From: Rhynchonema sp. JSB1_4
Lineage: Eukaryota; Nematoda; Chromadorea; Monhysterida; Xyalidae
DNA: 64,000 nt
Direction: 5' to 3'
NCBI GenBank assembly: GCA_030248065.1
Contig: JASAMV010008485.1
Span: 23,709-87,708, forward strand
Positions 1-64,000 of the stretch are shown one piece after another. The first letter of the stretch is position 1. Every line of letters starts with the position of its first letter. The position numbers and the translations under genes are program-made. The notes below the pieces were generated by a model that was given only the letters and a program-made list of their open reading frames with translations, was not told the DNA's origin and made no database searches.

Positions 1-86
1 ATAAAACTGCGGCGTTGACCCTGACCCTAAACTGGGTGCAAAGATGTCTGTTATTCGAGTCAAAGGACGTCGCCTCTGCGTTGTAA

Positions 87-300
87 ACTAAGCTGAGCTC
101 GAAACTATACGACTCCCCTGGAAAATGCAAAAGAGAAATCACACGCGACAGCCACGCAACTAGCGTCAGCAGAACCCTGCTTGAAGAAAGATTGCTTCGT
201 GTGCGAACGTTCTACTACGTGGCGTGTGACGCTTGATTTCTCTTTCTATGTATTTTCAATGTGAGTCTTACAAATTCGACCTTAGCTCGGAGCAGCTGGG
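87..300. repeat. Imperfect inverted repeat
   Basis: Sequence around 100-165, containing AGAGAAATCACACGCG, recurs in inverted and diverged form around 215-280 (ATTTCTCTTTC preceded by GCGTGTGACG), with further complementary words outside (GAGCTCGAAAC against TTCGACCTTAGCTC). The arms contain small indels. It resembles the foldback elements elsewhere in the window but I see no clean ends or target-site duplication. Nothing else in 1-398 looks coding. Confidence 0.35.
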
Positions 301-398
301 TTGCACGTTGAGCGAGTCGCTGGACCTGTGTGATAGAGAAAGACAACACAACCCCAAAAATTGGTGCCCGTCCGGAGAACCCAGTGATACTGCATAGG

Positions 399-1603
399 AT
401 GTCTCAAAAGCACCGTCTTACTCGCTGCTTTTCATGTCGGCCGGCGATTCTGCGGTCGGTGAGGTGAACTAAAGACAATCAGGCCTTGGTTGTCGCATGT
501 TTGAAGTCGATTTTAGGAGGCCTAGTCACCCCTTTTTGGGACACATTTTTATTCATGTGATGCTTATGCAAAGTGCCGGCTTATCTGGGAAATTAATTGA
601 AACCTCAAATTCGAAGTGAATCCCAAAATAATCCCCCAGGGAACTACTTGGCGTTTAGAAGACTATAGTGCCGAGGGGGACATGCACTGACCTAAAATTT
701 AAAAAAAACTGAGATCCATCAACTTCTTTATGAGTCATTTTGGCGATCAGACTAGGCGCCGCAGGCGCGATTAAAGGGGGCCTTTCGCATTTCAAACCCC
801 CTTCAAACTTCGCATGTGCTTAGACAGCGGTCAAGGCGTCATAAAAGTCAAACACACCGGAGGTCTAACGTTCAGCATGCGGCCAGGAGATGCCCTTCAA
901 GAGGAACATCCACGAACAAAATCAAATGTGGACCAGCCCAATTTCTACCTGCGCATTCAGGCAACTCGCCTGATGACAAGGGCGGTCAAGGCGCAGAATG
1001 TTTCACACGATATTAGCCCCTGCCTCACTATAGAATTTCGCTTTTCTTTTTATTTCGTATTGCAACGAATTGTTCATGCGTGGCTGCTTAATGTTTCAAG
1101 GTATGCTTGTCGCGCTGGAACAATTCGTTGAAATTCGAAATATAAAGAAAAGCGAAATTCCATAGTTAGTGGTGTTGCACGTTTCATGCGAAACATTCAT
1201 TCGCCTTGACACCTTTTTGATCAAGCAGTTTGCCTGAATGCGCAGGTATAAATTGGGCTGGTCCGCGGCACACTTTGTTCCCGGATGTTCTTCTTAAAGT
1301 GCATCTCCTGGCCGCATGCTGCAGATTGGGTGCTTGGTGCGTGAGAGTTTAATAACGCCCTGACCAATATTCAAATGCGTGCAAAGTTTGAAGGCGGTTT
1401 GAAATGCGAAAGGCCCCCTTTAAAGGCCATTTTTGGAAGAATTAGGCCATTTAATTTTCTGAAAAAAGCCAGTGCCGGCTTGTTTTTAAGTTCACCTCAC
1501 CGACGCAGAATCGCCGGCCGATCCGAGTGCTCCTTTAATCAATAAAATCCGAGCATTCTGTCGCTGGATGAAAAGCAGTGAGTAGAACGGAACTTTTGAG
1601 ACG
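399..1603. repeat. Large imperfect palindrome surrounding a TTAA MITE
   Basis: The left part (about 399-475, including GGCGATTCTGCGGTCGG) is complementary to the right part (about 1,487-1,603, including GACGCAGAATCGCCGG). The bases beyond, CTCAAAAG near 404 and CTTTTGAGACG near 1,592, also pair. Between the arms sits the element at 775-1,419. The outer palindrome therefore extends about 370 bp left and 180 bp right of the inner element. It abuts the point where the gene remnant at 1,610-2,096 loses similarity to its paralogues. Confidence 0.6.
771..1423. mobile_element. Palindromic MITE with TTAA flanks (copy 1)
   Basis: The element spans 775-1,419 and is bounded by TTAA at 771-774 and 1,420-1,423. 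The left end reads AGGGGGCCTTTCGCATTTC and the right end is its reverse complement. The two halves pair over almost their full length around a centre near 1,097, leaving almost no loop. The same outer layout occurs at 17,229-18,092 and 48,901-49,573. Copy 2 also shares internal words such as AAAGAAAAGCGAAATTC. A TTAA duplication is typical of piggyBac-type transposition, so a non-autonomous piggyBac-like element is the likely class. No transposase is present. Confidence 0.75.
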
Positions 1604-1609
1604 CTCTGT

Positions 1610-2096
1610 GCACGACTAAAAACCTGCCTTGGTCGACTTTGTCAAATCGTTTTGGATCGAAATCGTTGGGCGACTTGAGGAATTGTTTCGCGTCCAAAGG
1701 CGTGGCAGCGAACAGATTGCGAACAGCACGCAGACGACGGTGCGCCGAGCTGAATGATGTTTCATTGTAACGTCAGAGTATGTTGGACAAGCGCGTAATG
1801 CATATTGCAACGTGTCAAGCAGTGGGTAGCCAAAGCAGAACACCAGGTCTGGGTTAATAAAGTCTCAACACAAGGTTGTTGAAAAAAACATGACGAATCC
1901 CAGGACCATATACGTACTCTAAGTTTGTCACACCCTAATACACCAACTTGAACTCCCATTGATGTCCGAACAAAATGTGCGATTTGATTGTTCGCAGCGG
2001 GAACAGGCCACAACAGAATTCACATTCTTCGTAGATGTGCACGTGGTCTTCGATAACTGACTTTGGATCGGCAACAACTTTTAGTATTGCAGACAT
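1610..2096 (-). pseudogene. Array gene G9: 5' end only, truncated by a palindromic element
   Basis: Exon A (2,096-1,948) is open from ATG and encodes the family's N-terminal zinc finger, with CEFC, H and GH at the expected spacing. It ends in the phase-2 donor GTTGGT seen in its paralogues. Exon B follows from about 1,755 and keeps the conserved run LRAVRNLFA and FDPKRFDK. Similarity to G7 and G6 then stops at about 1,616, close to where the 399-1,603 palindrome begins. No C, D or later exon is visible to the left, so the remaining roughly 80% of the gene is missing or lies outside the window. It belongs to the G6/G7 subfamily (CEFCCGLF rather than CEFCAGLF). It could be the start of an interrupted gene that continues beyond position 1, but no such exons appear in the 398 bp available. 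Confidence 0.6.
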
Positions 2097-2559
2097 CACT
2101 GAGGATGACCGAATTTTGAAACTTCCCTGTTCGTTGCCTGGTTATCTGGTCATAACTAAAGATTACAAGCCTGAAACACACGAAAAAGGTAGAACTGCAA
2201 GGCAATGCAGTGTTGGTGCTGGAAACAAGTGAGCACAGAACGAATTTCTGTCAAATTCAGTGACGAACAATTCATTGTTTCGACAATGAAATATATATCA
2301 CTCAACAAAAAGAAAAGAAATACACCACAGTAGATGGAAATGGTCCGTAAGACACCAAGGCAAGAATCATAACAGGTATCAATACAATCTGCATATCTTT
2401 ATAGTGACATGATCGGGTAGAAATGAGTGGCATATTTTCGGCCAGGTCACGTTAAGGAATATTCACCATGGAGTGGTCACAACATCGGACGGAGGTTGTT
2501 AAAGATTGAGAACCAAAATATGGTTCTAAGTCTGACAAAATATTTACTATATAAACGAT

Positions 2560-3441
2560 GATCCACCTAAAATCATGTACTCAACATGTTCAAGCAAATC
2601 TTCATTCTCCATCGTGCCGTCATAGTCATACGCACAACTTCAGTCAAACTAGTTCCATAATAGAACTCTGGATGTTTGCGCATCTTCCCAGCCAGTCGAA
2701 CAGCTCCCTGCCTGAAATGGAAAAAATTGCGATCGAGTGAGGACTCGATTCTCAAGTGTGAACCCAAATCTCAAAATATTCACCGACCTCAGCTTGTGTT
2801 CGTAGCATGTCAATTGAGCAGGATCAGTGTCACACAAACAAGTAGATGTTTCACCGTTGGCATTTGTTGTCACATCAATCGGCTCACCATCAGCCAGTCG
2901 CTTCAACTCTCAGTTTGACCATTTGATACGGACGTGGCGGACAGATCCATTGGAAATAGATGAGACCCAGGGTGAAACGCATGCGCAACCAGCTGAGATT
3001 GCGGATTATTTGGTGGCGTTGCTGCAAGCAAAGTAGGTAAAAGTTATGTGCACGAACTTTTTATGCCACCCTGTACTCACATACTGTTCCAAATGCGACC
3101 AGACGTCGACAAGCATAAGACACGAACGAACGTACTGGACTTCGCGCACGCACTGAAAAGAAAATGCTGAATAATTTGGCAGGCGCAGTACACTGCCTTT
3201 ACAGTGTCCCTCTCTGTAGTGCAATCCCCATAATGCAAACACACATTGAACGCTAAAAGTCGCTCGTTATAGGGTTGAGCGGCATCACAATACGCGTCAA
3301 TTACACAGAGTAACTCTACAACACACCAATGAGCCAACTTGAACTCCAACAGATGTCCCAACCAAATATGCGATTAGATCGTCGGCAGCGGGAATAGACC
3401 ACAGCAGAATTCACATTCTTCGTAAATGTGCACTTGGTCGT
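2560..3441 (-). pseudogene. Array gene G8: internally deleted pseudogene
   Basis: Reading leftward: exon A at about 3,441-3,352 has the zinc-finger signature but carries an in-frame TAA where paralogues have a lysine codon, just after PLPTI. A decayed second-module G' follows (about 3,160-3,080), keeping YVRSC and a GTGAGT donor but lacking the PDLM part. Then come H' (about 3,027-2,920; GLIYFQWICPPRPY) and a degenerate tail ending in YDGTMENEDL (about 2,620-2,575). Exons B to F' are absent. The tail also carries extra DNA and frame breaks compared with G7. Its closest match is the neighbouring G7 (3,967-9,081). The premature stop, the loss of most exons and the truncated G' make it a pseudogene. 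The H' and tail remnants show it was once full length. Confidence 0.75.
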
Positions 3442-3692
3442 TATGCATCTACTGATTCTCCATTTTTTGTATTGCAAATGTGAGCATAATTATGGATAGC
3501 TGTAACTTTAAACGTGTATAAGGTTTACACAGCTCCAAAGACTAACGTTACTGACATGAAATTATCCTCCGCAATGTTGCACAACAATGGCGGAAGACGA
3601 ACACAAGCATGAAGGAAGAACCACACAAGTGCAGCACTGGTATTAAAACCAATATCCAAAAATCGAATCCAACAATGAACTTCATTGCACAT

Positions 3693-3698
3693 TTTATT
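3693..3698 (-). terminator. Polyadenylation signal of G7
   Basis: AATAAA on the minus strand (TTTATT on plus), about 270 bp downstream of the G7 stop codon. Confidence 0.45.
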
Positions 3699-3966
3699 GT
3701 TTACACAGTAAATAATAATGTGCAAATGACTGGACGACAACAGCACTACAAAATGCGAAAGATGAAGTCAACGAGAACAAAAACAAAAGCCTAGCACATG
3801 TACAAAATACGAATAAAACGACACTTACATACAACCCCTATTTGTGGTGAGGAGTTATGAGACATTTTTTCCCAATCTGCCTGCAACCTCCTTCAAGTAC
3901 TCTTCACAGTGGCCGATAAAGGCTCGGTATTGACTGATCAACGAGATTCGACTGTAGCCATCAATC

Positions 3967-6900
3967 TCACTGCACATCCTGATGCAGTTCCTCATTCTCC
4001 ATGGCCGCATCGTATTCCACCCTGTCCCGTTTCGCCAACTGCGGTGCATAGCGGCCCGGTTTCGCCCTTTTCCCAGCCAATCTCTCTGTGCGCGCTTGCA
4101 CCGTCTGTTCGTAGCGATTTAATTTGGGAGATTCATTCGGGTCAGTTTGCTTGGCAGATGTTTCACCGTTGGTACTTGCAGCAGCTGCAGCTTTGGCTTG
4201 CGACGGTCTACCCCTGACTTTGCCGTATCGTCGTTTGAATATGGTGAATGGTCGGGGCACGCACAGCCATTGGAAGTAGACTAGACCGAGACTAAATCGG
4301 AGACTGTGACGCCGGTGGGATGTGCCGATTAGCTGGTTGCGTTGCTGCAAATTGGGGAGATATAGAAAGACTTCTGAACTTAAAGACTTTAGCTGCCATT
4401 TTTTTCTCATAACATCGAGGGTATTTGTTTGGAGTGCCGAGCCTATGAATCACAGAACCTATGATCAAATGCTGACCACAGCGATCAGTCCGATTTTATG
4501 TTGGTTTGCATTTTGCACCAACAATATGTACTGCGAGCTGAGGCTACAAATTGTGATCAGCGTGAAGGTTGTCTTTGTTGTCTGGGAACATTGCCCACGC
4601 TGATCGAAGTTAGCGGCACAAGTTACTCTCAGAATATCGTAAATGCAAAGAAGTCAAGTTAAAGGATTCACATCAAACAAGTCCAAATCATTTTCATGCT
4701 TGAAGATGGACACCAGTTCCAGCATTTTCCTGGGAAGCTTCCATGCTGATCTGGCAAAGACTTTGTTGCCAAAAAAACAAGCTCAAAAACTCACATATTG
4801 TTCGATGTACGACTGCACATCCTGCAACATACAGCGATGTCGCATCAGATCGGGACACGATCGAACGTAACCGGCATCGCGATACATCTGCAAACAATTA
4901 CGTCAACATAAAACTGACAAACACAACAAATCATTCACCAACTAACCACGTGCGTGCATGCCGGGAACCTGGCCAGCATCTCGGGCAATTTAGCGAAATG
5001 CTTGATATGATGCAACACGAATTGTCCGTCCGGCTGTCGGTACACCATACGCCGGGAAGTGTCCGTCCAACACACAGGTCCTGCAAATCTCAATATTATT
5101 GACACTGTAAATATGACTTGAGAACTGGCAAATTATTTTTTGCATCTCACGTTGATGTTTTAGACGCAATTGGCACTCTTGCCCCCCTATATCTATCTAA
5201 TGGACTATGCCCGGATGCTGGAAGCAAACAGTTGACCCGGATATTCTGCTCCAACAAAATAAAACAGAACAAAAAAGGAATACGTTGCTAAAAACGGTTT
5301 GTATGCGCAACCCCCAACTCACCACAATCGGGTTTGTTGGCCAACAGGGCCTCCCAATTTTCCCTGGGTTCCTTGCGTCTCGCTTCAGCCAGATCGAAAA
5401 TGAACGCTTTTGATTGGTCAAGCGGCACGTCGTTTGGAATGGACTCGGATACGAGATACGGTAGGTCCATCGCTGCGAACAAGTATTGGAGCGCGATTTG
5501 GGGATTGAAATGCTTGAGTGGCAGCCAGGTTGTCATTTCAACGGCACTTTTATCGCATTCGGACTCCGAGAGAATTCTGAAATGATATTTTCGCCGACAT
5601 TCACGACTGGACAATTGGACATCGGAAAAACGCGTGTAAACTTACGGCACAGGCTCGGCAAACTGATGTTCACGGATTCGCTCCAGAAATTGGTCCGTCG
5701 GCAGGTACGGCCCGTTTTCGTCGATGTCGAGTTTCTTTGTCGTCAGTTGATCGTTGTAGCCTTGCACCACGCTGGAAAATAATCGTACGGAATTTCTTAC
5801 TCGTTCACTGTGCTCTCCAGAGCTCGGCATATTGGCAAACTCCTGTTGGAAATACCAACAGCCGGTATCAAACATGGGTCCGGTTTACATCGCATAGTTT
5901 TTTGTGAAAATTTTGACCATGGTAAACGTTCATTATCGGCTGTTGTGCGTGAGCAACTTTTACGATGATCAAAATTATTGGCATCAGCATGAGATCAAAG
6001 CAAGACTGGACTGCCTGATCATCAAGCTTGACACCAGCCGCCAATGTTTCAATATAGGTTCTTGCTTACCGTTCTCGCGTAGCGACAAAAGCACTCTGCT
6101 CCCCCGTCTTTGCCGTTTTCCGAGCCGCGCAATAACTGTTCTCTGTGACCGTCAGTCGCATCGGTAGACGACATTTGGGCGCATTTTTGACGAGACCAAA
6201 CTCGCGTGGTTTGCCCACCCACAAGTAGTAAACCATCTGATACTTGAAATCTCGATGGATCGGCCGCTTCTGATCCATACCTTTCTGGTACTGCTGAAAA
6301 GCTTAACTGAACGTAATTCTATAATTTTACACCAGACAACTTTAAGAAAAGTACATAAATCAATCAAACTAACTCTTCGTGATTCGAGAAATTCCACATA
6401 TTCAGGCAGTGACTTCAGTTGCGCCACAAATTTGACCAGATCCGGACAGGATAGCACAATTTCGATTTTGAATATCAGCTGAAAGAGCACATGTTTTCAA
6501 TCACAATGTTGTTCACAGAGAGATTTAACTTGGTTTTGACACTCAATAAATCAACTTACGACATGCGTATTGCTGGGATCATCACAAGTCAGTTGTTCGC
6601 CATACACTGGTCCATGACCACCGTAAATTGGGCCGTGATTTGGCTTTTTGCTCGTGAAAGTCAGCTTTCCGTTCGTTTCGTTGATATAGAAGCCTGCATA
6701 GGCGCGTTGCTGCGTTTCGCCTGCAAAATAGTCTTCTATACTCAAATTGTGCCTTTAGATTGAGAAATTGTGACTTTTTGGGTGTCGCCCTGCAAGACCA
6801 GTTCAGCAAACAAGAAAACATTCTGCTTTAGACTGGACTGCTTTGCTGTGTTTCATAATCCTAGTCTTCATTGAACTTTCTCTCTTGTCCGCACTGAGCT

Positions 6901-9081
6901 TTCAAGGCAACTAAAAAAATTCAGATTTTCAACAAAAAAAAGTAGCATACACGCATGTGAGTAATATTACTGAAGCACATACAAACCGATGCAGAGTTGA
7001 TTAGTCGATTTCATGGTGTTGAATTTCCTGGACGCATCAATGGCGTTGACAATAAACGCCTTTGACCGATCATATGGGATGTCACTAGGCGCGCAGACGG
7101 ATGCAAAATACGGATGATGCTCGAGCGCATTCATGTATTGCAGTGCTACATCAGGGTTGAAATGGTTGAGTGGAAGCCAGACTGCACCGTCGTCCCGCGG
7201 CTCGCATTCGGTGGGCAGCAGCAGCCTGCAGAAATAAGACTCGGATCTATTGGCAGTCGATAGTGGCGATGAAACGATGCACCACTTATTTCCGAAATTG
7301 GGATCCAAAAAACACCATTGTTTGTTGAACATGCACCGCTGCAACATGTGTCTGGTTGCCCTTTTCGACCTGCTTTCACACAAGGATGGTGCATCGTCAG
7401 CGCAAATGCAACCGTGGTCATGTGACCCCAACAACCACCTGCAAGCTATAAACGCATAGGACTAAATCTACATCTGACTTTTTCTCAAATAAGAAAGTGC
7501 TCTGCCAACCTGTCAGGTTCGGCTTCCCTGCACTGCATCACAGTGCGAGTCCACTGGTCTGCTTTCACAAACGGTCCGTTGTCTTCAATACTGTCCGCTA
7601 TGCGAAGTCTGCCACCGTTGTGGCTTTGGTCTTGTGTGTCACTGTCTTCTTGAATCCCACAGATTTCCTCCAGCTCGCGCACTGAAACACAAGGATGTGC
7701 TTACGGTCAACTTTATCGACCGTCTAAGCGATGGGTTGAAAACAAGCGCTTTGACCATGTGTTTCGAAGTCATGATTTTCATGTGTAGTAAAATTTGGTT
7801 CAAAACTGGAGACCGTTCTAACAGAAAGGTGCACGGCGTGCAACGGAATCACGATCACCAATCTTAACTTCCCAATTCTAAATTATGTAGATTCAGTTAA
7901 AAAGCTGCCCAACTAGACCGCACATTCTCGTTCTTTCCGCAACCGTTCAGCAGTGGCCCTCTTCTTCGTCTTATCCTTGTGCCTCGATATCGTGTCGCTT
8001 CCATCCCGCTGAGTCAATTGTGCCAGTTGGCGTTCTTCGCTGACCGTGGAGAAATCCAGTTGATCGGGTACGAATTTGCGCTTTGGATTGCCGACAACTG
8101 AAAATATTTGAAAGTAACCAATCAAAATACTGTGTTCCCTCTTCATAATGAGTGACTCTCTTCATAGTGACCAAGAACTTGATTCTCGCTAGTCCAATTA
8201 GAAGTCCCGACAATGAAAAAATATCCCGTTTTCTGATCATGTCACTGTAAAAAGGTTGAACGTACTCATAAATTGTGCGCAGCAAATTAGCCAGAGGGTT
8301 GTCACCGACGAGGCCTGGCACCTCGCCCGTCTGTGAAAACAGGCCGAAACGGGCAAAACTCAAGACCACTCAGTACATGACCGAACCTTTAACCATGCCT
8401 TTATTGGGCACAATGTCGACAGGTGGCAGATCAGCAGGTGACATGTCGAGCAGCCTATCGAGATTCAATGGTTCCTGTTTGATCACTTTGGCCTTTTTGG
8501 CTCGCGGGGATCTGTGCAACGACGGTGTCAATTGCGAAACAATGGACCCGTTTGGATTGTCGGGTTTATCGAATCGTAGAGGGTCGAAATCATCCGGTGA
8601 GGACAGGAATTGTTTCGAGTTAATTGTTGTGACCGCGAATAGATTGCGAACGCGACGCAGACGACGACGTGCAGAACTGGAATACAGGATCAATGTTTCA
8701 TTGTAATCTTGAGTGAACGCAAACTTGGTTATCTGAGCGGGTCGCATCCTGTTTTGTATCCAACGTGTCACCAGCCAGCAGTTGGAGTGCGCCGCAGATC
8801 ACAAATATTCTCATACGGTTTGGATCAAACCGTTATCCCATTTCCAACCATGAAAGTGGTTCAAACAACATCAACCCGAACAACCACGCATGCAACGGCA
8901 GTGAACCGCGTACTAACTTGAATTCCATCAGATGTCCCAGCAAAATGTGCGATTTGATTGTGGGCAACGGGAACAGCCCACAACAGAATTCACACTCTTC
9001 GTAGATGTGCACTTGGTCCTCACTGGTTGACACTTCGTTCATTTCGTAGACCTCATCATCAACGTTCATTGTAATTGCCAT
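3967..9081 (-). CDS. Array gene G7: two-module zinc-finger protein, unknown family
   Basis: Multi-exon gene: A 8,918-9,081; B about 8,380-8,677; C about 7,926-8,098; D about 7,509-7,682; E about 6,985-7,226; F about 6,559-6,721; G about 6,375-6,481; H about 6,070-6,296; D' about 5,646-5,773; E' about 5,324-5,578; F' about 4,951-5,083; G' about 4,796-4,889; H' with tail 3,967-4,349. Exon A has ATG at 9,081 and the CEFCCGLFPLP...H...GH zinc-finger pattern. Exon B has RNLFAVTTI and the sumoylation-type VIKQEP. Exon C is a charged, helix-prone segment ending RKERE. The final exon contains GKVRGRPSQAK, an AT-hook-like core, and ends with acidic MENEELHQDV. At the B/C junction the GT used by G6 is GC here, but another in-frame GT lies 12 bp further on, so the frame survives. 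Probably nuclear; function unknown. Confidence 0.75.
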
Positions 9082-9358
9082 TTGACCAATTTCAGACTTT
9101 TTGCAAGAAAGATGGATTTCTTACTCACTGGAGCAAGATTTGTTCCCGATAGCCACTGTTTTAGAGCAGTTGCGGCAGTTGAACCGTTGGAGCCATGACT
9201 AAGCAATCAATTATGTTTCACTTCGTATAATTTATATTTTTTATCGCTCTCTTCAGTAAGGACATAACACATCGAGCAATAAAGTCCCGGGAAATACAAA
9301 TAACAAAAAGTCAACAGAACTACAGCGTGTAACGCCAGTCACACTTTATGAAACATTT

Positions 9359-12300
9359 TCATGAAACATCATCCTGCAGTTCTTCGTTCTCCATATCCGC
9401 ATCGTATTCCACCCTGTCTTTTTTCGCCAATGGCGGTGCGCATCGACCCGGTTTCGTCCTCTTGCCGGCCAAGCGCTGCGATCGCATCATAAGGTATCGG
9501 CTTGGTTCCTTCGGCTTTGCAAGTAATGTTTCAACATTTATGTTGATAGATTTGCCGGTCGACTTTGATTTCAGTTTGTGGTTGCCTTTGCGTCGTTTTC
9601 GTGCCAACTCCAGACGACTGTGCTTTCTTGTAAAAACACTGAATGGCCGTGGCGGACAGAGCCATTGGAAGTAGACCAGCCCCATAGCAAAACGTATGCG
9701 ATGCCAACGACGGTTGCCGATCATTTGATTGCGTTGCTATAAGTGTGAAAACGTTTGACCTCATTCACTGACCTGGGCCAGGTCACAAGAAGCCGAATGA
9801 CGTATACCTATGCTATGCCCATACCTATACCTGAACTTTTGCATCGCTTTTTTTATTTTTATAGCGAATTAGGCTATCGTTTTTGTTTTCTGTTACTTCA
9901 TGTGGTACACGGCATCGATACTGAAAATATGTATCAGCCTCAATAGAGCGATCAAACAGCCAAAACAAATTTAGGTATAGGTTTAGGTAATTTGGCTTCT
10001 GTGGACCAGGCCGCGGTCATCCTGCGCTGACTGAAAAAACGTTAACCACGTATCTCGTCATGTTCGTACCGTGTATAATGAACACTCTTGATAGCAATCA
10101 AAAATGATAGCGTTGATACCAATTCCGATGTCTGCCGGTACAAAAAAGGCAGAATGAACAATGTCTCAGTGTCACACAAGCTAGCGTGTGTGCCCTACAC
10201 TCACATGTTGTTGAACGAAAGACTGCACGTCCAGTAACAGGTATCGATGTCGCATCAGATCAGGACACGAACGAACGAAGCCAGAATCCCGGTAGATCTG
10301 CATTAAATGATACGTTACGTTGATTCGAGCGTTTGTTAGCTCGGAGTGCGGAACTGATGTCCTCGACTCCTTACTTCGTGCGCTCATTTGGGACTGCATT
10401 GCGTATACGACATTATTAGCCCTATTTTATGCACAAAGAGTTTCTTGTTTTCAACAATTTGTGTTGCTCCCACTGCTTCACGAACATACATACATTCACG
10501 TTACAACACGCAGCATCGACTGACACGGTACGTTGCCCAATGACGCGCTGTACTGATGTAACAACAGCCAGTTTAGGCAGTTTCGCCCCATTTTTGACAA
10601 AACGGACAGCGCGCCAACGAGCAGGTCATCATCCATGCGAATAAATGGAAACTACGACAGGTCAAAATGCAGTCACACGCTAACCACGTGAGTGCACGCC
10701 GGGAATCTCGCCAAAAACGTTGCCAGTTTGTGGACACGCTTGATGTGGTGCAGCACATACTTCCCATCCGATTGCTGATATAACACGTGTCTGGAGTAGC
10801 TTGACCAGCAGACCAAACCTTTGTGAGTAACGGAAATATTCACAGTATAATCTAATTGTAGACGTTATCACAACGCAATATGCAACAAACAACTGTCACA
10901 GACTCCCATAAAAAAATCTGACATGTGATAGGCGAGGCCCGGGGGTCAGAACTAGCCAATACGAAATTGGGTGGAAGATGGGAAAACCGTAAGAACAAGC
11001 AACAAATTAAAACTTTTCAAAAACTGCTGACCCAAACTGACCACAGTCGGGTTTATTTGCCAAATGTGCCTCCCAGTTTTCCCTGGGTTCCTTGCGTCTC
11101 GCCTCAGTCAGATCAAAAATGAACGCCTTTGATTGGTCGAGGGGGACGTCGTTTGGAATGGACTCTGATACGAGATACGGTAGGTCCATCGCTGCGAAAA
11201 GGTACTGAAGCGCAGTTTGTGCATTCAAGAGCTTGAGCGGCAGCCAGGTACACCCGGGTTGGCCACGGTCACATTCTGCCTCGGACAGGATCCTGCACTA
11301 TTGGAAACACTTGAATAATTTTGAAACATTTGTTCAACCCAATTGAATAAAATTGCAACTTACGGCTGACGTTCGGCAAAATGATGTTCACGGATTCGTA
11401 CCAAAAACTGGTTGAGTGACAAGAATGGTCCGTTGCTTGCTATGTCCAATTTGGCCGTGCCTGTCAGGTCCCCGTAACCCTGCACAACGCTGCAACAGGA
11501 GTTCGGCGTCAATATCAAATTTCGGCTGGCTTGCATATATAAGATGCAGGTAAATGAAGGACAGTGAATGCTATGATTCAATGCGGTATTTTGAACTGCA
11601 TGTGCAAGTCACAACTGTTTGGTAGGGCAGTCACACACAACCCCGTCACACATGGGAGAAGGCTCGGGATCGGGACACGCTACTTTGTATCTCATAATGT
11701 ACAGTATATCCTACTGCAAAGGATCATGACCATGAGCTGAACTGGTCGTTCAAATGAAAGACGGTGAAGTGGTGCAGCACCATTGCAAAGATGCACTGCT
11801 CAACAAATTGTTCGCTCGTGCAGTGGTTATCCTTTGAATTATGCAGTACGCAACCGCAGTTTGGCACATGTCTATTAAACGAGGTGTCTCTTGTAACAAA
11901 TTCTCGAATAACGTAATATAACTGTATAATTGTTTAGCCTCTCGAACTTATTTGTGTGACTGTAGAGCAACCTTATGGAATTGCACATGCATTGTAAATC
12001 GAATATTTTTGAGGGCCGAAACCTACTCAAATTGAAAAAGCCAAACAATAATATCGACTCAAGTTTACGCACCGTTCACGCAGTGTCACAAAATGGCTCG
12101 GTTCTCCAGCCGCTTTGCCCTTCTTTCGCATTTCACAATAGTTGCTTTCGGTTGCTTGAAGCTTCGACGGAAACAAACATTTCGGTGCGTCTTTCACCAG
12201 ACTAAATTTTCGTGGCGTTCCCACCCAAAAATAGTATAACATTTTGGACACGAAATTTTTGTACTTGGGTCCTGACTGTCCTGTGCGTTTCACATCCTCC

Positions 12301-13790
12301 TGAAAACATGAAATATGGCATGAAAGATACGAAAACAATTTGTTTAACAAAATCAAATATGTCGAACCAACTCGTCTTTTTTCTGCAAACGCCACATATT
12401 CAGGCAGCGACTTCAATTCTGCCGACAACTTGAGCAGATCCGGACACGACTGTACGATATCCATTTTGAACAGGAGCTGCAAATTTTTTACTCGTACACG
12501 CTTTGGTACATAGAGACTACCCTCTTTGTGGTGATATGATTTAGTCCAGTCACCATAAACAGTATTCACCATATGAAGTGGTGATAAGGAACAGATGACA
12601 GATTGAGTGCCAAAAGATTTCGCGTTTGCCCACATGTATGGTCACATAAACTATGTGAAATAGCAGGATAACGACATAACACACCAACCAAATGTGTATT
12701 GTTTGGATCGTCACAACGCAGACGCGTATTTGTGTACATGCGTCCGAGATTCAGCTCATTGTTGGTGAACGTCAACTTGCCGTCCGTTTTGTTCACATAA
12801 TAACTGGCCTCCAACCGACTTTGACATTCGCCTGCAGATACGTGCTGATATGCGGTATGTAGAATGCCAACAAGTCTGGTAGCAACTGATGAAAGTGCAA
12901 TTTTTAAGGGGAAACGGAATTGGCAACGTACATAACTGGCATAAATAAGGACCTTTTCCACAAATCAACGATCAGCTCTAACAAACCGCACGTGCACCTA
13001 TCTGTTCGCTTGTAACATACCGAGGAACATCCCGTGCAGTTTGTACAATGATCCTGTACACTTTGGATCGGCGATGATGAACGCTTTTGATCGATCATAA
13101 GGGATGCTGCTGGGTACACACTTGGACACCAAGTACGGGTGATCATCAAGTGCATTCATGTATTGCAGAGCGATTGATGGATTGAAATGGTCGAGTGGCA
13201 ACCAGACGACGCCATCGGCTTGTGACTCGCATTCAGTCGGTTGGAGAAGTCTGTAGAAAGTATCCTCAATGTAAATGTCCATTGACCAAGACACAGCTCT
13301 CATATGATCACCAAATTTACAGGTCCGTGAAATCGAATTCATGCAAGTGGAACTTGCACATTTGCAAACATTCCAATCCTATTTTACGCACCTGCCAGGC
13401 GCAGCAGCTCTGCATTCCGCCACAGTACGCGTCCACTGCTCCTGTGCCACAAACGGTCCATTACTTTCAACGCTGACAGCAATTCTGTTTTGTTTCTCCA
13501 GCTCCTCCTCGTGTTTCTTTTGTTCTCGCACTGAAACATTGCGCACAGACTTGGAATAAAAACCATTTTGGTGGGTTTTGTGAATCTTGAGCATCATACG
13601 CTGTTTGTGGTGACCCTCCAGAAAGCGAATTAGTTAACCATGCGCTTGTCCTGCGTTGTCCGTTAACCAGTGGTGTCGTTGAGAAATCGAAATTTTCCCC
13701 CCCCGCCCCACCCCCCCCCACCCCCAAACAAACCCCCCCCGGGCCCCAAACAACCCCCCCCGAAACCCCACCCCAAAAAACCACAAACAC

Positions 13791-13858
<68 letters not shown>

Positions 13859-14796
13859 ACCCCCCCGTTAACCTCCTAACGACTACTCTGCCGGGTGCGG
13901 ATCATTCCACTGAGCCCACGTTCACAGGGCCGGTATGATCGCAATACAAGACATCTTTTTCGCACCATTGCAAATTTCATGTTTATCCCCTCTCACATTC
14001 TCTTTCCTTCCTCAATCGTTCAGCGGTTGCTTTCATCTTCACCATATCCTTTTCAACCTCTTTCCTTGCCAGTTGCGCTGCCTTCAATCTGCGTGCTTCG
14101 ATTGTACGCGCTTCAGTCAATTTGCCCAACATTCGTACTTCATTGACTTTCTTGTCATCCAATTGGTAGGGAAGGAACTTGCGCTTCGGGTTGCCGACAG
14201 CTGAATACCTAACTCTTGTCAACTTGTCAATAAATAACGGTTGTACAACCAATTGTGCGAATATTCGATCCGATGACAATACCTTTCTTTGTCACTATGT
14301 TTGTTGATGGCGGGTCGTTAGATGGCCGTTCTTGCTCGTGCACCGCTGGTTCTTCTTTGACGGCCACAATTGCTCTTGAACACGGAGTTTTATCCAGTGG
14401 AACCAAAGGCGAAATAACTTCAGCCCGCGAAAATCGAGGTTTTTGACTCGGTGCACGGCTGTCAGGTTTGGCGAACCGTAACGGATCGAAATCGGCAGGC
14501 GAAGTGGTGACATGCCTCGGGTTCAATGTTGTGACGGCGAAGAAGCTACGGGTCGGTCTCAGACGACGGTGCACCGAACTGCAAAGCATCAAGTGATGTT
14601 TCACACAAATGAATAAGGTGCCTCAAATGAACACTCACTTGAACTCCAACTGATGTCCCAACCAAATGTGCGCTTTGATTGTGGCCAATGGGAATAGACC
14701 ACAACAGAATTCACATTCTTCGTAGATGTGCACTTGGTCTTGAAGGGGTTCACTGGTCGACGCTTCGTCATCCTCAACGCTCACTGTTATCGACAT
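9359..14796 (-). CDS. Array gene G6: two-module zinc-finger protein, unknown family
   Basis: Exons: A 14,639-14,796; B 14,283-14,578; C about 13,994-14,201; D about 13,394-13,533; E about 13,023-13,254; F about 12,685-12,835; G about 12,375-12,480; H about 12,075-12,301; D' about 11,362-11,490; E' about 11,042-11,295; F' about 10,688-10,822; G' about 10,203-10,303; H' with tail 9,359-9,737. It has the same layout as G7, including a fused last exon (H' plus basic region plus MENEELQDDV). Exon C is lysine/arginine/glutamate-rich and likely a coiled coil (EARRLKAAQLARKEVEKD). Exon B has AVKEEP, a sumoylation-type site. E' is almost identical to E' of G7 over about 59 residues, while the flanking exons are only about 60% alike. 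The C-D intron holds a poly-C hAT-like element. Start chosen at the ATG that opens exon A in all paralogues. Confidence 0.78.
13660..13872. mobile_element. hAT-like element with poly-C core in the G6 C-D intron
   Basis: CAGTGGTGTCGTTGAG at 13,668 matches the terminal repeat of the element at 18,870. The eight bases before it (CCGTTAAC, 13,660-13,667) recur at 13,865-13,872, as a hAT target-site duplication would. The interior from 13,698 is an almost pure C tract with scattered A, G and AAAC interruptions. The right terminal repeat is not visible, so the assembly may be collapsed or truncated inside the tract. Long apparent reading frames here are low-complexity artefacts. Confidence 0.5.
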
Positions 14797-16233
14797 TTTC
14801 TCCGATTGCTGCCAAGTACTGTTGGGAGGATGCTAATTTTTTTCATTTAATATTTTTGGTTCAAGTAGGCCCATGTGAGAGCAGGTGCGGTAATTCAACC
14901 GCTCATTTTTTGTGCCTTGGCAAAAATCAACAGCGCAAATCACAAGACATTTTACTGTTACGAATAATACAGTAATGCAAAACGTAACATCAAACGTTGT
15001 GCGATGCGAAGCCATCTTGAAATATTACAAATGGTTTTCTGTAGCAGCACAAAGCTTGACAGAGTGGAAACAGAGTAAAAACATGACAGGTAATCATGAC
15101 ATTATACAATTTGTGTTAAGCCTTAATCAGTGACACGACAGCTGTGTGTAACAAAAAAGCTGCACGTAATACAATATTTTATTGTTGCACAGTTAGCCAT
15201 AATGCGAAACTCAAAAAACATGAAAACGTGCAAAAATAAGAACATGTATGAGAAACGGAGAAAATCGTAGCAGATCATTAGGTACACAATATTACCGACT
15301 GCAACATCGTTCAATCACTATACAATAGATTGTATTCGGTGCTGTGATAACCACGTGAATTAGATCGACTGAACCAAACCCTATCCGGACGCACACACAA
15401 ACTACCAACGAAGCCATAGAAAGCCGTGAGAGTAAAAATAATTAAAGTACAGCACACACGAAGCAAAGCGCGGAATAAAGAAAAGAAGCCAAGAAAATGC
15501 ACAAAAGAAAGAACACAAATGACAACTGCTGCTTGTGAGTGTGGAGTGGAAAACACAGAACTGTGTGCGAAATTCAAGCCAGAAAAACGTATGAAAACAG
15601 AACGAGACCAAAACGAAACAACGAAATTCAGCAAAAAATCAACAACAGTGCGACAGCAGAGACAAAATGTCAGAGTACATGTGCAAACTTTGCCAACAAT
15701 GGGGGGCATCAGGGTTACAATGTGAGGCCTGGTATGACCTCAGCAGAACATGTACACGAACACAGCGGCAGCTCAAAAATGTTTCAGACAGGGTGCATAA
15801 TGATAGATAGCCAAAAATGCCCAACCCAATGTCGAAGTACCCACAATGGACGTCAGAGAAAAACTAGAAAGAAGACATTGAACATGCTTAACCGATTCTT
15901 CTCGCATAGTGTCAATCAATAATTACCTGCAGGTGTTTCATATAGTAATAATAATAATAATGCCACCAACAATGCAACAATAATATGGGTGGATATCAAA
16001 CTTGATGGTCGGACCGACGCCTTGCTAACGTGCCTTTTACGTAAGGTGTTTCGATATTGACTAATGATGCCACCAATTCCTGAAAGCTGCTTCTCAGCTG
16101 CGGAACAGAGCTTATCCTGGTCGGAAGTGACGTGATCACGTCATCAGCTTATGCTACAAAAAAGTCCCATGACCAAAGCAAGACTGATTCGATCACCAAG
16201 TTCAACACATCAACCAATGAATGCAGTATGCAA
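14797..16233. other. Intergenic region between G5 and G6
   Basis: About 1.4 kb separates the G5 stop codon from the G6 start codon, so it should contain the G6 promoter and the G5 3' UTR. It is A-rich on the plus strand. A 99/127-residue open stretch at 15,426-15,922 has no recognisable domain, biased composition and no paralogue in the other intergenic gaps. A short AAT trinucleotide run lies near 15,947-15,962. I see no convincing gene. Confidence 0.5.
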
Positions 16234-19200
16234 TTATTTAACAGTCAGATTCTCCGGCGCCACTTCGGGTCCACTGTTGACGACAGCAGTTGCAGTGCTG
16301 ACGGCCTTGATGATTGAATCCAACACTGATTCATTGGTTGGATCAGTCACATTCATCAGGTCTTCGTCCTCCAACGTCGCGTCATAGTCAACAGCGTAGT
16401 GCGCGTTCGGCTCACCCGGTCGCACCTCGCCCCATTGTTGCAGCTTGTAGTTCTTGCGTTTGTATGGATCGCCTCTGCAAAAGGGGTGAGTGTTGTTAAG
16501 ACGTGCTGGGAAAGTCGTTTCAATCATGTCCGCGAACTCGCCAACAACTAACTTGGAGCCGCATCAAATTTCAAGCGTTAGACTACGGCAAGGAAAAAAG
16601 CAACTTTGTTTGGGTAGTATTTTGCCAAAATTGGAGCGCTAATTTCGGCCAGCGTAAAAATTGTTCCTCCATAATGAGCTAATAATCGTACCTGTGCTGT
16701 TCCTTCAATTTCCACGACGGTCGTTTCATGGTGATCGGCGTGAAATCACGTGGATTCGATATCCAACAATAATAGACGAACGCAGCGTCGAATCGTGTGG
16801 TGTGCGGCTTGCGGTACTGCGCCTCGGGCTTGTAGTCACCCGTCAGACGGTCGCGTTGCTGCAAATTGGTGAAGGCCATTCAGCACAAAAAGTTTGATGC
16901 TCACACATCAGATATCACATGTGTTTATGCGGAAGACAATCGAACGCTTGACACAAAATACTATAATATATTGTTGCCTGTTTTTCTTGGTCCAAAGGAA
17001 ACAAACGACCCCGTGTTGTAACTGAACTTCTAGCTGAGGTCGAGATGACAATTTCGATTCAATAACGCGGCTGGAAAAACGTGTCAAAGTTTGCCTGTGG
17101 ATTCCAACAACAATGTTTCACATGCTCGCTGTGAGCTTTGTGCGTGTGCGCTGCCAGCATGTCAATGAAACATTCCACTATGTTTGTTGCTGAGTGTCGT
17201 GCTTGCACTAACAAGGACATATTCTTAAAGGGGAAATTGCACATTCCTAATCGCCTTTCAAGTTTTACAAGTGTTTAGACAGCAATGTGGGCATCACAAA
17301 AATCACATAATTTGGTACAAACTCTCAAACATGTACCCAGGAGATTCCGTTTAAGACAAGCCACTGGGAACAAAATTCGGCGCGGACCGGCCGAATTTCT
17401 ACCTGCGCATTCAGGCAAATTGCCTGATCAAAAAGCTGTCAAGGCGACAGAATGTTTCGCACGATTCTTGAAACTCACTAACTATAGAATTTCGCTTTTC
17501 TTTATATTTCGAATTTCGACGAATTGTTCCAGCGTGTCTGCTATAGTCCAACAACAGCTAATGCAGAATTTATGTCCACTGCGTTGCCTGATCCGCCAAG
17601 CACATAACGCGTGATGCAACATTATAAACACACCCACGCAGCCAGCCAACACACACAAGCTGACTGCCTGTCTGTGCTTGTAATGTTGCATCACGCGTTA
17701 TGTGCTTGGCGGATCAGGCAACGCAGTGGACATAAATTCTGCATTAGCTGTTGTTGGACTATAAATGTTTCATGCTCTGCTCGTCACGCTGGAACAATTC
17801 GTCGAAATTCGAAATATAAAGAAAAGCGAAATTCTATAGTTAGTGAGTTTCCAGAATCATGCGAAACATTCTATCGCCTTGACAGCTTTTTGATCAGGCA
17901 GTTTGCCTGAATGCGCAGGTAGAAATTCGGCCGGTCCGCGCCAAATTTTCTTTCCGATTGTTCCCTTTAAACTGCTTCTCCTGGGTACATGTTTGAGAGT
18001 TTGTACCAAGTGATTTGACTTTCATGATGCCCACACGACTGTCTAAACACTTGTAGAGTTTGAAAGGCGATTAGGAATGTGCAGTTTCCCCTTTAATCCC
18101 TTTCATTGGTTTTCTGAAATCTCGACCCCAAACAGGAGTTGAGTTAAAACGTGGGGAAGCTTGTTTCCTTTGACTTGCATAAAAAGGAAATACTATACCC
18201 GCTTGGCCTCATTGCAGAAATCTATCAACAAAATGTTTTCCATGTTCGATAAAATATCCATTGCGCAACCATTTCATCAGCTTTCGGTACAGAAAAGGCC
18301 AAAACTGCTCAAAACTCCCAAACGCAACAACATGTCACCAACCACTTGCTGCATGTAAGACGCGAGATCGACCAACATGTAGCGATAACGCATCAGATCC
18401 GGACACGAACGCATGAATTCCATACGGTACATCAGCTGAAATAAAACCGTGTCGCTCGGGGTGTCAGGCAAGTGATGCTTACACTGCTTCCATAGTACGA
18501 TCCGACATCGCAACACTCCCCGTGCCCCCACCAACTAACCATATGAGTGTATTCCGAGAATCTGGGTCGTTTGATCTGATCGCGATGAAAGTTGCATTTT
18601 CGCCACGACCACGTGTTGCCCTCCAGTTGTCGACAGATGAGCGTGCCGTGCTCGATCGGGATCACGTGACCACGACCTGTATTGTGTGCTTATTGGCTGA
18701 TGAAACCAAAATAGAAATCTCAGTCAGGGAATACACCGAGGCCTGGAAATTCGGACCTATAGCTATCAAGCACGATATTACACTTAATAACGGGACAGAA
18801 TCGGCCCTGTCTTGGTTGGTCAGTTGACTTTTTGCGCAGAGATTGTGATTTGCTGAAGCCACAAATTTCCAGTGGTGTCGTTGGGAAATCAAAAAGTCAG
18901 GATATACCGGATACCCAAAATCCAAAATTTTCGGATACCGGATACCCAAAATGAAAAATCTCGGATACCAGGGGGGTTGCTCCCTAAAATAAAAAATCTC
19001 GGATACCCAGGGGTGGTTGTTCAAAAAAGGTCAATTTTTTAGAGGAAATTCGAGCAAAATCGGTGCTGAAACCGCAAAAAATGGTCATTTCGGGGGTTAT
19101 GCTTGCGCGAGCAATCGATTTTGAGCATTTTGGAGGTAAAAATGGGCGATTTTTACGGTTTTCGAAAAAAATTTTAGGGTAGGATACCCCTGGACAAAAA

Positions 19201-22200
19201 GTCAGGATACCGGATACCCCTGGGTGAAAAAATCAAGATACCGGATACCGGATACTAGGGGGTAACACCCCCTTCCCCCCAACGACACCACTGCAATTTC
19301 AACCAGTAAACATCAACTGATCGTAATACCAGAGGCGGAACCGATCAACAACTCTGGAACATGCATTACCAACGAACCTGTACTACTAGCAGCACTGGTC
19401 ATTTTCTCCTCCCAATTCACCCTCGGTTCATCGCGTCTGGCCCTGACCAAATCGAATAGGTATCCCTTGGAGCGATCGCACGGCGTGTCCTTCGGTATCT
19501 TCTGTGTCAATAAATGCTGATGTGTTTTGGCTGCCCAGAGGTACTGCAATGCGATGTAGGTGTTCACGTTGTCGATCGGCAGCCAGCTGATGTCCGGTGT
19601 CGGGTGTTCGACTTGTTCTTTCTCGAGGATGCTGCAATTTGGGACAGGGATGTCACGTAGAACGTTTTTGGATCTTGTTTGCCTGACGCTTCTTTAGCTA
19701 TTGAACGCGATTGCATTACCCCGTTTGAAATCCTACGGATACTCATGAAACATTTGCTCTTCTGAATAACAATGGATCCTGGTACACACTCCGTGCGTTG
19801 GCAAAGTCACACAGGCCACTGTCAAACCACGGCGACTAGTCCGCAAACAACTTTTACGGTGGGGAAAATTGCTGACAAAGCTGGAACTCGATCCTGAAAT
19901 ATTGTTGTGTGCAAAAAGGCCACTGTGTTGAGTTGAGTTGAGTCTTCCACAAAAAGCGACACCTCGTGAGTACCACTGTGACTCCCACATGTTTCGCAAC
20001 AAAATTAGACTGAAACATCACCAACCGTTGCGGTGTGGCATTCAACATTTCAGCCATTCTGATTACGAACTGTTCCATCGACGCAAACGGCCCGTTACGA
20101 CTGATGTCGAGCTTGAGAATATCCGGACTGTTCATGTTTACGTGGCCCTCCACCGCTCTGCAGCACAAAACATTTCGGTTATTTCATTTGTATATTTTTT
20201 TATTTTTGTTTGGTCAAGCGACAGTGTGCAAAAACAACAACTATGAAATACAGTACCTTTCCCTTAACCGTCTCCAGAAGTCGTACGGGGTTTCCAACAA
20301 TCGTTTCACTCTCGAATCCAGCTTAGATCCGGGCATCACCTGCAGAAATGTTTTATCACGTGTATTTGAATTCCAACACTGAGCAATTGTATGGGCAGTG
20401 TCCGGTAGCATCAGAAATCAAAAGCTAGATAAAATGACATGGACCGGAATCAAAGTTCGTGATCGGATCGGACCTGCCTTGAGATTTTAGAATTAGGCAC
20501 ATTAAGAAATTTACTGGTGCTACTCATCGGCCATGACAAACATTGCTCATTGTGGGTTTGGAACACATTTTAAGCTGATCGAAAGTTGTGGTATCAATAA
20601 AGTTAGAAACATTTTAAACGCAAATATCGAACGTGACCAAAGAGTTTGATCACCACAGTTGATGTCTGCGTTCATACAAACAAAGCCAATCACCAACCCT
20701 CATGTGTTTCTGCGTCAACAACTGTCTCCACGGCCAATGACTGTTCGGCGCATTCTCATCCACTTTGAATTTTCGTGGGTTGTCTAACCAACAGTAGTAG
20801 ACCATCATCTGATCGTAGCTGATTGGCCATGGCTCCTTCTTCGTCGTACCGCGCTGAAATAAAATGCTGCTTTGTAAACAAAATTTGACAAAGCTATTCG
20901 CAAACAAAATTTTCAATAATGAGACGAAAACACCACCGGACTCAGTCTAGACTCCTTACAGCGATCCTACATGCAATGAATAATAATTTTTGATCGGTAT
21001 TTTAGTTCTCAATTTTCCGTTAGTGCAAAACATTCTTTATAATGACCATGTCACTAAGCGCAGGGCGGACTGTCACATCCGTCATACCTTTGCCTCGTCA
21101 TGCCGACGTGTGGTGCTGAGCATAGCGTAGTACTTGAACAAATCCGGGCACGAACAAACCACGCATTTTTGGATGGTCAGCTGAAATCCGTTGAACAAAG
21201 TAATTTTCAGATTGATTAATTCCAACTTAACAATAAATTGCCAACTCAAGACGCACAATGTACGTATCGTCCGATACTCTGGGCGGTTGCAGATCGCTGC
21301 GCAGAAACTCCGCCCACCAGCTGCCGTCGAACTGTTTCTCGCAGAAGAAATTGGTGATATTGCGCCACTCAACTCGACCTGGGATTAGATAATGTGAAAG
21401 ATAAAAGTCGAAAAACATGATGTTAGATTGTTGACATACGGTCAGATCTTTTTATTACTCTGTCAATGTCTGTTAGATTCGACCTCAAAGACGCGAGTGA
21501 AATCCAACCAACCACAACTCTGGTACTGTTTCTTCCTGCTCTGCCACAGCACTCGTTCACTCAGATTCACACGACTCGTGTCGATCAGCAACGCTTTGGA
21601 TCGATTGCATGGCACCTTGAGAAAACTCGAACATCGATAGATACCGTAGTAAATTTCTCATGCACCCTACCCTATCCACTCTTGAGCGACATAATTGGAA
21701 TTTCGAGTCACTATAAACAATATTAACCATAAGAGTGGTTGGTTTTCGTGAGATTGAGATTGAGATATGAGATTGACGCGATTGGTCACCAAAATTGAGT
21801 TGAAATAAGCTCAATGAAAATACACTCATTTGTAACGGGTATGCATTGTGATCATAATTTAGTATCGCGTTTAAAAATACTCGGAACAAAAGATGAGGGA
21901 TGATATGACGAACGGTTCCCCACATCGAAGAAGATCACCATCAAGAGAATCCAATGTATTTGGTCTGAAACATCACTTATACCTCTTTTGGCATCCATTT
22001 TGAAAACATCCACTGTTTGTCTGGTTCCTGACACGCTAACAAGTACTGCAGGGCAATGTCGGCGTTAAAGTTGTCGATGGGCAGCCAGGTGAGGCCGTCG
22101 CGGATCTCGCATTCTTCCGGTGTGAGAAGGCTGGAACAAATCTCGTTTCCTTTAGTGCACAACCCATTATTGAATGAAACATTTGTAAACCAAGTGAAGT

Positions 22201-25200
22201 CTACATCGCGCTGTGCTTTTTGAAGTGGACCAGTGAATCCACAAAGCCACGAAGTGCCCTGATATTTTCGAATTCCATGTTTTGAATGCGCTAAGTTTGC
22301 CTGTGTTTCACGTGATAATGGCCACACCAGCCAAACTAGCCCCTGAGGTGGGGTGAATCACTTTTATAACGGCCTATATATACCAGCCAAAATGACAGAT
22401 TATTTGTGTAGTGAAGTAAACCGACAGAGCTAAAGCCACCCCAAACCGAACACTACTCACTTGCCGGGCGTCGCCTCTTGCATGCCAACAATTCTGGAGA
22501 CAAACTGGTCATTGGCAGCCCACGGCATGTTCTCCTGGTAATTGTCAGTGGTCTCCAGTTCGAATGTGTCTTCTTGCTCTTCTTTCGGTGCCTGCAATTG
22601 CTATTCGCTTGTTTCTTGATTTCGAGTGTTGAAAGAAATACTAGAGCAACCGACAGCGTCAATATCAAATACTTCCCGAAGCGGATGAAACATTTTGTCG
22701 CTTTGATACGCTCCGAGATTGGTATTGATATACATAATTTTCAAGTTCAAAACGCAAATTTTGCTGAGGGAATAATTGTGGGGGCAATTTTTCTACGAAC
22801 ATAATCTTCCAAGGCGCAGAGTGGGCATTTTGGAATCCATTTTGCTTAAAACAACCTTTGCATTCAAATTGAGCCAAAAACTTGCATTGATGAAGCAAGG
22901 GCAAATAATTTTTGCATGTTTTGATCCAAAAATACGATGTCGGGTATCTTTGCATATTTCCAACTGTCGGGTTCGGCTTTTTCCGCAGATGTCAGGTAAC
23001 GAGTGTCGTGTATCCCCAGATCCAAATCGTTTCAATTCTGCGGCTAAGACAAAGTACCGAATTTGTGTCAAAGCACCGAATCACCGTCTGTTCACACGAA
23101 AAAACAGTCAACAACAACAACTTTATCAACAATAACAAGCCAACACTGACCAGTGTCATATCGAGTTCCGGTTTCTTCCATTTCTTAGCCCTGGCCGTGC
23201 CGGCGCCCACTTCATTGACAACATCATCGATTATGCCTTGCACAACTTCGTCCTCTTCTGACCAATCGTCGTCAATCGACTACAAATCAATCGGGTTTAT
23301 ATGAATGCGTTCAACACACTCGCTCATCAGGATCTGAGCCGCAAGCCAGCCCACAATCCCTGCTGGCTGCGAGATCCAAGTGTGTTGTCAGTTTGCGTTG
23401 GTGTCTACCGGGTCACACAGAAATGGACAACTGCCGCCCAAATTACCATAAACGGTAACAAATCTGAAGGTCTTACGGTTTCCGAACAGATTGCCGGTTT
23501 CTCATTCGCATTGATCAGCGTTCGATTCGGTAACTACACTCCATTGTGACGTTTAGCAGGTTCGATCAACAAAAATGAAACCAATAATCCCAACACCACC
23601 AACCGTCACTGGACCCATCAGTTCGCGAAGCACATCCCGATTGCGACTAGTGCGATTGTGTGTACTGGAAAAAGAGAACAAATGTACACGCGTTCATGTT
23701 TCGATCACTAATTACAAAACATTATTGAACTGCGTTAGTCACCCACCCATATCCACTGTATCCGCTAGCACCGTATTGCCCGCTGTACCCACTGTACCCG
23801 CTATACCCGCCGTAGTCCATACGTCGTCTCCTCTTCTTCTTTCGCTGTTTCTGTTCCTGATATCCGTACTGGTCAAAGTCCAACTCCGAACCCGAGTCCA
23901 CTTGCACTTGTATTGCTGGTGCTCCCGTTTCTTCGCCTGGTTCGGTCTTGATCACTTTGTAGCCTTCTTTGATCGCAAGGCGGGCCGGGTCGAAATCACC
24001 TGGTTCCTTGAACACCGACTCCGGCTCGACCTTGGTCACCGCGTACACATTGCGTTTGGAGGATAGCAGTCGTTTGTTGGATCTGTGGGGATACGCACAC
24101 ATTGGTGGATGGATAGGCGGTGTATGATATCCATTTCATCACTATAGTTCAGACAACTGCCATGTAAACTGAATTTTTTGTTGTTCATAATTTGTCAGTT
24201 GCCAGCAAATATGGGAGGCAACCAAATGTGACTGTGAGCAGCAGGCATCAGGACTCGATAATGTGGTATCTGATGGTACTGGTGCCAAGTTTTCATTGAC
24301 AAGCACATTGTTCAAGTCGCGTCTTGTAGGCATGGGGTCACTGAACTGAGAAAAGTCCAGACAAATGTCTTCTACAGCTACATAAGTGCGGAAAACACCC
24401 CTCACACGTGTGCAACTCCAGTGAGCCATACGAACAAGAAAACAAGTGTTTCTACCACTCAATAAGTGCAGAATATGCAGCTCAAGCGTTTGGTAGAAAA
24501 AGTCCGCTGTTTTCAAAAACCAAAACACCACTGACTTCCACTCAAACATGTGTCCGAGCTTGATGTGTGCCTCCAATGTTGGCAGCGGGAATAGGCCGGC
24601 ACAGAACTCGCACTCTTCAAATATCTGCACTGTGTCTTCAGTACTTCCATCATTAGTACTAGTCGGTGTCCCTGGATTGGCGTTGTCGTCCGGCATGTCC
24701 GCTGGTCCCTCGTGCTCACCCCCACTGTGCTGTATGTGCGGCAGGGGCATCAAACCGCCATTGGCTGCTGGCGGCATCGCGTCCATTGGCACCATACCTA
24801 CACGTGGGATACGGGGGAATTTGATTTTTGAACAGTACGTGTGCTGACGCGCAGTTTCCTAACAGCTGCGAACTTGGCACATTCGTCCTAGTTCCACAAA
24901 CGGGCGGTTCACCAGCACGACCCCACAGATACGAATCGCACAATTCACCGTGTGATCAATATTCTATGTTTATAAACACCAGAGTCCCGATCGTGTCAAG
25001 ACAGCAGACATACGAGATTGCAAACTGAATCTAGTCTCCTCGTATTAGTACCAGAGACACACGAACACATACCATCGGGCGTGGTCATCTGCACAGGTTG
25101 CAGCGGCTGCAGTTGATGATGATGTTCGAAATTGTTAGTGTTCATTTGATGCACTTGATCGGGCGGTGGAAGAACTGGATTCGGTTGAGTGTTGTCAATT

Positions 25201-25235
25201 GTCCCATCCATTGTTGAGTTCATGGGTGCTACCAT
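16234..25235 (-). CDS. Array gene G5: two-module zinc-finger protein with a YG-rich segment
   Basis: Exons: leader 25,073-25,235; A 24,536-24,797; B about 23,742-24,083; C about 23,152-23,283; D about 22,461-22,599; E1 about 21,985-22,132; E2 about 21,502-21,611; F about 21,258-21,379; G about 21,090-21,182; H about 20,697-20,853 and about 20,260-20,342; D' about 20,026-20,163; E' about 19,372-19,631; F' about 18,541-18,688; G' about 18,345-18,435; H' about 16,693-16,863; tail 16,234-16,484. It is the longest member. It adds a His/Gln/Pro-rich leader exon before the zinc finger, and exon B runs through VIKTEP and a basic block (RKKKRRRR) into a segment of repeated GYSGYSG units. Both D-H modules keep their landmarks (WLPID, SCPDL, CW-x-NPR). 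Exon E is split by an intron before VPCNRSK. The G'-H' intron contains a TTAA MITE and the E'-F' intron a hAT-like element. Confidence 0.77.
17225..18096. mobile_element. Palindromic MITE with TTAA flanks (copy 2)
   Basis: The element spans 17,229-18,092 with TTAA at 17,225-17,228 and 18,093-18,096. Terminal repeat AGGGGAAATTGCACATTCC is mirrored at the right end. The arms pair across a centre near 17,660. The innermost 17,585-17,730 forms its own near-perfect hairpin around GCCAAGCACATAACGCGTG. It shares long internal blocks with copy 1 at 775-1,419, so the two are one family. It lies in the G'-H' intron of G5. Confidence 0.8.
18870..19293. mobile_element. hAT-like element with GGATACC repeats, in the G5 E'-F' intron
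   Basis: The left end CAGTGGTGTCGTTGGG at 18,870 is mirrored by CCCCAACGACACCACTG ending at 19,293. The flanks CAAATTTC and CAATTTCA are nearly alike but not a clean 8-bp duplication. The interior is made of diverged repeats of GGATACC and GGATACCGGATACCC mixed with AAAAATC. There is no coding capacity. Confidence 0.6.
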
Positions 25236-25544
25236 CACAATTGGATGATTTGGTGCAGAACTGTGACAAGCAACGAATACCCTTATCAGACAGACGGTGA
25301 AACATTCTGTGGAAACGTGAAGTATTCAAGGTACACATAAGCGGCCCTGATCGGATATTAAGAACCGATCGCGCACACAAGGAACAAACATTCTTATTAT
25401 GCTTATTTTATGCACAATGCAGAATGCATAAGGAAATGAAATGAAATTACCGGTTTATAGTTTGTATTGTATCCACAACGTATATCAATACATAAGCAGT
25501 ACCATCAAGTGACTATCCCAAAAACAATGGAAATGTGAAATAGA

Positions 25545-28500
25545 TCAAGTAGCAGACATCTTCAGATCAATCGGTTCTGCAGCCTCACTGTCCTCTGCCT
25601 GTTCAGTTTTGATCTCAGTGCCAATCGCGTGCTGCCCGGTGCTAAGGGGGCCTAGGTCCAATAGCGCCCCTATATCGTCGTCGCCCTTGCCAAACACCCC
25701 CATTAGAGCCTCATCTTCATAAGTGGCATCATAGCCTGGGGCTTGCCATGTCATTTTCTTGATCTTTTTTCTCTTGGGTCGTTTCGGTTTCGCCAGTCGC
25801 TCTTTCATTTCTTTGTCCTTCTGTTCCTCGGGTACCGTCAATTTGATGCTTTCGATCCTCACGTATGGTCGAGGGTTGGCCACCCAACAATAAAAAATGA
25901 TCGCTCGGTCGAATTTGATTGAATGCGGCTTGCGGTAGCACGCTTCCGGCTTGTATTGACCGATCAGTTTATCGCGTTCCTGTAAATTGGACAGAATGAT
26001 TTTCTCTTCATTTTCGGTTGTGATAAAATAAAAAAATGATTGAAAACCAACAGATTGCGCCATGTAGGATTGCAGATCGACGATTTGGTATCGATGTTTC
26101 ATGAGATCGGGGCACGAACGAATGTAATCGATGCTGTAGCGAACCTGAAGGAAAATAATCTGCTAATCAGAACAACACTGTATTCAAATACATAAAACGC
26201 AAGTAAACAAACATACCAAATGTGTGTATTTCTCGAACCTCTTCTGCTTGACTTTTTCGATCGAGAAGTTCGTGGTGTGGTAATCAAAAAAACCGTTTTC
26301 ATTCTGGCGCGCCACGTAGGTGCCGTGACGATATTGACTGAGGTATCCTGCAATGTTACGCTTTTGTGGTGTCGCTTTATACAACAAAATCTTGCTGTAA
26401 TGGTAATGATTTTCTTGACAATATTTAGGTTCCAAATCAGCCCTCTAGTTCAGTACAATGACAGAAAATGATACGGATCCTGATGATTATGTCAGTTTGG
26501 ATCGAAAAAAGTCGATTATATTTTGATTGTGATTGATTGTCACTAATGAAATGTGTGAAGCTGCCCGTTATGATATCGTTTCAAAAACACTGCCGTGTGC
26601 TGAACAAGGATCAAAGTGAGTTGCTTGACGACATGTTTGGATTCCGTTGTACTATTTTCATCCCGCACCCGCGAGGGAAGAATAGTGTATGGTATTCTTA
26701 TACTGATCCAAAATGAATCCAACCCCATCCATCCTCACCACAAGTATCACTAGCAGTCAACACATACTCCCAATTCTGTCTCGGTTCATCTCTTCGCGCC
26801 TTGACATAATCGAAAATAAATGCCTTTGACCGATCATAAGGTGGTTCGGTCGGGATAGTGTCCGACACCAAATAGTTATGGTCCTTGGCCGCGTACAGGT
26901 ATTGCAGTGCAATGTTGATGTTGATGTTGCGCAATGGCAGCCAGGTGACGTTGGGGCCAACGTGCTCCACTTGGTCAGGGCGCAGAAGACTGAAATGTCT
27001 GACATCTTGTGACCTAGTCATTGATGGGACTTTTGTGCGCAGATACGCTGGCTGCCAGGTGCCACTGAATCAGTAACAAGTCACAATTAGTCGCCTTCGC
27101 GTTTGGACCATGCCACATATCATGGTATATCATACTACAACATATTTAGACAACTGATATTTTGGTGAGCAGACACATGTGCGATTCTTTTCTGAAACAT
27201 AATGGCGAAAACAGTCAACACTGACAGTCCCCAAAAAACTGCAGCACTTCCAACCGTGAAAACAAAGAATTCGCTGTTTTAATACATTTATGGGTATTCT
27301 GAGTCACACTACTGAACGAAAGAACACCAAACTTCACCTACGTGTCAATATTAGCGGCGGTCATTTCAGTCATTCTCCGTACGAACACATCAATCGGTGC
27401 GAACGGGCCATTAGCGGTAATGTCGATGCGCGCGTCGTCCGACCCGCTCATGTGCGGGTAACCGTGCACAACCCTGAAATGGCAACCTTGAAACCACTTG
27501 GAAAATTGGTGTTTGTTTTTGGTTCTTCTTTAAAATGCATAGTATTTATTGTTCGATTCGATGGATTACAGAGACCGCTTACAATCGCAACTACACACCG
27601 CAATCACACGTGATCATATTTTGCTGTTCACAAGACACGTGTCAGTGAGCAAAGCAGTCGCACTGAACATTCAGTCATTGTATTTTTGAAGAAGGAATCA
27701 TCCTATAAATCAACCACCCTAAAATAGACAACGAAAAACCCAGCGCTCAAAACAATTTTTACTCGCAGCAAAATGACCTAACAGTCGCACCTTTGCCTCA
27801 ACCGCGTCATCTGATTGGTTTCCGTGCTCTGTTTCGTCTTATTTCTGACCCTCGTCAACGAATTCGTATTCCGAATCTGTCTTTCCACACTAATCCAAGG
27901 CACAGCAACATCGGGTGCGTTTCTGATGATTTTGAAACGTCGCGGATTGCCCACCCAGAAATACTGCACGATCGCGGTGTGCCATGCGCGGAATGATTTA
28001 CCCTTCTTATTGTTGAAAGTCGCTTTGAAACGCTCGCTGTCTTTCTGAAACGTGGGTCGGTCACCCTCGTCACAATGACAGGACCAGTCATATACGTAGA
28101 ATTACTCGGTTTGACCCTGGCTTCGTTAGTTTGGTTGGTAAGTCTGATCCAAAATAACGCCCAGAGGTTCAAATGACGAGGCTACATTGTATCTCAAAGC
28201 TTTCTAAAAAAATTTAGTTCAAAATGCTTGCTTTTTCAATTTTAAACTAACCAAATGTTCCCGATATGCGTCAACGTGACTCATCGTGGCGACAATTTTC
28301 AACAAATCGGGGCAGGACTTGACGATAAATTTTCGAATGGTTAGCTGAAAATGGATGTGAAGTGAAACCACACTAACTAAAAGTCAGAAAACAAAAACGA
28401 ATCAAGTTCTCCAACCAAATCCGTATAACTATCGAATCCTTCCCATAAGCTCAATGTTTCTTTGTGTTTGCACGGATCGAACGTATGTGTAATCCATTCA

Positions 28501-31500
28501 CCATCACAGCCTCGCTTGCACAGAAATTGGAGAAAACTGAGCTGCTGCGTCGGGCCTGAAGCCGAACGTCCATGAAATGATGGAAGCTTCAAGCAAGTGA
28601 AGTCCCAGAATTGTTACAAAATCGTTTATCAGCAGTGTTTATATTGCGCGAAAAAAATAAATCCAACGATATTAGGACGATTGGCCGCATCAAGAAAAAG
28701 AACTAAGCCAATCAAAACAACCAACCACAGCTATTGTACTGCGTGATCTCGCGTTTCCAATTCGCCTTATCGCGACGTTGGGCCTCGGCGAAATCGTACA
28801 CAAACGCTTCAGATTGACGGAATGGAATCTCTTTCGGCATTCGTTTCGCGGTGAGCAAGTACGGTCGACTCTCTCTAGATTTAGAGACAATTTGTGTCTG
28901 TTATCACGCTTTCGTGAACTAGTTGACAGACAAACGACGGAAAATCTTGAAATTGTGGGGGGGGCGGGTCGTTTTGATATTAGTCCTGGAGACGTGGGTA
29001 CAAAATCAGCTAGTGACTGGAACATCAGACTGAGATTAAAGACATTGCGCTGGGTCAGTGGCGAAAGGGCAGGGCAACTTACCATAACCGACTCAAAGGC
29101 TCGCCAGGTTCACAGCTCCAGTTTGGGGCTGGCTCATGCCAGAAACCGAGCCGCTGGCCTGGCCAACCCTTCACTCGAACCGTTGAGTTATCCAAGCCCC
29201 GCGGTAACCCAGAGTCCATCGCAGTTCTCAACTACAGTGTCCGAAAATCCACTGCCCAAGCCCATGCTCCACTGTTCAGCAACGTTTTTAGAAACGACCC
29301 CAGATTAGGAGTGATCTTACGAGCACAAACCTAAGCCGACGCCAGAGCACGTCTGCCACTGGAATCTTAGCAGTTTTGGAAACAGGTGAAGAAAACAAAT
29401 TCCTCTCTGAACTGAATTACGTCTTTTTTACCCTTATTCACTAGGTAGACCAAATTGTTTGCCGTGATTTGACTTCTACAACTCAAAACATTATAAACGC
29501 ACCTGGCATCGGTCATGTAGCGGAGAGCCAGTTCGGGATTGAAATAGTCCAACGGAATCCACATGATGTCATCGCGCAGCTCACATTGATCCTCGTCCAG
29601 CACACTGCAAAATGTATTGGCAAATTAACATCATAACGTCGGGGGCGGGTGAACACAGGCTAGTGCACCTGCCACGTCATTCGAAAGAATAGTGAAACGC
29701 AATCAAGGCAAAATACATAAATCCTGGTCGCAGAGACATGATGGAAACATGCCATTTTCGGTCACAAAAAACCTACCGTCACCATATGCAACGCTGATCA
29801 TGACGGCAGATTGGACACCAACATAACGTTCACAAGAATGCACCATACAGGAGGTACCACCGTATGTATAAACACAGACACAACAGTGCTAATGAAATAG
29901 TGCTCCAACCTCACAGTCCTGTGCGCTTGCATATCGCCGACCATTTGCACAAACGATGTTTGATCCGTCTTATATACGAAGGGCCCATTCTCCTCGACAC
30001 TAGTGCCTTCTTCCAGTTCAAATGGATCATCATCACCCGGCAATGGTCCAACACGTTTCGGACATCTCTCCGCCCTTTTCCAAGGACTCTCACCCGGCGC
30101 GTACTTCTTTCGAACTGCTGGGTAGTTGATCTTCTTTGGTTTGACTTGGTCCGTTTCTGGTTTGGGCTTGGGTTTGGGTCCAGGCTTAGCCTTGGGCTTT
30201 GGACTGGCTGGTTGCTCGCTTGTTGAATCAGTGCTTTTGGCTCGTTTGACCTGCAACACGGAAAGAAGGTTTTGCAACCAGCACTTTTTGACGCACGAGC
30301 CGAAAGATAGGAAAGAATTTTATTTGATTATTGTAATCCTTTGTTATTCCTATGTTGGTCTGCCAGTAATAATATCAGGACACCAAAATATTTTAGGTGA
30401 GGATCAATGCGAGCTGCGTGATGACATCGTATGGATGTTGGTCGCACAATGACTTTATAAGAATTGGTCAAATTTTTTTTCTGAATCGTAAAGCAGGAAA
30501 GTGACTGAGCAATGACTGTTTCGTTGCGTGATCGCACACAAAGCATGTGGTAAAGAGAATGTTTCAGACCAGTGGCAGCGTGGTTGATCTGCTAGATTAT
30601 TTTTAGCTGAAAATGTTTTGTGAGAATAACAAATAGCACAGTGGTTAAGAGTGACTGAACCTGAAAATCAGGATTGATTTGATGAATTCTTATATGATCA
30701 TTGTGCGACCAATACCAACGCCGAACTAGCTGTGCACCGATGCTATGCGCATGAATATCGTGAGCCCACGTAGCCGAGAGGTGAAAATTACACACCTTTT
30801 TCTCCGGCAGTTGCTTAGCCGTTCGTTGTTTCCGTTTCCGCTTGCTTCGCTTCACCACAGCTTCGATTGACGACTGAGAGCTTGGGGAGTAGCGCCCATC
30901 ACTCCCACCCGAAGGTTCAAAGTCCGGATCGGGCTCGAGTTTGGTGGTCGGGGCTTGTTCCTCTGGTGAGACGGTCACCACAACTGTTTGGAATTCGGCC
31001 AGTTTGATGTTGTCCTCCTCGGCGTCACATCTGAAGGACAGCAAAACACATTCGATCATCAGTTCGGCACAAACCTTCGGAACGCAAGCATGGGTTGTTG
31101 TTGCACTGTAGATACCAGATAACGATCAAACCAACTTTTTCGCCAATCTCATCGGATCATAATCCGATGCATGCAGAAAAATCAATGAGCTCTCGAGTGC
31201 GGCAACAGCAAAAACGTTACGGGATTCACTAAGCGTTCGGTCGTTGCTCCTGAAATCAGAATGAAAGTAGTGGCTCATGCATGTCCTTAGTTACACAAGT
31301 GACAAAAAACACGTCATTTCGATTGTTGAAAAGGCTGCCCGTTGAGATGAGTAACGCAACAAGCACGCAAATAGCAAACGTCGTCGTAACCAACTTCCAT
31401 TCAAATTCATGTCCGAGCTTGATGTGCGTCTCCAACGTCGGCAACGGGAACAGACCGGCGCAGAACTCGCACTCTTCGTACACGTGCACACTGTCGTCCG

Positions 31501-31543
31501 TCAGCTGAAAGTTGAATCCCGGAAGCACCGATGTCGGCGCCAT
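25545..31543 (-). CDS. Array gene G4: two-module zinc-finger protein, unknown family
   Basis: Exons: A 31,395-31,543; B about 31,132-31,250; C about 30,797-31,031; D about 29,918-30,251; E1 about 29,503-29,606; E2 about 28,733-28,881; F about 28,427-28,559; G about 28,255-28,348; H about 27,790-28,047; D' about 27,343-27,474; E' about 26,738-26,992; F' about 26,215-26,350; G' about 26,052-26,144; H' with tail 25,545-25,979. Exon B is short (RNVFAVAALE, YDPMRL). Exon C ends in the basic run KRSKRKRKQR. Exon D starts with a long Pro/Lys repeat (KPKAKPGPKPKPK) before the conserved ENGPF. Exon E is interrupted after TDAR by an intron of about 620 bp. The last exon runs from ERDKLIGQYKPE through WVANPRPY to YDATYEDEALM and the sumoylation-type EIKTEQ. 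The G'-H' intron is only about 72 bp, in frame, with clear GTTGGT and TTTACAG borders. Confidence 0.77.
30395..30437 (+). pseudogene. Inverted fragment of an exon E
   Basis: On the plus strand, opposite to all genes of the array, about 43 bp read GEDQCELRDDIVWM. This matches the start of G4 exon E (DEDQCELRDDIMWI, minus strand near 29,600) with only a few base changes. It sits in the C-D intron of G4 and stops exactly where the TTGGTCGCACAATG terminal repeat of the neighbouring element starts. It is a captured or inverted exon scrap, not a functional exon. Confidence 0.65.
30438..30712. mobile_element. MITE with TTGGTCGCACAATG ends (copy 1), G4 C-D intron
   Basis: TTGGTCGCACAATGA at 30,438 is mirrored by TCATTGTGCGACCAA ending at 30,712. 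The next about 25 bp (AAGAATT, then CAAATTTT or CAAATCAA) also pair. A second, more diverged copy lies at about 35,602-35,797. The interior includes TTCAGTCACT-type words complementary between the arms. No target-site duplication is obvious. Confidence 0.6.
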
Positions 31544-31703
31544 ATTTTGGGAATGTTGCTGAAAACTGAAAAAAAACATAAAAGTGAAAATGGTGATATT
31601 TTTGGTTCAGGTAATATCGTTGTTCATACGCGATTCTGGATGAGAACAACCAGATTAACAAGACGTCCAGTACACCAGTAACTGCAGGATTGAATAGAAT
31701 TCT

Positions 31704-31709
31704 TTTATT
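31704..31709 (-). terminator. Polyadenylation signal of G3
   Basis: AATAAA on the minus strand about 240 bp downstream of the G3 stop codon and about 160 bp before the G4 start codon. Confidence 0.5.
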
Positions 31710-31948
31710 CGGCTGGACAAAACAAAAAAACATCTCAAACAACAAAGACATGAAAGAGAAGGGCAGTAAAGTATAGTATGCACTAGAATAACACAAGATA
31801 ATCTAGGGACAACGTGATGGCACTCTATTTCTGCCCGTAGTCCATAGTTAACCTCCTAGTTATCAATCGATGAAGTGGCTGATCTTAATCATGACCGAAA
31901 ATGACCGATCCCAATCACATTACTGTGACTGGAGTACACTGTGTATAA

Positions 31949-34900
31949 TCACGAATCATTCATATCCTCGATTTTCATCTCATGATTTCCATCCACATCC
32001 ACTCCCAATAGTCCCTCATCTTCCATGGTGGCATCATAATCTCTCGTTGGTGAATCAGTATGTCGCTCGAAGGAGAACTTGATCTGATGCTCCATGCGGG
32101 GCAGCTTCTTGCACGCAACCTGCAGGAATGGCGAATTGGATATGGTTCCTCCATTTCATATCAGCCTCAGCGCATTGCAGTTCAAACAGTTCCGTAAGCC
32201 ATCAGTCCCTCACTCACGAACCGTTCAATACAAGAAAATCTTGAGCGCAACATGCAGAAGTGAACAAACATTTAAAACGGTATCTGAAACTTGATGATCA
32301 GTCGGAACGAGTCCGGTCTTGATCATGCCAGTTTTCAATATCGGTGATAATGACATAATTTTTGCTACATGTCCACAGCGATGTTCCCAAACAACTGTCA
32401 CACACCGGTTGAAATTAGTGGCATCAGTAAGCCTCCAGTGTTCAAAAGTCGCCTGAGAAAGACATAGCTCCAGACCTTATCAGGCAAATTTTACACCTGA
32501 CAAAATCCCAGGTCATAGAATGTACTTTTTTTAGATTTAAACGAAACGCACCCGTTGATAGGGTCGTGGATTGGCGACCCAGAAGAAGTAGATGAGCGCC
32601 ATATCGAATTTTATTGTGTGTCCACGACGGTAATTGTTCTCGGGCATGTAGTGGCCTGTCAGTTTGCCGCGTTCCTGCAATGAAATTATCTCAATTCATG
32701 GCCTTTACAGCCAGAGATACACAGCGACATATTTGTTGTTACAATGAATGAAGCTTGCAACGAAGCAATGAAGCAACACGCAAATTTGCAAACAAATCAA
32801 CTAACGCATTGATCGAAAAAGTTCTTCACATCGGTGAGCATGAATCGATATTTGATCAGATCGGGACACGATCTTGCGTATTCGCTGCTATGACGCATCT
32901 GAATATAAATGCAATTCAAATTATCAAAATGAAATATTACTTCACTTAGTTGTGTTCTGTGACTCAGATGGCCATCACAAATGCGTCAGCGATGTCGCTG
33001 GGGTATGGGGGAAGGAGTTATAAATGTCTACCACACGGACGATGAACATAAGTGCTGCACATGAAAGCATGCTGTCCATAAAAGCAGGTCGAAACGGGCA
33101 ACCAAAACCGTGATTCCAGGTCCACACCTCACATGTCATAAATAATTTTCACAGACCGCATGTGTGTATCTCTTCTCCATCTCCTCCCTGGGCGCCATTC
33201 TCGCCGGCTTCATGCCCATGGACGCGCATTTCCATGAACCATCAGGTCGCTGGCACGCGAAGTAGACACCTTGGTTGATGCAGGTCATGTTGCCTGCAAG
33301 CAATAGCAAACTTGCAATTTCGTCGCAACCATCACAGCGTTCAGCACGCTGATCTTCACCCACGTGATGACAAAATGTTTCAATTGCTGAACATAGTTTC
33401 CATGACAAGTGAACGATAATGTTTCTCGGCTTGGATCTTCAATAAAAAATAAAAAACTGTAAGAATTCAAAACTCCCAGGACACAATAACGCTCACCACA
33501 ATCATCGACATTCACTTCTGCCTCCCAATTCACCCTCGGTTCGGCCAATCGCGCCTTGGCCAGATCGAACATGAATGCTTTGGATCGATCAATCGGTGTG
33601 CGAGTAAGAATACGACTGCTGACCAGATGCGGGTGTGATTTGGTTGCAGTCAGGTATTGCATCGCGATTTCGCCATTAATGTGATCAATTGGCAGCCACA
33701 CTGAACCGTCATGCAAACGCTGCACTTCGTTGGCCTCCAGCAACCTGTGAATGTACAGTATACGTATCAAAATTGGCCATCATATTGTCTCGGCTACATC
33801 GACTTTTTGCTTAAAGGATACTCTCGAAATTTGCTGACGCCACAAATTTTGACCAACGGAAAAGTTGTTTCATCTGAATGGGAACAACCTTACGCTGTTC
33901 GAACAGCAGTAAATCTCGAAATGCAGTCGATGCAAAGTCACAAAAGACCAAGGCAAGACCGGACCTGATGACCGCTGTGGGTGCATTTCTGATCGAGCAG
34001 ATACAAAAATATCAAGACATATCCTGATCAAACCCAAACTGATTGTCTTGAGCAACCGATTTATGCACCACAAACAACCCATTCGTAAAGTCAAACTCGA
34101 ACGGACTTGCCAGGCTCGGCCACGAAAATGTTCAACATTCTTTCGCAAAACGCATCCGTCGGCAAGTAGGGGCCATTCATACTGATATCGATTTGATGAT
34201 CACCGGGATTCGACCTATGATACGGCGTACTCGGATGGCCTTGCGTGATGCTGCAAATTGCAGATACTTTGGCCGGTATGCACTTTGCTGGCATTGGTAT
34301 GGTCGGGACGAGTTTGGTCGGATGTAGTCAGTGGTACAAAGTGGGTGGGGCCACATCTCGCGATATCGGTGACTTTGTCCAGCGCAAGACTTACTCCACT
34401 ATGAGCTGTGGGAAACACACTAAACCCATTTTTTAACCATTCTTCGGTCCATCTTGCCCATTCTTCAGCCCATCTTGCACCCCCGCGACCACACGCGACC
34501 AAGCCCGATCCCACCATGCCAGGAAAGTACATACCGATCATGCTTTTTAGTAACAGGGGTACTCCCGCACACTTCGCACCTAACCCAAAGTCGCAGTGTA
34601 GGCGACGACTTGGGACCAGGTTGCCGCATACACTAACGCCTGGGACAGCGGCTCATCTATCAAAAATTAATGCTGAAAGCTGGTTGAAAATGCTTCCAGT
34701 GCAGTTCAGTCTCGTCGAAGAGCACAAAAGAGTTATTCACGACGCACCTGTCTCTCAGTGCGGCCATCGTCTTTTTCATTGCAGTTTTTCTTTCAACAGT
34801 CAAATTACAGAGGGCCGTGTAGTGCTTCGCCACCTTGTTCCAAGGCAAGTTCACCTGTAATACAGATGGTTCAATGACAGAACAAGTGATAGCGAGTAAC

Positions 34901-37765
34901 ACACAAGTCGGTATTAAACTTCGTAATTTGATGGATTGCCTTGCTGGTCAAAATCAGTAACCCTGTGTGTCTTGCAACAAAACAGTCGCATGACCAAGCA
35001 GGTATCTCGAAGGTTCATGCCAACACCAACCTCTTTACACACATCCTTGAGCACCACAAAAGGTCGCGGATTAGCCAGCCAAAAATAGTGCACCAGTGCA
35101 GCATCCCAGGCGTAGAATCGTATCCATCGACTTCGCTCAGGATCGGACAGAGACAACGTAAATCGGTCGATCGGCGCTGTCCCAAACACCATTTTGATCA
35201 GATCCCGACACGAATTGACCACGAACCGCCATTCCGTCAACTGAAACCATGAGGTAGGCAGGTAGCACGGGTAAAATACCAAACAACTGCAATGTGCCTT
35301 TACCACATTGACTCTCCATATAACTGTACAACAAACGAGAATAACAATTACAAATCCGACAAACCACATGTGTGAATCCGAGCTGCTTCCATTCTTCATC
35401 GGTTCTTATCATTTTCTTCTTCTTGCCGTCAATCATCGTTCGGAATGTGCTGCGTCCGTTTATTTGCCATTCGTCACTACCAGCCACCTTCTTCGCGAAC
35501 GAGTATGTGTGTAGCTGTAGAATAGTCTTCGTGTAGGTGCCTGCAAATGCTTTGTTTTTTCATCCGCGCACGGCGTTTTTCGTCAAAATTAGCAACCAGT
35601 TGTGTTCGTTGCACAATGACTACATGGGAATTCATCAACCTTTTTTCCTGAATCGTAAAGGTGAAAAATAACGTAACTAATTACAGATGAAAATGTTTTG
35701 TCAGAAACACAATTAGTATATACTGTGGTTGCGAGTGACTGAACCTGAAAATCAGGATTAATTGGATGAATTCTTGTATGGCCAATGGGCGACCTATACC
35801 ACAAAATGCGAGCTTAAACAGACATTGATAAATACCGCCTGCATCTATAAGACAAAGCACTTACTGTATGTGGCCCCATCATACCAACCAATATTATCGT
35901 GATGATCCACCGCATAGGTTTGACGCATCCAAGCATCGGATCTTGTGCCCTTCTTCAAGTCAATGATAACAGCCTTGGATCGGTCAGTGGGTGCTTGTGT
36001 TGGGGCTTCATTCGACATCAGATAGGGATGGGTGTCCAATGCAGCAGTGAGATAGTGCATTGCGATCTGGGGATTCACGAACTCGAGGGGAAGCCAGACA
36101 ACTCCGTCCCCGGTCGGCACGCATTCGGATTGGTCGATGATCCTGGCAAAGGATTTAGAATATTAGTGCCACGCATATGAACACCAACAAAATATTGATG
36201 GCGAAAATTGCACGAAATACTAAACAAATCAGGGTTCTTTCCCAACCTTCCAAAAAAGTTGCACCGAACTTCGCTATTTCAAGATGTAAATAAAATACAG
36301 CAAATCACCCTTTTCATCAATCAAATCAAATCAACAAACTTTTCAATCGGCGCCCGTTTCGCAGCGGCCACTCGATGCAGAAACATTGCCTCGGACACAA
36401 ACGGACCGTTCTCTGTCTCACCGGTCGCTTTCTGTTTGCCAGACCTGCGCCCTGATTTCATACTCTTCAACTTGATGTTCTTCACACCATCTTGCTCGTC
36501 TGCTGTAGTTGGCAAAAAAAATTGGTTTGATACATAACGTGAGCATAGGAGATGGGACGTCCTTGAATGTTAGGTTTACAATCTAGTGATCGGATCGGAT
36601 CAGGCCAGATCTGTTCAGGTTGCTGTATTGCAAATAAAGATATTCACATCAAGTTGTACGCAGCGCAACTCGTGATGATCACTTTCCAATCACCAAGTTT
36701 GACACCGATCCCCTCAAACCTACCTTCATTTTTCTTCTTCCGTACGGACATCGACGTTCGTTTTCGACGCTGCGGCGTCGGTTCCTCATATTCAGAATCC
36801 GTGTCTGACGAAGATGACGATGTTTCCGACTTCAACCACTCCCCATCTACTTCCATCTGCAGTGTAGAAAAGTTTTATTCGTGCCCCGTGGTGTAGTACG
36901 GCGCAAGGCGCTTGCTTAAGTATAGGTTTTCGCTCAGTATTTCGGCCGCAAAGCTGCGCTAGTAATGGACACAAAATCAATAATAAAGCCGCCTGACACA
37001 CATACTACGGCATGTTATACTAGCTCTATTAGGAGGGGGCTTCCATTCTTTCAGCCATGATCTGAGAGAGAACTTCTATTGGAGGGGGCTTCTATTAGGA
37101 GGGGGCTTATATTAGAGGAAATACGATACCTACCAGCTGCGTGTGCACATGTTCATTGGATGTCGATGCCACGGGCATTAGATCATCGATTGATTTTTGT
37201 TGTTGGGAATGATCAATATTCGGTTTGATGTCACAAAGCAGCTCATTGTCGGAGTCTGGACTCTCCGGCTCCGTCTTGATTCCGGGTTTGGGACGAGACG
37301 GACTGAAAATTTCCTTCTTTTTTCGAGTTCGTTTGGGTCGACCGCCTGTCTTGTCTTCCAGATTCAAGACTTTCGTTGAATGCAAGTCCTGTTGCTGTTG
37401 TTTGACGGCCAACCGGCCTGGGTCGTAATCAGAGGCCTGCTTGAAAATCAGGGACGCGTCGAGTTTTGTCACCGCGAACACGTTTCGTATTTCACTCAGC
37501 AGCAAGTCATTCGCCCTAAAATAAGCGAAAAGGTGCGCTCGCAGTGTTGGGCTACCAATGGCTTTTTAGTCTTCGCTGATTGAAGATTAATTTGTTCATT
37601 GAAAATCAAATTAATCACTCACATCCATTCGAATTCATGTCCGAGCTTGATGTGCGCCTCCAGCGTCGGCAACGGGAACAGACCGGCACAGAACTCGCAC
37701 TCTTCATACACCGATACCGAATCGTCAGTAAAGTCGAATTTGTCAAGCTTCGGTTTCGGGGTCAT
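31949..37765 (-). CDS. Array gene G3: two-module zinc-finger protein, unknown family
   Basis: Exons: A 37,623-37,765; B about 37,134-37,517; C about 36,724-36,859; D about 36,345-36,510; E about 35,865-36,145; F about 35,367-35,540; G fused to H about 35,015-35,243; H second part about 34,750-34,858; D' about 34,105-34,256; E' about 33,498-33,747; F' about 33,156-33,300; G' about 32,811-32,900; H' about 32,557-32,676; tail 31,949-32,121. Exon A gives the CEFCAGLFPLP zinc finger. Exon B has RNVFAVTKLD, a basic block (KRTRKKKE) and IKTEPES. Exon C is serine/acid rich then basic. In this copy G and H share one exon: SCRDLIKMV runs straight into WLANPRPF, where other members have an intron. The tail carries YDATMEDEGLL and MKIED. 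The E-F intron holds a MITE. Confidence 0.77.
35602..35797. mobile_element. MITE with GGTCGCACAATG-type ends (copy 2), G3 E-F intron
   Basis: GTTCGTTGCACAATGAC near 35,602 pairs imperfectly with GGCCAATGGGCGACC ending near 35,794. The subterminal GGAATTCATCAA and TTGGATGAATTC also pair. Its internal sequence (TGAATCGTAAA, GAAAATGTTTTGT, GAGTGACTGAACCTG) matches the copy at 30,438-30,712, so the two are related. Confidence 0.55.
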
Positions 37766-38157
37766 GCTTGAAAGGTTGAAGCTGAAACTGAACTCGAAAT
37801 ATTGTTGGCCATATTTTCAGTGTTGGATCGGTACTGCTAATGTAGCATCAGCAGCGGTAACATTGAACCGTTCGGCAGCGCAACAGTTTGCGAAATCCGA
37901 TCCTGTGACTTCATGTTTATCCCAGACTGATCGAGAGAAAAATAGACAAACTAAATGTTGGGCATAAACTTGGAACAAAACAACGAAAACAAGTGATAAC
38001 AAAACAAAACATTAATGAAACAGTACTTATAGAATCTCTAGCATAATATAACAGACAAATAGAACCTCAATCAACATGACCAGATAATCATTTACCGGTG
38101 CAATGTTTTTTGCCATTTGTTACATTATAAACATTTGAGCATGCACCACAGAACCAA

Positions 38158-41100
38158 TCACTCCACACTGTTCAGATTCTTGTCCACGTTTGTCTCTAAC
38201 AATAACCCCTCATCTTCCATGGTAGCATCATAATCCCTCATTGGGTCATCGTCGTGTTTCTCGAACGAGTACTTGATCTGATGTGCCAAACGGGGCAGTT
38301 TCTTGCACGCAATCTAGAAGAATGGAGAAGCGAAAAATGTATTTCTCGCTGCATATCTATCCCAAGGCTTACTGATTCAAACGATTACAAGAGCATGGCA
38401 TCCGCAGAATTATCAAACGACTTCAAACATCAAGCAAACCAACTAAATCAACAGCGAAACACACCCGTTCAAACTGTCGCGCTTTTCCCACCCACAGATA
38501 GAATATCAAGGCCACATCAAACTTGATCGTATGTCCACGTCGGTAGTTGCGTCCAGGCATATAGTGACCGGTGAATTCGCCACGGCTCTACAATTTGCAT
38601 AATCAAAATTGCAAAAAAATTAAACGGCCCACCCTTTTGAGAGTGACATGCTTGGGACAAAACATTTTCAGTCGCTATGAAGAGCAGTCCGTGGACAGTC
38701 AGAGAGGGCGACCGGAGGCCAAAATAACTGCCAAAACTTACTATAGTATAGTGAGTTTCTAATTTCGTTGCCTCATTCATTCTTACAGACGCAGGGAAAC
38801 TCCCGTTCGGAGTCGAAGCAGGCAACAAGCTCAACACACAGTCAACAAGCCAGGCAGCTGGGTCGTGTGCGTTTCGAATGTTTCAGTCACACAAGCTGTG
38901 TGTCAGCTGCGTGGCTTGTTGACTGTGTGTTGAGCTTGTTGCCTGCTTCGACTTCGAACGGGAGTTTCCCTGCGTCTGTAAGAATGCATAAGGTAACGAA
39001 ATTAGAAATTTGCTATTATAAGTGTAATTTCCAATAAAAACAGTTTCTCACCGCTTGCCCAGCAAACGACTCGATATCGGTGATCAGATACCGATATTTG
39101 ATCAGATCCGGACACGAGCGTACAAATTCGGTTGAACAGCGAAGCTGGAATTATTGGCAATCGTAGGTATCGGGACATTTTTCTGTTAAGAAACTGCAGT
39201 GTTGTTTTAATTTCCGCTTATTTTTTATATAATAATTTCCCAATCAACCAACCACATGTGTGTAATCCGACTTGTGCTTATCAACACCGCCCTTGTTATT
39301 CGACATTTGAATGCTTTTCCAACTGCCGTCCTTTCGCTGGCGGCATAAACGTAACAGCGAATAGATGCCCGTCATGTTGCCTGAATGAAATGGTCATTGA
39401 TCAAAACACAAATTAGTCAAAAACTGCGAAATTGCTACAAAGATGCAACAAGCGATAATATCTGAGTACATGCAAACTTTGATACGAAAGACAGAAAAAC
39501 AAATCAGCTTTCCCAAACCGACCACAATCATCACAATTCACTTCTGCCTCCCAGTTCCGATTTGGCTGTTTGGCTCGCGCGGCGTTCAGTGCAAACATGA
39601 AGCCCTTCGATCGATCTGTCGGTGCTTCGGTGGGTATGCGTGTGCTCAACAGGTACGCACTAGATTGTGCTGCATGCAGATATTGCAGTGCGACGTTGTG
39701 GTTGATTGAGTCAAGTGGCAGCCACACAACGCCCTTTCCCGCACGATCAACTTGAGTTTTGGTCAGCAGACTGAAAGATTAGGGACGTTTTTTTGGGAAA
39801 AACAATAGAAAATAAAGAAAAAACTCGAAAGTCGATATCGAAGGCGGCGCCTTCAGTCTACTTTGCCATTTACTGATGCCAGTAATTACGACCAGACTGG
39901 TTGTTCCCAGCAGGCACACAACAGGACAACCAAAATGCCACTCACTTGACGGGCAGTGCATCAACCATCGTTATCATTCGATCAACAAACACATCCGTCG
40001 CCAAATATGGTCCATTCATGCTGATGTCAATTTGATGTTCACCAGGATTGCGTTTGTGGTAGGACGTGCTCGGCAGACCTTGCACGATGCTGCAAATCAA
40101 GATATGAAATTGAACTTGAAAAGTTGGCACGCAAATTGTGTGCCACTCAGCCCGGCAAGGGTAAGCAGCGTTTGACTGATTCACTTCTGGGTTCAACACC
40201 AACCGGCGAGCCAGCCGCCGCAGCCATTCACCAGTGTGGACGGTCGGTAACTGGCGAGTAGCCTCACAGTTGGGTGCCCATTAACTTACCATAAAAGAAA
40301 AAAAGGCCAAAAGAGCGATGAGAAAACTCCGGGATAATTTGTGAAAGTCAATACCTGTCCCGAATCTGCCACAAATACTGTTTGGCCCTCATTTTGTTGG
40401 CCAACATAGTTTTTCCCAATCGGTCCTGAGTAACGAGACTCCAGGGCAGTTTGACGCGTGTTTGCAGTTTGGGGAACGCTTTGAATCCACGTGCATTGTG
40501 CAGCCAGAAATAGTGCACCAACAGATACGACCATTGGGAGTAGTTGAATTGAGTGTAGAGGGAACGACGTTGGGTAGGTTTCGGTGGCCCAAGCGCACGC
40601 TGTCAAATGGTGGTTCAATGTTTGATACGTCAAGACTTCACTGCTAAATTTATAAACACCCAAATTCAAAAACCAGTCGAAACTAACAATGGCATCGCGA
40701 TATCGCTCTGTTTCGACCATTGCGTAGAAGAACTTGATCAAATCTGGGCACGAATTCACCACAGCCCTGCTCACGCACAGCTGGAAACCAAAAGACTATG
40801 CTGCTGGCAGTGGCCAAGTTCGCACAATAAAGATCCGTATCAAATTTGGCGGAAGAGGAAAAGCCACGTCTTTACGATTAAGTTGGAATACTAGTATCAG
40901 TCTGGACCAGTGTAAAATTCATTTAGTGTACTGGAACAACTTCTACGCTGGCATAACTGCGCAAGCACAGTCAAAACAGGAACAGTTGTGGTAGAAACGC
41001 AAACACAAATATCCAACCAAATGCGTGTATCCCTGCGCAATCAACTCGTCACAGATTGTGATCTCATCGATTTTTGGTTGATTGAACGCAACAGTCAACC

Positions 41101-42985
41101 ACGAACCATCAGCCATCTGACGACAACCAAACGTGGGACGATGCAACTGATTGTCAGGGAATGATGCCGGGCCTGCGAGCCGACGAAAATTTGAATTTGC
41201 AGTGACAATGACCAAACAAAGAGCGCATTGTTGAACAATTCACAGGATGTCGACAACAGCCAACGCTTCCCGAAGGCTTAGTAAAAAAACAACGAACAAC
41301 GTGAATTCGCTGCAGTGAAATGTTGCCAAACACGTACAAGAAGATCAGAAACGCACCGCACCCATCGATTTTGTTTACATTCACTTGACATAAATGAAAA
41401 TCGGATCCATTTGATGCACGAATGATCACAGCCTTGGATCGATCGATCGGTGGTTTTGTGGGCAGTTGTTTGGAGATCAAGTCGGGTCGAGAGTGCACAG
41501 CCGAGAGGTATTGCAGCGCTACCGTGTTACTGACAAGGTCGATAGGCAGCCACACAACCCCGTTGGATCCGGGCTCGCACTCTGAATGATCGAGTAAACT
41601 GAAACATAGAGCAAAATTGTATATTTCGATGAAAACTAGAAACGATCAAAAAATAACAAACCGATCAAATTTCGCGAGCGCCATTTGTTGAATTCGCTCG
41701 ACAAATGTCTCATCGGCAGCAAACGGCCCATTGACAGATGTTACGTGGGACCATGAAGTGCTGCTCGACCTTCTGCCAGCTGGGATGGAAATTAGAAGAC
41801 GGATGAAAGAAGAAATGTGCTTGCTGTTTTGTAAAAAAATCGTGTTCTGTGACATATGCTCAGCCAAAACAAAGCAATCGAGTAACCAACCCGTGCCGTG
41901 ATCGTCAGATGTGTCCGAATCGCTATCACTTTCCCCATCCGTACTTTCAGATTCAAGTGAGTTTTCTAAAAAAAATCAGGGACTAAATCAAACAGGGTCA
42001 AGTGTACAACGTATAAAGAAAGCACCAACCATTTACGTTCTTTACGCTCGACTTTTTCTTCCTCTTCTTTTCCTTCTCCGGCTCGTAATCACTGTCCGAA
42101 TCATATTCACGTTCAGGCTCGCTCGCCGGCTCGCACTGAATATCGGAACACGACGTGGACTTTTTATCTGAAAACATTTTTCACAGTTTCTTGTCAAAAG
42201 TAAATTAATTTTATCTTTCTCACAAGACCAACCCGGATCCACCAACTGGGCATAGACGGGTGATGGTACAGTCGTTCGCGGCATTTCACCATAAATCACA
42301 TGGTCACAAATCTGCTCAAATTTTTCATCGGGTTCCACTTTTTCGGGTTCGCGAATGTGGTACAGGTAACGACTCTTCTTCGCCGGTCTCTCCACACTTT
42401 GAACACAAGGCTGCTCATTGTCCGTCGTGGCATCCGGCTCTTCGTTTACACCAGATGGACTGTAGACTTCCCTCTTTTTTCGACTGCGTTTTGGCCGGCA
42501 TGGCTGATCTTCTTTGGGTACAAGACGCTCAGGATCGAAATCAGTCGCATTCTTGAAGATCAAGGCCGAGTCCAGCTTGGTCACCGCGAATACGTTACGC
42601 ACATCACTCAACAGCATGGCATTCGACCTGTAACTAGTCATTTTAGCGAACAATTTCATGAGATTAAAAAGAGCGACAGACACAGGACATCGGATACGCA
42701 TACATACTGTATTCAGCAGTGGACGTTTCCGCAGGTGAGCATGCATGCGACTCACGCTTCAACAGGTGCTGTATTTGTACACATATCCACGGGAAAAATT
42801 GAAAATCAATGAAACTAGGCGCAAAAAACAGACTTCCATTCGAATTCATGTCCGAGCTTGATGTGTGCCTCCAACATCGGCAACGGGAACAGACCAGCAC
42901 AGAACTCGCACTCTTCGTACACCGATACTGAGTCATCCTTGGCTGTTGTGGGGTCCAGATCAGGCTGTGAGGAAATTGGTGCCAT
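38158..42985 (-). CDS. Array gene G2: two-module zinc-finger protein, unknown family
   Basis: Exons: A 42,834-42,985; B 42,233-42,627; C1 42,030-42,167; C2 about 41,891-41,965; D 41,662-41,779; E about 41,360-41,602; F about 41,015-41,175; G about 40,691-40,785; H about 40,353-40,575; D' about 39,955-40,093; E' about 39,523-39,774; F' about 39,257-39,380; G' about 39,053-39,147; H' about 38,466-38,589; tail 38,158-38,313. Landmarks in order: CEFCAGLFPLP zinc finger; RNVFAVTKLD and FDPERL; basic RPKRSRKKRE; acidic SDSDYEPE followed by KKRKKKS; SVNGPF; WLPIDLV; DGCG; FGCRQMADGSW; SCPDLIKF; HYFWLHNARGF with linker ending IRDR. The second module repeats these as MNGPY, WLPLDSI, DDCG, CRQRKDGSW, SCPDLIKY and LWVGKARQF, and the tail is YDATMEDEG. 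The stop is TGA. The G'-H' intron contains a perfect-arm foldback. Start is the ATG of exon A. Confidence 0.78.
38753..39014. repeat. Foldback repeat in the G2 G'-H' intron
   Basis: The left arm (38,753 to about 38,866; CTTACAGACGCAGGGAAACT) is repeated in reverse complement at about 38,895-39,014 with only a few mismatches. A short loop near 38,867-38,894 contains GAATGTTTCAGTCACAC. The arms are about 115 bp. The transcript would form a long intronic hairpin. Confidence 0.8.
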
Positions 42986-43149
42986 ATTGTTGTGTTGTTG
43001 TTGTCGGTTGGCTAAAACAAAGACGGAGACCACTTTTCACACGAAGTGATGGAATAAAATTCAGTTAGCGGCTAGGTACGAAGCCGATCGTTCACAAACG
43101 AATTCTCCAAAAAACCAAGAGCCACCAAAACAGGATTCCAGCATAGTTT

Positions 43150-43155
43150 TTATTG
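43150..43155 (-). terminator. Polyadenylation signal of G1
   Basis: AATAAA on the minus strand about 150 bp downstream of the G1 stop codon and about 165 bp before the G2 start codon. Confidence 0.5.
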
Positions 43156-43303
43156 TGCCTTGAAAGACTTTGCAAAATGACCAACAAGATATGACATAAA
43201 TCAACAGAAAATAACAAAGATGCAGTGAGCAATTTAGCAGTAATCACGATCGCAATGCAACTTTCCAACAAGACCATTATACCCAAAATCGCACCTTTTC
43301 ACT

Positions 43304-46300
43304 TCACGCGTCTGTTTCTTCAACTTTCATGTCACTCGGCATGACGTCATCTTGCAGATCAAGCAATTCCTCATCCTCCAACGTCGCATCATAATGTCGA
43401 TTTTCAATCGAATCCGGCCGTTTTTCGAATGAGTATTTCATCTGATCGGCAGTTTTCCTTGGTTTCCTGCCCAGGATCTGAAAGATAACTGAAATTAAAT
43501 CAATCCTGGGAGACTTCAAAGTGCGTCCATTGGGCACCAACCCGTTTAAAATCTCTCGGTTTGCCCACCCAAAACCAGTAAATCAACGCCACATCAAATC
43601 GAATCGAATGACGCGTGCGGAAGTGCTTCCGCTTCGTGCCGATCAGTTCGCTGCGTTCCTACAGCGAGCATTATACAACCCTGGCTGGCTATCACAATAA
43701 AATATGAACCGCTTTGTGAAGTAATTGTGAATCTAAAAAACCAACATCCTGATCGCAATAGGACTGAACGTCAGTGATCATGTAGCGATATTTCATCAGA
43801 TCCGGGCACGAACGAACATAACCGACCTCATATCGCATCTGAAACAGCGCAGGCACATTTTCAAATCCAATGCACCGTGAAAAAAATAAACGCATTCGTC
43901 ATCCACACTTACCACGTGCGTATATCGCTCACACAGTTGATCTCGAGTCGGCGGATTCTTGGCGCCGGGCATCATATCAGGTCGATATCTCGAAGCGAAC
44001 TTCCAAATTCCGTCTCTATTTTGCGCGCAGAAATTCAAGCCGAAGTCGATAGTGGTGGTGTTGCCTGTAGGGATTGCATGTACATTACTCGCAAGCGGCT
44101 TTTATCGCTTGTTTTAGCTATAGCATTTAGAAAATGAACATTCGCTTTGCTGTCATTTCTTCACAACACACGCCTACACCGGTGTTTCTCGTGTCATGCG
44201 ACAATCAGGGCTTTCGTCTGACAGTAGCCAGGTGCGCGCAACCCGTCTGCGAAAACACGTAGAAACGGTCAACAAAAAACTGTACAACTCGTGTTCCCAC
44301 TCACCCGCACTGGTGTAGCTGGGGAGTAGGTAGGTCGACGCTCCATCCTGGTACAGTAGCTAGGTCGCCGCCACCCGGCTGGTATGTAGGTTGCGATTTT
44401 TGGCTCAAAACGGTATAAATCGGTATTTTTTACTCCAAATAGGCGAAAAATCGCGCGCTACGCGCAAAATTAGCGTTTTAGAGTACATTTTCATCAATGT
44501 TTAGACCTAAAAATTTTGCCACCCCTAGCTCGGTCGGTACAGTAGGTAGGTTGCCGGCCCGCCTGGGTAGCTACACCACTGCTCACCCGCATTATCCTTC
44601 ACAACCGCACGTTCCCAATTCACCCCCGGATCACGTGCTCTGGCATCAGCCAAGTCGAACAGGAATCCTTTTGATCGATCAATAGGCAGTTTCGGTATGG
44701 TGGTAGTGAGCAGATACGCATGTGATTTTGCTGCCAACAGATACTGCATGGCGATTTGATCGTTCATGTGATCCAGTGGCAGCCACACGGTGCTGTCCTC
44801 GACACGCATCATCTCCAGTTCGGTGAGTAGTCTGTGCCAAATAATGAAACGTCATGTCTCGCATCAATTCGACACCTTTAGAAATCATCAATAAAATTTG
44901 GTGAACGGATCGCATCTTGGTGAATTTAGGATACGGTTACTTTCAAACTTCGCCAGGAGCAATTTGCACCAAGTTGTCTAATTTGAAAACTTTAGGTCGT
45001 CCAATTTTCAGGTGCACATTGCACCGAAATTACATGAAACCAGAACCATTGGGAGTTACTGCTTGCTTCCAGACCGTCCCAAGGCACATCTTTTATCAAA
45101 ACGGTCACGTGACAAAGGTAGATCAGTTCCGATCCGATCCCCAAGCTCAAACTCCTGGTCTTTGAAACTGGCGCGTTGCTGCCAACCTTTCGGTGGATGC
45201 TGCTTTGATGGTCAACATTCGGTCAACAAACACGTCCGAAGGCACAAACGGTCCGTTAATTGTAATATCGATGCGGTATGCGTCTGGTTTGAGCATCTCC
45301 TGTTTGTTGCGATTGCTGGTCGTCGGAAAGCCTTGCAGAATGCTGCAAAACAAATGAAACAGTAATCCTCTTTCGCAATTTCAGTTGGCAATGCGTCTGC
45401 CTCACAATACAGTCTGCCTTTTTCATATGATATGATCGGGAGGGACGCGTGATACTCTGTCACAATAAAAATATTCACTATACATACACACAGAACAGAA
45501 TGGCATTTAATACTTAGCAGGTCAACGGCACATTGGGGACCAGAATAGCGTTCTAAGACATTCAGTATGAGAAGGATGTCATTAAAAAGATGGCACGCTG
45601 CAAAATAAAAATAAAAAATTTAACCTGTCCCTAATTGCTGTCATATGTTTTTTCTGCTTGGCCACGTAGAACGTGTTCATATTCAATGCCTTTCGATTCA
45701 CCATTGTCTCATAATTCAGCTCAATCCAGGGCAACGTCGGCACACATTTGAGTTTCGTCATCAGTTTGAATGGTCGCGGGTTGGCCACCCAGAAATAGAA
45801 CACCATAATTCGCTCGTAATTCGCGAACACTGCATTGCTCCGCTGTCTGGGCGTGAAGTCATGATCTGTCGTTAACTGTAAATGGAAAACAATACATGAA
45901 ATTCGCATTATACGGTTAAAATCATGCAATGAATATCTGCGGGATGTGCCTTGTAGGCACGTGCAAACGCATATGACGCGTGGAGGGCTTTAGCGGTTCG
46001 ACCCGAAGTCTAAGACTGGGGTCTCATCAGTAAAATGGACAACCAGGGACCAGGCCCAAAGCCTGATGGTGCAACTTTAGTGCAAAGTAGTTCAAAGTGC
46101 AGGCAGTTTAAAGCTGCTGGTCAACAACCCATCGACCTCGCTTAATCTTGGGGGCAGTGCACATTAAGAAAGGTGGGATATCGTGTTACTCGACTCTGAC
46201 TTGGAGAGTCGATTCGTTGCTTCCTGATGTTTCACGGCCAGGTTGAAGTTTGCCCCTCAGTGAAAAAATGCAAAAGTTATGCCGGCTTCCCGTGGAAAGC

Positions 46301-49300
46301 GCAATTCACGGCGACGTTTTAGAATTTCAGAATATCAAGCACCAACGTTTGTTTCATCAGTATGATATACAGCTTTGCAGGAAACAGCTTGTATCCTGAA
46401 GGAGAAGTTATTTAGTTCCAAAAACCTGGTGTTTTTTGGTCACCGTTTTCTTCGCCGATAATTTTAAGCATCTGCGATTGACCAGCAAATGTGTTGATCG
46501 GACACAAAAATCCTTTAATTACTGTGTACATAACCTGTGCTTTTGAGTTCCCTGCACCAAACACAGCTAATACTATAATTCGGACAACATGCGCAAGTCG
46601 GTCATTATGAGCGCGCGCGCTCAAAAACAACGTGCAGATTCGAGCACTCAAAAATGTTTTGTCTTTTTTGGGGTCGCGCACGCCCATAATGACCGACTTG
46701 CGCATGTTGTCCGAATTATTGCGTTAGCTGTATTAGGTGCAAAGAACTCAAAAGCACAGGTTATGTACACAGTAATTAGAGGATTTTTGTGTCCGATCAA
46801 CACATTTGCTGGTCAATCGCAGATGCTTAAAATTATCGGCGAAGAAAACGGTGACCAAAAAACACCAGGTTTTTGGAACTAAATGACTTCTCCTTCAGGA
46901 TACAAGCTGTTTCCTGCAAAGCTTTATATCACTGATGAAACAAACGTTGGTGCTTGATATTCTGAAATTATTAAACGTTGCAGCGAATTGTCCTTTCCAC
47001 GGAAACCCGGCATAATTTTTGCATTTTTTCACTGAGGGGCAAACTTCAACCCGGCCGTGAAACATCAGGAAGCAACCAATCGACTCCCCAAGTCAGGGTC
47101 GAGTAACACGATATTCCACCTTTGTTCAGGTGCACTGCCCCCAAGATTAAACGAAGTCGATGGGTTGTTGACCAGCACCTTTAAAAAGCACACTCCGCGT
47201 GTACGTTTACCAAAAGTGCCAAGGTTAAGATACAGGCAGGCCAGAAGACGATATGTACAATGGAATGAGTATTGTTTCCAAAAGAGATTCACGCAGTCAT
47301 TCAGAGGGTTAGAGATCTGGGCATCGTATTTTTGGACTAAAAATGGGCAAAAATTTGCTGTTTTGCCGCATCAGTCTTTTCACCTTAATTTACACTGACC
47401 TCAAAGGTTTTTAAGCAAAATGGATACCAAAATGCCACAATCGGCGCACTTGAGGAGCATTTGGCTCAAAAAATTTTCCCTCACAGCTCCCCTGTTTGCA
47501 AATTAGTGTTTTGAACCCTAAGTGTCGGGCGTCGGGCCCCGAAAAATCCGACACCCGACATTTGGAGGTACCCGACACCCACTTTTTTGGTACCCGTCAC
47601 CGGACATTGCTCTCAACGTAGTCATTCTTCACCTTCTACATTCTACCAGGGGATACGAACAAAAGTGTTCTTCTCCAGGAACAAGAACGGGACAAGAAGA
47701 TGGATTGTATTTGATTCATCAAAAAGCTTTCAACTGGCGTAAATTATCCATCCAACTTGAGAGACTGTTTCGTTTTATTAAACAGAGCTTCAGAGAAATT
47801 GCAAACGTAGGGTGGAATTTTCGAAACGGTGTAAAGGTCAGTTGGGAGTAAAGGTCGGTGTAAAGTTCGGTCGAAAGCTCGGTCGGCGTAGCTCGGTGTA
47901 AACGTGAAACATTGCCTGTTATTAACGTGGAATGTTTCAAGTTTACACCGAAGTCTATCACACTGTGCTGTCGACCGAGCTTTCCACCGACCTTTACACC
48001 CAACTGACCTTTACACCATTTCGAAAATATCACCCGTAGTAATCAAACCCTGACCTGTTTGTAGCGCTCAATCGTCATCACAGCATAAGTGAATTTGATC
48101 AGATCCCGGCAAGAGGCCACCGGCAGTTTTTCGCAAATCATCTGCAACGTCTTTGCCTGTTGTATGAAATACGGTCAAATTTCGTCATGGGCAAGTTCGT
48201 TGTAGGTGTTTCTTTTTGCCGTGTCCCGAAAATTTCGCATAGTTAACGACTTCGTTATAAGCACATTCAGACTTCGCATATGCATTACACTACACCTTCG
48301 GTTGTTCCGAGCAGTAAGATGTAAGATGTACAATTCGTTATAAGCACAGCACTCAGAAAAATGCCCCTGAAAGATATTCAAGTTTGGATAGTCAATGGAG
48401 AACAAACTGGAGATTGGAAAATGTTGAAAGCTAATTGCATTGACTTTATGCAAGTGAATGAAGCTATTTTTTGCGCATAAAAATACCCACATTTTATGGA
48501 TACATGACCGATTCGGGAATTACGGACACAAAGATGGACGATCTAACAGATTGCTTTCGGATTTTACGTCACAGTATTCCGCACCGTCCGGTATTGCACC
48601 GTTGTACATTGTTGTGGCTCTGCCTGCGTACATTTAATTTCTGATTGCATGTTGTCTGTGTCTGTCTGTCCGTGATTTCGTCCACCTTCTCACCGTTTCC
48701 TGTCTTGGTTTTGTATTTATTTTTCATTCCCGTAACTTGCACACCCTGTTTTGTATTTATTTTCATGCCCGTAAACTCCACACCCGGTCTTGTAATTATG
48801 CTTCTTTCACTTAATCTTCTTATTTATGTATTATTGAGTGGGTGTCGACGCTATAAACTAAACTAAACCGATTCGGGAAAAGCACGGTCATTACGTTTAA
48901 AGGGGTGGTGCCACTTTTATTGAAGAGAACTCGGATCTGCCTGAAAATTTAATACAAGATGCTTGACGACAGGGTTTTATTACAAAGTGGCAATAAAAAA
49001 TTCTGAATATTGATCTATCGTGAATGGGAGCCTTTCGAAAATCCGATTTGCTCCCCGGTTGCGATTTTCATGGTTTCAGCCATAGATCGCAATAAATCAG
49101 ACGAAAAACAAAAATAAGCACACCTTTTGAAAGGTAATCAAAAACTGCACAAAAAGTTGTTCTTATGATTTTTCACAAAAATGCGCCGAAATAAAGTTAT
49201 TTCAAAAAATAATTTTTTTCGGACATAGATAAAACTTGAAAAAATTCTCTGAAATTCTATCCATGTAAATAACTTTAATTAGTCGCATTTTTGTGAAAAA

Positions 49301-52074
49301 TCATAAGAACAACTTTTCGTGCAGTTTTTGATCACCTTTCAAACGACGTGCTTATTTTCGTTTTCCATTTTGCGATCTATGGTTGAAACAATGAAAACCG
49401 CAACCGGGGAGCAAATCGGATTTTCGAAAGGCTCCCATTCATGATAGATCATGAACATCATGAACATTCAGAATTTTTTATTGCCACTTTGCAATAAAAC
49501 CCTGTCATCAAGCATCTTGTATTAAATTTTCAGGCAGATCCGAGTTCTCTTCAATAAAAGTGGCACCACCCCTTTAACTACCAGTTCGTTATAAGCATAG
49601 TTCACATAATGCATTGTTTCGAACGTGTTCCGTTGTTATACCTAAAACCAAGTTTGACTGTAACAGAAGGATCGCAAACAGAACACTGACCACATGTGTG
49701 TATCCTTCTTGTTCAAAATCGTCCGCCCTGCGTTTCTCACCAACCCGACTGCGATAAATTATTTCAGTTGCTTCCCAAAAGCCACTGTCCACTTTACGGC
49801 CGTAACATTTGTCTCCCGTTGAAACATTGGTAATCAGACCTGAACACAGATAAAACAGTCATCTTTTGACGCAATGCAAATTCTGCAGCGCGTTTATTCC
49901 CCGTTTGGACATGTTTCCACAAATAGGCGGTTAACCAGGATATCGACGGTGCGACTGCGCGACCCATGTGACTCGAATAGTACACATGACCTGGGCCCGG
50001 TCCACAGAAGCGGATTAACATTTAGTGTTAAGGATTTAGTGTTAAGGTTAATAGTAAGGTTAAGGTAATCCGCTTCCGTGGATCGGGTCCTGCTTGTTTA
50101 TTCCAGCGCAAAACGATTTACAGCGCGCTAACACCAACCACAACCGTCCTTCGGATGCCAGAACTTGATCCAACTGTTTGCGCCTTTGAGATTCTGACGT
50201 TGCATGTCAATCAAAACAGCCATTGAGCGAGTGGTTGGTGGTGCTTTGGGAACACGATTGGAAAATAAATCTGGTCGCGAATCCAAAGCGTTCAGATAGT
50301 TGAGCGCAATTTGGTTGTTGACATATTCCAGGGGCAGCCACACAACACCGCTCGGACTCGGCTGGCAATCAGAGGCATCGACAAGTCTGAAAACATCAAG
50401 AAATAAAAGACTTCTACAACAAGCTCCAAGCATTGGAAAAACACCTTTCAAACTCAGCAAATCTCATTTCTTTCATACGAGTCAGGAACGTTTCTTTGGA
50501 TGCGAATGGACCATTGACAGACAACGTTGGATCTTTGTTGACATTAGCTGCAAAATAAGATGAATGATGAGAATCAACCAAATTTAGGTAGCAAACTCAA
50601 AAAAATGTTCGCAAGAATGGTATGGAACTCACATCTGGCAACAACCCTGGCCTTATTGATCTTCTTACGGCCGTCAGTCGTAATTGCATCGCTTTCACTC
50701 CCACTGCTAGCTTCGTCACTTGAACTGAATGCTTTATCTTCTTTTTGTTTAGTTGGCTCTGAAATATTCAAAATCCAAGTTCAGCTAAACTTCACGAATT
50801 AAACAAACATGGCTTGCCATTCTCAGTGAAACTCTAAAGGCAGTGCATATTTTTCAAACCTTTTTTGAGTGCCACCGAGAACGGTAGGTTCAGATCATGT
50901 CACATAGAGAAAGACTGCAAAAACATCTCCAAACCAACCAATCCAATCTTTTTCAATCATAGTCGCCAACACATCATCATCACTTGTGTCATAGTCCTGA
51001 TCGGATCTGCCACTATCGTCTTCCCCTTTCACCGTGCGCGAATCTATCACGTCAGCAGGTCTGGTCACTGGCTTGCGTTTGCGAAATGAACGTCGCACAG
51101 ACGCATTAGATTTGGAAGGAATTGGGAGTTTGGCATCAGGTGGTTGACAGTCCTCATCCAGTACTGAGCACGGATCGGTTTTGATTTGGGATTCTTGCAA
51201 TAACGGAGCTTCGCTCTGCAATTCATTGATACATCAGCGATGAGAAAATGTTTCACCGAGAACGTTTATAGCCGCAGCGCACCGCAGTGCTAATGGGTCG
51301 CCGGAACAAGGAAACGTAGCTATGCATTTGCACGTCAAGCGCAAAATACCCAAATAAATTCCAATTACCCACCTTTCTCGGCCTGCCCCGTTTCCGTTTC
51401 ACGGGCACAATTTCCTCATCGGGATCACCATCGATGGGCGCGGCAGCCTCTTCTTGTTTGACAATCAATCGACCGGGATCGAACGCAGACTGACCGTCAA
51501 ACACAACTGACGGATCGAGACGGGTTACTGCGAACACGTGACGGGCCTCGCTCAGCAGGCAGTCATTCGCCCTAGAGAAAGGGAGAAAACACGAACTCAG
51601 TTCCGATCAGTGCCGTGGCCGGGTGGGGGACAGGCCCCCAAATGGTGCGCTGCTCGCCCCGACTTGGTATCAATACACTACACCCACCCGCCCCGCTCTG
51701 GTACCCTACCTCCGCCCTGAATTTTACCCTCAAATTGCCAATTTTTCGGTCAAAAGTGCCCATATTTTGAAAGGCCTATGAGCTGGTTTCGTGCATGACC
51801 CACAGCGACAAGCCATTCTCAAAAAATATCCTGACAACAAGATTATGTTAAAGCAAACGCACAAGCGCAAAAAAATCATGGAAACAGAATATAAACAAAG
51901 AAAACCAACACCATCTAACGGAACAGACTTCCATTCGAATTCATGCCCGAGCTTGATGTGAGCCTCCAACAACGGCAACGGGAACAGACCGGCACAGAAC
52001 TCGCACTCTTCGTACACGCGCACACTGTCATCAATCGTCACTTTCTTTGGCCTTGATGAAGTGGTAGGTGGCAT
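43304..52074 (-). CDS. Array gene G1: two-module zinc-finger/AT-hook protein, unknown family
   Basis: Fifteen exons that close in frame to about 840 aa: 51,929-52,074; 51,373-51,571; 50,939-51,215; about 50,633-50,758; 50,445-50,547; 50,139-50,386; 49,691-49,839; 48,055-48,141; 45,625-45,875; 45,187-45,342; 44,587-44,831; 43,913-44,064; 43,746-43,838; 43,542-43,658; 43,304-43,477. Residues C24, C27, H39 and H44 form a CX2CX11HX4H zinc finger resembling UBZ/C2H2 fingers. Exon 2 has HVFAVTRLDP, the sumoylation-type VKQE and the AT-hook KRGRPRK. Exons 3-4 are acidic and serine rich. Module 1 (exons 5-9) runs SVNGPF, WLPLEYV, DGCG, DKCYGRK, SCRDLIKF, FYFWVANPRPF and ends RDR. Module 2 (exons 10-14) runs INGPF, WLPLDHM, NFCAQNRDG, SCPDLMKY, FWVGKPRDF. 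The tail has YDATLEDEELL. A nuclear DNA- or protein-binding role is an inference from the finger, AT-hook and basic runs. The introns carry four transposon-like repeats. Confidence 0.8.
44300..44589. mobile_element. hAT-like element with perfect 8-bp duplication on a splice donor
   Basis: The element spans 44,308-44,581 with ends CACTGGTGTAGCTGGGG and, at the other side, the complement of CAGTGGTGTAGCTACCC. It is flanked by identical 8-mers CTCACCCG at 44,300-44,307 and 44,582-44,589. An 8-bp duplication and CAGTGGTGTAGC ends are hallmarks of the hAT superfamily. The interior is GTAGGTAGG-like repeats with AT-rich stretches and no transposase. On the minus strand the duplicated 8-mer is CGGGTGAG, which contains the GTGAG donor of G1 exon E'. 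Confidence 0.85.
46109..47185. repeat. 1.08-kb near-perfect palindrome in the G1 G-H intron
   Basis: The two halves (about 46,109-46,640 and 46,655-47,185) are reverse complements with few mismatches around a centre near 46,647. GGTCAACAACCCATCGAC at the left is mirrored by GTCGATGGGTTGTTGACC at the right, and each arm carries the same 97-residue open frame in opposite orientations (46,412-46,705 minus, 46,589-46,882 plus). Because these frames mirror each other across the palindrome and match nothing I know, I treat them as non-coding. No clean target-site duplication was found. Confidence 0.85.
47521..47605. repeat. GTGTCGGG / CCCGACAC word repeats
   Basis: A short inverted arrangement of GTCGGGCGTCGGG and CCGACACCCGAC, CCCGACACCC words, the same vocabulary as in the QSOX intron 1 element at 57,637-58,822. 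Probably a fragment of that family. Confidence 0.4.
47806..48035. repeat. Foldback repeat in the G1 G-H intron
   Basis: GGTGTAAAGGTCAGTTGGG-type sequence at 47,828-47,850 is complementary to CCCAACTGACCTTTACACC at 47,998-48,016. The pairing continues over about 100 bp per arm (GTGTAAA words, CGGTCG against CGACCG). The loop carries two ATGTTTCA/TGAAACAT octamers facing each other (47,913 and 47,938). Confidence 0.7.
48897..49577. mobile_element. Palindromic MITE with TTAA flanks (copy 3), G1 F-G intron
   Basis: The element spans 48,901-49,573, bounded by TTAA at 48,897-48,900 and 49,574-49,577. Terminal repeat AGGGGTGGTGCCACTTTTAT is mirrored at the right, and the arms pair almost throughout (GAGCAAATCGGATTTTCGAA words) around 49,237. 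It differs internally from copies 1 and 2 but shares TTAA plus AGGGG ends, so it is a related subfamily. No coding capacity. Confidence 0.82.
51606..51780. repeat. Dispersed GC-rich repeat in the G1 A-B intron
   Basis: GTGGCCGGGTGGGGGACAG near 51,615 followed by CCCCAAATGG, GGTACCCTACC and TCAAAAGTGCCC words resembles the block at 53,530-53,850 (GTGGCTGGGTGGGGGACC, then GGTACCTCC, then CAAAAGTGC). Both look like copies of one non-coding repeat of the CAGTG-type group, but the termini are not clear. Confidence 0.4.
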
Positions 52075-52992
52075 TTCCTGTAACAATTCCGCGGCATAAC
52101 GCTTAATCCAAAGCCCCCAATAATAAATGCAAGCCAGATAAGCCAGTCAGATGGCCTGGAAGATAGCAACCAGCACATAGGGACGAGCAAAGCGACACTC
52201 GAATTTTCAATAAATGTTTATCCCTATGTTTCATGTAACCGAGGCAAAACTGTTCAGGAGATCCAAAAGAGAACTGCATACAAACAGTCATGAATATGTA
52301 TAATACATCGAGTCAAATGTGTTTAATTACAATAAGAGGTTAGCACAGTCAAGTGACACCAAGAGGAAGGGGTATCCCAAACAAGTAATATCCATAAAAA
52401 GCTTCCAGAGGCCCAAAACAATACACGCCTGTATCACAGACTAAACTGGAACAAAGAGACGGGTCCACAAAACTGAAATAATGACCAAAAGCTGTAAAAT
52501 TATGCTCAAGGGAGTCAAGGGATATATAACAACAAACAATCCCAGAATAAATAGACACCAAATTTCTTTTTCACAATAAAAATTCACAACGGAACGAATC
52601 TATGAACAGAAACCATAGGTTCACCAAATATATATTTGAAAGAAACGTGAAGGCAAACGGCAAACAATTGGTACTTTCACAGATAACATCACAGACGAAT
52701 TATCCCGGGCTCATCCCAGCAGTATTTGCCAAGTCATTGAGCCGACACAGTACTTATTCTGATCTCCATATAGTCACAAAATCAAGAACCTGCCGTAACT
52801 ACCAATAGTACCAGGCAGAAACTGAACCCGCAGACAAAAGTGAAAAAGAATGGTGATCGAAGTCGTTCGTAAATAAATGTAGCACTCTGAACACGGACTT
52901 TGAATCGAATTTGCACATCAGGATACAGGCTCAAAACGCAGTCTCGTTGACAGGCTCAGATTAGCAAATATGTGACCCAAATCCGTCTCACT
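52075..52992. other. Intergenic region between G1 and QSOX
   Basis: About 0.9 kb between the G1 start and the QSOX stop, on the same strand. It should hold the G1 promoter and 5' UTR plus the QSOX 3' UTR. AT-rich, with only short chance reading frames. No TATA box or other recognisable element stands out. Confidence 0.5.
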
Positions 52993-55900
52993 TTACACCT
53001 TATAGTCGGTATAGTAGTACAAGCGTTTCCAGAATTTGTTCCTGTTGCGTCTGTAGTTGATGAAGACGAACAGTGCAAGCACCATGGCGACACTCGCCAG
53101 CCACAGCACGAAACAGATGGACCAATCGGCCGACGTCCAATTCAACCACCATGACGGCCAATTGTCGTCGTGATCGAGTTGTTCCCATTGGTTATTCGAT
53201 GGACGCAGCGCTCGCAGCTGCACGTCAATAAATAGTTGTGTCGTTGATTTTGATTTACGTCAGCTATTTCGACCTCAGCTCGCCCAGATGTCCTATTCCT
53301 TCCCGGCTGTCTAGGGACAGCTCTTACGAATAAGCATTACTCGAAAATCTATCACTGGCGTCAGATTGATTATCTGTTCGGTCCGGTCCGATTTGCTCGT
53401 GCTTTTAATTTTGACCTGCGTGAAAGCTGGTTCTAGGCAGCCAACCTACAACATAACGCTCATCAAAACTAATGCCAGCAGCAAATCTTCAAATATTCGC
53501 ATCCAAACACAGTCACAAACGGGTGCGACTGTGACCAGAGCTGTGGCTGGGTGGGGGACCCGCCAAAGGTACACCTCTCGCCGATACGGCATGTGGCCCC
53601 CGCGCTGAGATACAGTGTCCCCCCTCTCCGGCACGGTACCTCCTCCAAATTTTTCCTAAGTTTCACCCCAATGGTGCCTTTTTTGGTCCAAAATCGACCA
53701 AAAGTGCAAAAATCCATAAAAATTCAATCCCCACGAAATTAGTACGGTACAGTACCTCCCCCTAAAAATTTTTCTAAGCCTTCACCCGCCCCAATCATGG
53801 GTACAGTACCCCGCTACCTCTCCTTTTTGGTCCCAAGGTGCAGCATCTCCCACTCAAAAGTATAATAGCCACAGCACTGACCAAGACTAAATCGGAATAA
53901 TCCTCAAGTTGGACGCCAACTAAAATGTTTCGAGAAACTCTTTAATGGTCGTTGCTGAGAAAAATTAGCAGTATTACTCGAAGTCGCGAACTGCACCCAA
54001 CACCACAGCCACAACTACAAAACTGAACCTGATCTAATCCCTTGGTTGTTAGTTACAGCTACAATGCATACTAAAGCCGTCAACTTGCACCCAAGTAGGT
54101 CCACCTTTGCGCGTTGCCTTTCATCGTTGGCCACGTCAGCACCCAGGTGTCCGAAAGCCGGTCGCAGACTGAGCGCTGCTTGTCTTTCAGACTTAGACCC
54201 GGACTTGAACTCTGATAATTTATATGGCAGAGCACCATCGTCGCGCTTGATGTCGCTGTAGTATTGGATGAGATAATCGAGCACCTGGAAAGTGATCACG
54301 GCACTATCTAGCATACGTTTGCGTTCAACTCGGGCAGTGTACTCTTGGGCTTATCAGCTGACGTTCGCGCTGGACAGTTGGATTACAGTTGACTCGGGCG
54401 CTGGCTAGCTCAGCAGCTCAAAGCTAGGGCTAGTCAAACCGTACCGGCCGAACCAGACGGGCTTTTGTACCGAAGGGGGGGAGCTGGGGTGACTTTGGAA
54501 GTAAAATTTTTGATGTCTGAAATTGATGAAAAAGCATCATAAAACACAATGTTTCGCGCGCAGCCTGCGATTTCTTAGCTATCTTGGGTAAAAACACCGA
54601 TTTTCGGTTATTTTGAGATAAATAGGTGTTGTTGGGTTTGGGTGAAAGTTTGGGACAGGCACGCACACACATACTGCACCAAAGGCGGGGCACATATATA
54701 CATACTGTAACAGGATGACAGGAGAGGGGCAAGTACATACTGTATTGAAAAAATACCAGGTGGGGGTAACATACTGTGCTGGGAGACCCCCTCCCACACC
54801 ACTGCCTGCAGGGAAACCTGTTTGTATTTGGACAATTTTTGACCACATTTTGGTCCCCAGTTTGCCGCTGACCTCCTAATGACTAAGTGAATATTCTTTC
54901 TTTGGTGATCGAAAATGGCGATCCCGATCATGTCGCTATAAAGATGGTCGACGGTTTATGAGGCTCTGAACTGACAGTGAGACGCATCGTGAGAACCAAA
55001 ACGGGAAATAACGGATTGTACCGAAGAGGAGCGAGACATTACGCAACGCCACCAACCGCGTTTGTGTTCCAGTCATCAAGTCGACGACAATTTGGGCACA
55101 GCTCGACGGGAGGAAATTGAATCTTTGGATATTCCGGATCTGAACTGGATGCCAGCCTCAGTCGTTCATTCACACGATTGTGAGTCCTCCATAGCCACAG
55201 AATTACGTCCTCTTTTCGTGTGGCTTCCTCTGAAATGAGAAAAAACACTTTTTAGCTACAAAATTCAGCAGAAATTGGACAAAATTTGGATAAAACATAC
55301 TTTCAACATTGGCTCCCTCGCGAATAAAATTTTTCGCACACGGGCCACATCCAAAGAAATGAGCAATGTAATTGACGAATGATCGGAGCACCTTGGCTGG
55401 CTCGAGTGGAATGGCTGCAATGCAATGAAGAAATTTCAAATGAATCTGAGATTCATATTTGTAAAAAGTGTCAGAAAAATACTTACTTTTCTCCTTCAGA
55501 AATGCTTGCACAGTCATGGCATGAAACATGGTCCATAAACTGCACGGATAGCCGCGATATTTGGCCTGAGATCCCGTGCACGCCGCCCACGTGTTATTTA
55601 GCACCAACGGATGACCGAATTGTTCCTGAAGGTTAGTAAATGGGCTGAGCGTTGGTGACCAACTTGTGAGAACAAGGCAATGAAGTCAGACAAACTTGCA
55701 ACATGTTGAATTTTTCAGACCACAGTTCGCCAGTAATCTCGATCTTTTTAGCATCGGATTCACTCAGCCATTTGTGAAGATTGAACAGCAGCCTTTGCGT
55801 TGGCGGAGTGCCAGGAAAGTACTAAGAAAAAACAGATAAAAATGAAAATCCATAAGACACAATAACACAATTAAAAACACACATTGTACAACGTTTGTAG

Positions 55901-58900
55901 GAATGCCAACAGAGCATCCAGATCCTGGCCGTGTATCACTTGTTTCATCGCCACTTCATGATGCAACATGTAGTTCAGGCCCGACATGAGATCATTCACG
56001 TGCACTTCGAACTGGTTAACCCTGTTTTTTAGCAAAGATTACAATAACCATCGTAAATCAGAATCAGGCTAACGAAAAACTTCCTGGTCTGAATTCGAAA
56101 CTAACCGTTTCGTTTCACTCTTTTCTTCGGATTTGGCTTCAGGGCTCCGACCACCATTGCCAGAATGGTCACCTTTCAACCCACCAGCCCGATTAAGCAA
56201 AATATTGATTTCGGCCAGCAGCTCGCGTCTAGCTGTTGGATGATCACTGAAACATCGGGTAAAAATTAAACAAGTGGTCGTCAGTGCCTATTCCATTGGT
56301 AAATAAAAAAGCCAGCTAGTATGTGCCAGCAAAAGTAATATCACAAGACAAAATAAAACTTCCCGAAATCAAAACGCCACAAATTGTACAAGCGGTCAAA
56401 GACACTCACGCAGCAGACGACGAAAAGAGCGGCCTTGTAAAATCCATGACGTCATAGAGCGCGGCAACAGCGCCTTGCGGCCATCCGCTGTCGGCCGCCA
56501 ACCATGGGTGATGTTTCGAGACACTCAAGGCTTTCACGGCTTGTTCGGATGAAAAATCGAGTTTCAACTGAGCAAAATGGGCAGATTTACATTTCGATCG
56601 GTTTTGAGTCCTTGGAAGACATAATTTCCAAGACATAAATAAACAAACCGCGTGTGCGAGCGGTGCCGCTTCTTCAGTGACGATCAGATCGAGCTTTATG
56701 CCTGGCGTTGCTTCAAGCTCGTGAATTTTGACAGACCTGCAAAAGCGACAGAAATAATTAAAAACACCAATTAAATTAAAGTAAAAACTAGTGAAAAGTA
56801 ACGTACTTCTCCAAGGTCTCAAACTTTGGCCAATCGGGAGGTCGCTGCTTGGTCCAGTCCTCAGCAACTAGCTTCGCCAATTCGAATGGCATGTTTTCAG
56901 GATCGTGCTTGCCCTTTATAATCACTGCGTCTTCAGGGCGCTCACTCTGTCGTTTGAAATACTGAAATGAATGACTGACATCCGCGCAAGCGCCGTAAAG
57001 ACCAAAGTAGAACCCCCCGGAGTATAGCCCCTAAATGGGCTCAGTGAAAAAATAGAGCCCCCAAATGATATCCCTCACACAGTAAAACGCTGTTGATAGT
57101 AATGATAGTTGCACTACACACCAGGAACCTTGTATACAACGCTAGTCACTCGATTACATGACATACCAACCTTGTGCAGATGAATGCGCACGAACATGTG
57201 TGATTATAGGAGAATAAACCACCTTCAAAAACGTATTTTGGGGGTATTTCTGGAATGTTTTTTTTTTCAGATTCAAGCCACTGAAAAAATAGGGCCTGCC
57301 AAATGAGATCAGTAAGATCGAAAGTACTACCGGATTTGGGGAATGCACTAAAGTACCATAAAACTGATTTCATGAAAGTAACCGAGTGAAAAAATACGGT
57401 ACAGTCTAAAAAAGCACTGGCATTTTAGGGAATACGGTACATGTGCACAACGAAACTCCATTCCAAATAATAAAAGAAGAAAAGACTCTCGAACACAAAC
57501 GCACTTTTACAGTCGGATACGCAGTAATGTTGTTGTCTCGACATTTCGGCATGTTTTTATCGAGTGCACAATTCAGGGCAGCAGCTTTCACAACAGACTT
57601 CCATTCTTTTATCGACCTGAATGGAATAAAGCAGAGGTCAGAATCGGGCCGGCCCGGGTCCGGACTAGGGTTAGGAGATGTCGGGTGTCGGGTGCCAAAA
57701 AAGTGTAGGTGTCGGGTGTCGGGTGCCTCCAATTATCGGGTGTCGGGTTTTTTGGGACCCGACACCCGACAGCTGACACTTACGGTTAAAAACATCAGTT
57801 TTGCCGAGAAAAGGATTTTGAGAGAAACTTTTCTTCGAACCAAATGTTTCCGAAGACGCCGAATGTGACATTTAGGTGTTTATTTCCTGTGAAAATACTT
57901 GAAATACTACGCCGGATCTATTCCAGAATATTCTGCCGTAAATATCAAAACAAATTTTACCCACCACGACCACACTGAGGTTCGGTTGAGTGACACTCCA
58001 ATGCAATGCCACCTATTCCATTATATTCTGCCGTCGGCGTGGCATTCTGGAATAGGTCACAACTTTCTTACAGAACATTCTGCCGAAGTTTAGTTACTTA
58101 TAGAATATTCTGCCGTCGGCGTACTATTCTGGAATAGATTAAATTAGTCCCAGAACAGCCTGCCACATCACAACTCTTCCTGGCTGGTGCCTAAGCCTAA
58201 GCCCAAATGATGGTGAGCCCATCATTTACACTTCCTTTGGGGTGAGGCTTAGGCTTAGGCACCAGCCAGGAAGAGTTGTGATGAGGCAGACTGTTCTGGA
58301 ACTAAATTTTAATCTATTCCAGAATAGTACGCCGACGGCAGAATATTCTGTAAGTAACCAACCTTCGGCAGAGTGTTCTGTAAGAAAGTTGTGACCTATT
58401 ACAGAATAGTATGCCGACGGCAGAATATACCGGAATAGAGGTCTGGGGTTTGTGGGTCGCATTGTATCCAAGTGTCACTGAACCGATAACCAGCATATAT
58501 GCTTTAACGCACGGCAGAATATTCTGTAATAGATCCGACGTAGTATTAAACAGTACGCCGTGAAATTTTTGAAAATTTGCTTCGGCAGAACGTTCTGTAA
58601 GAGCGCCGCAAAAATTTGCCTATTTTTGGTCTAAAAACAGGTGTCGGGTTTTTTCCAAAACCTAGGTGTCGGGTGTCGGTTTCTTTTGGAACGGTCGGGT
58701 GTCGGGTGCCGGCTTTTTTCTCAAATGTCGGGTGTCGGGTACTTCCAGATGTCGGGTGTCGGGTACCCCCCCCCCCGACCTCTAACCCTAGTCCGGACCC
58801 GGGCTGGACCGGGCCGCGATTTTTACTTTTCGACCGGGCCGGGTCGAGACGGAGATTTGGGCGACATGGCCGGATCGAGCGTGCCGGTCCGGCCCAATAT

Positions 58901-59369
58901 GTCAAAAATTCAAACCAAAAACCAATTTCAGTGCCCAATTCACACAAATTTTGCGCTTTGCGCATGGCTCACTATCTTTAATACACTTACACTACTGTAT
59001 CACGGAGAGGGCTAGATTCCGGGGGGCTTGTATTTAGGTTTTTACGGTACCGGTACGGGAAAAATCAAAAATCCCTGTGTCAATTGTCGAGACCAACTTG
59101 ATGAATGCCGACCATTTGGGCGCGTAGGCCACACACGCGCCGCACCAACTCGAATAGAACTCGACCACAAACGCAGTATCTTTTTTGAATATTGAAGAAT
59201 CAAAATCCGACGCATTCAGTTGGAGCATCGGCTCGCTGGGATCATACAAGCTGTCAGCGCCAATCTTCTCGGGCATTCGAGCGAGCGAAGTTCGCGTTTG
59301 ATCCATTATCCAGCAGATCAACATTAACGTTGCCGCAAACGTCCTGCGCGGATTGTTGAACAGCACCAT
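52993..59369 (-). CDS. QSOX: Quiescin sulfhydryl oxidase (QSOX)
   Basis: Thirteen exons close in frame to about 673 aa: 59,098-59,369; 57,505-57,616; 56,807-56,961; 56,649-56,736; 56,410-56,567; 56,106-56,246; 55,883-56,021; 55,696-55,821; 55,487-55,625; 55,301-55,414; 55,057-55,229; 54,105-54,284; 52,993-53,217. QSOX enzymes oxidise protein thiols to disulfides, passing electrons from a thioredoxin domain to an FAD-bound Erv domain and then to oxygen, in the secretory pathway or outside the cell. Visible here: a hydrophobic N-terminus (about residues 10-22, a likely signal peptide), the thioredoxin site WCGAC (C76, C79), a second non-catalytic thioredoxin-like region, a helical linker, the Erv domain with RGYPCSLWTMFH and the flavin-proximal CGPC (C466, C469), the third pair CPNC (C526, C529), and a TM segment near 632-652 with a basic cytosolic tail. 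Intron 1 (1.48 kb) is occupied by a foldback element. The exon 12 donor (AAG/GTGGAC) is the least certain splice site. Confidence 0.93.
53530..53850. repeat. Dispersed GC-rich repeat in QSOX intron 12
   Basis: GTGGCTGGGTGGGGGACC followed by several GGTACCTCC / GGTACAGTACC units and TCACCCCAATGG / TCACCCGCCCCAATC, giving two diverged tandem copies within the block. It resembles the sequence at 51,606-51,780. It lies in the intron between exons 12 and 13 and shows no coding signal. Confidence 0.4.
57637..58822. mobile_element. Composite foldback element in QSOX intron 1
   Basis: Outer arms: CCGGGTCCGGACTAGGGTTAG near 57,656 is mirrored by CTAACCCTAGTCCGGACCCGG near 58,782. Next inward on both sides are GTGTCGGGTGTCGGGT arrays (57,679-57,770 and 58,638-58,765). 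The middle (about 57,895-58,600) is a separate inverted repeat whose arms contain repeated ATTCTGCCGTCGGCG and ATTCTGGAATAG units and meet at a hairpin near 58,190-58,260 (GCCTAAGCCTAAGCCC). A poly-C run lies at 58,768-58,780. No open frame survives; apparent proteins here are repeat translations. Confidence 0.65.
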
Positions 59370-60559
59370 ACTGACACGGACTCAGTCGGACTCGGACACC
59401 AAGGCCTTTTGACTGCGTTGCAGAAACAACCGATTGGGCGTTGCTGTGCTGCTGCTTTGTTTTTTGCATGCAATCGAAAAAATAGTGGTCCACTTGCTCG
59501 TTGTTGCTAATGCAACTGCACTTCTCACTCTTCTGAATGCAATTCACATATTTCGGCGAGAGTAATGTTGTGCAGATTTTCCTTCGAACAAACAATCAGG
59601 CGTTTGCAATTTCCATCCATGCAGCAGGGCGGTTTGGGGGGCGTTGTGGCCCTGAAAAGAAAAGAAAACAGTTTTCATTTCACAAACTGTGAATACGCCT
59701 TTGCCAAATTTTTTCATTCACATTTCACAAGCCAGTTCAGCGTCCCACCAAGGTGAACACACAAAGCACATACATGGTTTTCAAATTATCAAAGTTAAAA
59801 ACTTTCACTTAACGCTGGTATGGTTTATTGGGGCCCGCTCCGCCGAAAAAAAAACTAAAAAGAAGAGAACGCACGTGCGGTTACGGTCGGTTACGGTAGG
59901 TGGTACCCAAAAAGCGACGCAGCAAGAGCGCAGGCAAATATGCGGCTGGTGAGCAGCGCTGTCCAGAATCCGAGAAAGGGGCCATGTATCTGTATGTACA
60001 TACGTATATGTATTGCATTGACCACACCACAGAGCTGTAGGGTTTTATGGTACTGCTGCTTAGCCGGGCCATAGCTGCCGTTTCAGCTTGTGCAGCTTGT
60101 CCTTGAAGCGTGCACTGCTGTCGGGTGCGGGCGTGTGCTGGCCAGCAACGAACACCAGCACATGCAGCCGCACAGAGCTGGAGCATATCGATATTTTGTG
60201 GGTGCAAGATGCTGTGTGTGCGTGCGCATCACCCACACCACATGTACAGCATGAGGGACCCTTTCGAAGCGGGACGGGCACCAGGGTGAATCGAAAACGC
60301 TTCCCCTTTTCTTGCAATGTAATTTCACGATTGCCGATTTTGCTTCGGTGGTTGTTGGCGTTTGCCATTGCACCTCTATTTCTTTCATCAAAACAAAACA
60401 TCAAACAAAATAACACGCGAGCAGCGCTTTTTACAGCGCAACAATCATCGAAAACATGAAATTTTCTATGTTATATACCATTGAATCTCATCCAGCCAGA
60501 TGGAACAACTCCATATGCTTGGGCTTTCCTGGTGACCAGCGCTCAAACGGGATCCGATA

Positions 60560-61265
60560 CGGAGAGTTTCAATCCCGACAAAAGCCCGAAATCCCGATCC
60601 CGATTAATTCACCGGGTCCTGATCCGGCATTTTAATCGGGATTACAGAGCTGCTAAGAATGGAGTTGTATCACTTTTGTATAGTCCGTCCACCAGCTCAT
60701 GGCACTTTGTGTTGCTGCTGGCCGGTTTGTTCCCTTCCTCCACGTTCTAATGAAAGAGAAATTGAGCGTGAGCGATTTTGCAAAAAAAAATTTAAAAAAT
60801 AAGAAAATGTGTCGAAAACGATTGAATTCGATCAAATTTAAAATTAAATTAAATTAAAATAGATAAAACACGTCGATTTCATAAAAACAGCAATTTAGGA
60901 GCAAAAATGATTTTTTTGGAAACTCAATTTCTCTTTCATTAGGACGTGGAGGAAGGGAACAAACCAGCCAGCAGCAACACAAAGTGCCATGAGCTGGTGG
61001 ACGGACTATACATACATGATATAAAATTGAGTATGACAACAAAGGTATGGAAGAAAAATGATCAGTTTTGCATCTTTTTCGCATAATTTGGCATCGTTAT
61101 TGCTGCGGATGTTTAGCCTGACTGCGGTGTCCAAAATTGAAAACTCATCTTTAGAATGACTACAGTGCCAAAAACTGCATTCCGTTCCTGATACCGATTA
61201 TCAATCCTGATCCCGATCCGGAAAATTGTAATCCCGTTAATAAATCCCGATTCCGATAAACAATT
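60560..61265. repeat. Foldback repeat with CCCGATCC-type ends
   Basis: The inner arms at about 60,676-60,764 and 60,922-61,012 are nearly perfect complements (CCACCAGCTCATGGCAC against GTGCCATGAGCTGGTGG; GGAAGGGAACAAACC). Outside them on both sides are short repeats of AATCCCGATCCCGATT type (60,570-60,650 and 61,190-61,260). The layout of outer word-repeats around an inner hairpin is the same as in QSOX intron 1. Confidence 0.65.
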
Positions 61266-62997
61266 GGGTTCGAGCACTGCTGGTGACCATTCATGCTTTT
61301 GTATCTCGTATGGGATATTCTCGTCCTCACCACGATCCAAACACTGAATAGTACACAACTGGTGCATTATTTGACATCGTTCTAGAAAGATTGCCATTGC
61401 CAAGACAATGTTGGCGAAGAAGTGATGCGCACATTTGCTTCACGACGGGCTAAACGAGGGCTTCGAACGAACGAACTTCGATTTCCGAGCCTGATGTGAA
61501 CTGTGTTGAGTGAGCTATGGGCACAATTGTAGACTCCCACGATAGGTTTGAAATGAAACGATGAGTTCGTGGACCGCCCATTTGTGACGCTATAACGGGT
61601 CGAACCGCGGGTAACGAAAAACACGCCGCACAATTCACCTTTGCTCATAGCTGTAAAGCGCTTTACAGCGTTCTTCCGCTCGTCGCCACTATTTCGAACC
61701 GATGAGCTCGCCCCACATTCGATCGATTGTTGCGAGCATCATATTCGGTCGTGCACCACGAATCGGCGGTGTGTGGCTGAGCGCATCAACCAACAACTAC
61801 AGCGTCATCAAATGACCATGTTGCGTCGTTCACTCATTCATTTGCTGTCCAATCACGTTCAACGGCTCCATTTCTCCGTATTCCACGTGCTCGCCACCCA
61901 ACAGCCCCTCCCACCCAACTGCGTTGATTATCGGTTAGGCAACAGGCGATATGCAACCGTCGCGACCAACCGTGGACTCAGAGCCTGCCCCTTGTCCTCA
62001 AACAGCAACACGCTCACCATGAACATGGTCCAGACACAACGTTGAACCCAATCCCCGGACAAAACCGCTGAGCGACACGCTTCGCTGCTACTGCAAGTCA
62101 ATCACGATATCTCAGAAGTGTTGAATTCGGTGACCAATGGTTCTGTCTCGCCATGAGCAAGAAATGTGAGTTCGACATAACGATATCTGCTGGCAAGTTG
62201 CGAGAGTTTTGAACTCTGTCGATGCCCACAACTATCGTCACCGCAAACTGCTCCCGTCGCCACTATTGACCTGAAACCATCAGATTTCATTGACATTCTC
62301 CGCTGCTTCATCCATCCCCACTACCAAACCACAACGCTAACCCGATGAAAACTTAGACAGTCTCCAGTACAAGCAAGGTCTCCCTGCCGCCGAACAGCAG
62401 CCGAAAAGTCTGATTTCGATAACGCAAATCACATCCAGGGCCCTCTATACGTCCTTCTGTGAGCAAATTTCGGCGTCGCAACGCTAAATTTACCGGCCGC
62501 GATCCTTCAGTATGAATTGCCTGAAATGTACAGCAGCAGTCAAATGAATTTCATTCACCCTGTGTGGCAGAGAGGTCGAGTGCTAGTTATATGAGAACTT
62601 GCGACCTTAGCCAGGAAAAGGAACCAATAAAACACAACACGAAGCTACAGATGATTATTGAACCGTACGTGATTATTATGAGTGAGCTGAACCCAAATTG
62701 GATTGGGTTAGGTGATTGAACGGACTTGGGTTACATATCTAACCTGCAGTAATGCCCTATGCTCGAACGGCTACATATGTATAATCTGTCGCCTCATGAC
62801 CAAACTCAAGATAAACTGATGTGCGCATTGATCAGCTGATCGACGCTAAACTTGTGAAAAAACATGACTGCCCATCACCGTTGATCATCAATTTGATCAA
62901 AGAGCGGTGCGCTAAAATTGGTGCAAAATCTGCTTTGGTGGTCTTGGCTTTGATCGTCGCATCGCACGCGTCTACCTGTGACCCAGTTTCAGTAGCA

Positions 62998-63292
62998 GTA
63001 TGGGCAATCCATCGGCTCATGGCACTTTTTATACACACAGCGCATGCGGCAGCACCACACGCCTATTTCTACACAAAATGTTACACTTTGAGCGAGTGTC
63101 ATGCTTTGATGACCGCTTTTTAATTTATTCGGTTTTCATTTGCTGCTTGCCATAACACATTTCTGCACAGTTGCAAAATTTGGGGATGTTTCAACGGATA
63201 ACTGCAGAGAATAGATGCATTCGTTGACGGCAGTAATGTAGCATGCAGCCTGTGTATGCGAGTGCCATGAGCTGGTGGATTGCCTATACGTG
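62998..63292. repeat. Inverted repeat sharing an arm with the 60.7-61.0 kb foldback
   Basis: GGGCAATCCATCGGCTCATGG near 63,002 is complementary to CCATGAGCTGGTGGATTGCC near 63,266. The core GTGCCATGAGCTGGTGGA is the same as in the arms at 60,690 and 61,000, so both belong to one repeat family. The interval between the arms (about 230 bp) is unremarkable. Confidence 0.55.
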
Positions 63293-63858
63293 TTTCTCCT
63301 TTTGGCTTATGCCTGAGTTTGGACCAGGTATAAATACCTGTTGTATGTAGTTTGCATATTGTCAGAACGTTGCGCACAAGGATGGTTTATCGATCTTACG
63401 CATCCAAGTTTCACTCTTCCCTCGTTCAAAATGAGCGAGAATTGGCGGCGCTACGGACAAGGATCATGCATTTTAGTCCTTCAACACAGATTTTGCTTAC
63501 GACCGCCATGCGCCCCATCTGACCTGTTTACCTACGCCCCTAGCATCGGAACTCAAGCTCGCGGCCCGGGCCCGACCCGAATCGCGAGATGAGCATAAGT
63601 CCCATGAGCTCAGCGTGGTAATAAAATGACCATTTTGTCATCCTCCGCCTTTCCACGTCGTCACCAAAAAAGAAAAGCGAAATTCGAAATAAAAAAATGG
63701 TTCGCCTTCGAAAAAATAAATTACCGTTATTTTTACGAGTAATTTTCCGCTGATCTATTTTGGAAATTTATCCAAAAACAGAAATTAGTTTTGAATTTGC
63801 GCATACCGGGCCAATATAAGAACCGGTCCTCTCCTCTGGTAACTTTAACCACAACACA

Positions 63859-63864
63859 TTTCAG
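63859..63864 (+). promoter_or_regulatory. TTTCAG splice acceptor just upstream of beta-COP
   Basis: ACACATTTCAG ends 28 bp before the beta-COP ATG and follows AT-rich sequence. It can serve either as the 3' site of a 5'-UTR intron or as a trans-splice acceptor. The window does not show which. Confidence 0.45.
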
Positions 63865-63892
63865 GAGTTCTGGAAGAACAAACCAGGCAAAA

Positions 63893-64000
63893 ATGTCGCT
63901 GTCAATTGCCGACCAAGCGTGCTACACGCTCATCACGGCGCCGTCTGATGCGGAACTGCCTAACGAAATGACGCTGAAGTCAAACTTGGAAAAAGGTCGG
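63893..64000 (+). CDS. COPB1: Coatomer subunit beta (beta-COP), N-terminal part
   Basis: The frame opens at ATG 63,893 and runs 36 codons to the window edge. CYTLI, then P-x-D-x-E, then a Leu-Lys-x-x-LEKG stretch at residues 10-35 matches the conserved start of beta-COP, the COPI coat subunit that works in Golgi-to-ER and intra-Golgi vesicle traffic on the cytosolic side of membranes. The family is about 950 aa, so nearly all of it lies beyond the window. A possible exon end is AAAAAG/GTCGG at 63,995. There is no signal peptide, as expected. The plus strand makes it divergent from QSOX. Confidence 0.88.
   Translation, partial: MSLSIADQACYTLITAPSDAELPNEMTLKSNLEKGR

Follow-up and report, generated by a model that had tools for sequence, protein, structure and literature searches.

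What kind of genes fill the end of contig C5202, where related copies follow one another on one strand, and what might their products do? The window, by which we mean the whole stretch of 64,000 bases that was analysed (bases 23709-87708, the end of this 87,708-base contig), belongs to a nematode genome of 203.9 Mb in 5747 contigs. Unguided tblastn searches with exon seeds placed nine minus-strand finger exons in the window, near 52023, 42928, 37717, 31489, 24630, 14733, 9012, 3433 and 2042. The tandem minus-strand array of related genes claimed in the preliminary description was thus borne out, and it proved larger than described, since two further genes, G10 and G11, sit on C5202 upstream of the window. 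The array holds ten apparently intact two-module genes (G1-G7 and G9-G11), all on the minus strand.

G2 (38158..42985, minus strand) was spliced by hand into 15 exons, whose 14 introns of 63-464 bases are all GT-AG and which encode 834 amino acids from ATG to stop. Using G2 as guide, G1 and G3-G7 were modelled with a purpose-written spliced aligner, and G9, G10 and G11 were modelled with the same aligner using G7 or G5 as guide; neither set contained an in-frame stop. Owing to the guidance, the exons of the linker and a number of C exons are uncertain in these models; the conserved exons are also visible in unguided tblastn. On the minus strand, G1 occupies 43361..52074 (15-exon model), G3 31985..37774 (range of the model, start and stop codons not pinned), G4 25545..31543 (in the model, an extra intron divides the W exon of module 1), G5 16342..24666 and G6 9377..14739 (both ranges of the models), and G7 3967..9045 (model to 4246, with a YDAAMENEE tail from an ORF at 3967-4449). 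At the window edge lies the 5' part of G9 (1..2060, minus strand; finger exon 2060-1948, exon B 1749 to about 1624), the remainder of which, with both modules, extends on C5202 to about contig base 19758, some 4 kb past window base 1. The fragment G8 (2926..3439, minus strand) consists of a finger with an in-frame stop followed by bits of exons D and E, and no J or W match was seen between the finger and the exon D/E pieces. The earlier count of seven intact and two decayed copies therefore stands for G1-G7, whose models are stop-free, but only G8 is decayed, as G9 runs past the window edge without a stop in its model.

The surroundings of these genes showed some further features. Between G9 and G10, at about 19162 and 17195 of the contig (L040), lie two more finger exons, further diverged; after the one at 17195 comes a B-like stretch, and the interval up to the start of G10 showed no module match. 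Within the G6 span, the plus strand has about 74 consecutive C (window 13793-13866), possibly an assembly artefact. Upstream of G1, window positions 55203-55685 (minus strand) hold an exon of an Erv1/Alr-type (QSOX-like) sulfhydryl oxidase (Pfam Evr1_Alr, E 7e-8), and a second match of this type is found on C527, a contig that also holds members of the array family. A stretch of about 60 bases at about 57004-57065 of the window is a dispersed repeat with dozens of copies genome-wide. The 18S loci of the genome bear a signature of the nematode kind, and a genome search for canonical SL1 did not find it.

The splicing pattern is shared among the copies. Exon A, said before always to end in phase 2, does so in all seven genes G1-G7 and in 10/10 when G9-G11 are included. 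The E-J junction is in phase 2 in 7/7 of G1-G7 and the J-W junction in all 14 modules, while phase 1 is found at the W-C junction of 10 of the 14 modules of G1-G7 and the remaining four models differ or are uncertain; the W exon of module 2 in G2 (39523..39770, minus strand; VVWLPLDS...DRSKG...), for example, is entered in phase 2 and left in phase 1. When splice sites were compared between paralogues, identity was 0.74 on the exon side of donor sites versus 0.29 in the adjoining intron (36 of 90 comparisons), and 0.73 versus 0.29 at acceptor sites (37 of 90). As only exon sides matching at 0.6 or better were counted and exons shorter than 36 bases were left out, the exon figure is a selected one, and the informative figure is the near-chance 0.29 of the introns beside conserved splice sites.

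The encoded proteins run in the order finger, exon B, linker, module 1, module 2 and, in eight of ten genes, acidic tail. The N-terminal zinc finger noticed at first is present in 10/10 genes as C-x2-C-x11-H-x4-H with GLFP after the second cysteine; in G1 it lies at 51928..52023 on the minus strand and reads C-x2-C-x-G-L-F-P-x7-H-x3-G-H. Exon B is conserved as RxVFAxT...FDPxRL. The following linker of 150-203 residues is rich in both charges, and its description as a basic region with sumoylation motifs holds in part: basic runs of at least four residues occur in 7/10 linkers (G6, G7 and G9 being without one), and the strict motif [VIL]KxE[PE], a form picked after looking at the linkers, was observed five times in the ten linkers versus 0.38 expected (0/500 shuffles as high), but the general motif psi-K-x-E/D is at chance, with 10 observed versus 7.6 expected in the ten linkers and 117 of 500 shuffles as high. 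The linker of G1 also contains the AT-hook-like RKRGRP, within KRKRGRPRK, and G3 has the related GGRPKR. Each protein then carries two modules, as described, which span 190-229 residues over the 20 copies (roughly 210 had been given) from NGPx (MPWA in module 1 of G5) to PRxF and are built of exons J (NGPF...), W (WLPLDxxNxxIALQYL...DRSKAFIFD), C (often YxCR..DGxW...YTH), D (SCPDLxK) and E (YFWVxNPRxF). The acidic tail, reported as YDATMEDE, takes the form YDA(T/D/A)xE(D/N)E in 7/7 of G1-G7 and YDPMCEDE in G11, but the models of G9 and G10 showed none.

In a tree of the 20 modules, the ten first and the ten second modules formed two clades with support of 100/100, and 0/500 label shuffles were as low; this means that the two modules were present before the array grew. 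Terminal branches in this tree were mostly longer for first than for second modules. Comparing eight gene pairs in four regions each, we obtained pN/pS below 1 in 31 of 32 comparisons, indicating that the array genes are under purifying selection, and module dN/dS of 0.12 to 0.39 where dS was defined, values which are rough since many dS exceed 1. The lone pN/pS exception was the finger region of G10/G11, where pS was 0.01 over 76 codons, in contrast to 0.65 in their module 1; this suggests recent gene conversion or partial duplication. The near-identity of the two genes covers the finger and exon B and lies at about 15276-13785 (L040) and 8575-8045 (L039) of the contig.

Does the repeated module belong to a described family? 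None had been recognised at the outset, and none emerged from our searches. Scanning the 14 modules against Pfam yielded only three families with E of 1 or less, none in more than one module, the best being META (E 0.0019); NCBIfam, searched with one module, gave nothing credible, and the module profile had no credible match among PDB sequences (best E 0.22). AlphaFold gave a fair model of exon W alone (pLDDT 81.8, 13 rows) and a poor one of exons D-E, in which an intron was read through (pLDDT 66.6). The Foldseek comparison that had been proposed as a check was run on these two partial models (Foldseek/VIA) and found no solved-structure match at E 0.001 or better; as the models covered partial pieces, the module as a whole may still have a known fold. 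The sole relative found beyond this genome, among 356 candidates, was the metagenome protein P0001 (86 amino acids, ENA, from an 813-base contig), a fragment that contains a large part of exon W (profile E 5.7e-7) and is identical to module 1 of G6 at 25 of 58 residues. No relative turned up among viral contigs when these were scanned with one W exon.

Within the genome, relatives are numerous. Matches to exon W of G2 numbered 47 on 12 contigs (18 on C5202), and a composite finger query found the GLFP finger at 79 places on 26 contigs, 12 on C5202, the latter being a hand count of the rows covering the finger out of 87 matches. These numbers are not gene counts, and some of the contigs could be alleles or duplicates of one another, as C4690/C5707 and C3705/C4887 gave identical scores. 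The expansion expected from the window is thus evident and may be specific to the lineage; the expected absence of relatives did not hold for the P0001 fragment and the finger superfamily of this genome, but otherwise none were found in the sequences searched here. Sixteen loci from C4218, C844, C2323, C527, C1194 and C375 carry module exons, save L006, which has the finger only. By contrast, 10 kb of C3398 (L046, C3398:18501-28500) with three finger exons contained no module of the window type (best module-HMM domain E 1.4). Two genes there, with domains joined by eye across one intron apiece, encode the finger, RRVFACTD, IAVKVEH and then two W/Y-Y-C...C...GEHNH domains each; a weak AFT match (E 0.04) was found in one of these four C3398 modules and nothing in the other three, none being above the Pfam cut-off. 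One C3398 finger gene terminates in an acidic ELEDESF tail, and the L046 finger genes also hold a repeated helical region, FDxYIRQGMTMKEMVAHHEKVLRARPDF. On C3705, similar C...C...EHNH-type pieces, without a spliced model, lie between finger exons on the same strand; one of two matches FAR1 (E 1.1e-4, which falls short of the Pfam cut-off), and the other weakly matches the unrelated Sec23_BS (E 0.017). AFT and FAR1 are both members of the WRKY-GCM1 class. Since the finger stands beside orphan modules and also beside FAR1/AFT-like domains, it looks like a front end common to at least two kinds of protein; this sharing across contigs demonstrates exon combination, not function.

Tentatively, and with slightly less than even confidence, we propose that the array represents a tandemly duplicated and expanded family of nuclear DNA- or chromatin-binding proteins that would work in a ZAD- or KRAB-like manner while being neither. 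The GLFP finger may provide a constant interface for partner binding or dimerisation, the linker, with both charges and strict KxE(P) motifs, could carry nuclear-import and SUMO-dependent cofactor signals, and the two orphan modules may recognise a target of DNA, chromatin or nucleoprotein. From sequence features we infer nuclear location, DNA or chromatin binding and the finger's recruiting role. This nuclear-regulator reading appears the most economical given the basic runs, the AT-hook-like RKRGRP and the related GGRPKR, the strict KxE motifs and the company of the finger elsewhere, and support for it as the best explanation comes from the 15-exon frame of G2, splice-site conservation, the module clades, pN/pS, the spread of the finger and its AFT/FAR1 neighbours. 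Against it count the module's failure to match any nucleic-acid-binding family or fold (Pfam, PDB profile, partial-model Foldseek), the lack of enrichment of the general SUMO consensus, the three linkers without a basic run, the Sec23_BS match of the C3705 piece and the three of four C3398 modules without a match. If the modules are target-recognition domains, the array would represent an undescribed large family of regulators, possibly with a new fold, and the pairing of the same finger with different downstream parts would be a natural experiment separating constant from variable function. It is less probable, and we advance it as speculation, that the GLFP finger plays in nematodes the part of KRAB or ZAD, combined through exons with at least two different recognition parts, of which the orphan module of roughly 215 residues would be a new nucleic-acid- or chromatin-binding fold, and still expanding in tandem arrays, possibly against transposons or selfish DNA.

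Other explanations were weighed against the same evidence. The WRKY-GCM1 class comprises the FAR1/FHY3, AFT, FLYWCH and MULE fingers, and the orphan module could be a decayed finger of this FAR1/FLYWCH/MULE type, which would place the genes far out on a branch of a DNA-binding family related to transposases: C3398 and C3705 pair the same N-terminal finger with such domains, two copies of which are present per C3398 gene, and exon C, often with a YxCR..DGSW start and a YTH end, is by eye reminiscent in part of the FAR1 and HNH pattern. However, the window modules have no detectable similarity to the class. In Pfam, none of the 14 matched FAR1, FLYWCH, AFT or GCM with E of 1 or less; the zinc ligands C...C...H-x-H are not in every copy, the residues invariant across the 14 including one cysteine, in SC(P/R)DL, and no histidine; and hhalign of the module against the C3398 and C3705 fingers, with thin templates of 4 and 7 rows, performed at chance (probability 0.1-0.2%, with 12/60 and 21/60 column-shuffled controls as high). 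We consider such an origin unlikely.

A cytoplasmic or immune-type expanded family, with a signalling-type rather than a nuclear finger, is also improbable in our judgement; large tandem families of nematodes are often environmental-response families, and the sole Pfam hint for the finger, obtained with one finger exon of G5, is XAF1_C at E 0.005, below the curated cut-off, whereas the basic runs and AT-hook-like motif of the linkers and the DNA-binding-type domains accompanying the same finger on C3398 and C3705 argue for the nucleus. That the genes are parts or by-products of a mobile element would fit their numerous, dispersed copies and their FAR1-like company, a domain class also known from Mutator-like transposases; it is made very unlikely by the multi-intron structure, the single orientation in the array, the module duplication predating the array, purifying selection and the viral contigs without a W-exon relative. 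Pseudogenes or misjoined exons, in some or all copies, might be suspected from the decay of G8 and from the guidance of all models but that of G2, with its uncertain linker and C exons, yet ten stop-free models, pN/pS below 1 and splice sites at which only the exon side is conserved leave little room for this.

Returning to the proposed nuclear regulators, we compared the array with two known systems. In ZAD-ZNF proteins, an N-terminal zinc-binding domain is joined to a diversifying C-terminal part, and KRAB-ZNF proteins have a constant N-terminal part and are encoded in gene clusters. ZAD-ZNF is described as an expanded insect family (PMC7655104), and KRAB-ZNF as an expanded family of tetrapod zinc-finger proteins (PMC4592553). 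The array family differs from ZAD-ZNF in that its finger is a single C2H2-type motif and its C-terminal part consists of two orphan modules instead of C2H2 arrays: zf-C2H2 was not matched in any of 14 modules, nor ZAD in the one finger exon scanned (G5), both in Pfam searches extended to E 1. The modules likewise set it apart from KRAB-ZNF, and a Pfam search of seven ORF pieces from G2, G4, G5, G6 and G7, in which the linkers are incomplete, found no KRAB box. Like ZAD-ZNF, however, the array family is expanded and has a zinc-binding N-terminus and a separate C-terminal part, and like KRAB-ZNF it is expanded and clustered and has a constant N-terminal part, so the logic that it may share with both would be that of a constant recruiting end and a diversifying recognition end, with copies gained by tandem duplication.
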